A stretch of 64,000 nucleotides of DNA, taken from the NCBI GenBank assembly GCA_934466475.1, contig CAKSLI010000002.1, positions 62,001 through 126,000 on the forward strand, read 5' to 3'. Within the stretch, counting starts at the first letter, position 1, and every line of letters starts with the position of its first letter. The translations under genes and the position numbers were made by a program. Under the pieces are notes generated by a model. That model worked only from the letters and a program-made list of their open reading frames with translations. It was not told the DNA's origin and made no database searches. Shown here in pieces: positions 1 to 64,000 of the stretch. Source of the stretch: an uncultured Oscillospiraceae bacterium. Lineage in GTDB: Bacteria > Bacillota > Clostridia > Oscillospirales > Ruminococcaceae.

Positions 1-1
1 C

Positions 2-334
2 CCGCAGGCGGCACAGGCGGTGCGCTCCGCGCTGGAGGGTTCCGGATTCACGCACAGGACCGCGTTCATCGGCATGATGAACACCAAGGACTACCGCTCG
101 TTTCTGGACGTAATACTCCCCTGCTTTGATAAGGTGTTTTTCTGCGATGGATTCTCAGACGGGGACGTTCCGGCAGAGGAGCTCAGGCAGGCGGCGGGGA
201 TCGCCGCAGAGGTTCTCCACGACCCGCATGCGGCGCTGAAATACGCGCGCTCCCTATCCGCAGATCCGCAGAGGCTCTGCTATTTCGGAGGTTCGTTCTA
301 TTTCGCAGCGGCGGTAAGAAAGTATCTTGTATAA
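2..334 (+). CDS. folC: Folylpolyglutamate synthase, C-terminal fragment (5' end outside window)
   Basis: The open frame enters from the left edge, so only about the last 110 residues are seen. FolC adds glutamate residues to folates in the cytoplasm, and in many bacteria also makes dihydrofolate. The fragment matches the C-terminal ligase domain: an IGMMNTKDY segment (family pattern: G-x-x-x-D-K-D), then DVILPCFDKVFF, a block rich in Ala and Glu, and a terminal GSFYFAAAVRKYL, like the family's closing GS-[LF]-Y-x-A-x-[ED]-[VL]-R. A strong hairpin follows directly. Assignment rests on these motifs only; the ATP-binding half is not in the window. Confidence 0.8.
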   Translation, partial: PQAAQAVRSALEGSGFTHRTAFIGMMNTKDYRSFLDVILPCFDKVFFCDGFSDGDVPAEELRQAAGIAAEVLHDPHAALKYARSLSADPQRLCYFGGSFYFAAAVRKYLV

Positions 335-340
335 CAATAA

Positions 341-365
341 GGGAGAGCAGGCGCTCTCCCTTTTG
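341..365. terminator. Bidirectional terminator between folC and pullulanase
   Basis: An 8-bp stem GGGAGAGC / GCTCTCCC is followed by TTTTGATTTT on the plus strand. It lies between two convergent genes and can serve both. Confidence 0.8.
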
Positions 366-368
366 ATT

Positions 369-2252
369 TTATCTGATTTCCGCCAAAGTAACACTGTGCG
401 GTGCGGCAGTCACCGTTCCCTCCACCGAATAAAGCGGCTCCGCAGAGGCCTTTCTGCTGTCCGCAAGGATATCGGCTTTCCCGGAGATCCGGCGCTCCAG
501 CGGCTCGTCACCCGGGTTCACCAGCAGGAGCAGGTTCCCTATATGCGCGATGACTGCGCCGTTTTCTGCTGGTTCATAGCTCAGCTTTTCACGGATCTCG
601 TCCCCGGTGCGGAGCCGGAGCACGGGGTAATTCTTCCTTATCGCGATGAGTCCCTTGTAGTATTCCATGACGCTCCGGTGTATCGTGACATCGTTCCACT
701 TAATGCTGTTCACGCTGTCCGGGGAGTTGTAGCTGTCGTGCACGAAGCCTCCGTCCGGATCCGGCTTGCTGCGCAGAAGCTCCTGCCCAGCCTGCATGAA
801 CGGAATCCCCTGCGACAGGAATACAAGCGCCGCCGCCATTTTATCCGCCGCGATGAGCTCCTCCTCAGCCGCGGACGGCATTGATACCCTCAGCTTGTCG
901 AACAGCGTAAGATTATCGTGCGCCTCAACGTAGTTCACGGTCTGCTGCGGAGCGTCCGTCCAGCATTCGGACTGCGGACGCTCCACGTCACTGCGGAAAA
1001 CTCCGCCGGAAATAAAGGACTTTATCAGGTCGGACTGCCCCTGTCCGCCGTTAACGTAACCGCAGCCTTCGTCATCAAATACGGAGCCCTTCACGCCGTC
1101 CCGGAAATCATCAGAGAACATTGCGAACTGCGGGAGCTTCACTGCATTGCGCTTCATGGCGCGCTTCTTTTCGGAGAGCGGGGATTTTCCACCCGTCCAG
1201 CCCTCGCCGTAGAGAATGATGTCCGGGTTTATTTTCCGGAGCTTTTCAGCGCAGAGGTTGAGCGTTTTTATGTCCAGGAGACCCATAAGGTCAAAGCGGA
1301 AGCCGTCAAGGCGGTATTCCTCCGCAAGGTAGCACAGGCTGTCCTGAATGAATTTCGACGCCATTGCCCGGTCGCTTGCGAACTCATTTCCGCAGGCGGA
1401 GCCGTTGGAGAGCGTGCCGTCAGCGTTGTGCCGGTAATAGTACTCCGGAAACGTCTTGGTGAACGGAGAATCCGCAGTGCTGTATGTGTGATTGTACACC
1501 ACGTCCATGATTATTCCGATACCGCGGTCGTGAGCCGCCTTTATCAGCTCCTTGAACTCACGGACGCGGGCGGTGCCGTTGTCCGGGTCGGTGGTGTAGC
1601 TTCCCTCCGGGATATTGTAGTTCAGCGGGTCGTAGCCCCAGTTAAAGCCGGCTTCCGGGTCGGCCTCGTCAACGGTCTGGTAGTCGAACACCGGGAGCAG
1701 GTGTATGTGCGTTACACCCAGCTTCGCGATGTAATCCAGCCCTATCACATCGGAAAACGCGTTCGTCACATTCTTCTCGCAGAATGCCCCGAATTTCCCG
1801 CGGAGCCTGAAATTTCCGCTTTCGTCCGATGAGAAATCCCTGACATGGAGCTCATATAAAACCGCGTCCGTATAGCTTTCCAGCCTTACCGGTCGGGAAT
1901 CCTCCCAGCCGTCGGGGTCGGTGCGGGAGAGGTCCGTGACCATTCCGCGTATGCCGTTTGCCCCGGCTGAACGCGCGTAGATGTCTATGGTTTCGCGGGA
2001 ATCTATCTCGTATGTGTAGAATACGCCGTGCAGGTCGCCGGAGACCTCCGCGCGCCACACGCCGCCTTTTTTCTCCATGGGAATACGGTCGTACGGCTTC
2101 GGCTCGGACGGAGAATGATACAGCCTCAGGAACGCCTGCCCCGCCAGCGGAGCCCACACCCGGAACAGCGTGCGCCCGGCGGAATAGATCGCACCAAGCT
2201 CGCCGTCAAAGTAGAACTCCTTGTCTATTGCTTTAAAATCAGGCAGCTTCAT
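369..2252 (-). CDS. pulA: Type I pullulanase (GH13), cytoplasmic
   Basis: Hydrolyses alpha-1,6 branches of pullulan and branched maltodextrins. The 627-residue protein has an N-terminal CBM48-like domain (about 15-105) and a GH13 catalytic barrel. The type I pullulanase signature is present as FNWGYDP (203-209). Catalytic residues can be placed: nucleophile D321 (DGFRFD), acid/base E350 (YGEGW) and D446 (EAHDN). There is no signal peptide, so it should act on imported oligosaccharides. It starts 15 bp after the alpha-amylase stop and is the last gene of the mal cluster. Length is typical for intracellular type I enzymes. Confidence 0.93.
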   Translation of the reverse strand: MKLPDFKAIDKEFYFDGELGAIYSAGRTLFRVWAPLAGQAFLRLYHSPSEPKPYDRIPMEKKGGVWRAEVSGDLHGVFYTYEIDSRETIDIYARSAGANGIRGMVTDLSRTDPDGWEDSRPVRLESYTDAVLYELHVRDFSSDESGNFRLRGKFGAFCEKNVTNAFSDVIGLDYIAKLGVTHIHLLPVFDYQTVDEADPEAGFNWGYDPLNYNIPEGSYTTDPDNGTARVREFKELIKAAHDRGIGIIMDVVYNHTYSTADSPFTKTFPEYYYRHNADGTLSNGSACGNEFASDRAMASKFIQDSLCYLAEEYRLDGFRFDLMGLLDIKTLNLCAEKLRKINPDIILYGEGWTGGKSPLSEKKRAMKRNAVKLPQFAMFSDDFRDGVKGSVFDDEGCGYVNGGQGQSDLIKSFISGGVFRSDVERPQSECWTDAPQQTVNYVEAHDNLTLFDKLRVSMPSAAEEELIAADKMAAALVFLSQGIPFMQAGQELLRSKPDPDGGFVHDSYNSPDSVNSIKWNDVTIHRSVMEYYKGLIAIRKNYPVLRLRTGDEIREKLSYEPAENGAVIAHIGNLLLLVNPGDEPLERRISGKADILADSRKASAEPLYSVEGTVTAAPHSVTLAEIR

Positions 2253-2267
2253 AATTACCTCCGTAGA

Positions 2268-3923
2268 TCAGTTGTCGGACAGAACGGCTATGCTGAACGG
2301 CGGCATTACAAGCCCGCCGTCAGCGGTGACCTCCTGCGAAGCGGAAACGGTGAGATACCCGCGCAGCTCCTTTCCGGGAAAATCCTCAATGGTTTTTTCC
2401 TCACCGGAGTAGTTGTATACTATGATAACCCCAGAGCCGTTCCATTCCCTGCGGACAGCCGCGATATCCTGACCCTGCATGTTCAGGACCTCGGTTTTGC
2501 CGCGGGCTATGCAGGGATTTTCATTGCGTATGCGCAGTGCGCGCTTGTAGTAGTTCAGTATGGAATCCGGGTCGGAGAGCTGGGTCTGCACGTCCGCGAA
2601 ACGGTTCTCCTGCGGTTCCATATTTGGCGGACCGTAGGTCTGCCCAGAACCCTCTGCGTCCCATATCATCGGGGCGCGCTTATTTTCGTCCCTGCCGCTT
2701 CCGGTAAGACCGATCTCATCGCCATAGTACACGAACGGAGACCCCGACATCGTGAGCAGAAGCCCTGCCGCCGCCTTTATCTTAGCCTGGTCGTAGCTGA
2801 ATATCCCGGCACCGCGGTTGGTGTCGTGATTTCCGATGAACGACGCGTCAATGGCGGTATCGCTGTACTCAGCAAGCTTTTCCTCCACAGTGACCATAGC
2901 CTGCGCAAAGGACTTCACGGAATTTGCGGAGCCGGACATATTTATGGTCTTTGCGATCTTTCCGTCCTCCTCAGCCATGGTGAAGCCAAAAACGCTGTCT
3001 ATCCCGGATTTGTAGTACTTCGTGTAGGATGTGAAGCTCTCCCAGACCTCGCCGACAATATAGCATTCCGGATCAAGGCTTTTACAGTAGTCCACGAACC
3101 ATTTCAGCACCTCGATGTTCTTGTCGGGGTTTCCGCTGAAGTATTCCTTTACCGCGTCCAGCCGGAAGCCGCCCGCGCCCTTTTCCAGCCAGAACCTGGC
3201 TATATTCTCGAATTCCGCGCGGACGGCGGGGTTGTCAAGCTGGAGCTCCGGCATATCCTCGGAGAACACTGCCTCGTACCAGTGGCTTCCGGTCGGATAA
3301 TAGTTATTCGAGCCCGTGGGCTTTTCGTCATAGAAATAGTAGTAATCAATATACGGATCATGGACCGGGCAGATATTTCCGTTAAGACAGGGTTCATCCT
3401 CTGCGGCGCCGCACGGCTCTGAGCGCAGGCTCTCAGCGGCATGCAGGAACCATTCGTGCTCCTTTGAGGAATGGTTCATCACCAGGTCGATGAGCAGCTT
3501 TATGCCGCGCTTTTCGCACTCGGCGGCGAGATTTTCGAAATCCTCCATGGTGCCGTACTGCGGGTCTACCGCGAGGTAGTCCTTAACGCTGTACTTGTGG
3601 TAAGAGGCGGACGGCATTATCGGCGAGAGCCATATCCCGTTGAAGCCCATTTCCTGAATGTAGTCCAGCTTTGAGGTCACGCCGTTAAGGTCGCCTATTC
3701 CATCGCCGTTGCTGTCGCAGAAAGAATACACGAATACCTGATAGTAATTGCGGTAATTGTCGTCAATTATATTCAGCTCCTGCTCGTATCTGTACTCCGG
3801 GAGCTTTTCTTCTGTGGAAACGTTCATATTATCCTGTGAGCCGGGGGCAGAGCACCCGGAGAAAAAAACAGCCGCCGCCGAAACCACGGCTGCGGCTGAA
3901 AGTCTTATTCTATCTGATCTCAT
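2268..3923 (-). CDS. Secreted GH13 alpha-amylase family lipoprotein
   Basis: A 551-residue alpha-amylase family enzyme anchored outside the membrane: signal peptide with lipobox FSGC, lipidated Cys at 24. GH13 regions are intact: a DSNGDGIGD calcium-binding-type loop near 70, DLVMNHS (147-152), nucleophile D256 (GFRLD), acid/base E292 (VGEVWE) and D367 (GNHDTN). It would cut starch or maltodextrin at the cell surface and feed the MalEFG importer. The start overlaps the malR stop as ATGA, so the two are probably translationally coupled. Exact product specificity (alpha-amylase, oligo-1,6-glucosidase, neopullulanase) cannot be read from the motifs. Confidence 0.88.
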   Translation of the reverse strand: MRSDRIRLSAAAVVSAAAVFFSGCSAPGSQDNMNVSTEEKLPEYRYEQELNIIDDNYRNYYQVFVYSFCDSNGDGIGDLNGVTSKLDYIQEMGFNGIWLSPIMPSASYHKYSVKDYLAVDPQYGTMEDFENLAAECEKRGIKLLIDLVMNHSSKEHEWFLHAAESLRSEPCGAAEDEPCLNGNICPVHDPYIDYYYFYDEKPTGSNNYYPTGSHWYEAVFSEDMPELQLDNPAVRAEFENIARFWLEKGAGGFRLDAVKEYFSGNPDKNIEVLKWFVDYCKSLDPECYIVGEVWESFTSYTKYYKSGIDSVFGFTMAEEDGKIAKTINMSGSANSVKSFAQAMVTVEEKLAEYSDTAIDASFIGNHDTNRGAGIFSYDQAKIKAAAGLLLTMSGSPFVYYGDEIGLTGSGRDENKRAPMIWDAEGSGQTYGPPNMEPQENRFADVQTQLSDPDSILNYYKRALRIRNENPCIARGKTEVLNMQGQDIAAVRREWNGSGVIIVYNYSGEEKTIEDFPGKELRGYLTVSASQEVTADGGLVMPPFSIAVLSDN

Positions 3924-4951
3924 TTGTCCTCTTTCGGGAGTTCCCGTACTTCTATCGTGCGGACGGATTCGCGCTCGATGAACTCCGGGCGGAGCTTCAC
4001 GGAGGCTACCTCTATGCCGCTTTTCATCTGCTGTATCATAAAGAATGCGGTCTTTCCGATATGTATGCGGTTCTGGTACATGGTGGTTATGCGCGGCTGT
4101 GAATACTCGGACGGAGGCAGGTTGTCGTAGCCTGTAACGCTGATGTCCCCGGGGACGCTCAGTCCCATTTTTATGAGCTCGCGCACCGCTGTGCAGGCGA
4201 GAAGGTCGCTTATGCAGACTATCGCGGTAACGCCGGTTCCGGCTATCTCATGGACGAGCTTTTTCGTCCCCTTGCCGGAGAAGTGACCGCATTTCACTGC
4301 GGCGGGATCCTCTTGAAGCCCCAGCTCATGCAGAGCCGCGGAGTATGCCTCCATGCGCTCTATCGTGACTATCGAATCCGCCTCGCCGCCGAGGAAGCCT
4401 ATTTTATCATGCCCCTTTGACCAGAGGTAGCGGACTATCTGGCGTATTCCCCCGGAATTATCGCAGCCGACGCGGGCAACAAGCGGGTAGTCGATGTAGT
4501 TATCCAGCACCACCATCGGGATGTCCATGCTGCGGATATTCTCGATGAACACCGGGTGCGGCTTGAATCCGAGGAACACACAGCCCTCATAGTCACTGCC
4601 GGTGAGCGAGGTGTAGTAGAGTCCGTTTTTCAGCTCCTCATCGTTTATGGCGGACACCCGCACGCCTATGCCCTGCTCTGCGGCGGCCGCCTGTATTCCG
4701 AGGATTATCTCATATCCGAACTGATCCACCTTGTCGAAGTGTATGCTACCGTAGATGAACACCACTATCGTCCTGGAGTATGCCGCACGGTTGGTCTTTA
4801 CCTGATAGCCCATCTCGCTGGCACAGCCGAGCACTCTCTCGCGGGTCTTTTCGCTGATATCCGTTGCGCCGGAAAGCGCCTTGGAAACGGTGCTCTTTGC
4901 CATGCCGAGCCTGTCGGCTATATCCTGTATGGTAACGCTTTTGACTGCCAT
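3920..4951 (-). CDS. LacI-family transcriptional regulator of the mal cluster (MalR-like)
   Basis: A 343-residue regulator with an N-terminal LacI helix-turn-helix (VTIQDIADRLGMAKSTVSKALSG, quoted in part: TIQDIADRLG at 6-15) and a periplasmic-binding-protein-like sugar-sensing domain. The chosen ATG follows AAGGAG at 10 bp; a further in-frame ATG 48 bp upstream lacks such a site. It lies inside the mal cluster, 108 bp after malG and overlapping the amylase start by 4 bp, so it most likely represses this cluster and responds to a malto-oligosaccharide. Its likely operators are the TTTCGAAA palindromes in the malE leader; that pairing is inference. Confidence 0.88.
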   Translation of the reverse strand: MAVKSVTIQDIADRLGMAKSTVSKALSGATDISEKTRERVLGCASEMGYQVKTNRAAYSRTIVVFIYGSIHFDKVDQFGYEIILGIQAAAAEQGIGVRVSAINDEELKNGLYYTSLTGSDYEGCVFLGFKPHPVFIENIRSMDIPMVVLDNYIDYPLVARVGCDNSGGIRQIVRYLWSKGHDKIGFLGGEADSIVTIERMEAYSAALHELGLQEDPAAVKCGHFSGKGTKKLVHEIAGTGVTAIVCISDLLACTAVRELIKMGLSVPGDISVTGYDNLPPSEYSQPRITTMYQNRIHIGKTAFFMIQQMKSGIEVASVKLRPEFIERESVRTIEVRELPKEDK

Positions 4952-5059
4952 ACGGTCACGCTCCTTAGCTGTTTGCTCAGACTGCTGATAAAGGCACATC
5001 TGCTGCTTTCTTGCATCTGCACCTTTCCCAACGGTCTTGTGAAGATCGATTTTGTTGTA

Positions 5060-5935
5060 TTATCCCTTAACTGCGCCGCCGGTAACTCCGCCGACATAGT
5101 ACTTCTGCATCATGATGAACAGCGCGCCTATCGGGATAGAAACGAGCACTGCCGCCGCTGCGAACTGGGTGTAATAGGTTCCGATGAACTCTCTTTCAAG
5201 CATCTTGAACATACCGAGAGCCACCGTATACTGGTCGTAATTTGCGCCGCAAATCATGCTCGGGAAGATGTAATCCACCCACGGAGCCATGAACGTGGTC
5301 AGCACCGTATACACGATTATCGGCTTTGACAGAGGCACGGTTATCTTGAAGAAAACCTGAGCCTTTGTCGCGCCGTCAAGATACGCCGATTCATCCAGTG
5401 ACTTCGGTATCGTGTCGAAAAAGCCCTTGGCGATGTAGTAGGTAAGTCCCGAGCCGCATATATACACGAGCGTCAGGCATACCAGCGGGTTCTCTGTAAG
5501 TCCCAGACCCTTGAGGATGTAGTAGATAGCCACCATGGACATGAATCCAGGGAACATTCCGAGAATGAGCGCAATGTTCATCATCGGCTTTCTCATCTTG
5601 AATCTGAGGCGGCTCAGCGCGTAGGAAACGGCGAGCACGATAAACGTTGAGCCTATGCAGGAAATTATCGCCACTATCAGCGTGTTGAAGAACCACTGCG
5701 AGAACTTGAACTGCTGATCCTCGAATATCAGCTTTGTGTAGTTATCCAGAGTGAAGCCCTTGGGCCAGAAATAGCTGGTGTAGGAGCCAGGCTCCGCGCG
5801 GAAGGACGTCAGGATTATCCACATCAGCGGAAGTATCCACATAAGTCCGAGCACGAGGAGCACTATTTCAATGACGATGTTCAGCGTCCGCTGTCTGCGG
5901 TAGTAGTTCTGGGAAACGAATCTGTCTTCTTTCAT
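5060..5935 (-). CDS. malG: Maltodextrin ABC transporter permease, MalG type
   Basis: A 291-residue inner-membrane permease with about six hydrophobic segments. The cytoplasmic EAA loop that contacts the ATPase is present (KSLDESAYLDGATKAQVF, near residue 190). It overlaps the malF stop (TAATG), so the two permease halves are translationally coupled. It pairs with MalF to form the channel. No ATPase gene adjoins; the MsmX-type ATPase at 37702-38844 is the obvious partner. Confidence 0.9.
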   Translation of the reverse strand: MKEDRFVSQNYYRRQRTLNIVIEIVLLVLGLMWILPLMWIILTSFRAEPGSYTSYFWPKGFTLDNYTKLIFEDQQFKFSQWFFNTLIVAIISCIGSTFIVLAVSYALSRLRFKMRKPMMNIALILGMFPGFMSMVAIYYILKGLGLTENPLVCLTLVYICGSGLTYYIAKGFFDTIPKSLDESAYLDGATKAQVFFKITVPLSKPIIVYTVLTTFMAPWVDYIFPSMICGANYDQYTVALGMFKMLEREFIGTYYTQFAAAAVLVSIPIGALFIMMQKYYVGGVTGGAVKG

Positions 5936-7431
5936 TACTGGAACGCCTCCTCATTCTTGTAGGACGCCGATCTGCGGAATGTTATCAGCGAGAGCAGCGA
6001 GCAGATGATGAATACCAGAATGCCTATCGTTGCAGCATAGCTGAAATCACGCGAGTTTACGGTGAGCTTATACAGCCACGTTACAAGAAGGTCGGTCTTT
6101 CCTGCCTGGTAGTAGTCCAGCGTTGCCGGAGTACCTCCCGTGAGGAAGTAGATGACGTTGAAGTTGTTGATGTTGCCGACAAGCTGTGTGATGAGGTACG
6201 GGGTAGTTACGAACAGAACATACGGCATCGTTATCTTGGTGAACATCACGAACGGAGACGCGCCGTCTATCCTTGCCGCCTCGTAGAGGTCCTCCGGAAT
6301 ATTCATAAGAATACCCGATACTATCAGCATGGTGTAGGGTATGCCTATCCAGAGGTCAACCATGATCACCGTCACCCGCGCCCACATGGGGTCGGTGAAG
6401 AACGGCAGCGGGGTGGTTATCCAGCCAAGCTCCTGAAGAAGCACGTTGACGGGACCTGCCTCGGCGAATACGTTCTTCATTACCAGCAGTGAAACGAACT
6501 GCGGAACTGCGATCGCAAGCACGAAGAGCGTTCTGTAAAAGCTCTTGAATCTTACGCCCTTCTTGTTGATGAGCATTGCAAGAATAATTCCGAGGAAGTA
6601 GTTCAGGAATGTTGCGAGCACTGCCCACACCAGCGTCCACGCGAGCACCGGCCAGAATGTATGGCCAATCGTGGAATCGCTGCCCATGATTACCTTGAAA
6701 TTATCAAAGCCTATCCATGTGAACAGGTTTGCGGGAACCTGGTGGTTCTTGTCGTAGTTTGTGAACGCCAGGGAGATCATGTATACCAGCGGAACTATCG
6801 TGAACACGACAATGCCGGATACCGGGATAAACAGAAGCGTCTTGTGGAACTGTCCGTCAAGCAGCTCCCTGATGTCGTCTATGAAGCCCGGGAGCTTCTT
6901 TCCTGCCTTTTTGAGCTGTTCTGCCGTCTGCGCGGATTTTATGTTCTGCACCCACAGGAACAGGAACACCACAACAACGAACAGCGTTGCGATTCCGTAG
7001 AGCAGTATCAGCATCGAGTTATCGCCGGTGTCGCGCATAACGTCAATGCCGAGTTCCTCATCGAAGTACCAGCCGCGCTGTACCGTACCGAGCGTGCGGA
7101 GCCCAGCGAGGTTAGAAGCGCCGGAATATACCATGAATCCGATGAACGCGACCTCCGCCGCGAGATATGTCAGACCCTTGATGATCTGTCCGCGGAAAAG
7201 GCTTCCCGCGCCCATGATGATGTACGAGAGCTTTGTGAGCGGTCCTCCATGGGCGAATGTGCGCCCCAGCCATGCGAAGTCGTTTCCTATCTTCTTGAAT
7301 AACCGCGCCAGCGCACCGGGAATACCAGTGATGAAATCCGCGATCCCCTTTCCTATGGCAACGAAAAATCCTGCTATCTTAACAAGTATTTTTTTGTACC
7401 ACGGGAGAACATAATAATCAAGACTTGTCAT
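5935..7431 (-). CDS. malF: Maltodextrin ABC transporter permease, MalF type, with extended N-terminus
   Basis: A 498-residue permease. The C-terminal 300 residues form a typical binding-protein-dependent permease with the EAA loop (EDLYEAARIDGAS). The first roughly 190 residues are an extension with several extra hydrophobic segments and a charged loop, as in other large Gram-positive MalF proteins. A perfect AGGAGG lies 8 bp before the ATG. It has its own near-consensus promoter at 7511-7540, so malF-malG can be made independently of malE. Confidence 0.9.
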   Translation of the reverse strand: MTSLDYYVLPWYKKILVKIAGFFVAIGKGIADFITGIPGALARLFKKIGNDFAWLGRTFAHGGPLTKLSYIIMGAGSLFRGQIIKGLTYLAAEVAFIGFMVYSGASNLAGLRTLGTVQRGWYFDEELGIDVMRDTGDNSMLILLYGIATLFVVVVFLFLWVQNIKSAQTAEQLKKAGKKLPGFIDDIRELLDGQFHKTLLFIPVSGIVVFTIVPLVYMISLAFTNYDKNHQVPANLFTWIGFDNFKVIMGSDSTIGHTFWPVLAWTLVWAVLATFLNYFLGIILAMLINKKGVRFKSFYRTLFVLAIAVPQFVSLLVMKNVFAEAGPVNVLLQELGWITTPLPFFTDPMWARVTVIMVDLWIGIPYTMLIVSGILMNIPEDLYEAARIDGASPFVMFTKITMPYVLFVTTPYLITQLVGNINNFNVIYFLTGGTPATLDYYQAGKTDLLVTWLYKLTVNSRDFSYAATIGILVFIICSLLSLITFRRSASYKNEEAFQ

Positions 7432-7510
7432 TGCAGTTACCTCCTTTTGGGTTGTTGATGAACGCTTTGTGCAGTTTCAGTGCAGCTTGCCCGGCGGTAA
7501 ATGCCCTATT

Positions 7511-7540
7511 ATTATAGCACTAAATCCCTGCTGCTGTCAA
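7511..7540 (-). promoter_or_regulatory. Promoter for malF-malG inside the mal cluster
   Basis: Read on the minus strand: TTGACA (7535-7540), 18-bp spacer, TATAAT (7511-7516). Both hexamers match the sigma-A consensus exactly. Confidence 0.8.
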
Positions 7541-7576
7541 GAAGCATTGAAACTGCATAAAGCTGATTTCATTAAT

Positions 7577-7600
7577 GCGGGCGGTCTGCTTTCCGCCCGC
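7577..7600 (-). terminator. Hairpin between malE and malF
   Basis: Perfect 8-bp stem GCGGGCGG / CCGCCCGC with an 8-nt loop, downstream of malE. The following RNA has no clear U-run, so it is more likely a 3'-end stabiliser or partial terminator, which would leave malE mRNA in excess. Confidence 0.6.
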
Positions 7601-7736
7601 ACAATGAAACCGGTTGGGAGAAACCTACTTTTTATAGTAAATGGTGGAGTTTTTATCAACCAGGCGCTGTGAAAACTGTCCCTGCAAGGAGATTTTTCAA
7701 CTCAGCGCCGCGGTTATGGATTTATCCGAGAGTCTG

Positions 7737-9050
7737 TCAACCGAGGGTTGCGAGAACGGATTCAACGTAAGCGTCAAGCTTTTCCTGGAGATTATCCTTG
7801 GTGCAGGTGCCTGCGATGATCTCCTGACCGAATGCCTCTGCCGGAGTCCAGAAGTTCTGGCACTGGGGGATAGATGTCTGAACTGTCGCGTACTGTGCCT
7901 GCTGTGCGAGGGCGCCTACTGCAAGGTTGGAGTTCATTGTCTCGGAATCGTTTGCCAGCTCCTTGTTTGTGGGAGCGAAGGAGCGCTTCTCAAATCTCAG
8001 CTTCTGGTTGTCCTTGTTGGTGAGCCACTCAGCGAGAGCCATAGCGTCAAGCGGGTTCTTGGTCTCGGAGTTTACGCCCATGATCTTGAAGTTTGCCATG
8101 CTGCCCATCTGAACTGTCTCGCCGTTGGAAAGCGTGAACTCAGGGAGCTTTGTAGTTGCAAAGTTATCGCCGAGGGAAGCCTGGATCTCTGCCGCATTCC
8201 ATGTGCCGGAAACAGCCGCTGCGAGAGTTCCGTCCGCAAAACCGGCCTTTACCAGGGAATCGTCAAAGTTAGCGCCGTACTTGGAGTTTGCAACGAGGTC
8301 GATGAGGTATTCGCCGACCATGTAGCCGCGCTCGTTGTTGAAATCGCACTGTGTGGGGTCTGTGCCGTCGTCGCCGAACAGCTTGCAGCCCGCGCCGAAG
8401 AAGAACGCTGTCTGATACCAGCCGTTATCGGTATCGAATGCGAAGTTTGTGGTAACTCCCTCGATATCCTTGCTCATGATGCCCTCGATGGACTTTACGT
8501 CGTCCTCGCTGAGCTTGGACTTGTCGTAGTACATGAAGTAAGTATCGGAAACGTAGGGATAGCCGTAAAGCTCGCCGTCAATGGAAGCAGCGGAAATGGA
8601 AGCCTCGGTGTTTGCGTCAATGATCTGATCCTTGTTCTTGGTCACTCTGTAAAGCGCGCCGCCGTCAACAAGCGTAGCCGTCTGGTCGGAAGCGAACGCG
8701 AATACGTCTGCTGCCGCGGAGATATCCTTCAGCACTTCCTTCTGTGCGTCAGCCTCGCTGACTACGCCGTAAGTAAAGGTGTACTTCTTGTCGGTGTTTG
8801 CAGCGGCAAATTCATCGCACATCTGCTTCAGGATCTCCTGATCCTCCTGCGAACCCCATACGGTGAGGTTGATCACCTCATCGGAAGAGCCTGCGCCGTT
8901 GTCCGCTGCGCTGCTGCCGCCCTCAGCGGAAGAGCTGCCTGTGGAAGAGTTGCCTGTGGAAGAGTTGCCGCTGGAGCTTGCGCATCCGGTGAACATTACG
9001 CCAGCCATTGCGATTGAAGCAAGCGCGGTCATGAGCTTTCTGATCTTCAT
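7737..9050 (-). CDS. malE: Maltodextrin-binding lipoprotein of ABC transporter
   Basis: A 437-residue extracellular solute-binding protein of the MalE family. It has a signal peptide with lipobox FTGC (Cys 23) followed by a Ser/Gly/Asn-rich flexible tether of about 35 residues, then the binding domain beginning INLTVWGSQEDQE. AGGAGG precedes the start. It is the first gene of the mal cluster and is driven by a consensus promoter with an array of palindromic operators. The ligand is inferred from the neighbouring amylase, pullulanase and permease genes; it was not read from binding residues. Confidence 0.9.
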   Translation of the reverse strand: MKIRKLMTALASIAMAGVMFTGCASSSGNSSTGNSSTGSSSAEGGSSAADNGAGSSDEVINLTVWGSQEDQEILKQMCDEFAAANTDKKYTFTYGVVSEADAQKEVLKDISAAADVFAFASDQTATLVDGGALYRVTKNKDQIIDANTEASISAASIDGELYGYPYVSDTYFMYYDKSKLSEDDVKSIEGIMSKDIEGVTTNFAFDTDNGWYQTAFFFGAGCKLFGDDGTDPTQCDFNNERGYMVGEYLIDLVANSKYGANFDDSLVKAGFADGTLAAAVSGTWNAAEIQASLGDNFATTKLPEFTLSNGETVQMGSMANFKIMGVNSETKNPLDAMALAEWLTNKDNQKLRFEKRSFAPTNKELANDSETMNSNLAVGALAQQAQYATVQTSIPQCQNFWTPAEAFGQEIIAGTCTKDNLQEKLDAYVESVLATLG

Positions 9051-9094
9051 AATTCATTTCCTCCTGAATATGACGTTGTTTATAAATTTCTCCA

Positions 9095-9211
9095 TTTCGA
9101 AACTTTCATTATGTTTCGAAACAGCAGCCTTTTAAATTTGACCCGCAGGCTGTCTGAACGTTCTGCGAGTTTTGGTCTGTGTTTCGAAATCAATTTACTT
9201 GATTCGAAATT
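9095..9211 (-). promoter_or_regulatory. Four TTTCGAAA-type palindromes in malE promoter/leader (putative MalR operators)
   Basis: Copies: 9095-9102 (TTTCGAAA), 9112-9123 (perfect palindrome TGTTTCGAAACA), 9182-9189 (TTTCGAAA) and 9203-9208 (TTCGAA). They form two pairs with centres 19 and 20 bp apart, that is two helical turns. The upstream pair starts just after the expected transcription start. A CG-centred palindrome is the usual form of a LacI-family operator. No match was noticed at the second LacI gene's promoter. Confidence 0.65.
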
Positions 9212-9220
9212 TCTGATTTT

Positions 9221-9248
9221 ATTATAACAGAAATATTGGTTTTGTCAA
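9221..9248 (-). promoter_or_regulatory. malE promoter
   Basis: Minus strand TTGACA (9243-9248), 16-bp spacer, TATAAT (9221-9226). Transcription should begin near 9214, leaving a leader of about 160 nt that contains the operator array. Confidence 0.82.
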
Positions 9249-9393
9249 GCGAAATTGCACAAGTTTTTTTAAAAAAAGCAAAAACTATTGTAAATTCGGC
9301 ACGATAAACAAAACAGGGTATCATGCTTTTGTGAATAATGGCAACGTTTCCGGTGAAACTCTGTTACACCTGCCACGGACTGCATTACCATAA

Positions 9394-9552
9394 GGGAACC
9401 TCTAAAAACCGGTTTGAAAAGGGAAAATGGGTAGAGTGCGCCGAATGCGATGAAAGCCGACGAAGTAAGGCTGTATGCCTTACGAGGAGGTTTGAAGAAG
9501 CATGCGGTGTGCTATACACATTTTCACTCAAACAAGGTTTTTAGAGGTGACC
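9394..9552. mobile_element. Family 1 miniature inverted-repeat element, interior type A (copy 1)
   Basis: 159 bp. Termini GGGAACCTCTAAAAACC and GGTTTTTAGAGGTGACC are imperfect inverted repeats, flanked by a 4-bp duplication ATAA (9390-9393 and 9553-9556). The interior is itself an imperfect palindrome, so a transcript would fold into one long hairpin. There is no coding capacity. It lies between the malE promoter and the 3' end of glgP. Nearly identical to the copy at 61524-61682. Confidence 0.88.
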
Positions 9553-9563
9553 ATAATAGAACA

Positions 9564-9583
9564 GGGGCGGACACCGCCGCCCC
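9564..9583 (-). terminator. glgP terminator
   Basis: Seven-bp GC stem GGGGCGG / CCGCCCC followed on the minus strand by TGTTCTATT, 33 bp after the glgP stop. Confidence 0.65.
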
Positions 9584-9615
9584 AATTCATAAATCCTGCG
9601 GAAAAACTGATTCTA

Positions 9616-11976
9616 TTATACCTTGCTGATGTGCCAGATATCCTTGGCATATTCTGCAATAGTGCGGTCGGAGCTGAACTTGCCTGCGCTGCATATATTC
9701 AGCCAGCACTTCTTTGCGAACGCAATTTCGTCCTTGTAGTCACGATTTGCTGCGAGCTTTGCCTTAACATAGCTGTCGAGGTCGCCGAGCAGGTAATAGT
9801 GATCCGGAACATGCCAGCTTGCGCCCTCCATAAGTGCGAAATACAGCTCCCTGAATGCGCCTGTGCCGCCGTCGGAAACGGTACCATCGATAAGGGAGGA
9901 TACAACGCGCTTTATCTTAGGATCGCTCTCGGTGATGTCGCGGGGAACATAGTTCGGCATGATCTTTTCGAGCTCCTCAACGGTCGCGCCGAAGATGTAC
10001 TCGTTCTCTGCGCCGGCTTCCTCGGCGATCTCAACGTTTGCGCCATCGAGTGTTCCGAGGGTCACTGCGCCGTTGAGCATGAGCTTCATGTTGCCGGTGC
10101 CGGAAGCCTCCGTGCCTGCTGTTGAGATCTGCTCGGATATATCAGCGGCAGCAACCAGCTTCTCCGCATAGGATACGCGGTAGTTGCTTACGAAAACAAC
10201 ATCCAGCAGACCCTTTGTAGCGGGATCGGAGTTTACAAGCTTTGCAACCTCGTTGATATACTTGATGATTCCCTTTGCGCGGTAGTAGCCCGGAGCGGAC
10301 TTCGCGCCGAAAATGAACGTGGTGGGTGTGAAATCCTTGATGCTGCCGTCCTTTATCTCATAGTAGAGGTAAAGGATCGAGAATGCGTTGAGAAGCTGGC
10401 GCTTGTATTCGTGCAGGCGCTTGATCTGGATATCGTAGATTGACTTGGGGTCTATCCTGATCCCCTCGGACTTCTCGATGTAATCGGCAAGCTGCTGCTT
10501 CTTGGTGTGCTTGATGTCGATGAAGCGGCGGAGCACGCTCTCATCATCGGCGTACTTCTTCAGCTCGCTGAGCTTGTCGAGGTCTGTTACCCAGCTGTCG
10601 GAGCCGAGGAGCTCGGTAATGAGCGCGGAGAGCTCCTGGTTGCATAGAGCCAGCCAGCGGCGCTGTGTGATACCGTTGGTCTTGTTCTGGAAGCGCTCGG
10701 GGTACAGCTCGTACCAATCCCTGAGCACGGTGGATTTCAGCAGCTCAGTGTGGATAGCGGCAACGCCGTTAACATAGGATGAGCCGAACACTGCAATGTT
10801 CGCCATGTGAACGGTGCCGTTCTTGATAAGGCGCATAACGGCGCGCTTTTCCTGCGGAACGTTCAGGCGGTGCATTTCGGATTCAAACGCCTCGTTGAGC
10901 ATTATCATAACGCTGTAAACATCGGGCACTACTCGCTCGATAAGGCGGCTGTCCCACTTCTCGAGCGCTTCCTGCATGATAGTGTGGTTGGTGTAATTGA
11001 ACACCTTCTTTGCAACGCCGAAAGCCTTGTCGAAGCTCCAGCCCTCGGACTTCATCGCAACGCGGATAAATTCCGGCAGGGCGATAACGGGGTGAGTGTC
11101 GTTCATCTGAATGCTGTTGTAATCGGCGAAGTTATCCATTGTGCCGAAAATCGCCTTATGCTTCCTGATGAGGTCGGCAACTGCGGCTGCGGAGAAGAAA
11201 TATTCCTGCTTCAGGCGGAGTATCTTTCCTGCCTCTGTTTCGTCATTAGGATAAAGAACGCGGGAGATATCCTCAGCGGCGCGCTTCTTTTCGCCTGCCT
11301 CGGTGAATTTGCTCTGATTGAAGAGGTCGAAGTCGAATTCGTCATCGGTCTCAGCCTGCCACAGACGGAGGGTGCCAACATTCTCAGTGCCGCAGCCGAT
11401 CACGGGGTAATCATAGGGGACTGCGTTCACATCGCCGTCGGCGTAGTGCACAACAACAGTCTCCTGCTCGCGGCGTATGCTCCACGGGTCGCCGTATCTC
11501 TGCCAGTCGTCAGCAGTCTCGGTCTGGAAGCCGTCCTTTATGCCCTGCTTGAACAGACCGTACTTGTAGCGTATACCGTAGCCGTCCAGCGGCAGGTCAA
11601 GGGAAGCCGCACTGTCAAGGAAGCATGCGGCAAGTCTGCCAAGGCCGCCGTTTCCGAGGGCTGCGTCCTCTACCTCCTCAAATTCGGAGATGTCAGCGCC
11701 GAGCTCCTTCAGCTCCTTTGCGGTGTCGCCGAGGATTCCGAGGCACAGCAGGTTGTTGTAAACTGCGCGTCCAACCAGGAACTCCATGGAAAGGTAGCTT
11801 GCCTTGCGCGCGTGGTCGTGCTTGTCGCGGCTCTTGTCCCATGCGGGGGTGAGTTCCTCCATAACAAGCCTGGAAACTGCGCAGTGGAGCTGATTCGGGG
11901 TGAGCTCCTTCGGCTGAGCGCGGTATTCCTTTTCACAGATGGAAACGAGCTTTTCCTTGAAATTTTCGATCTTCAT
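9616..11976 (-). CDS. glgP: Glycogen/maltodextrin phosphorylase (GT35)
   Basis: A 786-residue cytoplasmic enzyme that releases glucose-1-phosphate from alpha-1,4-glucans with orthophosphate. The pyridoxal-phosphate site is intact near residue 635-655: EASGTGNMKLMLNGA, in which the Lys holds the cofactor. The N-terminal part carries GNGGLGRLAACFLDS, also a family hallmark. Length fits the bacterial family (about 750-850). It starts 19 bp after malQ with AAAGGAG, so they form one operon. Maltodextrin versus glycogen preference is not decidable here; the malQ link favours maltodextrin. Confidence 0.95.
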   Translation of the reverse strand: MKIENFKEKLVSICEKEYRAQPKELTPNQLHCAVSRLVMEELTPAWDKSRDKHDHARKASYLSMEFLVGRAVYNNLLCLGILGDTAKELKELGADISEFEEVEDAALGNGGLGRLAACFLDSAASLDLPLDGYGIRYKYGLFKQGIKDGFQTETADDWQRYGDPWSIRREQETVVVHYADGDVNAVPYDYPVIGCGTENVGTLRLWQAETDDEFDFDLFNQSKFTEAGEKKRAAEDISRVLYPNDETEAGKILRLKQEYFFSAAAVADLIRKHKAIFGTMDNFADYNSIQMNDTHPVIALPEFIRVAMKSEGWSFDKAFGVAKKVFNYTNHTIMQEALEKWDSRLIERVVPDVYSVMIMLNEAFESEMHRLNVPQEKRAVMRLIKNGTVHMANIAVFGSSYVNGVAAIHTELLKSTVLRDWYELYPERFQNKTNGITQRRWLALCNQELSALITELLGSDSWVTDLDKLSELKKYADDESVLRRFIDIKHTKKQQLADYIEKSEGIRIDPKSIYDIQIKRLHEYKRQLLNAFSILYLYYEIKDGSIKDFTPTTFIFGAKSAPGYYRAKGIIKYINEVAKLVNSDPATKGLLDVVFVSNYRVSYAEKLVAAADISEQISTAGTEASGTGNMKLMLNGAVTLGTLDGANVEIAEEAGAENEYIFGATVEELEKIMPNYVPRDITESDPKIKRVVSSLIDGTVSDGGTGAFRELYFALMEGASWHVPDHYYLLGDLDSYVKAKLAANRDYKDEIAFAKKCWLNICSAGKFSSDRTIAEYAKDIWHISKV

Positions 11977-11995
11977 GATGATTCTCCTTTCAATA

Positions 11996-13513
11996 TCAGT
12001 TCTTCCCGCGCTTCTTTGCGGCGGGGACTTTTCGGTTGCAAATTTCGGTCATGCGGTCGAGGTAAGCCGCATTCTCAGCGGTGAAATCCTCCTCAAGAGT
12101 TCTCCAGCGCCAGTTATTGCCGACTGTGGAGGGCACGTTTATGCGCGCCTCGGTGCTGAATCCGCACAGCTCCTGAATGGTGGTCATAGCCATGTCAGCG
12201 GTGCTCTTCCATGCGAGGTCGATGAAAGCCCGCGGCAGTTCGGAAGCCCTGCGTATGCCGAGATATTCCTTCGTGAACTTCTTTGTGGCGCGGTCGAGTG
12301 TATTGTACCAGCCCAGCGCGGTGTCGCTGTCATGCGTGGAAGTATAGACAACGCAGTTCTGCGAGGTGTAGTTCTGCGGGAGATATTCGCTCTTTCCGGT
12401 TGGATCGAACGCGAACTGGAGCACCTTCATACCGGGGTAGGCCGCCTGCTTCAGCAGTCTGCGCACGGAGGGGGTGATTATTCCAAGGTCCTCGGCGATA
12501 ATGCCGTCCTTTCCGGTCTGCTCCTTGATAACGCGGAACAGGTCGTATTTCGGGCCCTCGCGCCATTCGCCGCCGTGGGCTGTCTTGTTCCCGAACGGAA
12601 TAGCGTAGTAGCTGTTGAAGCCGATGAAGTGGTCGATACGAACGATATCATACAGCTTCTTTGCGAAGCTCATTCTGCCGACCCACCAGCGGTAGTTTTC
12701 CTGCTTCATCCTGTCCCAGTCGTAGATAGGATTGCCCCACAGCTGACCGTCCGCGGAGAAAGCGTCCGGCGGGAAGCCTGCGACAACTGTCGGCACGCGG
12801 TTTTCATCAAGCTGGAACAGCTCCGGCTCGCACCATACGTCCGCGCTGTCGAGGGCGCAGTATATCGGGATATCGCCGATTATCTGAATGCCGTTAGCGT
12901 TTGCGTATTCCTTGAGCTTTGTCCACTGCTGGAAGAACTTGTACTGCAAGAATGCGTAGAAATCCATTTCAGTGGCGTACCGCTTCTCAGCCTTTGCAAC
13001 CGCCTGCGGTTCTCTCAGGCGGATCGGCTTTTCCCACTCGCTCCAGCTCTTGCCGCCGTGGGCGTCTTTCAAAGCCATGAAGAGTGTGTAGTTCTTCAGC
13101 CAGGCGTTTTCTTCAAGGAATGCCCTGTATTCTCCGGAAACGTTACCATTTTCAGACAGAACGAACCGCTTGTATGCGACTCTCATGACCTTGTAGAAAT
13201 TCTCGTACATGGTGGCGTAGTCGATGTATCTGAGATTTTCGCACCATTTGATGTCCGCATAGTCCGAGTGCTCCAGCAGACCCTCCTCCTCGAGAGTTTC
13301 AAGGCTGATGAAATAAGGGTTCCCGGCGAATATTGAGAAGCTCTGATAGGGCGAATCGCCGTAGCTTGTCTGTGACAGGGGCAGTATCTGCCAGAGGCTC
13401 TGACCGGCGCTTTTCAGCCAGTCCACGAAATTATAAGCCTCTCTGCCCATGGTGCCTATGCCGTATTTATTCGGCAGTGAGGCAATGTGCAGTAAAATGC
13501 CGCTTTTTCTCAT
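11996..13513 (-). CDS. malQ: 4-alpha-glucanotransferase (GH77, amylomaltase)
   Basis: A 505-residue disproportionating enzyme that moves maltosyl units between malto-oligosaccharides, releasing glucose and making chains long enough for GlgP. It has the GH77 opening SGILLHIASLPN, the nucleophile region VRIDHFIGF, the acid/base region IAEDLGII, and STHDSDT. The ATG at 13513 is chosen because GGAGGA lies 5 bp upstream; an ATG 12 bp further up overlaps that ribosome site. It sits between lacI (55 bp upstream) and glgP. Confidence 0.95.
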   Translation of the reverse strand: MRKSGILLHIASLPNKYGIGTMGREAYNFVDWLKSAGQSLWQILPLSQTSYGDSPYQSFSIFAGNPYFISLETLEEEGLLEHSDYADIKWCENLRYIDYATMYENFYKVMRVAYKRFVLSENGNVSGEYRAFLEENAWLKNYTLFMALKDAHGGKSWSEWEKPIRLREPQAVAKAEKRYATEMDFYAFLQYKFFQQWTKLKEYANANGIQIIGDIPIYCALDSADVWCEPELFQLDENRVPTVVAGFPPDAFSADGQLWGNPIYDWDRMKQENYRWWVGRMSFAKKLYDIVRIDHFIGFNSYYAIPFGNKTAHGGEWREGPKYDLFRVIKEQTGKDGIIAEDLGIITPSVRRLLKQAAYPGMKVLQFAFDPTGKSEYLPQNYTSQNCVVYTSTHDSDTALGWYNTLDRATKKFTKEYLGIRRASELPRAFIDLAWKSTADMAMTTIQELCGFSTEARINVPSTVGNNWRWRTLEEDFTAENAAYLDRMTEICNRKVPAAKKRGKN

Positions 13514-13568
13514 TGTTTCCTCCAAAATGTTCTGTTTAGCTGTATTTCAAAGCCGTCCGGCCGTGAAG

Positions 13569-14564
13569 TCATATCCTGCTGACGGAATCGCCGGGCTTGT
13601 ACTGTGCCTTTAAGGTCACATGACCGGCCTCCGCGCCGCTTTCTATCATGTTCACCAGCATTCTGACCGAAAGGCTGGAGATCTGGTGGAGCGGCTGTGC
13701 AAACGTGGAAATACGCGGGTTGGTGAACTCCGAGATATCAATGCCGTCGAAGCCTATCACCGAAATGTCCTGCGGAACGCGCAGCCCTATGTCGAGCAGC
13801 GCCCGGACAGCTCCCACCGCGATGATATCGGACATCGCGAATACTGCGGTCATGCCGCGGCATTCATGGTAGAGCGCCATTGCCGCCTCATACGCGGAGC
13901 TGAACGTATAGGAGCACAGCTCGCACACAGGATCCTTTACGCCATGTTCCTCGCATGCAGCTTTTACGCCGCTGTACCGGAGCCCTGACGGACCGTCCGA
14001 ATTGAGGTCGCCGCCGAGTATGCCTATGTTCTTATGCCCGAGGGAGAACAGCTGTTCCATAGCCGCCCTGCCGCCGGCAAAGTCGTCAATGCTTACGGAC
14101 GAAAGGTTTTTGAAGCCGAGCTCTGCGGCGCGTGCAGTACTCAGCACGCAGGGCACCGTGATGTTCGGAAAGCTCCTGCTGAAATTGCGTATGTCGCCGC
14201 CGAGAAAAATTATCCCGGAGGGCTTCTGCTCGGTGCAGAGCTGCTGTGCGCAGAGCACCTCGTCGTCCTGCTCGTCGATGTAGTTCACCGCCACCTGGAA
14301 TCCCGAGGCTGCCGCCGTAGTCTGCATCTGCTCGATGAGCGGCGAAAAGAACAGGTTGCTGCTGCCGTTCACTATGATCAGAATGGTTTTCGCCGCGGTC
14401 TGCCGCATTCTGCGGGCGTTGCCGTTGGGCGTATAGTTGTACTGCCTGATTACCTCGTTTATCCGTGCGCGTGTAGCCTCGCTTATTTCATCGCTGCCGT
14501 TGAGGGCGCGGGACACTGTGCTCACTCCGCACCCGGCGAGCTTTGCGATATCCTTTATAGTCAA
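13569..14564 (-). CDS. LacI-family regulator of the malQ-glgP operon
   Basis: A 331-residue LacI regulator: HTH from the first residues (MTIKDIAKLAGCGVSTVSRAL, so the HTH begins at residue 2) and a sugar-binding domain ending in GFDGIDISEFTNPRISTF. The start codon is TTG at 14564, fixed by the HTH and by AAGGTGA 6 bp upstream. It is the first gene of a lacI-malQ-glgP operon. A CG-centred palindrome directly after the -10 of its promoter suggests autoregulation of the whole operon. The operator differs from the TTTCGAAA boxes at malE, so two separate sugar signals are likely. Confidence 0.88.
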   Translation of the reverse strand: MTIKDIAKLAGCGVSTVSRALNGSDEISEATRARINEVIRQYNYTPNGNARRMRQTAAKTILIIVNGSSNLFFSPLIEQMQTTAAASGFQVAVNYIDEQDDEVLCAQQLCTEQKPSGIIFLGGDIRNFSRSFPNITVPCVLSTARAAELGFKNLSSVSIDDFAGGRAAMEQLFSLGHKNIGILGGDLNSDGPSGLRYSGVKAACEEHGVKDPVCELCSYTFSSAYEAAMALYHECRGMTAVFAMSDIIAVGAVRALLDIGLRVPQDISVIGFDGIDISEFTNPRISTFAQPLHQISSLSVRMLVNMIESGAEAGHVTLKAQYKPGDSVSRI

Positions 14565-14631
14565 TTTTTCACCTTATGTCCGGAAATATACTCCCGGTCT
14601 GTCCGGGCGCATTCCGGTCGTCTGATTTTTC

Positions 14632-14645
14632 CGAAAACGTTTCCG
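14632..14645. promoter_or_regulatory. LacI/cre-type operator
   Basis: Near-perfect palindrome CGAAAACGTTTCCG centred on CG, 7 bp downstream of the -10 box of the lacI promoter. It could bind the product of this operon or a CcpA-type regulator. Confidence 0.65.
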
Positions 14646-14651
14646 TTATTG

Positions 14652-14680
14652 ATTTTAACACAAATCCGCGCTTTTTTCAA
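14652..14680 (-). promoter_or_regulatory. Promoter for lacI-malQ-glgP
   Basis: Minus strand TTGAAA (14675-14680), 17-bp spacer, TAAAAT (14652-14657). Confidence 0.7.
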
Positions 14681-14761
14681 GGGGTTAGGAAAATTTTATG
14701 TTTTGCACAAATAATCACAGACCGCTTCGGTAATAAACACAACGAATCACGCATACAGCTG

Positions 14762-14790
14762 AAAAAACAAGGGAGGGTAATCCCCTCCCC
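14762..14790 (-). terminator. Terminator of the MATE gene
   Basis: GGGAGGG / CCCTCCC stem followed on the minus strand by TTGTTTTTTC. Confidence 0.8.
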
Positions 14791-14805
14791 GCAGTATTAA
14801 AAACT

Positions 14806-16191
14806 TCACGCCGCTTCGGAAATATTACCGAAGTCCTTTTCCCGCAGCATTTTCCGGAAGCCCGCCACAAAGTAGATAATCTCGGCAATCGCCGTTATGG
14901 TCCAGGAGAAGCTGTACAGCAGGTAAAGCGATGGTATAGTCTGAAAATATGCGAATATCGTATACACCCATATCACACGGAACACGCAGGAGCCAATAAC
15001 AACTATAACGGTCGGGGCTATGCTCTTTCCTATCCCTCGGGAAGCGGCTATCGTGCAGTCCATGAACGGCGCTATCATATACGACCAGCCCATTATCCCA
15101 AGGCGCTGCATTCCGGCTTCGATAACCTCCGTATCGTTCGCGAAAAGCGACAGGAACTGCCTGCCAAACACCAGCAGAAGCCCGCCGAGGAGCGCACCTG
15201 CGGCCAACGAGTACACAAGGCTTATTATGAAGCTTTTCTTCATGCGGTCGGTATTGCCGGCGCCGCGGTTGCAGCTCACGAAGCTCGCGCACGCCGTGTA
15301 GAAGGCCGCCATTACATTGAATATTATGGTATCCGCGTTTGCCGCGGCGGAGTTTCCCGATACCATTATAGCGTCAAAATGGTTCACTCCCGCCTGAACG
15401 AACAGGTTCGCCACCGCAAATATCGCGTTCTGTATTCCCGAGGGGATGCCAAGCATCAGCACGTCCGCGCAGGCGCGGCGTTCAAAGTATTTCCTGGTGA
15501 AGCGAAGCCCGCAGCAGTCCTTCCTGCGGAAAAGGTGCACCAGTATCAGCGCCGCCGAAAGGTACTGCGCGATAACGCTCGCCAGCGCAACGCCCTCCGC
15601 CGCCATTCCGCACACGATGACGAAGAACAGGTTGAGCGCAACATTCAGCACTCCGGCTATCGTGAGGTAGAGAAGCGGGCGCTTGGTCTCGCCGCAGGCG
15701 CTGAGCACTCCGCTGCCGAAGTTGTAGACCGCCATTGCGGGCATTCCCAGCGCGTAAATTCTGAGGTAAAGCACCGCCTGTTCCATGAATTCCGGCTTAG
15801 TCCCCAGGAGCGCCAGCACCGGCTGCGCACTGAAGCTGCACAGCAGACATATTACCACTCCGATGATGGAACACACCAGCAGGGAGGAGTGAACCGTTTT
15901 CGCTGCGCCCTCGCTGTCGGAGCTCCCGAGCTTGTGCGCCGTCCGGACGTTAACGCCGGCTCCCATTCCTATCAGGAATCCGGTGAACAGCGACACCAGC
16001 AGCGTTGTGGAGCCCACTGCTCCCAGCGCGATATAGTCCGCGAATTTTCCCACCACAGCAACATCGCTGAGGTTGAACAGCACCTCTAAAATCTGCGACA
16101 TGACCAGCGGCAGGCTGAAAAGTAAGATATTCTTCCACAGCGAGCCTGTCGTCATCTGTATCTGATGCTTCTGACCTGTTCTGTTTTTCAT
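14806..16191 (-). CDS. MATE-family efflux transporter
   Basis: A 461-residue inner-membrane antiporter with about twelve hydrophobic segments in two halves, beginning SLWKNILLFSLPLVMSQILE and with the family's SDVAVVGKFAD segment. MATE proteins expel cationic drugs or metabolites with Na+ or H+ influx; substrate unknown. An open frame continues to a GTG at 16275, but the promoter -10 at 16266-16271 lies inside that extension, so the ATG at 16191 (or one slightly downstream) must be the start; its ribosome site is weak. Monocistronic. Confidence 0.87.
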   Translation of the reverse strand: MKNRTGQKHQIQMTTGSLWKNILLFSLPLVMSQILEVLFNLSDVAVVGKFADYIALGAVGSTTLLVSLFTGFLIGMGAGVNVRTAHKLGSSDSEGAAKTVHSSLLVCSIIGVVICLLCSFSAQPVLALLGTKPEFMEQAVLYLRIYALGMPAMAVYNFGSGVLSACGETKRPLLYLTIAGVLNVALNLFFVIVCGMAAEGVALASVIAQYLSAALILVHLFRRKDCCGLRFTRKYFERRACADVLMLGIPSGIQNAIFAVANLFVQAGVNHFDAIMVSGNSAAANADTIIFNVMAAFYTACASFVSCNRGAGNTDRMKKSFIISLVYSLAAGALLGGLLLVFGRQFLSLFANDTEVIEAGMQRLGIMGWSYMIAPFMDCTIAASRGIGKSIAPTVIVVIGSCVFRVIWVYTIFAYFQTIPSLYLLYSFSWTITAIAEIIYFVAGFRKMLREKDFGNISEAA

Positions 16192-16265
16192 TGTATGCCC
16201 TACGGAGTCGCCGTTGACCCCGCCTTTCGATTCGTCATTGAATTCCGGCTTTTTGCCGCCAGAAT

Positions 16266-16294
16266 ATGATAACACTTTGACCGTACAATGTCAA
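16266..16294 (-). promoter_or_regulatory. MATE gene promoter
   Basis: Minus strand TTGACA (16289-16294), 17-bp spacer, TATCAT (16266-16271). It rules out the upstream GTG as start. Confidence 0.7.
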
Positions 16295-16430
16295 TATGGC
16301 GGGGGAATATTTTTTTGTGCAGCTTCACAAATCCCGGCATTCGGCTTGGTTGAGCCAAACGCCGTAGAGACCTCCGCGCCGGGAGCCGCTGTGCCTGCGC
16401 ACACAGATTTTGTTCCGCAGCATAAATCGC

Positions 16431-16480
16431 TGTAACCGGGCTGTAATCTCTTGTAATCAGACTGTAATCACACTGTAACC
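16431..16480 (+). promoter_or_regulatory. Five phased TGTAAYC direct repeats (activator binding array)
   Basis: TGTAACC at 16431, TGTAATC at 16442, 16452 and 16463, TGTAACC at 16474: spacings 11, 10, 11, 11 bp. The last box ends 9 bp before the -35 at 16490. Direct repeats phased at one helical turn and abutting the -35 are typical of response-regulator activation sites. Confidence 0.7.
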
Positions 16481-16489
16481 GAATTTTAA

Positions 16490-16518
16490 TTGACTTGTTG
16501 GAATTTATCGGCTATAAT
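16490..16518 (+). promoter_or_regulatory. Promoter for the unknown membrane protein at 16549
   Basis: TTGACT (16490-16495), 17-bp spacer, TATAAT (16513-16518), about 24 bp leader to the ribosome site. Confidence 0.78.
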
Positions 16519-16548
16519 TGAACCAACAAACACAAGGGAGGTAATCAC

Positions 16549-17427
16549 ATGAAAAGAATGATTTCTATATTACTGTGCGCGCTGGTATTTTTTGCGCTGT
16601 CCGTCAGCGCGTTTGCGGACTGCGGTCCGAAGCCGTCGCTCAGGGTAACGCTAAAGGGAAGCCAGGGAGAGCACTTTTATGCAACGCTGATAAGCGAAGA
16701 ATCAAAGCTCCCGCCGATGCACATTAAAACAGAACTGACCGACGAGGACTACGCGCAGGCAGAAAACGACCCCGAGGCTGCGGCGTTCGTAAAATTCGCG
16801 GAATACAGCGACGGGGACGATTTCGTATTTTTCGGGAACGTATGGGACAGCGAGAAAACCCGCACGATACACATGGGCTACTACCCGCCGGACGTTTTCA
16901 AGGTGCTGGTGTGGTACCCGGACAGCGACAGCATGATCTCCACCGGGGAATACAACTGCTACGCGTTTTCAAGCTATTTCACGGTAGACCTTGACAATAT
17001 AGACAGCTTCGATATAAAAGCCGCTCCGAGCTACGAGTATATCCGGGAGGGAATAGCTCTTCTGCTCAGAATGGCTCTGACCATAGCGGTGGAGCTGTTG
17101 GTTGCCCTTGCCTTCGGCTACCGCGGAAAGAAGGCTATGCTGTTCCTGGCGGCAATAAACGCCATGACCCAGGTACTGCTGAATATCGTGCTTTCAGTAG
17201 AGACTTTCCGGAACGGCTTTACCGGATTCTTCATCGCCTATATACCGATGGAACTTATCGTGTTCACTATCGAGATGATAATATACATTTTCCATCTTGG
17301 GAAGTACGACAAATACAGCGGCAGGACCGGAAAAATCGTTGCATACACCATGACCGCGAACTTCCTTTCACTCCTGCTGGGATTCATTATTCAGTTTGTG
17401 ACTGAAATGGGCTGGTCAACGCTGTAA
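16549..17427 (+). CDS. Membrane protein of unknown function with exported N-terminal domain
   Basis: Not recognised. The 292-residue protein has a clear signal peptide (MKRMISILLCALVFFALSVS, cleavage near AFA-D), an exported domain of about 150 residues beginning DCGPKPSLRVTLKG with several Asp/Glu-rich stretches and YYPPDVFKVLVWYP, then four or five transmembrane segments (from about 168). GGGAGG lies 8 bp before the ATG. It is preceded by five phased activator boxes and a good promoter, and faces, 5 bp away, the convergent AgrC/AgrA-like two-component genes. That context suggests it is a target, and possibly a sensor or processing partner, of that system; no function is claimed. Confidence 0.8.
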   Translation: MKRMISILLCALVFFALSVSAFADCGPKPSLRVTLKGSQGEHFYATLISEESKLPPMHIKTELTDEDYAQAENDPEAAAFVKFAEYSDGDDFVFFGNVWDSEKTRTIHMGYYPPDVFKVLVWYPDSDSMISTGEYNCYAFSSYFTVDLDNIDSFDIKAAPSYEYIREGIALLLRMALTIAVELLVALAFGYRGKKAMLFLAAINAMTQVLLNIVLSVETFRNGFTGFFIAYIPMELIVFTIEMIIYIFHLGKYDKYSGRTGKIVAYTMTANFLSLLLGFIIQFVTEMGWSTL

Positions 17428-17432
17428 CTACC

Positions 17433-18767
17433 TTATGGGTCTGCTGGCTGAAACTGCGGCTCTGCGACCTCCGGGAGCTGCGCCGTGAACGCCGCGCAGG
17501 CCTCCCTGCCGTCCGCGGTTATGCGGAAGCTGCCGGAATATTTCTTTGCGATGTTATCCACTATGGTCAGCCCGTTTCCGTGATTGTCTCCGTGCTTCGT
17601 GCTCTTAGGGGCGGCCGTGAACTGCTTTGCCGTGGAGTTACGCACCTCCAGGAAAAGCATTCCTATTTCGCTGTGGCAGCTTACGGAAATATGCGGGGAA
17701 TCTGTTGTCTTTGCCTCGCGGATAGCGTTATCCAGCAGATTTGCAAAAACGGAACAGGCGTCCGCATTTTCCAGGGGTATCTCCTCCGTGCGGGACATGA
17801 TCAGCGTGAATTCTATGCCCTTCTCTGCGCATTTGCGGCGCTTCTCCCAGATAACCGCGCTGACGATAGGGTTCGCGCAGTACACCGGGATATCCAGGTC
17901 ATCGGCGCGGTTTTTCAGGTCGCTCAGCATCGAAAGACCCTCCTCCTGCGAACCGGAGCGCATTGTGATCTCAGCCGCCGCGACAAGGTTCCTGATATCG
18001 TGACGGTACTCGCGTATCTTGGCGTACTGTTTCGTCACATTCTCGTAATACAGCGTCTGCATTTCCGTTTCGTGCTCCATATCCCTCAGCTGCGCCCGGA
18101 GTTCCTCGGTCCTGGCGTTATCCCGCAGGGCAATAAGCATGAATATATCCGAGAATATGTACATCACAAGCGAAATATACGCGAACGGATTCGTATACGG
18201 CTCGCCGACATCCGTATTCATCGGGGAAACATAATAGTACCCGGAAATGCTTATCGCCTGGCTCAGCGGAAAGATGATGAACAGGCTCATTGTTTTCAGA
18301 GGATAGCGGCTGACTTTTTTCCTCCAGAAATACAGTATCGTAAAGTAGTACGCCGCCGACAATGAATCAATGACGATTATCTGGAGAATGCAGTCCCAGG
18401 TCTTGACGGGCGTCTGCGCTGAAACGAATCCGAAAAGCCGTAAGCATATATGGGTAAGGACAAGATCAAGAAGGGTAGTTGCTCCAAACAGTATTGAAGC
18501 GCAGAGCAGCTTTTTCTTGATAGTGTCGGAAAACAGAAAAACCGCCTCGCCAAAAACAAGCGCCAGCTGTATCACCATTCTGAGGGCCCAGGGCAGATAT
18601 CCGGTGTGGACGTAGGAAGCAAGCTGCACCATCATCGCAAGCGGGACGACATACCGCGCTGGGAACCTCGGTGTAAGCGCATTGTAATAGAACACTATTA
18701 TAAAGCCGCAGTTGAACGACTGATAAAGCACAAAAAACAGAACGTCTATAATTGTCTGCTCAGTCAA
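17433..18767 (-). CDS. AgrC/ComD-like sensor histidine kinase (GHKL ATPase)
   Basis: A 444-residue membrane sensor. The first about 200 residues form six or so hydrophobic segments; a short coiled stretch follows, then the phosphoacceptor motif EYRHDIRNLVAAAE and a C-terminal GHKL-type ATPase domain with NLLDNAIREA (N box) and GNGLTIVDNIAKKY (G box). This is the form of kinases that sense secreted peptides in Firmicutes. It overlaps the upstream response-regulator gene by 8 bp, so the pair is co-translated. No short peptide precursor gene or AgrB-like protease was found next to it. Confidence 0.85.
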   Translation of the reverse strand: MTEQTIIDVLFFVLYQSFNCGFIIVFYYNALTPRFPARYVVPLAMMVQLASYVHTGYLPWALRMVIQLALVFGEAVFLFSDTIKKKLLCASILFGATTLLDLVLTHICLRLFGFVSAQTPVKTWDCILQIIVIDSLSAAYYFTILYFWRKKVSRYPLKTMSLFIIFPLSQAISISGYYYVSPMNTDVGEPYTNPFAYISLVMYIFSDIFMLIALRDNARTEELRAQLRDMEHETEMQTLYYENVTKQYAKIREYRHDIRNLVAAAEITMRSGSQEEGLSMLSDLKNRADDLDIPVYCANPIVSAVIWEKRRKCAEKGIEFTLIMSRTEEIPLENADACSVFANLLDNAIREAKTTDSPHISVSCHSEIGMLFLEVRNSTAKQFTAAPKSTKHGDNHGNGLTIVDNIAKKYSGSFRITADGREACAAFTAQLPEVAEPQFQPADP

Positions 18768-19488
18768 TGGAAAGTCCCCCGTTTCTGGAATATTCCGCGG
18801 TCACGGCGTTTCTGGCGCTTTCCTGATAGAGCTTGCCAACCGGTATCACATCGCCGTTCTGCATTTCAAAGCTGTTCCAGCCCCTTACGCGGCGTATGCG
18901 GCGCATATTTATGAAATAGCTTCGGTGGCAGCGGCAGAAATAGTCCGGCAGTTTCTCCGAGATATCGTCCATTCTGCCGTAGCTCACCAGCTCCCCGCCG
19001 TCCGTGATGAACTGGAGCTGCCTGCGGTCGCTCACTATGTACAGCAGCTCGGCGCAGTTCACATATTCAGTGCGGCGGTTTATGGTAACGGGTATAAAAT
19101 CCTGCTTTCTGGTAGAGGAAGCATGTATTTTCGCAAGGGCGTTCTTCAGGTATTCCTCCTGCACCGGCTTTGAGAGGTACGCCAGAGGCTCGTTTCCCGG
19201 CTCGCACCGGAATATGTCCTGCGAGAACTCCGCGGCATGGCTGGTGACGAACACCAGCTTCGCCAGTGGCTTCAGCCTGTTCAGGGTCTGCGCGAAGTCT
19301 ATACCGCTGCCGTCCGCGTTCATTATGTCCAGGAATACGGCGTCTATCTCCTCTCTGTCGCCGAGCGCGAACCTCAGCGCAGCCAGAGTCGAAAAAAGCC
19401 TGATCTCACATTCAGGCTCAAGGGCTAGTATTTTTCTTTCGAGGTCTTTTGCAAAAATTTCATTATCATCGCATATATAATATCTCAT
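18760..19488 (-). CDS. LytTR-family response regulator (AgrA-like)
   Basis: A 242-residue regulator: receiver domain (acidic pair D8-D9... with phosphoacceptor D54 in VFLDIMNADG) and a C-terminal LytTR DNA-binding domain with the hallmark FCRCHRSYFINMRRIRRV. It is the first gene of a two-gene operon with the kinase. LytTR proteins bind short direct repeats near promoters; the TGTAAYC array at 16431-16480 is a candidate target, by position only. Confidence 0.88.
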   Translation of the reverse strand: MRYYICDDNEIFAKDLERKILALEPECEIRLFSTLAALRFALGDREEIDAVFLDIMNADGSGIDFAQTLNRLKPLAKLVFVTSHAAEFSQDIFRCEPGNEPLAYLSKPVQEEYLKNALAKIHASSTRKQDFIPVTINRRTEYVNCAELLYIVSDRRQLQFITDGGELVSYGRMDDISEKLPDYFCRCHRSYFINMRRIRRVRGWNSFEMQNGDVIPVGKLYQESARNAVTAEYSRNGGLSID

Positions 19489-19520
19489 TCTGCCGCCTCC
19501 ATTATTAACTTTACCATTCT

Positions 19521-19549
19521 ATTATATATCGAATACTATGAATTGTCAA
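19521..19549 (-). promoter_or_regulatory. Promoter of the two-component operon
   Basis: Minus strand TTGACA (19544-19549), 17-bp spacer, TATAAT (19521-19526). Confidence 0.75.
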
Positions 19550-19662
19550 TTTGTTCATTACACGAACCTTCATTTTTGTTACATCAGTTAATATTTAGAG
19601 TATACAATTTGTGCAATTTGACTTATCCATGCAACAACATCTTGTGACAAAATACAATATAT

Positions 19663-19915
19663 GGTAACCTCTAAAAACCGGGACACGAGCAGATTTCGTA
19701 CATGACTTATATCAGATGCTAGGCGTCAAACCGCAGTAATACTGTATGTATTTCAAGGTTTGACAACGAAGCAGATGATACGGGATACGCTGAATATAGC
19801 GAAGCGTAACAAAATCAGACGCGTGAGTTTCGCGTTTGAACGTGTCGATTTTGTTTTATTCAGCGTTTCCCTTTGGCATAGAAATCTGCCGTGAAGGAGG
19901 TTTTTAGAGGTTACC
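19663..19915. mobile_element. Family 1 inverted-repeat element, interior type B, carrying a nested insertion
   Basis: 253 bp between GGTAACCTCTAAAAACC and GGTTTTTAGAGGTTACC, flanked by a 4-bp duplication ATAT (19659-19662 and 19916-19919). The left 120 bp and right 35 bp match the copy at 35257-35418 base for base as far as read. About 96 bp of unrelated sequence (about 19781-19876) replaces 5 bp in the right arm of the palindrome. It lies just upstream of the lipoprotein gene at 19985. Confidence 0.88.
19782..19871. mobile_element. Small palindromic element nested in the family 1 copy
   Basis: About 90 bp with 15-bp terminal inverted repeats: GGGATACGCTGAATA and TATTCAGCGTTTCCC (one mismatch). 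The interior also pairs with itself (AACAAAATC / GATTTTGTT), so the whole unit is one long imperfect hairpin. It has no coding capacity. Confidence 0.65.
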
Positions 19916-19984
19916 ATATTGTAAAAGATGTCCTGTAACCTTTCCGGCAGAGATCTGTTATATATAATGAACGGAGGTATTTAT

Positions 19985-21205
19985 ATGAAAAAATCCAGAA
20001 TAACAGCCGCGCTCGCTGCATGCCTTATGCTGAGCGCCTGCGTATCACGCGAAACCGAGCTCACGCAGAGCTCCTATCCCGAAACGTCAAGGACAGAAGT
20101 CACCAGGGAAAGCTCCACGGAAGCCGACTCACCCGCGGCAACAGAGGAAACCCCGCCGGAAGCCGAACAGTCCGCTGAGGAATTCATGGAAGCTTTCGGA
20201 GCGGACAAGGTGTTCTCATACATGGCAGGAGACGAGAGCTGCGCAGTACTGTACGCCGCCGGAACAGAGGAGCAGGAAAACGGCACATTCCGGTGCGAAA
20301 CGCTGAACATCGGGCTTTATTCCTACGGACAGGCGGAGGATTCTCAGCTGATCGGCACCGACATGGAAATAAACCCCGCTGAAAGCGGCATACACTTTTA
20401 CGAGCTGTGGGGAGGAACGCTGTATATCCCGTATTACTCAGACAGCGCCGGAGTTTCAGCGCAGTTCTGGTCGGCAAAGGGCAGTAAGCTGACGCTTTTC
20501 ACCGGGGACTACTCCTATGTTGGCAGGGAACTGTACCAGACCGTGGAGCTCCCGGAATTCACCGGAGCGGATCACGAACACGATTCCCTCACGGATTCAG
20601 ACGGAAATATCTGGCGGTTTGATTTCACAGCCGGAAAATACTTTGTTTTCCCGGAGGAAAGACCGCAGGGGCTCCCGCCTGTGCAGTACAACGCGGCTTA
20701 CAGCTATTCCACCTGCCCCGTGGTCATGTCCTGTGAGCCTGACACCGCCGGAATGACGGAGGAGCAGGCGGTGCAGTCCGCGCTTGATATCCTCGCGGAG
20801 AAATACCTCCAGAGCATGATGGACGAATCCTATTACCGGGAATTCCGTATACTGGAATACAAAGACCTCACGACTGAAATTTTCGGCAGGACGGACGAGG
20901 TATACACCACGCACCTTGAAGATTACAGGCAATCGGACGTGTACAGCATCTGGAAGTCCCTTGAAAACTGGGAGATATCCGAAAACTCATGGCTGGTGGA
21001 TTTCAGCGCGAAATACCGTGTGGAAGGGCGCATAAGCGAGTACACGTTCACCGCTGATACGGACGAATGGTACGACACTCCCACTGACGGAGCCCCTCCT
21101 GCCTGCTACATGCTGTGCAGGAACGGGGATATATGGTATCTCTGGTCAAGGGCGGCGTATCGTTATTTCCCGTCCGGGGATCATATCGCCGGAATGGACG
21201 GCTGA
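19985..21205 (+). CDS. Lipoprotein of unknown function
   Basis: Not recognised. The 406-residue protein starts MKKSRITAALAACLMLSAC, a lipoprotein signal with Cys 19, then a Ser/Thr/Glu-rich tether of about 45 residues and a long domain without a motif I can name. The start follows GGAGG at 8 bp; an upstream in-frame ATG at 19928 is not used because it lacks a ribosome site. The C-terminal third (from about 290) has many aromatic residues. It is anchored outside the membrane. The upstream region is filled by a transposed inverted-repeat element, so its native promoter may have been displaced. Confidence 0.8.
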   Translation: MKKSRITAALAACLMLSACVSRETELTQSSYPETSRTEVTRESSTEADSPAATEETPPEAEQSAEEFMEAFGADKVFSYMAGDESCAVLYAAGTEEQENGTFRCETLNIGLYSYGQAEDSQLIGTDMEINPAESGIHFYELWGGTLYIPYYSDSAGVSAQFWSAKGSKLTLFTGDYSYVGRELYQTVELPEFTGADHEHDSLTDSDGNIWRFDFTAGKYFVFPEERPQGLPPVQYNAAYSYSTCPVVMSCEPDTAGMTEEQAVQSALDILAEKYLQSMMDESYYREFRILEYKDLTTEIFGRTDEVYTTHLEDYRQSDVYSIWKSLENWEISENSWLVDFSAKYRVEGRISEYTFTADTDEWYDTPTDGAPPACYMLCRNGDIWYLWSRAAYRYFPSGDHIAGMDG

Positions 21206-21224
21206 AACTGTATCAGATAACGGC

Positions 21225-21253
21225 TTGACACTCCGGGGAGAACGTGATATAAT
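21225..21253 (+). promoter_or_regulatory. Promoter of the DUF2726 gene
   Basis: TTGACA (21225-21230), 17-bp spacer, TATAAT (21248-21253). The 61-bp family 2 element begins 6 bp after the -10 box, so the element makes up most of the mRNA leader. Confidence 0.8.
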
Positions 21254-21258
21254 TCTTA

Positions 21259-21319
21259 AGGCAATACCGGAAAGTAACGGTTGGCACAATCGCACGACAA
21301 TAATTATGCGGTGTTGCCT
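21259..21319. mobile_element. Family 2 element, minimal 61-bp copy
   Basis: Starts AGGCAATACC and ends GGTGTTGCCT, with TA on both sides (21257-21258 and 21320-21321). The termini match the outermost bases of the large copies at 23.8, 32.4 and 51.3 kb, but the interior is short and different. Confidence 0.7.
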
Positions 21320-21349
21320 TAAATGTATTCTTTCCCCGGAGGTCTGGCA

Positions 21350-21814
21350 TTGGATTATTTACCCTGGATAGGTCTGGCGGTAATCGCCGCACTGATATTG
21401 ATCTGGATATACATAAGGCTCCACGAGAAGCTCCCGTATATCATGAACGAGACGATACTCACCGAGCGCGAGCGGGCATTCTACCGCATTCTGAAGCCGG
21501 TCGCGGACAGGCTGGAGCTCCAGATATGTCCGAAGGTGCGCGTTGCGGACATCGTTTCGATAAAAAAGGGCACCAAGGACTGGCAGAAGTGGTTCAACAA
21601 GATAAAATCGAAACATGTTGACTTCCTGCTGTGCGACTACGACATGAACATAGTACTGCTGATAGAGCTTGACGACCGCAGCCACGAAACTGAACGCGCC
21701 CAGAAGAACGACCGCCTGAAAAACGCGATTTTCGGCGACAGGCTGGTGCGTATACGTTCCCTAAAAGAGGACGTGGAGGCGGTCATTACCGCCGCGCTGA
21801 AAAAAGTGCAATAA
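21350..21814 (+). CDS. DUF2726 domain protein with N-terminal membrane anchor
   Basis: 154 residues if started at TTG 21350, which has CGGAGG 7 bp upstream; the in-frame ATG at 21323 overlaps the end of the inserted element and has no ribosome site. One transmembrane helix (about 6-25) is followed by a soluble domain of the DUF2726 type: TERERAFYRIL, VDFLLCDYDMNIVLLIELDDRSH and a terminal RLVRIRS. The E-[LV]-D-D-x-[ST]-H pattern recalls the PD-(D/E)XK nuclease fold proposed for this family; activity is unknown. Confidence 0.82.
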   Translation: MDYLPWIGLAVIAALILIWIYIRLHEKLPYIMNETILTERERAFYRILKPVADRLELQICPKVRVADIVSIKKGTKDWQKWFNKIKSKHVDFLLCDYDMNIVLLIELDDRSHETERAQKNDRLKNAIFGDRLVRIRSLKEDVEAVITAALKKVQ

Positions 21815-21820
21815 AATTCA

Positions 21821-21842
21821 GGGAGAGCCAAAAGCTCTCCCT
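21821..21842. terminator. Bidirectional terminator
   Basis: GGGAGAGC / GCTCTCCC stem with a CAAAA loop between convergent genes. The same stem sequence occurs at 341-360. Confidence 0.7.
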
Positions 21843-21851
21843 GCTATATTT

Positions 21852-23771
21852 TCAGTTTCTGGGGTGGCGCTTGTGTTTCGCCTTGTCGGAATACATCAGC
21901 CTGTCGGCAAGCTCGATAAGCCCGTCTATTGAATCCACGCCGGAAAGCGAGGCCGAATACACTCCAAAGCCGACCTGTACCTGATATTTCTTTCCGGAAG
22001 CCGCGTTTATCTCCGCCAGCTTTTCCTCGAAGCCCCTGCGGTACTTCTCCGCCTGCTCCGCCGCGTCGCCTAAGCATATCTTCGCCACAACGAACTCATC
22101 TCCGCCGAACCGCGAACAGATGACACCGCCGCCGGCGCTCTCGGAGGCTCCGCTCAGCGCCCGCGCTATCATGCACAAAGCCTCATCGCCCTCCGCATGA
22201 CCGAAGTTGTCGTTGATGTACTTCATATCGTTCATATCGACCGATACGATAAACACATCGCAGTCCTCGCAGAAGCGCGCCTCATATTCTTCCCGGAAGC
22301 CCTGATAGAATCCGTAGCGGTTGTATATCTGCGTCAGCTGATCATGCGTGAACATGAACTCCAGCCGGCGGTTCAGCGCCCTCATATGCTCGTGAGTGCG
22401 CATATTCTCAAGGCAGCGGTTAAGGCTGTTGCAGAATGTGTACAGCCGCTCGCTGTGGTGCTCGTCCCGGACATACGGCGACACGAAATATCCGTGCACG
22501 TTGTTCTGGAAGAACAGCGGGATAAGGAACACCATTCTGTCCTCTGACATCACTGATTCGAACTGCGGCATTATCCGCGAAGCCGGGAATACCGTGCCGG
22601 TAAAGTTCTTCCTGCCGTCAGTGTTGGTGCAGGCGAAGACATGCATCTCCCCGAACCTGCTGAACTCCGGCAGGGGCTCTCGTCGCTCCGCGCCCAGGAA
22701 CCGGCAAAATTCGTCCGTCAGGCAAACCAGCGAATTTCCGCAGCAGTACTTCTCCACCGCTTTCCGGATATTATCCGGGACAGGGTCTGCGGCCGCGGTG
22801 TTCTCCATGATGTTGATATATTCCTCATAATTGAGCGAATAGGAATAGCTCCTGACGTACTCCGCAAGCTGCGCGTTGGAGCTTGCCTCGTCCCGGCAGG
22901 CACAGCCGCAGCTCTCGCTGAACACGGGCTCAAACGGAAATTCCACCGTGTACGGCACAAGACCCCTGTCCGCGTATACCTTGTCCACGATCTCCAGCAG
23001 AGTGCGGGCAAGCTGCGCGTCATTTCGCGCGGCGGTTGTAAGGCGCGGTCTGTGGTATTTCTCTATTGCTATTCCGTCAAATCCGGTAACAATAACATCG
23101 TCCGGGACCTTTATGCCGTGCTCGCTCAGCTTCAGGCACACTGCCATAGCCATGGTATCGTTGCAGCAGACGAATGCGTCCGGAAGCTCCTCGCCGCTCT
23201 CAAAGAACCTGTCCATTACCTCATAAGTGGGGTTGTCCCAGAAATCACCGTAATATACGTCCCCATCACCGAGGGTCAGACCATGCTGCTGCATGATGTC
23301 ACGGCAGCTCTTTATGCGGGTTTCTGAGAAAGGATTACCCTTGTAGCCGGCTATAAGCTTTATCCGGCGGCAGTCATGCCTGGATATAACATGTTCCACT
23401 ATCTGACCGAACGCCTCGCCATAGCCGAATGAAATGCAGAACGCCCCCGGAAGCGGGATATCGACAGATATCAGCGGCACCATGCATTCACGGCAGTCGC
23501 TGACTATACGTTCGATCACGGAACGCTCGTGGATAGACGCGGGAATTATTATCATCGCGTCCAGCATATCGTAATTTATCAGGCTGAATATAGAGGACTC
23601 GCCGTCATTGCTTCCCGAACTGTAATACATGTCCCCGAAGCACTGAAATACCAGCATTCTGTATTTTCCGTCAGACTTAACGATATCCGCAAGGCTGTCA
23701 AGCACGGATTTGCTGATGTCCTTGTTGGCCGCCGCGCAGCATACTCCCACAGTTATAACGCTGTTTAGCAA
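21852..23771 (-). CDS. Sugar-sensor (LacI-type ligand domain) fused to GGDEF diguanylate cyclase
   Basis: 639 residues from TTG 23771, which has GGGAGG 8 bp upstream; an ATG 27 bp further up has none. Residues about 5-300 form a LacI/periplasmic-binding-like ligand domain (ITVGVCCAAANKDIS; DAFVCCNDTMAMAVC; VTGFDGIAIEKYHRPRLTT) without the DNA-binding HTH. A middle region (about 330-470) is of unknown fold with several Cys. The C-terminus (about 480-639) is a GGDEF domain with an intact active site RFGGDEFVV. There is no signal peptide or membrane segment. It should make c-di-GMP in the cytoplasm in response to a small ligand, probably a sugar. Confidence 0.85.
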   Translation of the reverse strand: MLNSVITVGVCCAAANKDISKSVLDSLADIVKSDGKYRMLVFQCFGDMYYSSGSNDGESSIFSLINYDMLDAMIIIPASIHERSVIERIVSDCRECMVPLISVDIPLPGAFCISFGYGEAFGQIVEHVISRHDCRRIKLIAGYKGNPFSETRIKSCRDIMQQHGLTLGDGDVYYGDFWDNPTYEVMDRFFESGEELPDAFVCCNDTMAMAVCLKLSEHGIKVPDDVIVTGFDGIAIEKYHRPRLTTAARNDAQLARTLLEIVDKVYADRGLVPYTVEFPFEPVFSESCGCACRDEASSNAQLAEYVRSYSYSLNYEEYINIMENTAAADPVPDNIRKAVEKYCCGNSLVCLTDEFCRFLGAERREPLPEFSRFGEMHVFACTNTDGRKNFTGTVFPASRIMPQFESVMSEDRMVFLIPLFFQNNVHGYFVSPYVRDEHHSERLYTFCNSLNRCLENMRTHEHMRALNRRLEFMFTHDQLTQIYNRYGFYQGFREEYEARFCEDCDVFIVSVDMNDMKYINDNFGHAEGDEALCMIARALSGASESAGGGVICSRFGGDEFVVAKICLGDAAEQAEKYRRGFEEKLAEINAASGKKYQVQVGFGVYSASLSGVDSIDGLIELADRLMYSDKAKHKRHPRN

Positions 23772-23812
23772 ATTCTGCACCTCCCTCAAACGGAACATAA
23801 CTTATGACTTTA

Positions 23813-24123
23813 GGCAACACCGCACAAAGATCATTTATTGGATTTTGCACGTGTCTTGCTTGCATCTTTCTAGTTTGGCGCAAAAAATTACATGATTGCT
23901 CAACGGATATGTTCTGTGTTGCGCCAAACTTGCATCTTGCACAATTCGTCCTAGCAAGGCGACAGCCTTGCGTCGCTAGTTGTTGACTTGAAAACGCTAT
24001 CGCTTCCGTCAACAACTCCTCATTGTGCAATCTGACGAAAAATCGAGTATTGCCAATAAGCGAAGCGTAATATTGGCAATACTAACTGCGCAATACACGC
24101 ACAATCTTTGTGCGGTATTGCCT
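23813..24123. mobile_element. Family 2 element, large copy 1 (inverted relative to the others)
   Basis: About 311 bp between GGCAACACCGCACAAAGA and a matching inverted end TTTGTGCGGTATTGCC, with TA at 23811-23812 on the left and TTTA on the right. Relative to the 51342-51554 copy it contains two extra palindromic blocks: one bounded by AGTTTGGCGCAA / TTGCGCCAAACT (about 23868-23930) and one bounded by AGTTGTTGAC / GTCAACAACT (about 23976-24020). It lies in the gap upstream of the GGDEF gene; no other coding sequence is present in this stretch. Confidence 0.85.
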
Positions 24124-24187
24124 TTATTTTAACATAAACTGCATAAAAATTCAAGAGACCGCGGACAACTCGCAGGCTCCTTTTTGT

Positions 24188-26113
24188 CTATTTCTGACGA
24201 TCCCTGTCGCGCAGCCGCTTCTCAAACCAGCCGTAGGTGAACGATATCGCAAGCAGCGTCACGCCGAAGCCAATGAACATAAGCGTTCTTCCCACTGCGT
24301 CCATTCCGGAGAAATCAAACAGGAACAGCTTCGCCGAGGAAAACAGCGCCAGCGCCAGTCCGAACCGCCGCAGCAGCGCGTTCCTTTTTGCAAAGCCTAT
24401 TCCGATCCATGCGGCGGCGGTCAGCAGGTAGGCTATGCTGATGATACAGCTTGTGAACGCCGCCCAGCCGTTGACTCCCAGCACCACCGTCAGGGTCATC
24501 ATACCGTAGAACGAGGTCACCAGTCCCACTGCCCGCGCGAATTTCGGAGCAAGCGACTTTATCCGCAGAGCCATATCCAGCGCCGACAGCACCGAGGCGA
24601 TATTCACCGCGCAGTAAACTATCACGGCGATGATCCCGCCGCTGCGCTTTACCGTAAAGTTCGCCGCGAGAAGCATACACATTCCGAAGGAGTACAGCGC
24701 AAGCGCCGCTCCCGCAGAAGCGCCCTTTCGCAGGAACTTAAGCTTCCCCGCCGCAAAGCCGAGAAGCATCCACATTGCCGCGACAAGAAGATATTCATAA
24801 AGCCTGTCTGCCGAGGTATCCAGCGCCGGAATAAGCTTTTCCGCGATCATATACACGCCGAAGAATCCCGTGTTGAACAGCACTCCAACGGAATAAAGCT
24901 GGAATCCGACTCCGCGCCTGCCTTTCAGTGCGAACGCCGCCAGCAGAGCCGCCCACAGCACCGCATTCAGCACAAACGCTGCCGTGCGCACTCCCGAATG
25001 TCCCCACTGCGTCACCCTGTCAAACAGGAACAGCAGCTCCGCAAATATAAGCGCGCCATAACCCCAGCCAATCAGGAGCTTCCTGCCGGAAAACAGCCCG
25101 GCGGCAGCGACAGCCGCCGCGAACACATGGAATATCATGTACGACCACACCGCCGGGAACAGCCGCAGAATTGACAGCGCCAGCGCAGTCAGGAGCAGGT
25201 TTATCAGCACCCCGCACGCGCGGCTGCGGCTGTCAGTCCTGTTCGCGAAGAACATAATGCAGACCACATAGACCGCCGCCAGCAGCAGCGAGGAAACTCC
25301 CGCCTCAACGCGCACGGACATCAGGAAAAACGTGGGCATAAGCAGCGCCACGCTCTCCGGAATGACCAGCAGGGCGGTCTGCGCCCCGGTCATACGTCCG
25401 TCTGCTTCGAGGCTGTCGAGGAGCGCTCCGCCTGCGTAGACGGCACCCGCTGCAATGATGAACACCGTCGAATATATCCCGGAAAGTTCGTCTATAAAGA
25501 TGTAGATCCCCATGCCCCTGTCCACAGTGCAGAGGTATATTCCCTCGTAGAATATCAGACCGGCAGCCACAAACTGCGGCGAGTAAAAACCGAATTTCCG
25601 GCAGACCAGCGCATTCCCGGCGTGGAGCGCCACCAGCAGCACTCCGCTGAGCAGATATCCCACCTGGGAAGCTGCAGTCATCATCGTCAGCATTGCTCCG
25701 ACCGCCGTGATTATCAGCAGCGTGCGCGACCTGTGCCGCACCGCCAGAAGAAGCCCGCCAAGCGCGGTAAGTCCGCCTATCAGCAGCGCCCAGTCTCCGG
25801 TGCAGCGCAGTCCGAACCTCCCCGACATCATTGAGATGAACAGCTCAGCTACGCCGCCGAATATCAGCGTATTGCCGAACACCAGCGAGCCCTTTCCCCG
25901 GAACACCTCACCTAGGAACACCATCACAGCGCCAAGCGCGAGTATCATAACCAGCCGCAGCCATTCCGCGATAACTCCGCCGGATACAGCCGAAAACGCG
26001 ATAACTCCGATAATTATAAAGATAACGCCTATCTTGCTGAGGACGTTCAGTCCCACGAACATCTCGCCGCCGGATGGCGAGCTGTTCTGTTTCTGAGGGT
26101 GATTTTCGCTCAT
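24188..26113 (-). CDS. DUF2339-type polytopic membrane protein
   Basis: A 641-residue, strongly hydrophobic protein with roughly 18-20 predicted membrane spans and a short hydrophilic N-terminus. The first span KIGVIFIIIGVIAFSAVSGG and the following RLVMILALGAVMVFLGE resemble the opening of DUF2339 proteins. The start at 26113 follows AAGGGAG; an ATG 18 bp upstream is less well placed. Function of the family is unknown. Monocistronic or read through into the GGDEF gene across the inserted element. Confidence 0.72.
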   Translation of the reverse strand: MSENHPQKQNSSPSGGEMFVGLNVLSKIGVIFIIIGVIAFSAVSGGVIAEWLRLVMILALGAVMVFLGEVFRGKGSLVFGNTLIFGGVAELFISMMSGRFGLRCTGDWALLIGGLTALGGLLLAVRHRSRTLLIITAVGAMLTMMTAASQVGYLLSGVLLVALHAGNALVCRKFGFYSPQFVAAGLIFYEGIYLCTVDRGMGIYIFIDELSGIYSTVFIIAAGAVYAGGALLDSLEADGRMTGAQTALLVIPESVALLMPTFFLMSVRVEAGVSSLLLAAVYVVCIMFFANRTDSRSRACGVLINLLLTALALSILRLFPAVWSYMIFHVFAAAVAAAGLFSGRKLLIGWGYGALIFAELLFLFDRVTQWGHSGVRTAAFVLNAVLWAALLAAFALKGRRGVGFQLYSVGVLFNTGFFGVYMIAEKLIPALDTSADRLYEYLLVAAMWMLLGFAAGKLKFLRKGASAGAALALYSFGMCMLLAANFTVKRSGGIIAVIVYCAVNIASVLSALDMALRIKSLAPKFARAVGLVTSFYGMMTLTVVLGVNGWAAFTSCIISIAYLLTAAAWIGIGFAKRNALLRRFGLALALFSSAKLFLFDFSGMDAVGRTLMFIGFGVTLLAISFTYGWFEKRLRDRDRQK

Positions 26114-26144
26114 ACCAAAACTCCCTTCCAAACCATTATCTACT

Positions 26145-26182
26145 CAAAAAACGCTGAATAAGCGTGTGCTTTATTCAGCGTT
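26145..26182 (-). terminator. Terminator of the M23 peptidase gene
   Basis: Perfect 12-bp stem AACGCTGAATAA / TTATTCAGCGTT followed on the minus strand by TTTTTTGAG. The arms share 10 bases with the termini of the nested element at 19782-19871. Confidence 0.85.
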
Positions 26183-26198
26183 CAGTGATTATTTGCTT

Positions 26199-27545
26199 TT
26201 AAACATACTCGTAGCCGTAGCTGAACGGGTCTACTGCCGTACCGTTCACACGGGTCTCAAAGTGCAGGTGGTTTCCCGTTGACCAGCCCGTGGTGCCGAC
26301 ATAGCCTATAACATCGCCCTTGTTCACCGTCTGACCTACCGTCACGGTGACTCCGCTGCAGTGCGCGTATACCGTGGACAGTCCGCCGCCGTGGTCTATG
26401 ATGATGTAATTTCCGAAACCGCCGTGCCATCCGCCATCGCCGTAAGCAGTGATTATGGTGCCGCCCTGTGCCGCATAGATGTTCTTGCCGCCTATGCCCG
26501 CATTTCCGACGTCAATGCCATAGTGCGTCCTGTTCATGGGCGCGTCCCAGCCGAAATAGGTCGTTATGTACTGGAGGTTGCTGTCAAGCGGCCATCTGAA
26601 TCCGTCCGAGCTGTAAACCGGGGCGCCGCTGTTCTCGCGCTGCTTCTCCCGGATAAGCTCCTTGATAGCCTCGTTTATCGCCTCAACGTCCTCATTGGAG
26701 GCGTTGATCTCGCTCTGTATCTGGTTAACCTGATTCTGGAGGCTCTGGCTCTTGCTTGCGATATCCGCGATATCCTGGGTGCGCGCCTGCGCGATTCCCT
26801 GGACCTCGGTCTTTTTGGTCTCAAGGTCGCTGAGCTCCTGCTCAAGCGCTTCCTTTTTGTCAAGGAGATCCGCCTTGTCGCTGTTGAGCTTCGCGATATC
26901 CGATTCAAGACCTGTAATAAGATCCTGCTGATGATGTATGTCGTCCAGCAGACCGTTCATAAAATCCAGGTTCTGGCTGCTTATGTTCTGGATAACGTCA
27001 ACATAGGTAAAGAAGTTGTACCAGTCGTCCGAACCCTCCAGCAGCGGGAGCGTATCGGAGGTGTTATTCATGTACAGCGCGCGTATCAGCTTGGAGAACT
27101 TCTGGAGATTTACCTTGTTCTGTGCCTCCAGCTCCTCTATGTCGCCCTGAGTTTTTTCAATCTCCGCTTCCTTTTCCGCGATATCCTGTTCAACGAGATA
27201 TATTTCGTTTTCCTTGGCGTCCACCTTTTCCTGCTGAGTGGTTATCAGCTTGCCATAGGTGCTTATTTCATCGTTTATGCCGACAAGCTGCTGCTCCAGC
27301 AGGTTCTGCTGATATTCATTCGCCTCAACGATATCGCTGAGATCCCCTATCTGCTGCTGGCGCTCCTCGTTCTGTTCCTTTATGCGCTCTGCCTTTCGCT
27401 CCAGCTCTGCTATCTCCTGGTCGTAGTCCTTGGTATCCGCGAAGGCTCCTCCGCCGCTCACCGTGACCGGAGCCGCTGCCGCAGCTATCGCCGTCATCAC
27501 TGCGCATGCCCTGCGCAGTATTCCTTTCATCAGCTTATTCCCCAT
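26199..27545 (-). CDS. Secreted coiled-coil M23 peptidase (murein hydrolase activator / EnvC-like)
   Basis: 448 residues: signal peptide (hydrophobic stretch about 13-30), a long coiled coil rich in Glu, Lys and Gln (about 40-300), and a C-terminal M23/LytM domain. Zinc ligands of LytM are visible: HYGIDVG and HLHFETRVNG, with YAHCS between. The layout is that of EnvC/CwlO-type proteins, which cut peptidoglycan cross-links or activate other hydrolases at the cell surface. It has its own promoter (27615-27644) and terminator. Confidence 0.9.
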   Translation of the reverse strand: MGNKLMKGILRRACAVMTAIAAAAAPVTVSGGGAFADTKDYDQEIAELERKAERIKEQNEERQQQIGDLSDIVEANEYQQNLLEQQLVGINDEISTYGKLITTQQEKVDAKENEIYLVEQDIAEKEAEIEKTQGDIEELEAQNKVNLQKFSKLIRALYMNNTSDTLPLLEGSDDWYNFFTYVDVIQNISSQNLDFMNGLLDDIHHQQDLITGLESDIAKLNSDKADLLDKKEALEQELSDLETKKTEVQGIAQARTQDIADIASKSQSLQNQVNQIQSEINASNEDVEAINEAIKELIREKQRENSGAPVYSSDGFRWPLDSNLQYITTYFGWDAPMNRTHYGIDVGNAGIGGKNIYAAQGGTIITAYGDGGWHGGFGNYIIIDHGGGLSTVYAHCSGVTVTVGQTVNKGDVIGYVGTTGWSTGNHLHFETRVNGTAVDPFSYGYEYV

Positions 27546-27614
27546 GAGTAAAACCCCTTTGCCGTTTGAACATCTGCCATTTTCTATTCGCCGAAAAAAC
27601 GGCGCTTTTTAATA

Positions 27615-27644
27615 ATTATACACCATTCCGGTATATTCTGTCAA
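27615..27644 (-). promoter_or_regulatory. M23 peptidase promoter
   Basis: Minus strand TTGACA (27639-27644), 18-bp spacer, TATAAT (27615-27620). Confidence 0.78.
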
Positions 27645-27660
27645 GCGCCGCATTATGGAA

Positions 27661-27722
27661 AACCGGCGTTTTCACATTTTTTTCATACCGCCGGAAACGG
27701 TATTCGTGAAAACGCCGGTCTT
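27661..27722 (-). terminator. Large nested hairpin after sbcC
   Basis: Outer stem of 14 bp (ACCGGCGTTTTCAC / GTGAAAACGCCGGT) enclosing a smaller hairpin ATACCG...CGGTAT at about 27685-27703. It starts right at the sbcC stop; an A-rich (plus-strand T-rich) stretch separates the two stems. Confidence 0.6.
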
Positions 27723-27723
27723 A

Positions 27724-30700
27724 TCAGTCTGAGGTAATAATACTGATCACGCTTCCCTTGTCGGGACTCTTTTTCACCTCGATGCGGTTGTCGCTGAACC
27801 GCTGTTTCATCGCTTCGATATGCGACACTATTCCTATCGTGCGGTTACTGCTTATCTGGCTTATAACGTTGGCGGCAGTGGAGGCATTGCCAGGGTCGAG
27901 GGAGCTGAAGCCCTCGTCAACGAACAGCATATCTGAGGTATGCCCCGCGCAGTTGCCCAGCGTGTACTCCGAGAAGCCCATTGCCAGCGCAAACGAAGCC
28001 TGGAATCGCTCTCCGCCGGACAGCGAGCTGACAGCGCGCCGGAAAGACCGTCCCATATCATTGTCGCATACGTCAAGGTCAAGCCCGGAGAAATCGCGCG
28101 CGCCCGCCGCCCTGGTATGCAGCGCAAGTGAGTACTTCCCGTCCGTCAGCTTCTCGAAGCATTCGTTCGCCTTGCGGATAACGCCCTGGAATATGTTCAT
28201 CTGGACGTATATTTCAAGCGTCTGGTTCTCCTTTGTTTCGCTTTCCTTGTCGATAACGGCGCCGGCTATCTTTTCGATAATCTCCATCCTGCGCTTATTC
28301 GAGGAATACTGGCTGAGGATATCGTTAACGCTTTTCTCTTCCTGTGCAAAACTGCTGACCTTCGTGACGCATTCATCCCTTTCCTCGCCGAGCGTCTTAA
28401 GTTTTTCCTCTATATCAGCATTTCTGGCGTCAAAATCGTCAAGCTTCTGCTTTTCGCGGCTGCCGCTTATCTTCTGAGCCCTGTCCCTTTCGACTGCCGC
28501 AGCCCGGTCAAGGTCGGAGCGCCATTTCTTTATCTGCTCGTCCCGCAGGTTGATCTCATCCTCTACATGGAATGAAGCGGCAAGCTCGCTGACGTTTGTG
28601 AAGCCCCTTTCCAGGAGTTTCTGATTCAGCTCGGACTCAGCAGCCGCAAGGCTCTTCTCAAGCTCGGAGCACCGCGCTTTCTTCTCTTTTTCCGCATTCC
28701 CGGCAGCGGAGCTGCGGTCAACTGCCGCGGTGTACTGCTCGTCTGCCTTGAGCTTTGCTGCCGCGATGCTTTCAGCTGCCGCGGTTTTTTCAGCAATGCT
28801 TCCGGTTATGTCCTTTTCTGTGCGGTCGCCGACATCTCTGCCCTTTTCCTGCTCCAGCGCCTTTGCGTAAACCAGCTTTTCTCCAAGCGCACGCAGCTTT
28901 TCGTTGATCTCCGCAATAGCTGCGTCCAGCTGACCGATCATTTCCTCCGCCGCGGATTTCTGCTCTCTGATACCGTCAAGGCTGTTACGCGCCTCCGTGC
29001 ACTTTTCCAGCTGAACCTGAGCCCTGCTTATATTCTCTTTCAGCTGAGCGAGCTTCGCGCTGACCGCATCCTCCGCGCCGCTCTCCGGAAGCTCTCCGCC
29101 GATCACCGCGCCGAATTTCTCGGAAACCACGCTGCGGAGCGAATCAAACTCCGTCTCCTTTTTCACCGCATTGGAATTAAGGTCGTTGTAATTCTTTCTG
29201 GCGATGTCCAGCCGCTTCTGAGCCTCCTCTACATGGGACCATTCCGTAATGCTGCCGGGCTCTTCCCAGGCGATATGACCTATCTTCTGGTGGCAGACCG
29301 GGCATACATCGCCGTCATGGAGATCTTTTGCAAGGATAAGCGCGGCGTCATGGTGGTACGCCAGCAGCTTTCTCTTGTGGGATATCTCCGCGGCAGAGAA
29401 TTCCTGTTCGGCAATGCGGGTTTTCTTTCTCAGAGAGACGAGCTCCGCATTGAGCCCGTCAAGCTTTTTAAGGTCGTTCAGCAGACCAAGGGCGTTTTTC
29501 TGCTTCCCGGTCAGGGATTCAAGCTCTCCCTGCGCAGCTTCCAGCCTGCCGGAAAGCTCCTGACAGCTCTCCAGGCTGTCAGCGAGTGCGCCGAGCTTAT
29601 CATGCTGAGCCGTCCTTTCCCTGCTATTTGCGGAAAGCTCCCCATTAAGCGCAGTCTGACCTGCATTGAGCGTTTTTATTTCATCGCGTATCTGCTGGAC
29701 CTCCCTTACCTTCGGGAGTATCATTTTAAGCTCATGTACCTCATTCAGCAGAGCTTCTCGCTCGCCGTCGCGGGAATCCGCCAGGTTCTTTGCCTCCAGC
29801 GCCTTTGCCGCTGCCTCCGCGGCGGAAACTGCTTCCCTTGCCGCAATAACAGCCGCAGAATCCGCCTGCTTCTTGTCGCTGCTGAGCTGTTTCCAGGCGC
29901 TGTATTCCGGACGTATCTTTTCTGCGTCCCTCCAGCGCGAGAGCTCCGCTTCAAGCTGTTTCATCTGCTCTGTACGCTGATTCAGCTGTTCGAGCTCCTT
30001 GCGGGCTTTTTCCCAGTCCTCAATGTCCTTGTTGGCGCGTATCACATCGTTGCGTGCCTTTTCGTTATCGTCATGGAGCTGGTTGAGTTCCTTCACCTCA
30101 GACTTTATTCCCTCAATGCGGAGCTTTTTTTCATCAGCAAGCTCATTTATCCTGCCGATGAGCTCCTGAGCATTACTCAGCTGATATGAGCCTGGTATTT
30201 CAAGTCTCTCCGCAATATCCCCCACCGCATCATTCTGGGTTTTGTTCTGCATTCTGAGGCCGTTTCTCCAGGTGCGTATCACGTCCTCGTAGTCCTGATA
30301 TATCTTTGTGCCGAAAATCGGGCGCAGGGTCTCGCGGCGCTGCTTGGTGTTCTCGTTGAGGAACCTGTCGAACTCTCCCTGTGCCAGCATAGAGACCTGC
30401 CTGAAATTTGCGGCGTCAAAGCCGATGAGCTTGGTTATATTATTTCCTACATCTGTCTTTCCGGTAAATTCAACATGCCATGTATCACCGACCTGCTTGC
30501 AGAGCAGCGTGCTCGCCTTTCCGACATCCAGCCATGGATTCACATACTCTGTCTGCTTTGAAGACTTGGAGCCCCTTGCGGCGCGGGTCTTTTTTCCCGC
30601 GTCAGGGCTGTCGGAAGTTCCATTGAATGCGTCCGGAACACGCTGAACAAAGTACCTCTCCGTTGTTTTGCCGTTATTCACTGTAAAGGTCATCTGTACG

Positions 30701-30936
30701 TAGCTGGGATCGTTGGGCTTTGCGTTCTGGTTGCGGAGAGTGCCGCCGTTCTCCTGCCTGAGCGAACCGCATGCCTCTCCGAAAAGCGCAAAGCATATCG
30801 CGTCAAATATGGTGGTCTTGCCTGCGCCGGTATCGCCCGAGATGAGGAACACCTTTCCCCGGAGCTTCCGGAAATCCACGCTCTGCTCTTCTCTGTACGG
30901 TCCGAATGCGCACATTCTGAGTTCTTCAACTGTCAT
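27724..30936 (-). CDS. sbcC: Exonuclease SbcCD, ATPase subunit C
   Basis: A 1070-residue SMC-like ATPase that with SbcD cleaves DNA hairpins and processes double-strand ends. Order of parts: Walker A SGDTGAGKTTIFDA (near 34), long coiled coil, zinc hook CPVCHQKIG near the middle, second coiled coil, ABC signature SSLSGGERFQASFALA and Walker B DMLFVDEGFSSLD. The ATG overlaps the sbcD stop by 4 bp. Given the many palindromic elements in this chromosome, a hairpin nuclease is a relevant host factor. Confidence 0.95.
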   Translation of the reverse strand: MTVEELRMCAFGPYREEQSVDFRKLRGKVFLISGDTGAGKTTIFDAICFALFGEACGSLRQENGGTLRNQNAKPNDPSYVQMTFTVNNGKTTERYFVQRVPDAFNGTSDSPDAGKKTRAARGSKSSKQTEYVNPWLDVGKASTLLCKQVGDTWHVEFTGKTDVGNNITKLIGFDAANFRQVSMLAQGEFDRFLNENTKQRRETLRPIFGTKIYQDYEDVIRTWRNGLRMQNKTQNDAVGDIAERLEIPGSYQLSNAQELIGRINELADEKKLRIEGIKSEVKELNQLHDDNEKARNDVIRANKDIEDWEKARKELEQLNQRTEQMKQLEAELSRWRDAEKIRPEYSAWKQLSSDKKQADSAAVIAAREAVSAAEAAAKALEAKNLADSRDGEREALLNEVHELKMILPKVREVQQIRDEIKTLNAGQTALNGELSANSRERTAQHDKLGALADSLESCQELSGRLEAAQGELESLTGKQKNALGLLNDLKKLDGLNAELVSLRKKTRIAEQEFSAAEISHKRKLLAYHHDAALILAKDLHDGDVCPVCHQKIGHIAWEEPGSITEWSHVEEAQKRLDIARKNYNDLNSNAVKKETEFDSLRSVVSEKFGAVIGGELPESGAEDAVSAKLAQLKENISRAQVQLEKCTEARNSLDGIREQKSAAEEMIGQLDAAIAEINEKLRALGEKLVYAKALEQEKGRDVGDRTEKDITGSIAEKTAAAESIAAAKLKADEQYTAAVDRSSAAGNAEKEKKARCSELEKSLAAAESELNQKLLERGFTNVSELAASFHVEDEINLRDEQIKKWRSDLDRAAAVERDRAQKISGSREKQKLDDFDARNADIEEKLKTLGEERDECVTKVSSFAQEEKSVNDILSQYSSNKRRMEIIEKIAGAVIDKESETKENQTLEIYVQMNIFQGVIRKANECFEKLTDGKYSLALHTRAAGARDFSGLDLDVCDNDMGRSFRRAVSSLSGGERFQASFALAMGFSEYTLGNCAGHTSDMLFVDEGFSSLDPGNASTAANVISQISSNRTIGIVSHIEAMKQRFSDNRIEVKKSPDKGSVISIITSD

Positions 30937-32261
30937 TTGGAACCTCCTTTATTTTTTGCGGCTGCATCTGCCTTTACCTTTACCTTTTCCTCTTCGCTGA
31001 GAATGGGCACACCCGCCTTGAGCTGCGCCAAACTGCCATTGTTTGACGCCTCTTTGGTCAGCTCAAATATGAAATCCGCCGCCGAGAGAACATCGTCATC
31101 AGGCGCCTCTCCTGTCCTCTGCTCGAAAAACCGCGCGAAATCCTCACGGAAGCTGTTCAGGCGTATCTCACCGCCGAGCTGTTTTTCTTCCCTTGTGTTC
31201 CTGAGCGATTCATCTAATCTCACCGAAAGCATAAGCGGGAATTTGTCACGCAGCAGCGCATTCATACCCTCCGGAATGTCCTCGCTGGTGAGAAGGAAAT
31301 AGTAGTAATCCTTGTCGGTCTCCCTGGTGCTGAAATACGACATTATGTCGCTGTACGCGCCCCTGACCGTGACAACCCGGTGAAGCGGGACAAGCGCGGT
31401 CTGACTGACCGTAACGTTTCCATCGTCGTCAACGTCTATTATATCCACAGTCTTTTCGGTCACGCTGACGGATATTTTACCGCCGTTGGGAGTCTCCCGC
31501 GAACATTCCTCGGATTCGAGGTTCCTTTTGGCCTCATTGAGCGAATAGCAGAGCGGCGAGCCACAGTACCGCACGTTTTCCACTCCTGCGGGATTGCCCG
31601 CGCTGTGGAAATGTCCCAGCGCCGTATAGGTGAAATCGCTGAACACGGACGGCGATATAATCTGCTGGCTTCCCGCCTCCTTTCCTACGGACGAGCCGAC
31701 AGCCTGGTGCGCCACAAGGATATGCGGTCTGCCCTTTGCGGCGGGTTCCTCCCACACCTTGTCAAGAACGTACCTTACGGCCTGCTGCGTGTTCCTTACC
31801 GTGTCCTTCGTTTCCTTGAACGCTGACTTTACGTCCACCATGGAGATATACGGCAGCATTACCACGTCAACATCGTCGAAGCTTTCAATGCGGTACGGTG
31901 TTTCCCCGGAAAACGGCTGCGAAATATACACGCCGCCTAACTGTAAAAAACCATGATGAGCCGATATATGGAGCGAGTTGTCGTGATTTCCGCTGGTGCA
32001 GAACACCTTTACTTTCTTTTTTATGCTGACTTTTGTGAGGAACTCTCCGAAAAGGGCCTCCGCCTCCGCGCTGGGAGAGCCGCGGTCGAATACGTCCCCG
32101 GCAATTATCAGCCCGTCCACGGGCTTGTCCTTTGAAGCCTCGTCAATTATCCTGCCGGCTATCTCGTCTATCAGGATATGCCTGATATCATCCATGAGGT
32201 CTGCTCCGCAGAGCGTTATCCCGATATGCAGATCGGAAATGTGAATAAATCTCTTGCTCAT
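30933..32261 (-). CDS. sbcD: Exonuclease SbcCD, nuclease subunit D
   Basis: A 442-residue Mre11-type metallophosphoesterase. Motifs: ISDLHIG (N-terminus), AGDVFDRGSPS, SGNHDNS and LGHFHSAG. The ATG at 32261 has AAAGGGGAT just upstream; a TTG 21 bp earlier overlaps that site. It is translationally coupled to sbcC (ATGA). A family 2 element occupies the region upstream, between this gene and the GH5 gene. Confidence 0.93.
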   Translation of the reverse strand: MSKRFIHISDLHIGITLCGADLMDDIRHILIDEIAGRIIDEASKDKPVDGLIIAGDVFDRGSPSAEAEALFGEFLTKVSIKKKVKVFCTSGNHDNSLHISAHHGFLQLGGVYISQPFSGETPYRIESFDDVDVVMLPYISMVDVKSAFKETKDTVRNTQQAVRYVLDKVWEEPAAKGRPHILVAHQAVGSSVGKEAGSQQIISPSVFSDFTYTALGHFHSAGNPAGVENVRYCGSPLCYSLNEAKRNLESEECSRETPNGGKISVSVTEKTVDIIDVDDDGNVTVSQTALVPLHRVVTVRGAYSDIMSYFSTRETDKDYYYFLLTSEDIPEGMNALLRDKFPLMLSVRLDESLRNTREEKQLGGEIRLNSFREDFARFFEQRTGEAPDDDVLSAADFIFELTKEASNNGSLAQLKAGVPILSEEEKVKVKADAAAKNKGGSK

Positions 32262-32349
32262 ATAACTATCCCCTTTCACCAATTTACGGACAAATTTGAG
32301 ATTAAATCCCCGTCAGCGACATCGCCCGTTTGTCATGTGCGCTGTTTCA

Positions 32350-32388
32350 GGGTATATTTTTGCCCCAGCTGTGCCGGGGCAGAAATAT
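32350..32388. repeat. Hairpin repeat TTTTTGCCCCAGCTGTGCCGG type
   Basis: GCCCC-AGCTGTGCC-GGGGC stem, flanked by A/T runs. A sister at about 56206-56240 has GACCC-AGCTCTGCC-GGGTC: same loop core, with paired changes in the stem. Confidence 0.5.
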
Positions 32389-32389
32389 A

Positions 32390-32697
32390 GGGCAACACCG
32401 CACAAAGATTGTGCGTGTATTGCGCAGGTAGATTAGCCAATAATACGCTTCGCTGATTGCCTAATCTCGATTTTTCGTCAGATAGTACAATGAGGAGTTG
32501 TTGACGGAAGCGATAGCGTATTCAAGTCAACAACTAGCGAAGCAAGGCTGGTCTTTCGGTCAGCCCCTCCGGCACTTCGTGCCACCTCCCCCGCAGGGGG
32601 AGACACGCCTTGCTAGGACGAATTGTGCAAGGTGACGGAAAATATGCAAGCAAGACACGTGCAAAATCCAATAAATGGTCTTTGTGCGGTGTTGCCA
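32390..32697. mobile_element. Family 2 element, large copy 2
   Basis: 308 bp between GGGCAACACCGCACAAAGA and TCTTTGTGCGGTGTTGCCA, flanked by TA (32388-32389 and 32698-32699). Compared with the 51342-51554 copy it has the AGTTGTTGAC / GTCAACAACT block and also a GC-rich block of about 57 bp (GGTCTTTCGGTCAGCCCCTC... to GGGGGAGACAC) inserted inside the AAGGCT / GCCTTGC stem. It fills the intergenic region, with no gene in it. Confidence 0.88.
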
Positions 32698-32702
32698 TAG
32701 TT

Positions 32703-33869
32703 TTACTTGGTCTGTTTTGCAGCCTTTACAAGCGCCTTGATATAGGTAGGGTACTCCCACTTGAGAGTATCGCGGTGTATCATGCCGAAAATCTCGTTGC
32801 CATAGCCGTAAGCGTTGTTATCCCACAGGAACACCGGTATACCGTTGTCGCCGAACACCTTCGGGAAGTACTTTGCCCAGTTCAGCCTGTCGCTGAGATT
32901 GTTCTTGTTGACTGTACCGCATTCTCCGATTATCGCGCCGACTCCCTTGCTGATGAACCTGTCGTACAGCGTGTCGGAGAGCCACTTCAGCTCCCTTGTG
33001 CTGTCGCTGCTGTTTTCATCGAATTTGGTGGTGCCGTTCTCGTTCATAGCAAAATTGTAGGGAGAGTACGCGTGTATCGACACGATAAGGCTCTTGTCGT
33101 CCGGAACCGTGAATCCTTCAAGTGCGGAGGAGCTTGCCGCGTATGTCGGTATCATCAGCGCACGGTAACGGTTGTTTCCGCCGGTAGCACGTACCGTCTC
33201 CACAAAGCACTTGTTGTACTCATTGACAACGCTCCTGCCCTCGGAGTTTCCGCCGTTCCACTCGTAATTCGTATTCTTCCAGCGCGGCTCGTTCATTCCC
33301 TCGAATATAAGGCGCTCGCCATAGTCCTCAAAGCGCTCCGCTATCTGCGTCCACAGCTTCTTTATCTTCTTCTTTACGTCTTTCAGAGTGTCCTGATATG
33401 GGTCGTTCCAGTTCTCGTGATGTACGTTCAGGATAACGTACATGCCCTCGTCATAGGAGTAGTCCACGACCTCCTGTACCCTGTCGAACCACGCGCTGTC
33501 AACGTTGAAATTGCTGTCAACGTGGTTGAACCATGTCGTCGGGATACGCACGGCGTCAAAGCCCGCGTCCTTTACCGCAAGGATGAGCTCCTTTGTTGCC
33601 TTCGGATTGCCCCAGCTCGTTTCGCTGTTTATTCCGGAGCCTGTCGCGTCCAGCGTGTTGCCGAGATTCCAGCCGATGGTTATATCCTTGCAGAGCTGAA
33701 CGGAATCGACAGGGGCAGTGAGCACCTCGCTGTCCTTTACTTCCTCGGAAACACCTGAATCATTCCGGCTGGTAAGACCGAGCTGCTTCTCAGCGTCAGC
33801 CGCCTGCGGTCCTGTGAGAAGTGTAACGGTAGTTAAAAGCGCTATCGCCTTTGTCAGTATATTTATCAT
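32703..33869 (-). CDS. Secreted GH5 endoglucanase-type glycosidase (second gene of pair)
   Basis: 388 residues: cleavable signal peptide (about 1-25), short linker, then a GH5 catalytic domain with the opening IGWNLGNTLDATGSG, acid/base E194 (GMNEPRW) and nucleophile E316 (IIGECG). These motifs are those of GH5 subfamily 4 endoglucanases/licheninases/xyloglucanases. No CBM, dockerin or cell-wall anchor is seen, so it should be freely secreted. It begins 24 bp after the lipoprotein GH5 and is clearly its paralogue (shared blocks DAGFxAVRIPTTW, YVILNxHHExW, VRATGGNNxYR). Confidence 0.9.
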   Translation of the reverse strand: MINILTKAIALLTTVTLLTGPQAADAEKQLGLTSRNDSGVSEEVKDSEVLTAPVDSVQLCKDITIGWNLGNTLDATGSGINSETSWGNPKATKELILAVKDAGFDAVRIPTTWFNHVDSNFNVDSAWFDRVQEVVDYSYDEGMYVILNVHHENWNDPYQDTLKDVKKKIKKLWTQIAERFEDYGERLIFEGMNEPRWKNTNYEWNGGNSEGRSVVNEYNKCFVETVRATGGNNRYRALMIPTYAASSSALEGFTVPDDKSLIVSIHAYSPYNFAMNENGTTKFDENSSDSTRELKWLSDTLYDRFISKGVGAIIGECGTVNKNNLSDRLNWAKYFPKVFGDNGIPVFLWDNNAYGYGNEIFGMIHRDTLKWEYPTYIKALVKAAKQTK

Positions 33870-33893
33870 TGTCTTTGTCCTTTTCTTTAAATG

Positions 33894-35072
33894 TTATGCT
33901 GCGGAGGCTTCGTCCGCCGTCCCGCCGGAAGCTCCCTTCATCATGCCCTCAAGCAGGACCGGATATCTCACCTGATTCAGCTGCCTGTCGAACAGACCGA
34001 ACGTTTCTCCGCTCAGGAATGCGCCGTTGTCCCACCAGAAGCAGGGAATGCCGATAGCCTTGAACTTTGCGAAATAGTACTCCGCCCACTGCGCGCGGTA
34101 TTCCTCGTTGTCGCGGTTCATCGCGCCGCACTCGCCGATGATGACTGCCTGCCCCTTGCTGATGAACAGCCTGTCCAGGACCTCCGCAAGCGTGTCAATG
34201 TCGGAGGTGCACCCCGGCTTGGAGGCCAGCCACTTGTCACTTCCCGGATTCTGGAGCGCGAAGCCGTATGGTATGTATGCGTGTACGGAAACTATCAGAC
34301 GGTCATCGTCCGGTATCTCCAGCGCCGCAAGCGCGGGCTCAGTGGAATTCGCCGCATAGGGGCACACCATCAGGAAGCGGTACTGATTGTTCCCGCCGGT
34401 GGCTCTCACTGCGTCAACGAACACCTGATTCAGATGGTTAACCACCGTCCTGCCCTCTTCGTTGCCGCTGTTCCACTCGAAGTCAGTGTTCTTCCAGCGG
34501 GGCTCGTTCATGCCCTCGAAAATAAGGCGCTGGTCGTAATCTTTGAACGCCTCCGCTATCTGCGTCCAGCTGCTGGTCATCTTCGCGGAGATCTCCTCTT
34601 CCTTGTCCGCATAGGGCTGGTACCATTCCTCGTGGTGCATGTTCAGGATAACGTACATGCCGATATCGTATGCGTAGTCTACTATCTCCTTTACGCGAGC
34701 CATCCACTCAGGGCTGATATTTCCGTTGTCGTCCATCTGGCGCTCCCATGTTGTCGGGATACGCACGGCGTTGAAGCCCGCGTCCTTTACTGCCTGGATG
34801 AGCTCCGGCGTGGTGGTTTTATTGCCCCAGCTCGTCTCCTGAGACAGTCCGCTGCCTCCGGTGGCGTCCAGCGTATTTCCTAGGTTCCACCCTATTTTTA
34901 TGTCCGCAGTCAGCTGCATTGCGGTAAGCTCCGTGTCGAATTCATCGGCAGTCTGGACGTTCTCCGTTCCCTGACCGTCCGAACCGCTGTCCTCTGCGGA
35001 CTTTGAACAGCCCGCAGCAGTCATGCAGAGCGCCGCCGTCAGCACCGCGGCTATCATTTTCCTGAAATTCAT
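33894..35072 (-). CDS. GH5 endoglucanase-type lipoprotein (first gene of pair)
   Basis: 392 residues with lipoprotein signal (AAGC, Cys 22), a short Ser/Gly/Glu linker, and a GH5 domain: IGWNLGNTLDATGG, acid/base E190 (GMNEPRW), nucleophile E314 (IIGECG). It would act at the cell surface on beta-1,4- or mixed beta-glucans. With the secreted paralogue downstream it makes a tandem pair, one tethered and one free. Cellobiose 2-epimerase at 43.7 kb could act on the products. Strong promoter at 35135-35163. Confidence 0.9.
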   Translation of the reverse strand: MNFRKMIAAVLTAALCMTAAGCSKSAEDSGSDGQGTENVQTADEFDTELTAMQLTADIKIGWNLGNTLDATGGSGLSQETSWGNKTTTPELIQAVKDAGFNAVRIPTTWERQMDDNGNISPEWMARVKEIVDYAYDIGMYVILNMHHEEWYQPYADKEEEISAKMTSSWTQIAEAFKDYDQRLIFEGMNEPRWKNTDFEWNSGNEEGRTVVNHLNQVFVDAVRATGGNNQYRFLMVCPYAANSTEPALAALEIPDDDRLIVSVHAYIPYGFALQNPGSDKWLASKPGCTSDIDTLAEVLDRLFISKGQAVIIGECGAMNRDNEEYRAQWAEYYFAKFKAIGIPCFWWDNGAFLSGETFGLFDRQLNQVRYPVLLEGMMKGASGGTADEASAA

Positions 35073-35134
35073 TGATCTTCTCCTTGTAGTTTCGCATAAA
35101 AACTGAAATTACACCCAGTTAAGGGCGCAATAAT

Positions 35135-35163
35135 ATTATACAATATTTATCGTATAACGTCAA
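35135..35163 (-). promoter_or_regulatory. Promoter of the GH5 pair
   Basis: Minus strand TTGACG (35158-35163), 17-bp spacer, TATAAT (35135-35140). Confidence 0.77.
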
Positions 35164-35220
35164 GAGAAATTGAGCAATATTTATAATAAAGTGGGAAATA
35201 TCTGATACAATTTATGAAGA

Positions 35221-35249
35221 TTGACTTTTCAGGCATGCTGTGATACAAT
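35221..35249 (+). promoter_or_regulatory. Promoter upstream of the transglutaminase-like gene
   Basis: TTGACT (35221-35226), 17-bp spacer, TACAAT (35244-35249). A family 1 element begins 8 bp after the -10 box, so it would be transcribed in the leader. Confidence 0.68.
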
Positions 35250-35256
35250 ATTACAT

Positions 35257-35418
35257 GGTAACCTCTAAAAACCGGGACACGAGCAGATTTCGTACATGAC
35301 TTATATCAGATGCTAGGCGTCAAACCGCAGTAATACTGTATGTATTTCAAGGTTTGACAACGAAGCAGATGATATAAGTCATAGAAATCTGCCGTGAAGG
35401 AGGTTTTTAGAGGTTACC
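35257..35418. mobile_element. Family 1 inverted-repeat element, interior type B (intact copy)
   Basis: 162 bp between GGTAACCTCTAAAAACC and GGTTTTTAGAGGTTACC, with a perfect 4-bp duplication ACAT (35253-35256 and 35419-35422). The interior arms pair: GCAGATTTC...ATGACTTATATC with GATATAAGTCAT...GAAATCTGC, so the unit is one long palindrome. It is the uninterrupted sister of 19663-19915. Confidence 0.9.
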
Positions 35419-35474
35419 ACATATTAATTCCTTCAACACTTGATCGGCGGAGCAGAAAAACGGGAGGCGTGTTC

Positions 35475-36830
35475 ATGCAGAAAAAATGGTTCTTTTTCGG
35501 AGGGGCGGCAGTCTGCCTCGCCATATCCGTAACGGCAGCGATACAGCTCATAAATTCCTCTGCGGCGCCGGGAAGCAGCTCGGTGCCGGAATTCGTCATG
35601 CCAGCCCGGGTGGAAAGCTCTGAATCCCCCGCACAGACCACCGCGACCGTGCCGGCTCCCGGGGAAACCACCGGCAGTGCGCCGGCTTCTTCACCACAGG
35701 AGAAATCAGGTACGGAAAGCGCTCCCTCGGAAATCACTTCCGCTGTTCCCGCCGAAAGCTCAGCGGGATCTGACGCTTCGACAAATTCCACGGCGCAAAG
35801 CAGGACTGAACCCCCGGATACTACCACGACCGCCATGGAATCCACCGCCGCGCATACCGCGTCAAATTCGCCGCAGTCGGACGAGCCTCCGGAACCGGAG
35901 CCAGTCCCGGTCAATATAATGCTGACCTCCAACGATCCACTTCACCAGCTGCGCTTTGAATTCAGCGGCGGAAGTATATCCTTTACAGGGAATTACAACG
36001 ACACGGAGATATCAGAGATCGCGGTACTGCGCAGCAAAATTGAAAGCAATGACCTTTCCCTCAGCGGGAGCAGCCTGTCCGGAACCCTGGACGTTTCCAT
36101 GCTCAAACCCGGGTACTATATAATATCAGTAAAGCTGAAAAACGGCGAACGCATGAACTATGTGTTCGAAATGACGGAAACCGGCGCACAGCCGGTCCCC
36201 GTAAACGACATTCCCGCCGAAAGCAACCTGCACGCAGCCGCGAATCCGATAGAGCTGCCGCAGGAAGGCGTGCTCGCCCACATCGCGCCGGGCGGCGATG
36301 CGGAAACTGCAAGGCAGCTCATCGCGCAGGTCAGGGAGCTCGCAGACGACGTATGCGCAGGGCTGGATGACGATTACGCCAAGGCGCGGGCGCTCGCACA
36401 ATGGGTGTCCGAAAACATGTACTACGACCGGGACGCCTCCGAAAACGGCGTGTCCGAGGCGAGTATCTCGCTTGAAGCCGTGCTGGAAACGCACCGCTCC
36501 GTATGCTTCGGCTGGTCCAATCTCTATGCCGCACTGTGCGAATCCCAGGGGATAGAGTGCTATGTTGCCTCAGGAAGCGTTGTCACCGGCAGCCGCTGCT
36601 TCCCGCAGACCGTGACGGCGGACGAGCGCTCCCACTCATGGAACCTTGTGAGGCTCCCCGACCGGGATATCTGGGTAGACACCGTGTGGGACTCCTCAAA
36701 CAGCTATGAACGGCGCAGCTACACCAAGGGCGGCACAGATATGCAGTACTTCGACATTTCAAATGACGTACTCGCGCACGACCACCGCGTGACACGCTTT
36801 GAACACCGTGATTACTTCGCGCTCCGCTGA
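35475..36830 (+). CDS. Secreted transglutaminase-like protein with Ser/Thr/Pro-rich linker
   Basis: 451 residues. A signal/anchor helix (about 7-28) is followed by a low-complexity Ser/Thr/Ala/Pro linker (about 30-145), a beta-rich region (about 146-240) and a transglutaminase-like domain with the full triad C344 (SVCFGWSNL), H387 (SHSWN) and D402 (WVDTVWD). Such domains cut or cross-link peptides or proteins outside the cell; the substrate is unknown. The ATG follows GGGAGG at 7 bp. Its 3' end overlaps the convergent DUF4830 gene by 19 bp. Confidence 0.85.
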   Translation: MQKKWFFFGGAAVCLAISVTAAIQLINSSAAPGSSSVPEFVMPARVESSESPAQTTATVPAPGETTGSAPASSPQEKSGTESAPSEITSAVPAESSAGSDASTNSTAQSRTEPPDTTTTAMESTAAHTASNSPQSDEPPEPEPVPVNIMLTSNDPLHQLRFEFSGGSISFTGNYNDTEISEIAVLRSKIESNDLSLSGSSLSGTLDVSMLKPGYYIISVKLKNGERMNYVFEMTETGAQPVPVNDIPAESNLHAAANPIELPQEGVLAHIAPGGDAETARQLIAQVRELADDVCAGLDDDYAKARALAQWVSENMYYDRDASENGVSEASISLEAVLETHRSVCFGWSNLYAALCESQGIECYVASGSVVTGSRCFPQTVTADERSHSWNLVRLPDRDIWVDTVWDSSNSYERRSYTKGGTDMQYFDISNDVLAHDHRVTRFEHRDYFALR

Positions 36831-37270
36831 CCCGCTGAAAGAGCCGCGCACAGGCTCCCTGCCTCGGCCGAGGTGACGTCGGCGCCGATTATCACGCCGT
36901 TCTCCACAAGCAGATTCGCGTAAAGGGGCACCGGATCATCGTCCGTGCGGGATATCTCATAGGTGTACTTCTTAACGGAATGCGCCCGGTAGCGCCGCAG
37001 ATCAAAGCCCTGCTCCCGCTGGAGCTGGTTGTATACCTCGTATGTGTCGTCAAACTCCACCGGAATGCGTATCTCCTGGAGCTCGCAGTGGGTCAGGCCG
37101 GGGTCCCAGCCGAAGCTCTCTATGTATTCAATGCGCTGCTGGTTCGTTCCGCCCGGTATTCCGCGGGAGCCGTCCGCGAAATTCCGGCCGAGCACCCATA
37201 TCCCCGCCGCCGCAAGAAGCGCGATTCCCATTACCAGCGGAAGCCGCGGCTTTTTTGCTTTCTCTCTCAT
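36812..37270 (-). CDS. DUF4830-type membrane-anchored protein
   Basis: 152 residues. Start chosen at 37270, with GGAGG 6 bp upstream. One N-terminal transmembrane helix (about 10-28) is followed by a domain with IEYIESFGWDP, IRIPVEFDDTYEVYNQLQREQGFDL and a terminal NGVIIGADVTS, which matches what I recall of DUF4830 in Clostridia. It probably faces outward. Function unknown. Confidence 0.75.
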   Translation of the reverse strand: MREKAKKPRLPLVMGIALLAAAGIWVLGRNFADGSRGIPGGTNQQRIEYIESFGWDPGLTHCELQEIRIPVEFDDTYEVYNQLQREQGFDLRRYRAHSVKKYTYEISRTDDDPVPLYANLLVENGVIIGADVTSAEAGSLCAALSAGQRSAK

Positions 37271-37701
37271 CGCCGTCCTCCTTTGTCTGTGTCTTATGTG
37301 GATTTGCACAAAATCCGGCGCGATTTTTTTGTTGTTATTCAGCCGGTTTGTCCTCAGAAATCAATATATGTATATTGTGTGAAAATTATCTCATAGATTT
37401 TGTACCCAATTGCACAAAATACGCACGGCTGTTTTGGCACAATCTCCAAAAAAACAGGTTAGCTTATTTCGTTTATGCCGGAAACGGGCGGATTTTTGTG
37501 CAATACCACTAGCAAAACCGCGGTATTTTCATGGCGGTTTTGTAGGTCTTGGTTATTATTCATAAACGAATCAAAAAATATTTGTTGACTTAGGCTCTTT
37601 TATTTTTCGCCGTATTTTGGTATTATATTAGTAGCGGCAATAGCTGAATAGACCCATTCGGGTTCTATAATAAATCTAGTAATTTCAGGAGGTCATTTCA
37701 A
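37271..37701 (+). other. 431-bp AT-rich intergenic region before msmX
   Basis: No gene seen. A TATAAT at 37666-37671 has only a poor -35; a hairpin GACCC/GGGTT-type lies at about 37650-37665. TTGACT at 37585-37590 has no -10 at the right distance. The main promoter of msmX could not be fixed. AGGAGG lies just before the ATG at 37702. Confidence 0.4.
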
Positions 37702-38844
37702 ATGGCAAGCTTATCACTCAGAGGCATATACAAGCGCTATCCGGGCGGCGTTGTAGCCGTTTCCGATTTCACCATGAATATCAAGGACAAGGAGTTCATC
37801 GTACTCGTAGGTCCTTCCGGCTGCGGTAAGTCCACAACACTGCGTATGATCGCAGGCCTTGAGGAAATTTCCGAGGGCGAAATGTTCATCGGCGACCGTC
37901 TGGTAAACGACGTTGCTCCTAAGGACAGAGATATCGCGATGGTATTCCAGAACTACGCTCTGTATCCTCACATGACCGTATTCGACAACATGGCATTCGG
38001 TCTGAAGCTCCGTAAGGTTCCGAAGGACGAGATCAAGAAGCTCGTTGAAGAGGCTGCTAAGATCCTTGATATCTCTCACCTGCTCGACAGAAAGCCGAAA
38101 GCTCTGTCCGGTGGTCAGAGACAGCGTGTAGCGCTCGGCCGTGCTATCGTACGTGATCCTCAGGTCTTCCTGCTTGACGAGCCGCTGTCCAACCTGGATG
38201 CAAAGCTCCGTGCACAGATGAGAACCGAGCTCTCCAAGCTCCACAAGAAGCTGGGTACTACATTTATCTACGTAACACATGACCAGACAGAGGCTATGAC
38301 CATGGGTGACCGTATCGTAGTTATGAAGGACGGTTACATCCAGCAGATCGACTCTCCTATCAACCTCTATGAGAACCCTGTTAACAAGTTCGTTGCAGGC
38401 TTCATCGGCTCTCCGCAGATGAACTTCATTCCTGCAAAGCTTCTCCAGGTTAACGGCAAGTACACAGTTGAATTCGGTTCTGAGGACACCAAGACCTCCA
38501 GAGGCCGCAAGTTCTATGTTGAGCTTCCCTCCGCTAAGGCTGACAACGAGGCTCTCAAGTACTATGTAGACAAGGAAGTTATCCTCGGTATCCGTCCTGA
38601 GAACATCCACGATGAGGAAATGTTCCTCTCCGCTGCTAAGACCGGTATCATTGAGGCTTCCGTTGACGTAACCGAAATGCTCGGTGCTGAGACCTTCCTG
38701 TACCTGACATGCGAGGGTATCCCGCTTACTGCTAGAGTATCCCCGAGATGCACCGCTCGTCCTCAGGATGTTGTTAAGCTCGCTCTCGACCCGAACAAGA
38801 TCCACCTGTTCGACGCTGCTGACGAGCACTCCCTGCTCTCTTAA
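37702..38844 (+). CDS. msmX: Multiple-sugar ABC transporter ATPase (MsmX/UgpC/MalK type)
   Basis: 380 residues: Walker [14 protein letters not shown] (38-50), Q-loop, signature [14 protein letters not shown], Walker [17 protein letters not shown], and a C-terminal OB-like regulatory domain (about 240-380). It is monocistronic with its own terminator, as is usual for the shared ATPase that energises several sugar importers in Firmicutes, and it is the only such ATPase here, so it should serve MalEFG. Codon use is visibly unlike its neighbours, with many codons ending in T (CGT, GCT, GTT), which suggests very high expression. Confidence 0.94.
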
Positions 38845-38871
38845 CTGAGAACATAGCTTAATACGCTGACT

Positions 38872-38902
38872 GCGGCGCAGCTTTCGGGCTGCGCCGTTTT
38901 TG
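38872..38902 (+). terminator. msmX terminator
   Basis: CGGCGCAGC / GCTGCGCCG stem followed by TTTTTGC. Confidence 0.88.
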
Positions 38903-38933
38903 CATTCACGCTCCGACATTCAGGAGGTGTACC

Positions 38934-39419
38934 ATGACTAAGCTGAAATTCGCAGGTTTCTGCGCGGCAGGTCTCGGAACTGACCTTGCCTGCGCAGCCG
39001 TATCACTGCTCCTGACCGAGATTCTGAATAACTTCTTCAGCATGGGCTTCAGGGATTCCCTGCTGGTATTCATAATAGCCGGGGTAGTTACCTGTATAGG
39101 CTCGGGCTTTGCGCACAACGCTTTCCGCAACATCATCAGGGAAAAGCTCCGGATACGCTCGATATGGTATACCGTTGCAGTATTCGGCGTTCCGATGATC
39201 CTGGGCGGACTTGGCGTGCCTCTTGCATGGGTGCTCGGTCAGACGATATGGACTGGCTGGGACAAACTTGGCTACGCCATGTCGCTGTTTATCTATTCAA
39301 TAATCGTATGTTTAACCTCTATTCTCTGCTATATATCCACCAAGTGCGTGGAAGCGCGCTTCGGCTGTGACGAGCCTGCCCCTCCTGAAAAACCGGATAA
39401 AACTAAGGACGAAATATGA
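38934..39419 (+). CDS. Small four-helix membrane protein (paralogue 1)
   Basis: Not recognised. 161 residues with four hydrophobic segments and a charged Pro/Lys/Asp-rich C-terminal tail. It opens MTKLKFAGFCAAGLGTDLAC, like the next gene (MNKWKYAGLSLAGFLLNIAC), and both carry a basic loop after the second helix (FRNIIREKLR / LRRVIRSKLH), so the two arose by tandem duplication. GGAGG precedes the ATG. The stop overlaps the next start by 4 bp. Confidence 0.75.
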   Translation: MTKLKFAGFCAAGLGTDLACAAVSLLLTEILNNFFSMGFRDSLLVFIIAGVVTCIGSGFAHNAFRNIIREKLRIRSIWYTVAVFGVPMILGGLGVPLAWVLGQTIWTGWDKLGYAMSLFIYSIIVCLTSILCYISTKCVEARFGCDEPAPPEKPDKTKDEI

Positions 39420-39808
39420 ACAAATGGAAATACGCAGGACTGTCCCTCGCGGGATTCCTGCTCAATATTGCCTGCGCCGCCGCGATCCTGGGAGTACTCC
39501 TGCTCACACAGGAGATGATAGGTCTCCTGTTCATCGGCGGTCTGGCGCTCAGCGCGGGAGCCGGCGCACTTTTACGGCTGCTGCGCCGGGTTATCCGCAG
39601 CAAGCTCCACGCAAAAACCACAGTGTTTTCGCTGGTATCTATCCTGCTGCCAGTCGTGCTTGGAATAACGGGAACGATACTCGGCTCAAACGGAGCTTTC
39701 AGCGCCGTGGTTGATTCGTGGCTCTTCCTCGGAGGCGCGGTGCTGCTGGTTTCCGCGATTTTTGCGGGACTTTTCGGCTCCACATTCGATAAACTGTTTA
39801 ACAATTGA
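39416..39808 (+). CDS. Small four-helix membrane protein (paralogue 2)
   Basis: Not recognised. 130 residues, four hydrophobic segments, a shorter version of the preceding protein and probably a partner of it. It is coupled to the upstream gene (ATGA) and is followed 10 bp later by the MoxR ATPase, so all three likely form one operon. Confidence 0.72.
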   Translation: MNKWKYAGLSLAGFLLNIACAAAILGVLLLTQEMIGLLFIGGLALSAGAGALLRLLRRVIRSKLHAKTTVFSLVSILLPVVLGITGTILGSNGAFSAVVDSWLFLGGAVLLVSAIFAGLFGSTFDKLFNN

Positions 39809-39818
39809 GGACAGTAAA

Positions 39819-40733
39819 ATGAACAACACAATCGAACAACTCATAAACAACATCGAGCGCGTTATAATCGGAAAGCGCCCGGTGATCGAAAAAGTAGTCT
39901 GCGCCATGCTCGCAGGAGGTCACGTCCTCATTGAGGACGTCCCCGGGGTCGGCAAGACACTGCTTGCCGAAACGCTGGCAAAGAGCGTTTCGGGCAGCTT
40001 CGGACGTATCCAGTTCACACCGGACCTCATGCCCTCGGACGTAATAGGCTACACCGCCATCGATATAAACAGCGGCAAGGGTGAATACCGCCCGGGCGCG
40101 GCAATGTGCAACTTCCTGCTGGCGGACGAGATAAACCGCTCCTCGCCAAAGGTGCAGTCCGCACTGCTGGAGGCAATGGAGGAGCTCCAGATAAGCGTTG
40201 ACGGCATAACGCACCAGCTCCCCAAACCGTTTATGACCCTCGCAACGCAGAATCCCATCGAAACCTACGGAACCTACCACCTGCCGGAGGCACAGCTCGA
40301 CCGCTTCCTGATGAAGATTTCAGTGGGCTACCCCGACAGAGCTGCCGAGATGAAAATGCTTGATGTAATGCCGCAGCGGCTTGAAGTTTCCCCTGTTATG
40401 ACCCTTGACGAGCTTATCGGTCTGAGAAATCAGGCTTCGCAGGTAAAGGTTTCCGACAATGTAAAGGCGTATATTCTCTCGCTGGTTTCCGCCACACGAT
40501 ATATGCCGCAGGTGAAGCTCGGAGCAAGTCCGCGCGCGTCTATCGCAATGTTCCGCGCTTCTCAGGCAATGGCGCTTATGAACGGCAGGGACTACGCGAC
40601 CCCGGATGACGTAAAGACTGTCGCAGGCGCGGTGCTCTCCCACAGACTGATACTCGCAGCAGGGCAGACCGACTACGGCGCTCCTTACGACATAATTGCC
40701 GAGCTTCTCGCGAATACACAGGTGCCGATGTAA
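39819..40733 (+). CDS. MoxR-family AAA+ ATPase
   Basis: 304 residues. Walker A DVPGVGKTLLAE (about 40-51), Walker B LLADEINRSSPKVQSALLEAMEE, sensor 1 ATQNPIETYGTYHLPEAQLDRF. MoxR proteins are ATP-driven chaperones, usually next to DUF58 and VWA genes. Here no DUF58 or VWA gene follows; instead two small membrane paralogues precede it. The ATG is placed by GAGGACAG 8 bp upstream and by the start of family similarity. An upstream open extension is rejected. Confidence 0.9.
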   Translation: MNNTIEQLINNIERVIIGKRPVIEKVVCAMLAGGHVLIEDVPGVGKTLLAETLAKSVSGSFGRIQFTPDLMPSDVIGYTAIDINSGKGEYRPGAAMCNFLLADEINRSSPKVQSALLEAMEELQISVDGITHQLPKPFMTLATQNPIETYGTYHLPEAQLDRFLMKISVGYPDRAAEMKMLDVMPQRLEVSPVMTLDELIGLRNQASQVKVSDNVKAYILSLVSATRYMPQVKLGASPRASIAMFRASQAMALMNGRDYATPDDVKTVAGAVLSHRLILAAGQTDYGAPYDIIAELLANTQVPM

Positions 40734-40735
40734 GG

Positions 40736-40764
40736 TTGACATTTCCGGGCTGGAAGTGTATAAT
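40736..40764 (+). promoter_or_regulatory. Promoter for the 40789 gene pair
   Basis: TTGACA (40736-40741), 17-bp spacer, TATAAT (40759-40764), starting 2 bp after the moxR stop codon. Confidence 0.82.
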
Positions 40765-40788
40765 AGAGCATAGACTGGAGGACGCATT

Positions 40789-41148
40789 ATGTTCGGATTC
40801 CTGAAGAAAACCAGACTTGTTAAGAGCGATGAGGAAAAGCACGCGGAAAGCCTCCCGCGGACAAAAAAAGTGCAGTTCGAGCCGATGAGCGTTTCAGACG
40901 CCGAGCAGCAGGTGGATTCCGACCTGCGCGCGGTGCTTGGGTTCACTCCTGTGAACTACTACGCGACAAAGGACAAATACCTGCTCTGCACGTTCTGGTA
41001 CGAGGAGGACTACTCCGAGGTATTCATGCGGTTCGAGCTGCGCGTGGACGACCTCCCGCGCGGACACAGCAGGATGTACAGGATAGACAAGTTCCTCATG
41101 CGTGATATTCTGCGCAAATTCGGTCAAAATATCAATATTGGAGAGTAA
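40789..41148 (+). CDS. Hypothetical cytoplasmic protein
   Basis: Not recognised. 119 residues, charged, no signal or membrane segment. It contains YEEDYSEVFMRFELRVDDL and a basic segment RMYRIDKFLMRDILRKFG near the end. It has its own consensus promoter and GGAGG, and is followed 2 bp later by the DUF6882-like gene, so the two are co-transcribed. Confidence 0.7.
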   Translation: MFGFLKKTRLVKSDEEKHAESLPRTKKVQFEPMSVSDAEQQVDSDLRAVLGFTPVNYYATKDKYLLCTFWYEEDYSEVFMRFELRVDDLPRGHSRMYRIDKFLMRDILRKFGQNINIGE

Positions 41149-41150
41149 CT

Positions 41151-41861
41151 ATGACAAACTTCTCGGTGCTGGACTGCCCGATCTATTTCGACAAGACAAA
41201 TATGCTGGATATGCTTTCACTTTCTGCGGGGCGCGCGATACTCTGCCAGAACCGCATGGGCGAAAGGATAGTTGCCGATAACAGCTGGGGGCTAAATCCC
41301 ACGGACGGAATCATCCGCTTCGGCGACCAGCAGTTCCGTGCCGGGATCCTCGGAACGGAATCAACAATACAGGGCACATGGCTGTGGAGCTGGGCTCACA
41401 CGGAGAGCGGGCTCCCTGAAAAGGCAGTCGCCGAATCCCGCCGCGCAAAAAAGAACCTCCCCGAGCTTCCGGAATTCCAGACCGGAAAATTTGAGCTGGA
41501 CGAGATGCACTCCGGTCACAACCTCGCGATGATAGCCTGTGCAGCAACCCGGGAAAATCTGTGTTATTACCGCTGCCCCTACGATGGGGGAGCCGCATTC
41601 GTAACGGTGTCCGGACTTCCGGACGAGATTTTCGCCCCGGCAGACCAGCCGGAATTCCTGCGGCAGTATATTGAAATAATCAGCAGCTTCTACTGCGACC
41701 ACCGCCTGCTTGCGGCTGGATTCCTGTGGCAGAACGGAACTCCGTTTGTGTCTGACGAAAATTCAGTCACCGCTGATTTCGGGCATATCAAGCTGAGATT
41801 CCTGTTTGAGACCACAGAGGACGGGCTGAACAGGGTTCTGGATATTTCTACTGTGGATTAA
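41151..41861 (+). CDS. DUF6882-like hypothetical protein
   Basis: 236 residues, cytoplasmic. It has a central GTWLWSWAHTESGLPEKA segment and FELDEMHSGHNLAMIACA, resembling DUF6882 proteins as I recall them; that family has no known function. It is in an operon with the preceding small protein and is closed by a strong hairpin. Confidence 0.65.
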   Translation: MTNFSVLDCPIYFDKTNMLDMLSLSAGRAILCQNRMGERIVADNSWGLNPTDGIIRFGDQQFRAGILGTESTIQGTWLWSWAHTESGLPEKAVAESRRAKKNLPELPEFQTGKFELDEMHSGHNLAMIACAATRENLCYYRCPYDGGAAFVTVSGLPDEIFAPADQPEFLRQYIEIISSFYCDHRLLAAGFLWQNGTPFVSDENSVTADFGHIKLRFLFETTEDGLNRVLDISTVD

Positions 41862-41887
41862 AAAAGGAGCCGAAAGGCTCCTTTTTT
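41862..41887. terminator. Bidirectional terminator
   Basis: AAGGAGCC-GAAA-GGCTCCTT stem flanked by A-run and T-run, between convergent genes. Confidence 0.9.
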
Positions 41888-41888
41888 A

Positions 41889-42587
41889 TTATGCCGCCGC
41901 AGTTTCAACTCCCGCCTGACGTTTCGCCATCTTCTGCCAGTTGATGAATCCATAGATGTCGTTGGCAAGGAACGCCGTGAAGCACACTGCAACCGGAATA
42001 TAGCTTGCATTCTCGAACGAAGCCATTGTCCAGAGGACTATCAGCACGACATCGTTCGCCGCGTAGCCAACGGCATACAGCGGGCTTCTGCGGAACACGA
42101 AATACACCGCCACAAAGCTTGTCGTAACTGAAATGGTGCTCGGGATCAGGTTTGCGGTGTTAAAGTACTTCAGAATGAAATAAAATACCGCTGTTACCAG
42201 AATCGTCAGAATCGCCATGAAGACGTATTCCCTGGCTTTCAGATGATTCACGCGGACCTCGTTCTTGTTATCGGACGGGTGACGTATCCAGGACACCAGC
42301 GAAAACGCCGCCATCGGGAGCGACATGAACATATAGGTTATCATCTCGCCGTAATATGCGAATCCCAGTGAAATGATCCCGTACATCACCGCGAAAGCTA
42401 TCGCCATAGCCTGCGCGGCAGGGTGCCCCTTCGCCGCAAATATCAGCGAAGTGACTCCCACCAGCGAAGCCGCCAGCGTCAGCCAGTTCTGCCGGTCAAA
42501 TATCAGAAAGGAAACAACCACCGCAAACGTGGAAACAGCCCACAGCGCCAGCTCGCCTTTCGTAAAGTAATCAAGTATTCTCTTCAT
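41889..42587 (-). CDS. pnuC: PnuC-family nicotinamide riboside (vitamin) transporter
   Basis: 232 residues with seven or so membrane spans. It has the PnuC pattern: SWIRHP, TISVTTSFVAVYFVFRRSPLYAVGYAANDVVLIVLW and FLANDIYGFINWQKM. The ATG at 42587 has GAGGAG upstream. The mRNA leader holds a terminator-like hairpin right before the ribosome site, so the gene is probably controlled by attenuation. The substrate could be nicotinamide riboside or, for PnuT/PnuX relatives, thiamine or riboflavin; sequence alone does not settle this. Confidence 0.88.
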   Translation of the reverse strand: MKRILDYFTKGELALWAVSTFAVVVSFLIFDRQNWLTLAASLVGVTSLIFAAKGHPAAQAMAIAFAVMYGIISLGFAYYGEMITYMFMSLPMAAFSLVSWIRHPSDNKNEVRVNHLKAREYVFMAILTILVTAVFYFILKYFNTANLIPSTISVTTSFVAVYFVFRRSPLYAVGYAANDVVLIVLWTMASFENASYIPVAVCFTAFLANDIYGFINWQKMAKRQAGVETAAA

Positions 42588-42603
42588 TCCCCGCTCCTCA
42601 AAC

Positions 42604-42654
42604 AAAAAAGCATCCGCTGCGTATCTTCAAAGACCTAACGATACACGCGAATGC
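42604..42654 (-). promoter_or_regulatory. Attenuator-like hairpin in pnuC leader
   Basis: On the minus strand a stem of about 15 bp (GCATTCGCGTGTATC with GATACGCAGCGGATGC, one bulge) is followed by TTTTTTG, then the ribosome site. An alternative hairpin GAATGC-TGA-GCATTC (42649-42663) uses bases of its 5' arm, so the two are mutually exclusive. Confidence 0.72.
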
Positions 42655-42693
42655 TCAGCATTCCTACCCGGTGGCAGACTTATTTACTGATAT

Positions 42694-42722
42694 AGTATAG
42701 CATACCCCGCCTGATTTGTCAA
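42694..42722 (-). promoter_or_regulatory. pnuC promoter
   Basis: Minus strand TTGACA (42717-42722), 17-bp spacer, TATACT (42694-42699). The -35 lies in the loop of a CCCCGC / GCGGGG inverted repeat (about 42704-42729) that also follows the stop of the upstream adaptor gene. Confidence 0.78.
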
Positions 42723-42745
42723 GCGGGGTGATTATTTTTTTACCT

Positions 42746-43720
42746 TTATGCGTAGTTTCCGCTTCCGCGCGCCAGCACGATATCTCCCTCGGAAATACCG
42801 TTCAGTATCTCGGTATAGCCGCCGAGACTAACGCCGGTGGTGACCTTCAGCTTATAGCGCTCCGTGCCGTCCACAAGGGTAACAAAGCTCTCCGAGCCTC
42901 CGCTCTTTACCGCGGAATCCGGAACTGCAAGCACGTTTTTACGCTCAGTGGTGACGTATACAGTCGCCCAGCCCGCAGAAACCGCCATAGCCGATTCAGT
43001 GAGTATCTTCTGCATATTTTCCTCGCCGACATCGAATATCACGCGGCTGGCGGAAGCGCCGTATGCAGTCGCGGGCGCCGAATCCGGAGCCTCCACGACT
43101 GTCGCGTCATAGGTGTCGTTGTCAACCTTGATCTTCACCTTCTGCCCGAAGCGGAACTGTGAGGCTCCCGCTCCGTCAAGGTAGATACCTGTCCGGCTTA
43201 TCTCGGAGACCGCACAGCACAGCGCGTTTTCTTTTATCTCCGTACCCTCGGTGACAGAAGCAGTCTGGGTGATTATGCCGTCAAACGGTGCCCTTATGAC
43301 GTATTTTTCCTTTTCAGCAAGGAGCATTTCGAGCTTCTCCTGCTCTATCTGATACTGGAGATTATCACCGGCGGCCGCATTGACTATGGTCTGCTGATTG
43401 CTGATATCGTAGTCAAGGTCGGAAGAATCAAGTTCCGCCAGTATTTCGCCCTCAGTGACTTCCCTGCCCTTGAGCGCATTGTATGACATAACAAGCGCGT
43501 CAGCGGGATATGTAAGGTACACTGCGTATGGATATCCTATCGTCACGCCGGTGCTGGCGGTCTCAGAGAGATCCATGTACTGAGCCTCTGCGACCTCGTA
43601 CTGCACTTCTTCCGCCGCGCCGTATATTGGGAGCTGTATCTCGCCGCTCGTGTTCTGTCTGCCAGAGCAGCCTGTCAGGAATATTGCTGCGACAAGAAGC
43701 GCAGCGCCAGTCTTTTTCAT
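42746..43720 (-). CDS. HlyD/RND-type efflux adaptor lipoprotein
   Basis: 324 residues with lipobox LTGC (Cys 18). It has a membrane-fusion-protein layout: lipoyl-like half motifs (MSYNALKGREVTEGEILAELDSSDL and YVIRAPFDGIITQTASVTEGTEI) either side of a short helical hairpin, then beta-barrel and membrane-proximal domains. Such adaptors work with MacB- or RND-type pumps, but none adjoins. It starts 26 bp after the epimerase stop. Confidence 0.82.
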   Translation of the reverse strand: MKKTGAALLVAAIFLTGCSGRQNTSGEIQLPIYGAAEEVQYEVAEAQYMDLSETASTGVTIGYPYAVYLTYPADALVMSYNALKGREVTEGEILAELDSSDLDYDISNQQTIVNAAAGDNLQYQIEQEKLEMLLAEKEKYVIRAPFDGIITQTASVTEGTEIKENALCCAVSEISRTGIYLDGAGASQFRFGQKVKIKVDNDTYDATVVEAPDSAPATAYGASASRVIFDVGEENMQKILTESAMAVSAGWATVYVTTERKNVLAVPDSAVKSGGSESFVTLVDGTERYKLKVTTGVSLGGYTEILNGISEGDIVLARGSGNYA

Positions 43721-43746
43721 AGGAACCTCACATCATGCCGGAATCA

Positions 43747-44931
43747 TCAGCCGTTTTCAGCCAGTCTGCGCATCATTTCAAGGCACATTCTGCCATTGTG
43801 GTAGGGGCACTTCCACGGATCAACCACCGGCTTGAACTCAGCGAACTTCCAGTTGTCGTCAACCTGGGAGTGCCACTCGCCGCCAGGACGCTTGTCAACG
43901 ATGTGCTCCTGAATGAAGTTCCACACATTGGAGGATATCTCGAAATACTCAGCGCCGCCGTAGTGCTTCTGATAACCGTTCATAAAGCCGATGACCGCCT
44001 CAGCCTGTACCCACCAGATACGCCATGTGTTTATCTTGTCCTTGTCACGCTCGTTGAGCAGCGACCCGGAAGCCTTGTCGTATGCGATGTTCGCAATGTT
44101 CCTTACGATAGCGCGGTTCATCTCGGCAAACTTTGCGGTGAGCTCCGGCTCGCCAATGACCTCGCAGGCGCGGTCGATGAGCCATGTAGCCTCGATATCA
44201 TGTCCATAGGAGTGGATATCGCCGATAACGTTCATGTTCTTGTCGAAGAATACCAGCAGCTTGCTTCCCGCCTTGTCGTATATCTTGTCGTAGGTCAGGT
44301 CAAGCTGGAACTTCAGCCTTTCAAGTACCTTGGGATTGTGGTCGGCAAGGTAAAGCTCAGTGTAAGCCTCCATCATGTGGAGAGTGGTGTTCATGGTCTT
44401 GTCAGCCATAAGTCCGTTCTCGGAAAGCTCATCGTTTGCAAGCTCTGTCTTCCAGTCGCGGGACATCTTTTCAAGGTAAGCGACATCATCGGTAGAATTT
44501 TTCTCTACCAGGTCCATTACCTTGTATGCAAGCTCAAGAGCATTCCTGTCGCCGCTCGCGCGGTAGTAGCTGGAAAGCGCATAGATAAAGAACGCCTGGC
44601 AGTAGGTGTGCTTGATGTCCTCTTTTACGGTGCCGTCATAGTTCATGCTCCAGTAAACGCCGCCGTATTCCTTGTCAACGCACTTTTCGGTCAGGAATTC
44701 ATACGCGTGCTTTGCATTGTCCAGCAGTGCAGGATCCTTAAGCTCCATATATGCGTTGGAATAGAACCACAGAATACGGGAGTGCAGGATAACGCCCTTT
44801 TCGCCCTTCTTGTCAACGTTCAGCGCACTGTCCATGAAGCCTGTAAAGCCTCCGTTCTCATCATCGCGGAGCTTGTTCCAGAAAGGGATTATATCGCCGG
44901 TGAGTTCTTTTACAAATTCTTCTCTTTTCAT
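43747..44931 (-). CDS. Cellobiose 2-epimerase (AGE family)
   Basis: 394 residues, cytoplasmic (alpha/alpha)6-barrel. It converts cellobiose to 4-O-glucosyl-mannose (and lactose to epilactose). Segments KGVILHSRILWFYSNAYM, LDNAKHAYEFL, HTYCQAFFIYALSSYYRASGD (in part), VGDIHSYGHDIEATWL-like GDIHSYGHDIEATW, VQAEAVIGF and GPWKCPYHNGRMC-like WKCPYHNGRMC match the Ruminococcus albus enzyme as I remember it, including the three catalytic-type His (in HSYGHD, HTY and YHN). ATG 44931 is chosen for AGAGG 7 bp upstream and for family length; a longer frame is rejected. No mannosylglucose phosphorylase lies nearby. Confidence 0.9.
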   Translation of the reverse strand: MKREEFVKELTGDIIPFWNKLRDDENGGFTGFMDSALNVDKKGEKGVILHSRILWFYSNAYMELKDPALLDNAKHAYEFLTEKCVDKEYGGVYWSMNYDGTVKEDIKHTYCQAFFIYALSSYYRASGDRNALELAYKVMDLVEKNSTDDVAYLEKMSRDWKTELANDELSENGLMADKTMNTTLHMMEAYTELYLADHNPKVLERLKFQLDLTYDKIYDKAGSKLLVFFDKNMNVIGDIHSYGHDIEATWLIDRACEVIGEPELTAKFAEMNRAIVRNIANIAYDKASGSLLNERDKDKINTWRIWWVQAEAVIGFMNGYQKHYGGAEYFEISSNVWNFIQEHIVDKRPGGEWHSQVDDNWKFAEFKPVVDPWKCPYHNGRMCLEMMRRLAENG

Positions 44932-45009
44932 TTGTTCAAACCTCTTAGAAATGTGTTTTTGAATCTTCTGCTCCTGAAATCGAAGCGAGAAGTGCCTGGA
45001 TGCTAGGAA

Positions 45010-45048
45010 CGATGACATAGGCTAGGCTGAAGCCTGCCTATGTCATCG
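45010..45048. other. Long perfect palindrome between secA and epimerase
   Basis: CGATGACATAGGC is repeated inverted (GCCTATGTCATCG) around an inner AGGCT-GA-AGCCT. There is no T-run on either side, so it is not a standard terminator; it may be an mRNA 3'-end stabiliser for secA or a mobile palindromic unit. Confidence 0.6.
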
Positions 45049-45082
45049 TGACGACGCAGACATGCGCTTATCGCTTCAATTT

Positions 45083-47809
45083 TTATTCATCTTTGCCACA
45101 GCAGTTCTTATACTTTTTGCCGCTTCCGCAGGGGCAGGGGTCGTTTCTGCCAATCTTCTGACCGTTGTTCTTGAACGGGGTCTTGGAGCCTGCATTCGGT
45201 GCGTCAGGTTGGAGCACCTGCTCACGCTGGAGCGGGCGCTGTATCCTTACCGGAACGGTGAGCACCATTCTTACGGTCTCCTCGCGGATAGCCGCGATCA
45301 TCTCGTCAAACATTGCGAAGCCCTCGAAACGGTACTCTACGACAGGATCCTTCTGACCGTAGCTTCTGAGGTAAATGCCGCGCTTGAGCTCTTCCATAGC
45401 GTCGATGTGATCCATCCAATGGCGGTCTACCGTCTTGAGCAGGCAGATACGCTCTACCTCGCGCATGGTCTCGGAGCCCATGTCAGCCTCTCTGGTCTGA
45501 TAGATGAGGTTTCCTCTGTCCTTGATGAAGTTCACAATGTCCTTCTTTTCAAGGGTGTTCAGTTCCTCGGTGGTGTAGCGCAGATCGCTGTCCATAAGGT
45601 ACAGGTTCAGGAAATGCGCGCGCAGACCGTCAAGGTTCCAGTTCTCTGCAACAGGGTCGGAGCAGTACATGTCAACTGTCTCCTCAATGGATTTCTCCAT
45701 CATGTCGTGGATATTCTTGCTTACATCCTCGCCGTCAAGCACCTTGGTGCGCTGTGAGTATATTGTCATACGCTGCTGCGACATAACGTCGTCGAAGTCC
45801 AGGACGTTCTTTCTGATAGAGAAGTTTCTGCCCTCGATCTTCTTCTGCGCGGACTCGATAGCGCTGGAAAGGAAGGAAGCCTCGATAGGCTGATCCTCGT
45901 CAAAATTCATGCTCTCCATGAACTTCTGGACTCTGTCGCCACCGAACAGACGCATGAGGTCGTCCTCCAGAGAAATGTAGAAGCGGCTCTCGCCCGGGTC
46001 GCCCTGACGTCCTGCACGTCCGCGGAGCTGGTTGTCGATACGGCGGGATTCGTGGCGCTCGGTACCGATAATGAACAGACCGCCGACAGCGCGTACCTCC
46101 TCTGCTTCGGGAGCTATCTCCGCGTCGTACTTCTTCATGAGGTCCTGATACTTCTTTCTTGCCTCGAGTATCTCCTCGTTGTCGGTCTCAGCGTAGCCGG
46201 TAGCCTCCTGAATGAGCTCCTCAGGGTACTCCTGCTTTCTCATCTCGTGTATAGCAAGGAACTCAGAGTTACCGCCGAGCTTGATATCCGTACCGCGTCC
46301 CGCCATGTTGGTGGCGATGGTAACGGCGCCCTTCTTGCCCGCCTGGGCTACTATCTCCGCTTCCTTCTCGTGGTTCTTCGCGTTGAGCACCTGGTGCTTG
46401 ATTCCGCGAGCCTTGAGCAGCTTGGAAACCAGCTCGGACTTCTCAATGGTTACAGTACCAACGAGAACCGGCTGACCCTTCTTGTGGCATTCCTCCACCT
46501 GGTCGCAGACTGCCTTGAACTTTCCGCGCTCGTTCTTGTAGATCTGGTCGTGGTTGTCGATTCTGATGACCGGCTTGTTGGTCGGTATCTCGATAACGTC
46601 AAGGCTGTAAATCTGGCGGAACTCAGATTCCTCAGTCATAGCCGTACCGGTCATACCGGACAGCTTGTCATACAGGCGGAAGAAGTTCTGGAATGTAATG
46701 GTCGCAAGGGTCTTGCTCTCGCGGTTTACCTTTACTCCCTCCTTTGCCTCGATTGCCTGGTGGAGTCCGTCATTGTAGCGGCGTCCGAACATAAGTCGTC
46801 CGGTGAACTCGTCAACGATAACGATCTCGCCGTCCTTGATAACGTAGTCAACGTCCAGCTTCATTATACCGTTTGCGCGGATAGCCTGATTTATATGGTG
46901 GAGAAGCGTGGTGTTCTCGGGATCCATGAGGTTCTCAACGCCAAAGTACTTCTCAGCCTTTGCAACGCCGTTCGGCAGGAGGTTGCAGGTCTTTGCCTTT
47001 TCGTCGATGAGGTAGTCTCCGTCAAAGTTGCCCTCGTAGTCCTCCTTGTCGTCCAGCTCCGCTATCTTGTTCATGGTGAGGGTCTTGGCGAACTTGTCAG
47101 CCTTTTCGTACAGGTCGGTGGACTTGTCGCCGCGGCCGGAAATGATAAGCGGAGTTCTCGCCTCGTCTATGAGGATAGAGTCAACCTCGTCCACAATGGC
47201 AAAGTTAGGCGCACGCTGAACCTTATCCTTCTTGTAAATGCACATATTATCGCGCAGGTAGTCGAATCCGAGCTCGTTGTTTGTCGCGTATGTTATATCG
47301 CAGGCATAGGCAGCACGGCGCGCGTCGTTGTCCATATCGTGGGAGATAAGTCCTACGGTAAGACCGAGATATCTGTGCACCTTTGCCATAAGCTCGCTGT
47401 CGCGCTTTGCGAGGTAGTCGTTAACGGTAACGATGTGAACGCCCTTTCCGGTCAGACCGTTCAGATAGGACGGCAGAGCCGCAACGAAAGTCTTACCTTC
47501 ACCTGTCTTCATCTCTGCGATACGTCCCTGGTGGAGAACGATGCCGCCGATGATCTGTACAGGATAATGGCGTATGCCGATAACTCTCGTGGAAGCCTCA
47601 CGGCAGACCGCGAAAGCGTCCGGCAGTATCTGGTCAAGCGTTTCACCGGAAGCCAGCCTGTCTTTGAGTATGCCCGTCTGAGCCTTGAGCTCCTGCTCGC
47701 TCATGGCGGAATACTTGTCCGCGAGGTCAAGCACAGCCTGCTTTATCGGTTCGATACGCCTGAGCTCCTTGGTGGAGTAGGTGCCGAACAAAGATTTGAA
47801 TAAACCCAT
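45083..47809 (-). CDS. secA: Preprotein translocase ATPase SecA
   Basis: 908 residues. The motor that pushes unfolded preproteins through SecYEG. DEAD-type motor with Walker [10 protein letters not shown], Walker [23 protein letters not shown] and [14 protein letters not shown]-terminal zinc-binding tail [14 protein letters not shown] that contacts SecB or the ribosome. A remnant of a family 1 element lies in its mRNA leader. Confidence 0.97.
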
Positions 47810-47850
47810 TTTATTTTATTTCCCTTTCTGTATAAGAAGTTCAAGGTAAA

Positions 47851-47892
47851 GGTCACCTCTAAAACTCTCCTTTACGGCTTTTAGAGGTTCCC
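47851..47892. mobile_element. Family 1 remnant or minimal element, 42 bp, in the secA leader
   Basis: GGTCACCTCTAAAA and TTTTAGAGGTTCCC, inverted, with a 14-nt spacer. Flanks TAAA and TGAA are a decayed 4-bp duplication. It lies between the secA promoter and its start. Confidence 0.7.
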
Positions 47893-47914
47893 TGAATATA
47901 AAAACTCATATTAT

Positions 47915-47943
47915 ATTATACTCTTAACCAGGCTTTTTGTCAA
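47915..47943 (-). promoter_or_regulatory. secA promoter
   Basis: Minus strand TTGACA (47938-47943), 17-bp spacer, TATAAT (47915-47920). Leader of about 100 nt including the inverted repeat. Confidence 0.82.
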
Positions 47944-48025
47944 CCGTTATCCCATATTTTCACGGAGATTTTAAAATCGCCCCGCAATCCAGGGATTCCT
48001 GAACGGCAGGGCGCGCAGTATTCTG

Positions 48026-48448
48026 TCAGCAGCCGGGGACCTCGTTCTCCCAGCCGAGCATATCCGCGAGAGTTATGCGGTCTACCACTCCGTTAACGGC
48101 GTTGTTTATCTCCTCGTACAGCCGCACGGTGACACACTGTCCGCGCTTTTCGCAGGGATTCCCCGCGTCAAGGCAGGAGACCGGAGCCAGGCTTCCCTCG
48201 GAAAGCCGCAGTATCTCGCCGACCGTGTATTCCTCCGGCGGTCTCGTAAGGAGATACCCTCCCTGGGAGCCGCGGACGCTGCGCACGAATCCCGCCTTGT
48301 TCAGCACCGCGACTATCTGTTCCATATACTTCACGGAAACGCCGCTGCGCGCTGCGGAATCCTTTACCTTGACCGGCTCGCCGCTGTCGTGCCGCGCCAT
48401 GTCAAGCATGAAAAGCAGGGAATACCTGCCCTTTGTCGATATCTTCAT
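48026..48448 (-). CDS. Rrf2-family regulator with three cysteines (IscR-like)
   Basis: 140 residues. Winged helix: MKISTKGRYSLLFMLDMA, then SGVSVKYMEQIVAVLNKAGFVRSVRGSQGGYLL. C92, C99 and C105 (SCLDAGNPCEKRGQC) match the spacing region that holds a [2Fe-2S] cluster in IscR, so iron-sulfur or redox sensing is likely. No isc/suf or cysteine genes are adjacent to show its target. Confidence 0.9.
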   Translation of the reverse strand: MKISTKGRYSLLFMLDMARHDSGEPVKVKDSAARSGVSVKYMEQIVAVLNKAGFVRSVRGSQGGYLLTRPPEEYTVGEILRLSEGSLAPVSCLDAGNPCEKRGQCVTVRLYEEINNAVNGVVDRITLADMLGWENEVPGC

Positions 48449-48525
48449 CGTATCAGCTCCTGTCGAAAAAATCCCGGAATATCCGGGACAAGCCCTGAAT
48501 ATAAATTATAGGAAGAATAACATTA

Positions 48526-48685
48526 GGGAACCTCTAAAAACCGGTTTGAAAAGTGAAAATGGGCAGAGTGCGCCGAATGCTATGAAAGCCGACGAAGTAA
48601 GGCTGTATGCCTTACGAGGAGGTTTGACGAAGCAGGCAGTGTGCTATACACATTTTCACTCAAACAAGGTTTTTAGAGGTGACCA
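48526..48685. mobile_element. Family 1 inverted-repeat element, interior type A (copy 2)
   Basis: 160 bp, termini GGGAACCTCTAAAAACC and GGTTTTTAGAGGTGACC, 4-bp duplication ATTA (48522-48525 and 48686-48689). It differs from copies 1 and 3 at a handful of positions and so looks older. It lies between the divergent Rrf2 and spoIIP genes, ending 27 bp before the spoIIP start. Confidence 0.88.
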
Positions 48686-48711
48686 TTATATATCCCGGAG
48701 GAAAAAACATC

Positions 48712-49956
48712 ATGGAAAAGAAAAAACTGCTCAGTACCGCGGCCGCCGCGCTGTGCCTCGCCTCCGCTGCCGCCGCGGGGACATCCCCGGCAGCCGTACC
48801 CGGAATCGTGTGGGAAGCCGCCCGGCAGACCGCGTTCATTGCGGCGGGCGTTCGCGTTTCTGAAAGCCCCGCGCCGCGCCTGTCGGAACCCTCCCTGCCG
48901 CAGGATCCCGGAACATCAGGACCCGCGCCGGAGCCCACCGCCGAGTGCACCGAAGCTTCCCCGGAGCCCGTATTCTCCGCCGAAACGGAGGAGCCGCAGC
49001 TGTTCACCGTGGAGCTCCCTGAAACAGCGGAAAACATCACCTCGGAAGCCCCTGCCCCCGCCGCCCGCGTCATAACCCAGAACGTTACGGAATTCAACGA
49101 CGGCATAGACCGAACCTCCGCCGGCACGAAAAGCGGCGTGATATACCGGAAGCACTACGGCAACTATCAGGGCGATGACTACATAACCCTTCCCGCCGGG
49201 GGAATGGTCTGGAACTGCACCGCAGACAGCGCTGAAAAGCTGACCGCCGCCGCGGAAGAACTCCCCGACATACAGATACAGCTGAATTCCCCGGAACCGC
49301 AGGTGCTGATCGTGCACACTCACACCACCGAGAGCTACGAGCCGTACCAGCGCAGCTACTACGACAGCAGCTATCCGTTCCGCACACGCGACCCCTCCCG
49401 CAATATGATAAGGGTGGGCGATGAGCTCGCACAGAAGCTCGCAGAGCGTGGAATATCCGTCCTGCACGACGGCACGATACACGATTACCCCGCCTACACC
49501 GGGGCATACGACCGCAGCGAGGTCACTATCCGGGCGGCGCTCGAAAAATACCCCTCGATAAAGGTGGTAATAGACCTGCACCGGGACGCCATCGCCAGCG
49601 CCGACGGCAGCCGCACCGCCCCGGTCGCAGAAATAGACGGCAGGAGCGCCGCACAGTTCATGATAATCTCCGGCTGTGACGACGGGCGCTTCGGCAATAT
49701 GCCGGAATACCTTGAAAATTTCCGGCTCGCCTGCCTTATCCAGCAGTCCGCCGAAAAGCGCTATCCCGGTCTTGCGCGCCCTATCCTGTTCGATTACCGG
49801 AACTACAATCAGCACATCTCGACCGGCTCACTGCTGATAGAAGTCGGCAGCCACGCGAACTCTCTTGACGAAGCCGTGTACACCGGAGAGCTGCTCGGCG
49901 AGTGCCTTTCGGACGCCCTCACGGAGCTCTCACCGGAAAATTCCGATATATCCTGA
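48712..49956 (+). CDS. spoIIP: Stage II sporulation protein P
   Basis: 414 residues: N-terminal hydrophobic segment (about 6-25), a Pro/Glu-rich linker (about 45-140), and the SpoIIP catalytic domain with VLIVHTHTTESYEPY, VVIDLHRDA, NFRLACLIQQSAEKRYPGLARPI (in part) and YNQHISTGSLLIEVGSHANSLDEA. SpoIIP is the amidase/endopeptidase that, with SpoIID and SpoIIM, thins peptidoglycan during forespore engulfment. GGAGG lies 10 bp from the ATG. The 3' end overlaps the convergent HAD gene by 27 bp. Confidence 0.93.
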   Translation: MEKKKLLSTAAAALCLASAAAAGTSPAAVPGIVWEAARQTAFIAAGVRVSESPAPRLSEPSLPQDPGTSGPAPEPTAECTEASPEPVFSAETEEPQLFTVELPETAENITSEAPAPAARVITQNVTEFNDGIDRTSAGTKSGVIYRKHYGNYQGDDYITLPAGGMVWNCTADSAEKLTAAAEELPDIQIQLNSPEPQVLIVHTHTTESYEPYQRSYYDSSYPFRTRDPSRNMIRVGDELAQKLAERGISVLHDGTIHDYPAYTGAYDRSEVTIRAALEKYPSIKVVIDLHRDAIASADGSRTAPVAEIDGRSAAQFMIISGCDDGRFGNMPEYLENFRLACLIQQSAEKRYPGLARPILFDYRNYNQHISTGSLLIEVGSHANSLDEAVYTGELLGECLSDALTELSPENSDIS

Positions 49957-50574
49957 CAGGTCCGGACGGTAGTACGCCGCGGTCTCCCGCAGGAGCTCCT
50001 GCTCCGGCTCGGAGCTGTCGCAGACGGCGGCCGTAATGAATCCGGCGCGTTTTGCGGTAACAACGGCGTGCAGTGAATCCTCAAACACCGCCGTGCGCTC
50101 CGCCGGGGCAAGAGAAGCCGCGAAATAGATATCCGGCTTTTCCTTTCCGCCGTATTCCGCGCAGGTGTATATTCCCGAAAAATACCGCAGTACGCCCAGC
50201 CTTTCAAGCGCCGCAGCTGCAAGCCCTTTTTCCCCGGCAGTGGCGGCGGATATTCCGATCCCGCGCTCTGCGAGAATTTCAAGGAGCTCTGCGGCTCCTG
50301 GCTTCAGCAGGCATTCCTGGCGGTAGAATCCTGATATCATATCGAGTATTCCCTGCTGGATCTCACCGGAAGTCTGTCCCAGAGGGTAGTTGTCCCGGAG
50401 GAATTCGCAGCCCTCCCCAACGCTCATCACCCGGAGGGTCTCAGTCAGACCCGGCGCGGGAGATATTCCGCGGCTGCGGAGGTAGCGCTCCCCGAGCCCG
50501 TCCCAGACCACTGAGGAATCAAGCACTGTGCCGTCAAGGTCGAAAACGGCGGCGGAGATGTTGCGCAGCTCCAT
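49930..50574 (-). CDS. HAD-superfamily phosphatase (beta-phosphoglucomutase/Gph-like)
   Basis: 214 residues. HAD motif I AVFDLDGTVLDSS (nucleophile first Asp), motif II SAATAG, motif III KP and motif IV VFEDSLHAV; an alpha-helical cap sits between motif I and II. The ATG at 50574 overlaps the stop of the upstream lipoprotein (TAATG), so it is coupled to it; a longer frame upstream is rejected as it lies inside the lipoprotein gene. Substrate unknown. Confidence 0.87.
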   Translation of the reverse strand: MELRNISAAVFDLDGTVLDSSVVWDGLGERYLRSRGISPAPGLTETLRVMSVGEGCEFLRDNYPLGQTSGEIQQGILDMISGFYRQECLLKPGAAELLEILAERGIGISAATAGEKGLAAAALERLGVLRYFSGIYTCAEYGGKEKPDIYFAASLAPAERTAVFEDSLHAVVTAKRAGFITAAVCDSSEPEQELLRETAAYYRPDLSGYIGIFR

Positions 50575-51218
50575 TACTTTGCGGTGACAGCGGCGATGAT
50601 ATCGCCGGTCTGCTGCGCGGCTTCCTCGGTGTGGTAATACGCCTGGAGAGAGCACAGCTTTCCGTCCAGCTCAAAAATAAATTCCGTCTGACCCAGGAGC
50701 AGCACTGAAGCCTCCTCGTCCGTGCAGAGCTCATAATGCGACAGATAGCCGGACTTTCCGCCGATTTCTTCCTCGCCAAAGCTGCTGTTGCGCACGGTGA
50801 ATCCGCTCGCCTGGTAGGTGAAGACGGCGGTATCATGGTTATTACGGGCGTAGTCTTCGGCAGTGAGCCGCTCCCCGGTGGTTTCGTCCGTAGTTATCTC
50901 AACGGTCGTGAGCGACATCACCGCGGACTTATCGGAATTAACGGCGTAAAGCAGGCAGGCGGTGCCGTTATCCTCGTAGCTTTTGCGGAGATCGTCCGCA
51001 CTGCCGGATTCCCCGCCGTCCTCAAGGAGCTGCTGGTATACAGAGCTGCCGGTGTAAACCGACCAGTCCTCCCCGAAAGGCACGGACATACCGCAGGAAT
51101 AAACCTCGCTGCCGCTTTCCGTGCGTGATTCCGCGGCGCTCTGCGTGGAATTCCCGGAGCACGCCGCCGCCCCGAGAAATATGATGGCTGCCGCTGCTGC
51201 GGCTAAAAATTTCTTCAT
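50574..51218 (-). CDS. Lipoprotein of unknown function
   Basis: Not recognised. 214 residues with signal MKKFLAAAAAAIIFLGAAAC (Cys 20), then a compact domain containing MSVPFGEDWSVYTGSSVYQ and LLGQTEFIFELDGKLCSLQAYYHTEEAAQQTGD (in part). The repeated aromatic/Gly pattern suggests a small exported beta-rich domain. AGGAG precedes the start. In an operon with the HAD phosphatase. Confidence 0.8.
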   Translation of the reverse strand: MKKFLAAAAAAIIFLGAAACSGNSTQSAAESRTESGSEVYSCGMSVPFGEDWSVYTGSSVYQQLLEDGGESGSADDLRKSYEDNGTACLLYAVNSDKSAVMSLTTVEITTDETTGERLTAEDYARNNHDTAVFTYQASGFTVRNSSFGEEEIGGKSGYLSHYELCTDEEASVLLLGQTEFIFELDGKLCSLQAYYHTEEAAQQTGDIIAAVTAK

Positions 51219-51252
51219 ATTGTTCTCCTGGAATGACTGAATCAACAGCTAC

Positions 51253-51281
51253 ATTATACACCATTTTTATAAGAATTGCAA
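51253..51281 (-). promoter_or_regulatory. Promoter of the lipoprotein-HAD operon
   Basis: Minus strand TTGCAA (51276-51281), 17-bp spacer, TATAAT (51253-51258). Confidence 0.7.
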
Positions 51282-51296
51282 CCAGAAGAAAAAAAT

Positions 51297-51676
51297 GAGC
51301 AGACTCCAGGTCTGTTCATTGCAGCTTGTCGAAAAAATCTAAGGCAATACCGCACAAAGATTGTGCGTGTATTGCGCAGTTAGTATTGCCAATATTACGC
51401 TTCGCTTATTGGCAATACTCGATTTTTCGTCAGATTGTACAATGAGGACGACGCAAGGCTGTCGCCTTGCTAGGACGAATTGTGCAAGATGACGGAAAAG
51501 ATGCAAGCAAGACACGTGCAAAATCCAATAAATGGTCTTTGTGCGGTGTTGCCCTAAATTTGCCCGCGAAGCGGGGGACTTGGGCAAAGCCCAAAGTCCA
51601 GGGATTGTTCGGCGGGAAAGTCACTTTAGCGCCTTTTTCGACGTTCTTTGAGCAGACGCCGGGTCTGCTCATTGCA
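51297..51676. repeat. Composite repeat: duplicated hairpin around a CAGCTTGTCGAAAAA module
   Basis: Two direct copies of a hairpin (GAGCAGAC..GGTCTGTTC at 51297-51318; GAGCAGACGCCGGGTCTGCTC at 51650-51670), each followed by ATTGCA. Between them lies CAGCTTGTCGAAAAAATC, a family 2 element, and AAATTTGCCCGCGAAGCGGG plus further hairpins. The same module without the element occurs at 56154-56195, also between two copies of a hairpin. No gene in this stretch. Confidence 0.65.
51342..51554. mobile_element. Family 2 element, large copy 3 (simplest form)
   Basis: 213 bp between AGGCAATACCGCACAAAGA and TCTTTGTGCGGTGTTGCCC, flanked by TA (51340-51341 and 51555-51556). It contains the internal stem GTATTGCCAATA.../...TATTGGCAATAC and the AAGGCT/AGCCTT-type stem but none of the extra blocks of copies 1 and 2. 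Confidence 0.9.
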
Positions 51677-51696
51677 TTTTACAGTGGAACGGCAGG

Positions 51697-52857
51697 TCAA
51701 TCCGGCGCCTTTTCCGGAGGTATCGCCGCGAAGCTGCGGTCTATGGTCATGACGCATTCGATATCCGGATGAGTACGGCGCATGAAGCGTTCCGTTTCCC
51801 TGCACAGCTCCTTTTCGTCCATCGAGAATCCCGCCGGCACGGCGATGTCGAATATAAGCCTTGTACTGTCGCAGCAGGAAACAACGCGCAGGTCGTGCAC
51901 GGAAAGCCTCCTGTCGATCAGCTGCACGGCGCTCTGGAGCTCTCCGCGCAGGTCGTGCGTGGAGGAATCGTCCGTCAGAACCGGGTCGAAGTGCACCAGC
52001 ATATTCATTCCGTCATTGTTGAGGAAATCGCGCTCTATCTGGTCTATTACCGCATGGCTCTGCATGACGTTGCCCTCTGCCGCCATCTCAACGTGGACTG
52101 TCGCAAATTTTCTGCCATGACCGTAATCATGCACTATCAGGTCATGCGTTCCGAGGACGCCGGGGTATGAAAGTATCTTCCGGCGTATGCTCTCAACCAG
52201 CTCCGGCGAGGGAGCCTTTCCCAGCAGCGGGTCAAGAGTATCGCGGACAAGACCTACTCCGCTGTACAGGATAAAGCAGGCGACTGCGGCAGCCATTATT
52301 CCATCGAGCTCCACCGAGGTAAAGTGCGATATCACGGCGGCTGCAAGGACCGCGGCGGTGGAAATGCAGTCGTTGCGGCTGTCAGCGGCGGAGGCGGCAA
52401 GCGTGCCGGAATCTATTTTTTTCCCGACGCGGGCGTAAAATATCATCATTCCAAGCTTAACGGCTATGGAAGCCGCAAGGACGATCACCGCAGCCGCAGA
52501 AAATTCCACCGGCTGCGGTGTTATCATGCGCTCAATGCCGGTGCGGAGAAGCTCCACGCCGATAACTATGACAAGTATCGCGACAACAAAGCCGGATATA
52601 TATTCATACCGGGCATGGCCATAAGGGTGCTCGGCGTCCGGGCGCTTTTCGGAAAGCCTGAAGCCTATCAGACTTATCACGCTTGAGGAAGCGTCGGACA
52701 GGTTGTTGGCGGCGTCCGCCGTGATGGACATACTCCCGGACAGCAGACCGGTCACAAACTTGCCGACACACAGCAGGACGTTGCAGACTATTCCCACAAG
52801 TCCCGCCCGTTTGCCCGCCTGAGCGCGGCGGTGATTCTTTTCAGCTTCCGTACACAT
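51697..52857 (-). CDS. Cation diffusion facilitator (zinc/iron/manganese efflux)
   Basis: 386 residues: six membrane spans and a C-terminal cytoplasmic domain. Metal-site motifs: DAANNLSDASS (about 48-58), HPYGHARYE and AADSRNDC. The protein exports divalent cations in exchange for protons. The C-terminal 180 residues are longer than in FieF and hold a second metal-binding-like region with several His (HFDPVLTDDSSTHDL). GGGGG precedes the start. Monocistronic; metal specificity not determined. Confidence 0.92.
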   Translation of the reverse strand: MCTEAEKNHRRAQAGKRAGLVGIVCNVLLCVGKFVTGLLSGSMSITADAANNLSDASSSVISLIGFRLSEKRPDAEHPYGHARYEYISGFVVAILVIVIGVELLRTGIERMITPQPVEFSAAAVIVLAASIAVKLGMMIFYARVGKKIDSGTLAASAADSRNDCISTAAVLAAAVISHFTSVELDGIMAAAVACFILYSGVGLVRDTLDPLLGKAPSPELVESIRRKILSYPGVLGTHDLIVHDYGHGRKFATVHVEMAAEGNVMQSHAVIDQIERDFLNNDGMNMLVHFDPVLTDDSSTHDLRGELQSAVQLIDRRLSVHDLRVVSCCDSTRLIFDIAVPAGFSMDEKELCRETERFMRRTHPDIECVMTIDRSFAAIPPEKAPD

Positions 52858-52887
52858 ATTATCGCCCCCATAAAGTGTTTAACAAGA

Positions 52888-52917
52888 AGTATATCACATA
52901 CAGTATTTGTTAGTCAA
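52888..52917 (-). promoter_or_regulatory. Promoter of the cation efflux gene
   Basis: Minus strand TTGACT (52912-52917), 18-bp spacer, TATACT (52888-52893). Confidence 0.7.
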
Positions 52918-52996
52918 GATTTACAGATAAAATTATCCGCATTTTCTGAGGAACTGCGGCGAAAAACAGAATTTATAAAAAAATTGCAGAAAACAC

Positions 52997-53025
52997 TTGA
53001 CAAACCGGAAAGAAAGTGTTATAAT
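52997..53025 (+). promoter_or_regulatory. tRNA cluster promoter
   Basis: TTGACA (52997-53002), 17-bp spacer, TATAAT (53020-53025): exact consensus, 28 bp before tRNA-Gly. Confidence 0.88.
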
Positions 53026-53053
53026 AATCTAGCGTTGATGTAAACGTGCGCTT

Positions 53054-53127
53054 GCGGGTGTAGTTCAATGGTAGAATCCCAGCCTTCCAAGCTGGTCGCG
53101 TGGGTTCGATTCCCATCACCCGCTCCA
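53054..53127 (+). tRNA. tRNA-Gly (TCC)
   Basis: Acceptor arms GCGGGTG / CACCCGC, T-loop GGTTCGATTCC, encoded CCA. Anticodon TCC in CTTCCAA. Confidence 0.95.
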
Positions 53128-53132
53128 AGTAT

Positions 53133-53209
<77 letters not shown>

Positions 53210-53215
53210 TACATG

Positions 53216-53292
53216 GTGGGTATGGCTTAGTAGGTTAAAGCGTCGGATTGTGGTCCCGAAGATCGTGGGTTCGACTCCCACTACCCACCCCA
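53216..53292 (+). tRNA. tRNA-His (GTG)
   Basis: GTGGGTA / TACCCAC acceptor, anticodon GTG in TTGTGGT, encoded CCA. The base at 53215 is G opposite discriminator C, as expected for the extra G-1 of tRNA-His. The last anticodon-stem pair is A-C. Confidence 0.92.
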
Positions 53293-53298
53293 CATAAT

Positions 53299-53329
53299 AA
53301 AAGGCATAGGTTTTATCCTGTGCCTTTTT
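53299..53329 (+). terminator. Terminator after the Gly-Arg-His tRNAs
   Basis: AAAGGCATAGG / CCTGTGCCTTT hairpin ending in TTTTTC. Read-through would be needed to reach tRNA-Gln. Confidence 0.7.
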
Positions 53330-53338
53330 CATTAATCC

Positions 53339-53414
53339 TGGGACGTAGCCAAGCGGTAAGGCAAGGGACTTTGACTCCCTCATTCCCTGGGTTCGAATCC
53401 CAGCGTTCCAACCA
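53339..53414 (+). tRNA. tRNA-Gln (TTG)
   Basis: TGGGACG / CGTTCCA acceptor (one G-U), anticodon TTG in CTTTGAC, T-loop GGTTCGAATCC, encoded CCA. Confidence 0.95.
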
Positions 53415-53449
53415 AAGAAATAACCGCCCTGTGGGGCGGTTATTTCTTT
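53414..53449 (+). terminator. tRNA-Gln terminator
   Basis: Perfect 16-bp stem AAAGAAATAACCGCCC / GGGCGGTTATTTCTTT. Confidence 0.82.
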
Positions 53450-53548
53450 GGAGGCGTCATTTTCCCTGTGGAAAACGGAAAATGACGCAGGCCCCCGACA
53501 GCGGATAAGCGCCTGTCCGCCATGACTGGGGTCACATATTCGAACTCA

Positions 53549-53571
53549 GCCGCCTTTAGGCGGTTTTTTCT
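53549..53571 (+). terminator. Second terminator before ychF
   Basis: CCGCC-TTTA-GGCGG followed by TTTTTTC. The stretch 53450-53548 holds a GCGTCATTTTCC / GGAAAATGACGC hairpin and no gene. Confidence 0.8.
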
Positions 53572-53599
53572 CATTTTAGAAAGCACAGCAAATTATTAC

Positions 53600-53628
53600 T
53601 TGCAAAATTATTAGAAAAGTGATACAAT
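53600..53628 (+). promoter_or_regulatory. ychF promoter
   Basis: TTGCAA (53600-53605), 17-bp spacer, TACAAT (53623-53628). Confidence 0.7.
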
Positions 53629-53689
53629 ATAAAGGAGCGTATCTTTCCGCAAACACGGAATATCAATATTACAGAGGAGCAATTCTGAA

Positions 53690-54784
53690 ATGAAACTTGG
53701 CATGGTAGGTCTGCCGAATGTCGGCAAGAGCACCCTTTTTAACGCACTGACAAATGCGGGCGCAGAATCCGCGAATTACCCGTTCTGCACCATTGAGCCG
53801 AATGTCGGCATAGTATCCGTACCGGACGAGCGCCTTGACAAGCTCGCCGAAATGTACAATCCCGAGAAATTCACCCCGGCAACGCTTGAATTCGTTGATA
53901 TCGCAGGTCTCGTAAAGGGAGCCTCAAAGGGCGAGGGTCTCGGCAACAAGTTCCTGTCCAATATCCGCGAGGTGGACGCTATCGTCCATGTCGTACGCTG
54001 CTTCCAGGACGACAACATCATTCACGTTGACGGAAGCATCGGTGCCGCAAGGGATATCGAGACAATAAACCTGGAGCTCATTTTCTCCGACCTTGAGATA
54101 CTCGACCGCCGTATCGACCGCGCAAAGAAAGCAATGAAGGGCGATAAGTCCCTCCAGAAGGAAGTAGATTTCTTCGAATCACTCAAGGCTCACCTTGAAA
54201 ACGGCAAATCCGCCCGCAGCTATGACTTCACCGAGGACGAGCGCGCAATGCTGAAAGACACCCCGCTGCTCTCCAACAAGCCTGTTATATATGCGGCTAA
54301 CCTCTCCGAGGCCGACTTCACCGGAGATATCAACAGCAACCCCGAATACCAGGCAGTATGCGCCATAGCAAAGGAAGAGAACGCTGAGGTGCTGCCTATC
54401 TGCGCACAGATCGAGGCTGAGATATCCGGCATGAGTGATGAGGACAAGGAGCTGTTCCTCGCAGATATGCACCTTGAAAGCTCCGGTCTGGCGAGAATCA
54501 TAAAGACAGGCTATCACCTGCTCGGGCTCATATCCTACCTGACCGCCGGTCCGCAGGAGGTGCGCGCATGGACGATCACCAGAGGCACCAAGGCTCCACA
54601 GGCGGCAGGAAAGATCCACACCGACTTTGAAAAGGGCTTTATCCGCGCAGAGATCGTTGCGTTTGACGACCTTATGAAGTGCGGAAGCATGGCGGCTGCC
54701 AAGGAAAAGGGACTTGTTCGTCTTGAAGGCAAGGACTATGTAATGCAGGACGGCGATGTTACGCTGTTCCGTTTCAACGTTTGA
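53690..54784 (+). CDS. ychF: Redox-regulated ATPase/GTPase YchF (Obg family)
   Basis: 364 residues, the family length. P-loop [18 protein letters not shown] (8-25), switch region [22 protein letters not shown], and the YchF-type NLSE base-recognition motif (AANLSEAD) that favours ATP; C-terminal TGS-like domain ending DVTLFRFNV. It binds ribosomes and is linked to stress responses. Followed 27 bp later by the NERD gene. Confidence 0.97.
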
Positions 54785-54811
54785 GTTCCACAAAGATGAA
54801 GTGAGGCGCCG

Positions 54812-55570
54812 ATGAACAAGATAATCCGAGGAAGAAACGCCAACTCCGGAAAGGTGAAGGCACTGTTCGCCGCACAGGTCATAATGGGAGTTATGCCCGT
54901 GCTCCTGCTTATTCTGTTTGTCTGGAAGAAGCTGTATCAGACGCCTATCGTGGGAACTGTCTTTATTATCCTGATATTTCTCTGCAACACGGCATATATC
55001 GTCCTTGCAAGGAATTATGCGGTGCTTAACTCCGGCGTAAAGGGAGAGCGTAAGCTTTTCAGGACGGTAAAGAAGCTCCACGGCACAAACATCGTGTTCC
55101 ACAATCTGCCTGTGAGATACAAGCGCGGGCGCTCAGAGCTTGATATGCTGATAGTGAATCACTCCGGCGTGATAATCGTTGAAGTAAAGAACCACTCCGG
55201 CACAATATCCGGAAACTGGAGCGATGACAGGTGGACGCAGCGCAAGCACTACCGGGACGGCAAGGTAACGGAAACGTTCATGGACAACCCGATAAAGCAG
55301 ATGCGCCGTCAGCGCGATATCGTGAAAAGCATACTCGGCGCCGCCGGCGAAAATGTGTGGATAGATTCCGTGCTGTATTTTTCCTCGCCGAACGCCCGCC
55401 TGAAGCTTTCCCTACGCGAAAACGACTATGTATGCAGCGACAGCGCGGAGCTGCTGGCATTCCTGCGTTCCTACGACAGCGGAGAAACGCTGTCCAAATC
55501 CCGAATGGAGCATATCGAGCAGATAATGCGCGAAGCCGCCGGTCTGGATCACACGCTGCTCAAAAAATGA
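54812..55570 (+). CDS. Membrane-anchored NERD-domain (nuclease-related) protein
   Basis: 252 residues: two N-terminal transmembrane helices (about 17-65) and a NERD domain with SELDMLIVNHSGVIIVEVKNHSG (in part: the D and the E-V-K of a PD-(D/E)XK-like site). GAGGCG precedes the ATG. Probably co-transcribed with ychF. Whether it is an active nuclease is unknown. Confidence 0.85.
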   Translation: MNKIIRGRNANSGKVKALFAAQVIMGVMPVLLLILFVWKKLYQTPIVGTVFIILIFLCNTAYIVLARNYAVLNSGVKGERKLFRTVKKLHGTNIVFHNLPVRYKRGRSELDMLIVNHSGVIIVEVKNHSGTISGNWSDDRWTQRKHYRDGKVTETFMDNPIKQMRRQRDIVKSILGAAGENVWIDSVLYFSSPNARLKLSLRENDYVCSDSAELLAFLRSYDSGETLSKSRMEHIEQIMREAAGLDHTLLKK

Positions 55571-55597
55571 ATATGCTGCCGGAAAACAGGCAGACTG

Positions 55598-55624
55598 ACA
55601 GGGGCTGTTAAGCCCCTGTTTTTT
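55598..55624 (+). terminator. Terminator of ychF-NERD operon
   Basis: ACAGGGGCT-GTTA-AGCCCCTGT followed by TTTTTTA. Confidence 0.88.
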
Positions 55625-55814
55625 ATCGCTCGCTGCGTCCTGGTTCCGGTGGCAGAAATTCATACAGCTCCGCATAACTGTCGTATTCTTCCTCGCCGGA
55701 AATTGCCGGAATCAGCCCGGTGCAGTCCCCGGCGCAGCCGGCGTTCATCGAAATATTCTGGAGCTGCTGCGCTTCCTCCGGGCGTTCCTCTGGAGGATAA
55801 GGATATCTTTTCAT
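55623..55814 (-). CDS. Small acidic hypothetical protein
   Basis: 63 residues (MKRYPYPPEERPEEAQQLQN..., rich in Pro, Glu and Tyr, two Cys in NAGCAGDC). A GGAAG sits about 11 bp from the ATG. It ends against the terminator of the convergent NERD gene and begins just before the promoter of tRNA-Leu on the other strand. It is kept because frame, start site and codon use look real; no family recognised. Confidence 0.5.
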   Translation of the reverse strand: MKRYPYPPEERPEEAQQLQNISMNAGCAGDCTGLIPAISGEEEYDSYAELYEFLPPEPGRSER

Positions 55815-55899
55815 GGAAAATGCACTTCCTTTCGGAAGTATTATCTGTAATCCTCCATAATTTATTTGCGGAAATTTCGTCCTTAAGCGTTCACAGCGC

Positions 55900-55928
55900 T
55901 TGACATTACGACTGGATTCTGGTATAAT
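55900..55928 (+). promoter_or_regulatory. tRNA-Leu promoter
   Basis: TTGACA (55900-55905), 17-bp spacer, TATAAT (55923-55928), 13 bp before the tRNA. Confidence 0.87.
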
Positions 55929-55941
55929 TATAATGTTATAT

Positions 55942-56025
55942 GCGCCTGTGGTGAAACTGGCAGACACGATAGATTTAGGTTCTATTGCCTCCGGCGTGCA
56001 GGTTCAAGTCCTGTCAGGCGCACCA
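55942..56025 (+). tRNA. tRNA-Leu (TAG)
   Basis: 84 nt class II tRNA: acceptor GCGCCTG / CAGGCGC, anticodon TAG in TTTAGGT, long variable arm TGCCTCCGGCG, T-loop GGTTCAAGTCC, encoded CCA. Confidence 0.95.
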
Positions 56026-56029
56026 GACG

Positions 56030-56070
56030 AGTTCCTCAGCACGCATTCGCGTTATGAGGAACTTTTTTAT
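56030..56070 (+). terminator. tRNA-Leu terminator
   Basis: AGTTCCTCA / TGAGGAACT stem followed by TTTTTTA. Confidence 0.85.
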
Positions 56071-56130
56071 TTGATATTGTCACTCAGACCAAAGAATAAA
56101 AGCAGAGAAATAAACGATCCTGTATAAAAA

Positions 56131-56276
56131 GAGCCGCGCGGTACCGCACGGCTCTCAGCTTGTCGAAAAAAATCAAATTTGCCCGCGAAGCGGGCTTTTG
56201 AAATCCATTTTTTGACCCAGCTCTGCCGGGTCAAAAAATACTTCTATCCCAGCCGCGCGGTACCGCACGGCTCTTT
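56131..56276. repeat. Composite repeat: duplicated hairpin around CAGCTTGTCGAAAAA module (no mobile element inside)
   Basis: Direct repeats of GCCGCGCGGTACCGCACGG hairpins at 56133-56151 and 56252-56270, each followed by CTCT. Between: CAGCTTGTCGAAAAAAATC-AAATTTGCCCGCGAAGCGGG, then the GACCCAGCTCTGCCGGGTC hairpin. The right hairpin with TTTT serves as a terminator. This is the counterpart of 51297-51676 lacking the family 2 element. Confidence 0.65.
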
Positions 56277-56279
56277 TAT

Positions 56280-57338
56280 TTATTCCAGCGCAAATGCTAT
56301 CGTCAGCAGCTTGTAGATACCGCGTGTGATGTACTGCATTCCCATTGTATCCACAGCGAATATCAGTCCGATGATCATTGTGAATCTTGAAAGCAGCATG
56401 CCCCAGCGTTTTCCGGCGGGAACGTCCCATGCTTTCGGGACTTTATACCGCTTTATCTTCCGGAACTTTGCTATCGCCATGAATACTCCCACCAGCATCA
56501 GCATGAACACCACGAACAGGAACACGAGATACACCGTCACCATAGGAGTCATCTCGCCATCCAAGCCCGCTGAAAGATCCATGAGGTAATCCCCTACGTC
56601 CGGAAAAGTGATAAGCAGCAGCATTATCCCCGAAATACTGTTGAACATCGCATGCATTATGGTCGTTGTGACAATGGATTCCGTGGACACCGCAATGTAG
56701 CCCAGCCCTATTCCCAGCACGAACGCATAGAAGAACTGATTCAGATTCGCATGAGTCAGACCGAACATCAGCGCCGAGACGAATATCGCGAATCCGTTTC
56801 CGTATGGTCTGAGGGATTCCAGAACTATCCCGCGGAACCAGAACTCCTCGAACAGCGGAGCTATCACCACCAGCTGAACCAGAAGGACTATCGCGCAGAA
56901 CATATTGTCCGGTTTAAGGGAGTTCACCGTGTTGAACGACTTGTACAGGTCAGTCTGCTCGAACAGCTTGGAGCACAGCATTGTCAGCATATTCGTCATT
57001 ATGGCAACGCCGTACAGCGCCGGGAACATTCCCATTGCACTGCCGAAGAATTTCGGCTTTTTGTAGACCTTTCCGCACATTCCCGGGGACTTCAGCAGCG
57101 CTATCGTGCACCCAAGCGGAATGATGTACAGAAACAGGAAGCTCATCGCGGTTTCCAGCAGATAGGAGGCATTCGGGTCAAAAGACGAGAACCAGCCTAT
57201 CTCAAGCGAATACAGAATGTTTTCCACGCCGCGCGAAACGAAAATGATTATGAGCATTACTCCCAGACGCAGGCAGACATTCTTGAAGTCCTGCTTTTTT
57301 TCCTCGTCAGGAATTGCGCCAACTATATTATCCGGCAT
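56280..57338 (-). CDS. CPBP-family intramembrane metalloprotease
   Basis: 352 residues, about eight membrane spans. Motifs of the CPBP (Abi/CAAX protease-like) family: EEFWFRG (EExxxR), MFGLTHANLNQ (FxxxH) and HAMFNS (HxxxN). Such proteins cleave within the membrane, often linked to prenyl-protein or bacteriocin self-immunity functions; substrate unknown. Start 57338 has AAAGGAG 6 bp upstream; an earlier in-frame ATG would overlap aroK. Last gene of an aroK-CPBP transcript. Confidence 0.9.
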   Translation of the reverse strand: MPDNIVGAIPDEEKKQDFKNVCLRLGVMLIIIFVSRGVENILYSLEIGWFSSFDPNASYLLETAMSFLFLYIIPLGCTIALLKSPGMCGKVYKKPKFFGSAMGMFPALYGVAIMTNMLTMLCSKLFEQTDLYKSFNTVNSLKPDNMFCAIVLLVQLVVIAPLFEEFWFRGIVLESLRPYGNGFAIFVSALMFGLTHANLNQFFYAFVLGIGLGYIAVSTESIVTTTIMHAMFNSISGIMLLLITFPDVGDYLMDLSAGLDGEMTPMVTVYLVFLFVVFMLMLVGVFMAIAKFRKIKRYKVPKAWDVPAGKRWGMLLSRFTMIIGLIFAVDTMGMQYITRGIYKLLTIAFALE

Positions 57339-57363
57339 GACCGCTCCTTTCTGCTGCGGGTCA

Positions 57364-57873
57364 TTACCCGCCGATGAGCCTGTGCTCACCGCATATCTCT
57401 TCTACTGTTTCCTCGATGGATTTGCCCTGACATTCCACGGTGATGTCCGCGTATTCCTCGTAGAGAGCGCGCCGCCTGCGGAAAACGTCCTCTATGGAAT
57501 CTCCCGGGCGCATGGCGATTCCTCTGGTCTTTATGTTGTGGAGCCGCCTTTCGACCTGCTCCACAGGCAGCGAAAGGTAATAGACATATCCGTGCTCCTT
57601 CAGGTGAAGCATCGCACTGCGGGAGTATACCGCGCTGCCGCCGGTGGCGATGACGCAGCCGCCCTCCTCCGCAACGGACATTATCGCGCGCTCCTCCTCA
57701 ATGCAGAACCAGTCAAGTCCTTTTGTGTCGATTATCTCCTGAAGCAGCATTCCCGTGCGCTCCTGTATAGTGATATCCGTATCAATGAAACGGAAGCCCA
57801 TGGCTTTCGCCAGCAGCACGCCGACAGTGGATTTACCGCAGCCGGGCATTCCGATAAGTATTATGTTCTTCAT
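57364..57873 (-). CDS. aroK: Shikimate kinase
   Basis: 169 residues, normal length. Phosphorylates shikimate with ATP in aromatic amino acid synthesis. Walker A GMPGCGKST (8-16), shikimate-binding DTD (32-34), CVIATGGSAV (GGG-like loop, here GGS) and RRRALYEEYAD near the lid/adenine region. It lies between tsaD and the CPBP gene with gaps of 22 and 25 bp, an operon of otherwise unrelated housekeeping genes. Confidence 0.93.
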   Translation of the reverse strand: MKNIILIGMPGCGKSTVGVLLAKAMGFRFIDTDITIQERTGMLLQEIIDTKGLDWFCIEEERAIMSVAEEGGCVIATGGSAVYSRSAMLHLKEHGYVYYLSLPVEQVERRLHNIKTRGIAMRPGDSIEDVFRRRRALYEEYADITVECQGKSIEETVEEICGEHRLIGG

Positions 57874-57895
57874 TTCTTCTGTTCCCTTTTGATTA

Positions 57896-58909
57896 TTACC
57901 AAGTCACGCGGTCAAGGCGCATTGTCGCGACTGCGTTGAGGTCTGCGCCTGCGGTGTGTCCCGCCTGGAATTCATAGAAAGCCTGGCAGCCTATCATTGC
58001 CGCATTGTCGCCGCAGAGCTCTATCGGCGGGTAGTACACCTTCATGCCGTTGTAGTCCGCGCGCTGCTGAAGCATGGAGCGCAGCCCGGAATTCGCCGCA
58101 ACTCCCCCGGCGAGCGCAAGGGTCTTGTATCCGCTCTCCTTTGCCGCAGTGATGAACTTCTGCGTCAGTATATCGCTCACCGTATACTGGAAGCAGGCCG
58201 CAAGGCTGTTAACGTCTATTTCCTCGCCCTTCTGCTTTGAGTTGTGTATAAGGTTTATTACCGCCGTTTTAAGCCCGGAAAAGCTGAAATCATAAGGATT
58301 TGCAGTATGCGGGTGCGGAAGCTGATATTTTTTCCTGTCGCCGGTCTTTGCGGCGCGGTCGATGTGCACTCCTCCCGGATAGGGATAGCCCATGGCTCTT
58401 GCCGCCTTGTCGAAAGCTTCCCCGGCGGCGTCGTCCACCGTCTGACCTATCGTCTCGAATTCCGTCCAGCTGTTGACCTTAACTATATGACTGTGGCTTC
58501 CGGAGGCGACAAGGCAGAGATACGGCGGCTCCAGCTCCGGGTGGGCAAGGTAATTTGCCGCTATGTGCCCGCGTATATGGTGCACCGGGATAAGCGGCTT
58601 GTTAAGGGAAAGCGCCAGTCCCTTTGCAAAGTTTACTCCCACCAGCAGCGCCCCGATGAGCCCCGGCGCAAAGCTGACGGCTATCGCGTCAACGTCCTGG
58701 GCCTTCATGCCCGCTTTTGCCAGAGCCTCGTCCACTACTCCGACTATGCTTTCGCAGTGGCGGCGGCTGGCTATCTCCGGGACGACCCCGCCGTAAAGCT
58801 TGTGCTCCTCTATCTGTGTTGCGACTACGGAAGAGATTATCTCCCTGCCGTCGCGTATAACAGCGGCTGCGGTCTCATCACAGCTGCTTTCGATTGCTAA
58901 AATATCCAT
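57896..58909 (-). CDS. tsaD: tRNA N6-adenosine threonylcarbamoyltransferase
   Basis: 337 residues. Completes the t6A37 modification of ANN-reading tRNAs together with TsaB and TsaE. Hallmarks: ILAIESSCDETAAAVI (3-18), metal ligands HHIRGHIAANYL, ASGSHSHIV, GGVAANSGLR and a C-terminal MIGCQAFYEFQAG. TsaB/TsaE are not in the window. Confidence 0.96.
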   Translation of the reverse strand: MDILAIESSCDETAAAVIRDGREIISSVVATQIEEHKLYGGVVPEIASRRHCESIVGVVDEALAKAGMKAQDVDAIAVSFAPGLIGALLVGVNFAKGLALSLNKPLIPVHHIRGHIAANYLAHPELEPPYLCLVASGSHSHIVKVNSWTEFETIGQTVDDAAGEAFDKAARAMGYPYPGGVHIDRAAKTGDRKKYQLPHPHTANPYDFSFSGLKTAVINLIHNSKQKGEEIDVNSLAACFQYTVSDILTQKFITAAKESGYKTLALAGGVAANSGLRSMLQQRADYNGMKVYYPPIELCGDNAAMIGCQAFYEFQAGHTAGADLNAVATMRLDRVTW

Positions 58910-58930
58910 TTGCCTGACCTCGTATCCTGA

Positions 58931-59635
58931 TTATTTTACGTCCGGTTTTCTGGACGTTATGAATTCTATCGCGCGCTCTATCGAGCTCCTGACATGCTCC
59001 ATGTCCTCGCTGTGGAGCTTCCCGGCGTTGCGGTAGTCAAAGCTGTTGCAGAATTCGTTGACATCGCTGTTGAGCTCCTTTATGTAGTTCTCCACCAGCT
59101 TGTCTGTCGCCTCGATGAACGGCTTCTGATCGGGCTTTGACAGCTTTGAGGGAACATGCGACATTATCAGATTATAATGCGGAATACAGATGTATTTCTG
59201 CGAAGCGTACAGATTCCGGAACTTTCCGTCATCCTTGAACATCGTGAATACGGTGTCCAGCATATGCTCAACGCCCCAGTCGACCTTGCTGCAAACAAAG
59301 CAGGTGTTTTCTATCTCGCTGCATTTCTTAGCCTTGGCGCCCTTGGTGAAGAATATGCTCTTGTTCTCGAATATCTCGCCGCGCAGGGTGCCGAGGTAGG
59401 TGTTCAGCATAAGCCCCAGCGAAAGGCGGTTGTTCTGCCTGAGCAGACTGTTGAAGTGCGTGTGGCAGAAGCCGAGGCGGTTAGTCTCCATGCGGACGTC
59501 CGGCTCCATCATCGCAGCGCCCATGATGTACTCGCTGATGTGCTGCTCCACGGTATTGCGCATGGCGCAGATAGGACAGCCCTCCCGCGGCTCAAACACC
59601 TCGTTTATCGGTATTGTTAAAATGCTTTCTCTCAT
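58931..59635 (-). CDS. DUF6062-type cysteine-rich protein
   Basis: 234 residues, cytoplasmic. N-terminal IPINEVFEPREGCPICAMRN, then GFCHTHFN, and NTCFVCSKVDWGVEHML: three CxxC/CxxH-like pairs suggesting a bound metal. It resembles DUF6062 as I recall it (Clostridia, no known role). It has AAAGGAAG upstream and shares a promoter region with the divergent ogg gene. First gene of the run DUF6062-tsaD-aroK-CPBP. Confidence 0.75.
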   Translation of the reverse strand: MRESILTIPINEVFEPREGCPICAMRNTVEQHISEYIMGAAMMEPDVRMETNRLGFCHTHFNSLLRQNNRLSLGLMLNTYLGTLRGEIFENKSIFFTKGAKAKKCSEIENTCFVCSKVDWGVEHMLDTVFTMFKDDGKFRNLYASQKYICIPHYNLIMSHVPSKLSKPDQKPFIEATDKLVENYIKELNSDVNEFCNSFDYRNAGKLHSEDMEHVRSSIERAIEFITSRKPDVK

Positions 59636-59692
59636 TTTATCTTCCTTTCATGTGCTGAAAATGAAAACTCGCTGAAAAATCAGCGCATACTC

Positions 59693-59737
59693 TTGCAATT
59701 ATACTCCTATTGTATTATAATTAAGACAAATAATCAA
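59693..59737. promoter_or_regulatory. Two divergent, fully overlapping promoters
   Basis: Plus strand (ogg): TTGCAA 59693-59698, 17 bp, TATAAT 59716-59721. Minus strand (DUF6062): TTGATT 59732-59737, 17 bp, TACAAT 59709-59714. The two -10 boxes are 1 bp apart, so polymerase can occupy only one at a time. Confidence 0.72.
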
Positions 59738-59756
59738 GGGGTTTACGAAAAATTTC

Positions 59757-60560
59757 ATGAATTACACTATACAAAATCCGAATTTTGATATCCACCGGAC
59801 GTTTCTCTGCGGTCAGTGCTTCCGCTGGAGCGAGGACGAAACCGGCGCTTTCTCCGGCATAGCCGGCGGAAAGGAGCTCACCGTCACCCAGAGCGGCAGC
59901 GAAATAACCCTGCACGATATAGACGATCAGGATATCCCCTTCTGGGAAAATTACTTCGACATGGGCACGGACTACGCCGCCTGCATATCTGCCCTCTCTG
60001 CGGACGAAACGCTGAAAAAGGCGTGCGCCAGCGCTCCGGGGATCAGGATACTGCGGCAGGAGCCGTTCGAAACGCTCATCAGCTTCATCATCAGCCAGAA
60101 CAACAATATCCCCCGGATATCTGGCATTATCGGGCGTCTGTGTGAGAATTTCGGCGAAAAAACGGCAAACGGCCGGGCTTTCCCGACAGTAAAGCAGCTT
60201 TCCGGCATAACGCCGGAGGATCTCGCCCCGCTGCGCGCGGGATTCCGGGCGCGGTATATCTGCGACGCGGTAAGGCGCGTGGAATCCGGCGAGGTCGATT
60301 TCGCGGAGATAGACGCGCTCCCGCTTGCCGAGGCGCGCGACAGGCTCAAGCTCATAACAGGAGTTGGCGACAAGGTCGCGGACTGCGTTCTGCTGTTCGC
60401 GTTCCATAAAACTGACGCATTCCCTAAGGACGTGTGGGTAAAGCGCCTTATGGCGGAGTTCTACCCGGATGGTCTGCCGGAATGCACACGAGGAATAGAG
60501 GGCATAGCCCAGCAGTACCTGTTCGATTATGTCAGGAACAGCGGCGGGCTCGCCAAGTGA
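59757..60560 (+). CDS. ogg: 8-oxoguanine DNA glycosylase/AP lyase (OGG1 type)
   Basis: 267 residues. Removes 8-oxoguanine from DNA. OGG1 features: CGQCFRW (18-24), SQNNNIPRI (113-121), helix-hairpin-helix GVGDKVADCVLLF with catalytic Lys 206, and catalytic Asp 225 in FPKDVWVKR; their 19-residue spacing equals that of human OGG1 (249/268). Short for a three-domain OGG, as in Clostridium enzymes. There is no clear ribosome site near the ATG and the leader is only about 28 nt. Confidence 0.93.
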   Translation: MNYTIQNPNFDIHRTFLCGQCFRWSEDETGAFSGIAGGKELTVTQSGSEITLHDIDDQDIPFWENYFDMGTDYAACISALSADETLKKACASAPGIRILRQEPFETLISFIISQNNNIPRISGIIGRLCENFGEKTANGRAFPTVKQLSGITPEDLAPLRAGFRARYICDAVRRVESGEVDFAEIDALPLAEARDRLKLITGVGDKVADCVLLFAFHKTDAFPKDVWVKRLMAEFYPDGLPECTRGIEGIAQQYLFDYVRNSGGLAK

Positions 60561-60573
60561 AAGGAAGATACAT

Positions 60574-61074
60574 ATGTATTGTCAGAAATGCGGTAAGGAA
60601 ATAGCGGCAGGCAGTTTATTCTGCACATGGTGCGGCGGGAAGCAGGAAATGCCTGTTCCACAGCCGGAGGTCATCCCGCAGCAGAGCCCGGCTCAGCAGG
60701 AGCCTGTCCAGGAAAGCGATACTCCCATTACGCAACAGCCGGATGCTCCGGCGGCGACCATGACCATGGAAAAAACAGAGGAAGCCCAGACCCCGCAGGC
60801 GGAATCCAGCGCTCCCACAGAGGCATCTTCAGCGGAAACGCCCCAGGAAAGCGCATCTGAGCCAGCTCAGAATAATACGTCAGAAACAACGGCGGCTCCC
60901 GGCGCGGAAGCTCCTAACGTTGATTTCAGCGGCGAAGTTAAACTTGCTGATAAGACGGAAAAAACCCGGAAATATTACACAACAGCTCATCTTGTGATAT
61001 GCCTTGCAGCGGCAGGTATCATGGCGGCAGCTGCGGGAATATTCGCGGGATTGTATTTCTCGGTCATCGGCTGA
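60574..61074 (+). CDS. Zinc-ribbon membrane protein of unknown function
   Basis: 166 residues: N-terminal zinc ribbon (MYCQKCGKEIAAGSLFCTWCG, Cys at 3, 6, 17 and 20), a low-complexity Pro/Gln/Glu/Ala/Ser linker (about 25-135) and one C-terminal transmembrane helix (about 143-165). AAGGA precedes the ATG, 13 bp after ogg. The zinc ribbon should be cytoplasmic. Function unknown. Confidence 0.82.
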   Translation: MYCQKCGKEIAAGSLFCTWCGGKQEMPVPQPEVIPQQSPAQQEPVQESDTPITQQPDAPAATMTMEKTEEAQTPQAESSAPTEASSAETPQESASEPAQNNTSETTAAPGAEAPNVDFSGEVKLADKTEKTRKYYTTAHLVICLAAAGIMAAAAGIFAGLYFSVIG

Positions 61075-61111
61075 CACGATATATTGTTAAATCTTAGACA
61101 TACTCTGCTAT

Positions 61112-61146
61112 ATACGGCGGCTCTTAACGGGCCGCCGTATTTTTTG
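61112..61146 (+). terminator. Terminator of ogg operon
   Basis: Perfect 10-bp stem ATACGGCGGC / GCCGCCGTAT followed by TTTTTTG. Confidence 0.9.
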
Positions 61147-61162
61147 TGCAAATAAGCGATAA

Positions 61163-61304
61163 GTTTTCAACCCTTTCAACGGTGAAAACTGTTGAAAGCC
61201 CTGTTAAAACTGTTGAATGGTTGATTACTTTTTCGGATTTTTCAACATAATCTTTCCTGAAACCCGCAAAACCGCGTAAAATCACAGCTTGTCATGTTGA
61301 AAAC
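61163..61304. repeat. Cluster of TGTTGAAA / TTTCAACA motifs
   Basis: Six copies in 142 bp: TTTTCAAC 61164-61171, TTTCAAC 61174-61180, TGTTGAAA 61190-61197, TGTTGAAT 61211-61218, TTTTCAACA at about 61238-61246 and TGTTGAAAAC 61295-61304, in both orientations. No gene lies between 61075 and 61523. Confidence 0.5.
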
Positions 61305-61523
61305 ACGGTTAAAACCGTGGAAAACTTTTTCTGGAAATTAGTAAAAGGATTTACACCCAGTGTTAAATCCCTGACAGGTTTCGACATTATGCCAAAAACA
61401 GCAGACCGGATTTGTAGGATATGGAGAAATCGTGTAACATCGGTTTCTTAACGCAGAATTAGCGGAAATTCGACAAAAAAAGTGATACAATAGTAAAAAA
61501 TCAATTAGGATTTTTGTGGTAAT

Positions 61524-61682
61524 GGTCACCTCTAAAAACCGGTTTGAAAAGGGAAAATGGGTAGAGTGCGCCGAATGCGATGAAAGCCGACGAAGTAAGG
61601 CTGTATGCCTTACGAGGAGGTTTGAAGAAGCAGTCGGTGTGCTATACACATTTTCACTCAAACAAGGTTTTTAGAGGTGACC
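61524..61682. mobile_element. Family 1 inverted-repeat element, interior type A (copy 3)
   Basis: 159 bp, termini GGTCACCTCTAAAAACC and GGTTTTTAGAGGTGACC (the most symmetrical pair), 4-bp duplication TAAT (61520-61523 and 61683-61686). Nearly identical inside to copy 1. It ends 16 bp before the next gene, so its right flank supplies the sequence just ahead of the ribosome site. Confidence 0.9.
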
Positions 61683-61698
61683 TAATGGAGGTATTTAT

Positions 61699-61938
61699 AT
61701 GTGGCAGATAATTTCAGAAGCGCGCCGCACAGAGGACGGCGCTGACTACACGGCCTACGGGGTCTGCATCGACGGATTCTGCATACAGGACATTTGCAGC
61801 AGCATGAACGATATTGTACGTTTCGCAGGACTGCTGAATATGTACCAGGCTTCACCGGCAAACGCCGCTGATGTCGCCGACGATTTCCTCGCCGGGGGAT
61901 TTGACTTCCCCGAAGACGTGCTTGCAGTCACCGCCTGA
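61699..61938 (+). CDS. Small hypothetical protein
   Basis: 79 residues, acidic, no signal: starts MWQIISEARRTEDGADYTAY with CIDGFCIQDICSSMNDIVRFAGLLN. It may belong to one of the small Ruminococcaceae families of the DUF6514 type (YTAYG... motif), a weak guess. GGAGG lies 8 bp before the ATG. A family 1 element lies directly upstream. Confidence 0.68.
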   Translation: MWQIISEARRTEDGADYTAYGVCIDGFCIQDICSSMNDIVRFAGLLNMYQASPANAADVADDFLAGGFDFPEDVLAVTA

Positions 61939-61962
61939 CAGAGCTGTACAAATTGAACAAAA

Positions 61963-61998
61963 CGCAAAGGGAGCTGCTGAAATGCGGCTCCCTTTGCG
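61963..61998 (-). terminator. cwlD terminator
   Basis: Perfect 12-bp stem CGCAAAGGGAGC / GCTCCCTTTGCG, followed on the minus strand by TTTTGTTC. Confidence 0.85.
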
Positions 61999-62008
61999 CT
62001 TGACATAA

Positions 62009-62785
62009 TCATTCCGCCGTGATATTATTATATTCAGGGTCGGCGGATTCATCAGACCATTCGCTGCCCGAGGGCTCGCTCACGGTATCGAAATATTCCA
62101 GCAGTCCGCTGTATATAGTGAACGCAAGCTGCTGGCGATATTCCTCGGTCGCGAGCTTCGCTTCCTCCTCGGGATTCGACAGGAAGCCGCATTCTATCAT
62201 CAGCGATGGATTCTTATTAGTTTTCAGCAGGAAGAGCTCGTCTCCGGACAGCTTTATCTCCCGGTCGTTACCGGGCTGGAGCTGTGCGAAGCGGTTCTGC
62301 ATTATCTGCGCCAGCGTCCGGTTGTCAGGATTATTATTGTTATAGAACATCTGCCCGCCGAAATATGCCGGGTCGGTGAAATTGTTCTGGTGGATACACA
62401 GAAAAACGCTGTCGGGATAGCTCTGGATAAGCTCCAGACGGTTATCCATGTCGGAGAGCTTCTGGTTGCGTATTCCCTCGACTCCCGGGTCGTATATCGA
62501 GATATCCTCGCTGCGGGTCAGCACCGTCTTGAATCCTGACAGCTCCAGAAGCTGCTGGAGGTGCTTCACCACAGACAGGTTCACGTCCTTTTCAAGCAGG
62601 CCGCTCTTTCCTACGGCTCCGCTGTCAAGACCGCCGTGTCCGGCGTCAAGCACGATTATCGGACGATCGGCAGTGTCCGCGGCAGTCGGCACGGCGCTGT
62701 CGGTCATCCTGGCGCACAGCGTCAGCAGGGCAAACGCCCCCGCCATGCAGACGGTGAATCTGAGAGTTTTCTTTGTGAACTTCAT
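62009..62785 (-). CDS. cwlD: N-acetylmuramoyl-L-alanine amidase, CwlD-like (Amidase_3)
   Basis: 258 residues: signal/anchor helix (about 9-27) and an Amidase_3 domain with IIVLDAGHGGLDSGAVG (zinc His 50), GLLEKDVNLSVV (zinc Glu 65), FLCIHQNNF and catalytic-type Glu in MIECGFLSN. The segment KLSDMDNRLELIQ matches CwlD enzymes, which help make the muramic-delta-lactam of spore cortex. It could also be a general wall amidase. GGGGG precedes the ATG. Confidence 0.82.
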   Translation of the reverse strand: MKFTKKTLRFTVCMAGAFALLTLCARMTDSAVPTAADTADRPIIVLDAGHGGLDSGAVGKSGLLEKDVNLSVVKHLQQLLELSGFKTVLTRSEDISIYDPGVEGIRNQKLSDMDNRLELIQSYPDSVFLCIHQNNFTDPAYFGGQMFYNNNNPDNRTLAQIMQNRFAQLQPGNDREIKLSGDELFLLKTNKNPSLMIECGFLSNPEEEAKLATEEYRQQLAFTIYSGLLEYFDTVSEPSGSEWSDESADPEYNNITAE

Positions 62786-62901
62786 ATTTATACCCCCGTT
62801 AAACGCTCAGTTTCCAGTATCCGACCTGAGCTTTAAAAATCATTACCTGTCCAATATTATGAGGGCATATCCGGATTTATGACCGGACAAAGGAGAAATT
62901 T

Positions 62902-64000
62902 ATGGCAAAGGCACGGAGCGTGTTCGTTTGCAGCGAATGCGGTCAGGAATACTCAAAATGGAACGGCAGGTGCACCGCCTGCGGAAGCTGGAACACAATA
63001 GAGGAATCGGAGCCAGCTCCGGTCATCGGCGGAAAATCCTCCGCGCCGGTCGGGGAGCTGAAATTCAGCCCCATCGGGGAAGTCACCTGCGGCAGCGAGA
63101 TACGCTACGGCACCGGAAGCTCCGAGCTTGACCGCGTGCTCGGCGGCGGACTTGTAAAAGGCTCGCTGGTGCTCATCGGCGGCGACCCCGGTATCGGAAA
63201 ATCCACGCTGCTGCTCCAGATATGCGGCTTTATGAGCGGTCAGCACTCGATACTGTATGTTTCCGGCGAGGAATCCGAGTCGCAGATAAAGCTCCGTGCC
63301 GACCGACTGGGGGTCTCCAACAGCGACAGGCTGATGTTAGCCTCCGGGAATAATTGTGAGAGCATTATACAGGCAGTAAAAAAAATCCGCCCCGACGTGG
63401 TGATAATAGATTCTATCCAGACGATAACCTCCACAGGGATAAATTCCTCAGCGGGAAGCATAGTGCAGGTGCGCGAGTGCACCAACGCGTTCATGCTGCT
63501 TGCGAAATCCGAGGAGATACCGATATTTATAGTCAGCCATGTCAACAAGGACGGCGGCATTGCAGGACCCAAGATAATGGAGCACATCGTTGACACAGTG
63601 CTCTATTTCGAGGGAGAAAAGCAGCTTTCCTACCGCATTCTGCGGGCAATAAAGAACCGTTTCGGCTCCACGAACGAGATCGGCGTGTTCAACATGGACG
63701 ACGACGGTCTGCACGAGGTCACGAATCCATCGGAAATGATGCTTTCCGGGCGCATAACTACGGTCTCCGGAAGCGCGGTGGTCTGCACCGTGGAGGGCAC
63801 GCGTCCCATTCTCGCGGAGGTGCAGGCTCTGGTCACGAAATCCTCGCTGTCCTCGCCTCGCCGCGTTGCCACCGGATTCGACTACAACCGGCTGTATATG
63901 CTGCTCGCGGTGCTGGAAAAGCGCGCGGGGTTCTTCTTCGGCGGAGTTGACGTGTATGTCAACGTTGTCGGAGGACTGCGGCTTGACGAGCCCGCCGCAG
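62902..64000 (+). CDS. radA: DNA repair protein RadA (3' end outside window)
   Basis: About 366 of an expected 450 residues are present. N-terminal zinc finger (C10, C13, C24, C27), RecA-like ATPase with Walker A GGDPGIGKST, Walker B VVIIDSIQT and the RadA-specific KNRFGST; then the start of the Lon-protease-like domain (VNVVGGLRLDEPAA at the window edge). It promotes branch migration in recombination. AAGGAG precedes the ATG. Confidence 0.95.
   Translation, partial: MAKARSVFVCSECGQEYSKWNGRCTACGSWNTIEESEPAPVIGGKSSAPVGELKFSPIGEVTCGSEIRYGTGSSELDRVLGGGLVKGSLVLIGGDPGIGKSTLLLQICGFMSGQHSILYVSGEESESQIKLRADRLGVSNSDRLMLASGNNCESIIQAVKKIRPDVVIIDSIQTITSTGINSSAGSIVQVRECTNAFMLLAKSEEIPIFIVSHVNKDGGIAGPKIMEHIVDTVLYFEGEKQLSYRILRAIKNRFGSTNEIGVFNMDDDGLHEVTNPSEMMLSGRITTVSGSAVVCTVEGTRPILAEVQALVTKSSLSSPRRVATGFDYNRLYMLLAVLEKRAGFFFGGVDVYVNVVGGLRLDEPAA

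Follow-up and report, generated by a model that had tools for sequence, protein, structure and literature searches.

The window (the whole stretch of 64,000 nucleotides analysed here) carries short palindromic elements that we identify from their sequences as MITEs of an IS5-family insertion sequence, and comparisons with covariance models indicate that their interiors are variants of one structured payload and not unrelated fillers. Our overall reading, to which we give a probability of roughly 0.78, is that these are IS5-family MITEs with a single structured payload that has been exchanged between transposon ends and is selected, most likely as RNA. Bacterial MITEs are usually regarded as leftovers of insertion sequences that are internally meaningless. 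With its many copies in many species, this family allows the question of whether a MITE interior is under selection to be asked directly.

Units with common ends in the window

Family-1 ends of 17 bp, GGTMACCTCTAAAAACC, frame five palindromic units without genes in the window. With up to three mismatches allowed, the 17-mer has 12 matches, compared with a mean of 0.11 and a maximum of 1 in 100 dinucleotide shuffles. Ten of these are the termini of the five units, and the remaining two form a 42-bp pair at 47851-47892. The first-pass annotation of this DNA had reported the five complete units, all of which are present, but had overlooked the 42-bp pair.

Interior A is found in the units at 9394..9552 (+; unit A1, target duplication ATAA on both sides, core hairpin 9436-9512), 48526..48684 (+; unit A2, ATTA, core hairpin 48568-48644) and 61524..61682 (+; unit A3, TAAT, core hairpin 61566-61642). 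Interior B is found at 35257..35418 (+; ACAT, core hairpin 35301-35377) and, together with a nested repeat, at 19663..19915 (+; ATAT, core hairpin 19707-19783), where the right arm of the 253-bp unit holds a foreign repeat of ~92 bp (about 19782-19873) that matches tens of sites across three relatives. The 4-bp duplications of all five units are perfect and placed as had been reported, except that the ATTA unit ends at 48684 and not at 48685. The mini unit of 42 bp at 47851..47892 (+), upstream of secA, consists of two ends with nearly nothing inside, and its flanks (TAAA/TGAA) are alike at three of four positions.

When folded and compared with 100 shuffles each, the five units have z scores of -10.7 to -15.3 and the 42-bp pair has a z score of -3.5. 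Copies of the same type, described earlier as nearly identical, agree at 91-95% for A over 173 nt including flanks and at 99% for B over 123 nt. All five hairpins are positioned between ORFs. The 35257 unit is immediately preceded by a match to a promoter (TTGACT-17-TACAAT); the number of promoter-like matches in that region (2) is about the same as in shuffles (mean 1.4).

An insertion sequence with like ends

An intact element of 1241 bp is present in relatives (locus L117, 517-1757), with a transposase of 343 aa and a TATA/TATA target duplication. The ends of L117 and of a further locus, L116, agree with the 17-bp pattern at 14-15 of 17 positions, and those of the intact IS (G054) depart from it at 2-3 of 17; L116 has no target duplication. 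Transposases of the L117 type score 272 and 269 bits with NCBIfam transpos_IS5_4 (cut-off 140), and the PF01609 (DDE_Tnp_1) and PF05598 (DUF772) domains of the IS transposase are above their cut-offs. At L096 the exact 17-mer is followed by a transposase gene, a truncated IS copy in relatives keeps an exact 17-bp end, and six contig ends (five of G017 and one of G216) have the exact 17-mer followed by a start-codon stretch resembling L096. The G017 contigs break inside a multicopy IS with exact left ends, and three of four right-end flanks there pair with left-end flanks as 4-bp duplications. G017 has the most exact left ends, yet the IS is found there only as broken contig ends. Genome G354 has units of another class, D, along with a full-length IS in which one stop is flagged within the matched stretch.

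The earlier proposal was that the units are non-autonomous and depend on a single kind of transposase that acts at their ends, and the suggested check was to look for a complete IS having such ends and a 4-bp duplication. The L117 element in relatives is such an IS and supports the proposal, and we consider movement of the units by an IS5 transposase to be near certain.

We collected 136 units by searching fetched loci for the 17-mer ends and by BLAST with A and B as queries, pairing each end with the nearest opposite end within 330 bp at no more than 3 mismatches; these are not a random sample, and a single genome (G008) contributes 22 of the 136. Among units with both flanks, 83/134 have an exact 4-bp duplication, compared with a mean of 8.2 and a maximum of 17 in 1000 permutations, and 30 of the 51 that have no exact duplication match at 3/4 positions. 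The commonest duplications are ATAA, which tops the list, TAAA, TATA and ATTA. IS5 itself has a CTAR/YTAR target, and the A+T-rich 4-mers that we observe, with ATAA the commonest, do not follow a YTAR-type consensus. Since YTAR is a feature of the IS5 group and not of the whole family, the mismatch lowers only the assignment to that subgroup.

Of 396 genomes of the family, 13 contain the exact 17-mer; in the nearest genus, a pattern allowing one mismatch occurs in 26 of 43 genomes, with 6 matches in all for a reversed-pattern control. Unit copy numbers peak in a few genomes. In G191, G343 and G299, the fetched loci around distant IS5 transposases (30-32% identity) hold no matching ends. A rhizobial relative of the transposase (L125) also has no matching ends under the test that we used, so the ends cannot be traced to rhizobia. 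The A unit has no match among phage and plasmid records, and the viral contigs contain neither the exact 17-mer nor a relative of the L117 transposase.

Orthologous loci

The 42-bp unit at 47851 is absent at the aligned place in four relatives with alignable flanks (G435, G439, G440 and G441), and the 48526 unit is missing from the interval between its two flanking genes in both relatives compared (G435 and G439), so the comparison of orthologous loci that the first-pass annotation had suggested does turn up empty places. Two A units in G441, a different species, are ~99% identical to the 61524 unit at unrelated sites. Mobility of the units is supported by absence at two orthologous places and by this ~99% identity, found alongside secA DNA that is 85% identical. 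The genes beside the 19663 and 35257 units have no adjacent matches in the four relatives examined, and for the 61524 unit the right flank alone aligns in a relative. Kinship was judged by SecA, as glycogen phosphorylase is a poor guide. The best match of the latter, 73%, is in G299, whose genus otherwise gives 57-59%.

A hairpin core common to the interiors

The two interiors had been described as unrelated, with different payloads, and here our results depart from the earlier description. A covariance model built from interior A alone (R1) detects interior B (E 9e-11; both window B cores), giving E 8.9e-11 for the 35257 core and E 1.4e-9 for the 19663 core with no B sequence in the model. 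The core of unit A1, at E 2.7e-22, sat in the R1 training set. A and B are alike in their central ~77 nt, an imperfect hairpin, so their payloads have one core in common.

Scans of relatives with covariance models covered 29, 34, 50 or 100 chosen loci each, out of 362. In 29 chosen loci, R1 finds 9/9 of class C, 5/5 B loci (L106 apart) and 2/12 D units; it misses the other 10/12, and most D units join only via a model with two D cores. Model R3 contains the window cores 51425 and 44992 plus L187, and its E-values for those three arise by construction, while it was built without L188, L235 and the further D loci. The A-only model finds nothing at E<=0.05 in 764 kb of sequence, made up of 50 loci from other Clostridia and a few bacteria of other groups. 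Rfam 15 reports only tRNAs in the window at gathering scores, and at E up to 10 it gives no match for the B unit and one meaningless match (E 7) for the A unit.

The core of ~77 nt has three helices and two unpaired internal loops, which are two copies, in opposite orientation, of the 3x2 internal loop 5'-CGYZG-3'/5'-CXAG-3'. The fold of the payload is kept through many compensatory changes, and the unpaired loops are mostly kept. In 35 A units, 97.8% of cells are paired and 17 pairs are changed on both sides, compared with 6.9 when shuffled. Over the core of all classes, compensatory change is seen in 22/25 pairs, compared with 14.4 shuffled, and in 184 cells, compared with 44.8; counts from alignment A4, which was fitted to the model, lean toward structure. 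The class alignments excluded duplicates and units differing from the class reference length by more than 6. Alignment A1 contains 35 of 39 A units, four with cores that are diverged, without the inner loop or with inverted stretches (L164, L201, L222 and L272) having been left out beforehand, and in model A3 four of the 35 rows, with identical cores, were removed. The loop count, also based on alignment, allowed a length tolerance of 14 from the class reference, and the four units were eligible for it.

The letters of the loops co-vary, with 123/149 loops fitting the pairings X/YZ = A/CA, G/AA and T/AC, a rule derived from the very sequences used for the count. Class A alone is variable enough for a test, and in its outer loop 29/38 fit, compared with a shuffled maximum of 23. 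G-U columns outnumber A-C columns 31 to 11 (motif strand, in structures that are strand-symmetric), a modest excess in columns that are not independent. The A unit L222 has perfect pairing in place of its inner loop, and stretches of L201 and L272 are locally inverted; given that palindrome self-repair is seen in these three, compensatory changes could arise without selection.

The same payload between other ends

In three window units the same payload lies between other ends, GGCAAYACCGCACAAAG, each with its own 4-bp duplication. The D-type payload of the second-family unit at 23813..24122 (-; ends GGCAAYACCGCACAAAG, TTTA) is shared with a family-1 unit of G439 over a gapped alignment of 192 columns, and the unit has a weak R3 match at 23928-23995 (E 0.003). 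At 32391..32696 (+; ATAG) the D-type payload is broken by further insertions, and the covariance models give no full-length core match. The unit at 51343..51553 (+; CTAA) has a D-type payload with a core hairpin at 51425-51497, which R1 detects at E 6.6e-7. A hairpin with the same core at 44975..45078 (+), in the gap between the stop of secA and the neighbouring gene, has neither family-1 nor family-2 ends and is detected by R1 at E 3.9e-7; R1 is independent of both of these cores. Next to secA in G191 and G250, and also in G448, there are further hairpins without transposon ends. Judged by eye, standalone core hairpins adjoin terminator-like stems.

The occurrence of one payload between differing ends suggests that payload and ends behave as exchangeable modules, and because the second family carries it too, the payload, and not only the ends, is common to several elements.

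Proposed movement of the units and possible role of the hairpin

We propose that a DDE transposase, supplied in trans and probably possessed by the window's own species, would recognise the 17-bp ends, excise or copy the short palindrome and join it to a 4-bp staggered A+T-rich target, which would give rise to the 4-bp duplications. The payload may have been moved between transposon ends by recombination, and selection would act on its folded form, most probably in RNA where a unit lies in a transcribed intergenic region. By analogy with the Correia elements of Neisseria, it might affect mRNA processing or stability through an RNase III-like double-strand nuclease. We favour a role at the RNA level, as suggested by the excess of G-U over A-C columns, which argues for RNA rather than DNA. 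Relative to flanking ORFs, 37 units have no preferred orientation (12, 11, 7 and 7; mechanical ORFs), which does not speak for a role of the sense-strand RNA; placement of the units in sense orientation in 5' leaders, which the window units had suggested, was rejected on the lack of bias in these 37. If the hairpin acts in RNA, its natural insertions in gut-type Clostridia would be ready-made tests of a portable regulatory module.

A considerable chance, somewhat short of even, must be given to an ordinary MITE family without host function, in which one ancestral non-autonomous IS5 derivative spread and diverged into A, B, C and D, and the hairpin persists only through self-repair of the palindrome or a preference of transposition for hairpins. 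The ends, the duplications and the IS are all of an ordinary kind, the 37 units without orientation bias fit this account, and a few genomes have the most copies, as with selfish elements. There are also 13 minis of 42-54 bp without payload, 8 of them with exact duplications, so the payload may be dispensable for movement unless the minis shrank in place. The traces of self-repair in L222, L201 and L272 point the same way; however, self-repair should erase unpaired loops, whereas they are mostly retained, with letters that co-vary. The payload between other ends and in hairpins without such ends also speaks against an ordinary MITE, as does the comparison of 115 interiors with three IS sequences, in which none is convincingly similar (best E 0.002).

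We think it unlikely that the hairpin acts as single-stranded DNA, for example as a cruciform or lagging-strand hairpin to which a protein of the host or a transposase binds while the element moves. The long near-perfect palindromes, the lack of ORF-orientation bias and a payload that travels with transposons would all agree with this, but selection at the DNA level does not predict the G-U excess, and minis without the core have duplications. It is highly improbable that the units are immobile, as transcription terminators or REP-like hairpins between genes that host selection has fixed. Although the window units are hairpins between ORFs and the standalone relatives of the core adjoin terminator-like stems (by eye), the 4-bp duplications, the orthologous places that have no unit, the autonomous IS whose ends are alike and the near identity across species at unrelated sites already contradict this for units with family-1 ends, though not for the 44975-45078 hairpin.

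The core could also be a structured non-coding RNA family, new to science and particular to this bacterial group, that was captured by MITEs with at least two sets of ends, which we consider less likely than not. If true, the MITEs would be vehicles that spread a functional RNA module to transcribed parts of the genome, and so the equivalent among DNA transposons of eukaryotic SINEs with host RNA sequences, and the hairpins without ends (adjacent to secA in G191 and G250, and also in G448), between terminator-like stems, would be the resident form.

Comparison with known elements

Like other IS5-family MITEs, the units have terminal inverted repeats in common with an IS (1.24 kb, coding for a 343-aa DDE transposase), a 4-bp duplication and short forms without transposase, but unlike plain IS5 MITEs their interiors are a structured hairpin payload with no convincing match to the IS. 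REPs depend on a RAYT (Y1 HUH) transposase and are not known to make target duplications, whereas the units have a DDE transposase, inverted terminal repeats and 4-bp duplications. The likeness to REPINs and REP hairpins is in being dispersed intergenic hairpins mobilised in trans (PMC3116915, PMC12306157).

The CREE/NEMIS of Neisseria are non-coding inverted-repeat elements of ~150 bp that have a conserved core, are inserted mostly at TA and frequently lie 5' of genes, and RNase III is reported to bind or cleave the hairpin in their transcripts (PMC2649163). The units are likewise short, non-coding and inverted-repeat, with a conserved core, but have other ends, A+T-rich 4-bp duplications and an unrelated host, and CREE are not known to have one core between different ends or co-varying internal loops. 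A MITE of Porphyromonas gingivalis likewise holds an added internal module, a nested minisatellite (PMC4596501), whereas here the module is a hairpin common to two families.

Family-1 units and their target duplications

The first-pass annotation had described five units with shared 17-bp ends (family 1), and all five are present in the window, each with perfect 4-bp direct repeats; their coordinates stood except for one end, which lies at 48684 and not 48685. At up to three mismatches, the end 17-mer matches the window 12 times (shuffled mean 0.11, maximum 1), and the two extra matches make up a 42-bp unit at 47851-47892, immediately upstream of secA. Folding z-scores range from -10.7 to -15.3 for the five units and reach -3.5 for the 42-bp unit. 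The 253-bp unit at 19663 is a 162-bp unit of interior class B plus a palindromic stretch of ~92 bp (about 19782-19873) nested in its right arm. Because this stretch has tens of separate matches in three genomes of relatives (G435, G439, and G440), it is a dispersed repeat in its own right. Similar composites, with slightly different junctions, occur in L278 and L331, single loci taken from such genomes. We also noted a promoter match (TTGACT-17-TACAAT, window 35221-35257, its second hexamer preceded by TG) 7 bp before the unit at 35257, so a transcript would begin about at the unit edge; matches of this kind are expected by chance.

Across the window and its relatives we collected 136 distinct family-1 units, which BLAST sorted into classes A (57), B (12), C (158 bp, 23 units), and D (172 bp, 30 units), with 14 short or unrelated. 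In the 134 units with both flanks, the 4-bp duplication is exact in 83 and matches at 3 of 4 positions in 30 more; in 1000 flank permutations, exact duplications averaged 8.2 and never exceeded 17. Exact duplications are found in 34/56 A, 6/12 B, 15/23 C, 20/29 D, and 8/14 unclassed units. The targets are A+T-rich, ATAA being the commonest.

Distribution in relatives and empty sites

Among 396 genomes of one family, which takes in the L009 genome labelled Ruminococcus sp., the SecA of the window is nearest to that of G191 (81% amino acid identity), followed by G250 and G343 (80%). In the G191 genus (43 genomes), the nearest relatives over the initial ~540 bases of the secA stretch are G435 and G440 (86%) and G439 and G441 (85%). 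The search of related genomes for the 17-bp ends, which the first-pass annotation had proposed, found the exact 17-mer in 13/396 genomes (reversed-pattern control 0). With one mismatch allowed, it occurs in 17/18 chosen genomes (control 0); in the nearest genus it is present in 26/43 genomes, against 6 control hits spread over six genomes. One genome, G008, has 99 family-1 ends at one mismatch (loci L081, L082, L138, L144, L168-L184, and L186), and in it we observed 51-bp minis consisting of two ends almost back to back, yet with 4-bp duplications.

Comparison of orthologous loci, also proposed earlier, revealed sites without units. At the site of the 42-bp unit, both flanks can be aligned in G439, G441, G440, and G435, all of which lack the unit, and a fifth, more distant relative (G430) has other sequence there with no family-1 end. 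The unit at 48526 sits between an Rrf2-type gene and the next gene; in G439 and G435 both flanking genes are present and there is no family-1 end at the site, the G435 locus having one 4-mismatch end match inside its rrf2-matching part. Two G441 units are ~99% identical to the unit at 61524 (one has 2 differences in 156 aligned positions), against only 85% for secA DNA, and the database match of this unit to G441 ends at the unit boundary. Movement between species or strong sequence constraint would each explain this identity, movement being the simpler explanation.

An autonomous IS5-family element

A full-length insertion sequence with such ends and a 4-bp duplication, which the first-pass annotation had suggested looking for, is found in G054. 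This locus, L117, is a complete 1241-bp element whose ends match the pattern at 14 and 15 of 17 positions, with the duplication TATA; it encodes an open 343-aa transposase with PF01609 and PF05598 that scores 272 bits for transpos_IS5_4 (cut-off 140). In a protein search, at least 7994 of 7999 candidates scored were relatives of this transposase. L116 (G354) resembles L117, but it lacks a flanking duplication and one stop was flagged in it. A truncated IS5-type gene in G083 starts with the exact end GGTAACCTCTAAAAACC; it has PF05598 and matches transpos_IS5_4 in part, under that model's cut-off. Used as a query, this piece found 9 of the 396 genomes at E<=1e-10. Contig ends of G017 fall within an IS, five in its left end and four in its right end (the ends read GGTAACC... 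and GGGAACC...). The left end leads into a start-codon stretch resembling that of the G083 gene, and 3/4 right-end flanks are reverse-complementary to left-end flanks, the pattern expected of 4-bp duplications. No convincing match was found between 115 unit interiors and three IS sequences (best E 0.002). Given autonomous elements with like ends and an IS5 transposase, family 1 consists of IS5-family MITEs and is a new family of an already known kind.

One hairpin payload with different ends

The earlier view that interiors A and B are unrelated does not hold. Their central alignment beats all but 2 of 2000 shuffles, and a covariance model built from 31 A cores only (R1; the core is a ~77-nt hairpin inside the units) recovers both B cores in the window (E 9e-11 and 1.4e-9); with a sequence-only model from the same alignment, E is about 0.0025. 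In 29 chosen loci, R1 finds C in 9/9 loci, B in the five ordinary loci but not in L106, whose B-like unit is diverged, and D in 2/12 units; a further 50 loci (764 kb) give no match at E<=0.05. A wider model (R3), with B, C, and two D cores added, adds ten D loci with E below 1e-6 and a few weaker ones, and in the same 50 loci gives one match at chance level (E 0.57).

R1 also matches window 51425-51497 (E 6.6e-7), within a repeat with other 17-bp ends, GGCAAYACCGCACAAAG (family 2). Three family-2 MITEs in the window have these ends and perfect duplications: 23813-24122 (TTTA/TTTA), 32391-32696 (ATAG/ATAG), and 51343-51553 (CTAA/CTAA). The family-2 interior is 77% identical over 93 bp (E 5e-13) to D units of relatives, which have family-1 ends. 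The unit at 23813 aligns with L287 (G439, family-1 ends) over 192 gapped columns that take in a further nested palindrome, with a score of 102 (300 shuffles reach at most 24). Because no family-1 end (up to 3 mismatches) lies inside family-2 units, which rules out simple nesting, the sequences indicate that ends and payload have been recombined between the families.

Core hairpins also occur without either set of ends. One, at window 44975-45078, sits in the gap from the secA stop to the neighbouring gene, and both genes are on the other strand (R1 match 44991-45068, E 3.9e-7). R3 identifies others in G191 (L187, 1333-1411) and G250 (L188, 4266-4344), just downstream of secA and on its strand, and in G448 (L235, 3168-3247), not beside secA; the G191 hairpin was in the R3 training set and the other two were outside it. 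By eye, these three have common outer arms, obey the loop rule described below fully or nearly so, show no obvious duplication, and are flanked by terminator-like stems. Such hairpins may represent either a resident form or another family of mobile elements.

Fold and co-varying loops

In 35 A units, 97.8% of consensus cells are standard pairs (slid structures at most 47%), and both sides have changed in 17/55 pairs (shuffled mean 6.9). In class B (7 sequences), both sides have changed in 12/59 pairs, among them those of a helix segment that is replaced in L330. For the core across all classes, both sides have changed in 22/25 pairs (shuffled mean 14.4) and 95.9% of cells are paired (slid structures at most 51%), in an alignment that was fitted to the model and hence leans toward structure.

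The middle helix is flanked by two internal loops in opposite orientation, each 5'-CGYZG-3' versus 5'-CXAG-3', closed by C-G and G-C. The loop letters co-vary: X is A with YZ=CA (52 loops), G with AA (53), or T with AC (18), a rule obeyed in 123/149 loops, although it was derived from the very sequences counted. The rule is effectively tested in class A, as the other three classes show too little variation; there it is obeyed in 29/38 outer loops (2000 shuffles: mean 12.1, maximum 23) and 32/39 inner loops (mean 24.1, maximum 31), with shared ancestry inflating the shuffle test. G/AA and T/AC each recur in both class A loops. Standard pairing would be possible between X and Z in only 9/149 loops and between X and Y in 24/149, and by eye there is a tandem G-A beside the loop in class A. 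We read the internal loop as non-canonical, with three letters that must match. The inner loop of L222 is lost to perfect pairing, and stretches of L201 and L272 are locally inverted; these cases, of the kind that palindrome self-repair would give, count against strict conservation of the loops.

Possible role of the payload

The nearest precedent with a studied role is the Correia element; RNase III is reported to bind or cleave the hairpin in its transcript (PMC2649163). On the motif strand, 31 columns contain minority G-U cells and 11 contain A-C cells, counted at pairs predicted on both strands without G-U and in columns that are not independent; this excess favours an RNA on that strand. 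Against such a role, 37 units have no orientation bias relative to neighbouring ORFs. We put the probability that the hairpin acts in RNA processing or stability at about 0.45. It is quite conceivable that the payload is an unselected hitch-hiker, and a role as single-stranded DNA seems unlikely. In the literature searched, with most subscription papers outside reach, we found known analogues and unrelated work but no description of a co-varying hairpin payload common to differently ended MITEs.

Elsewhere in the window, a tandem pair of related minus-strand ORFs (32703-35072) resemble, by eye, glycoside hydrolase family 5 cellulases, and four tRNA genes (Gly, Arg, His, and Gln) are clustered at 53054-53414.
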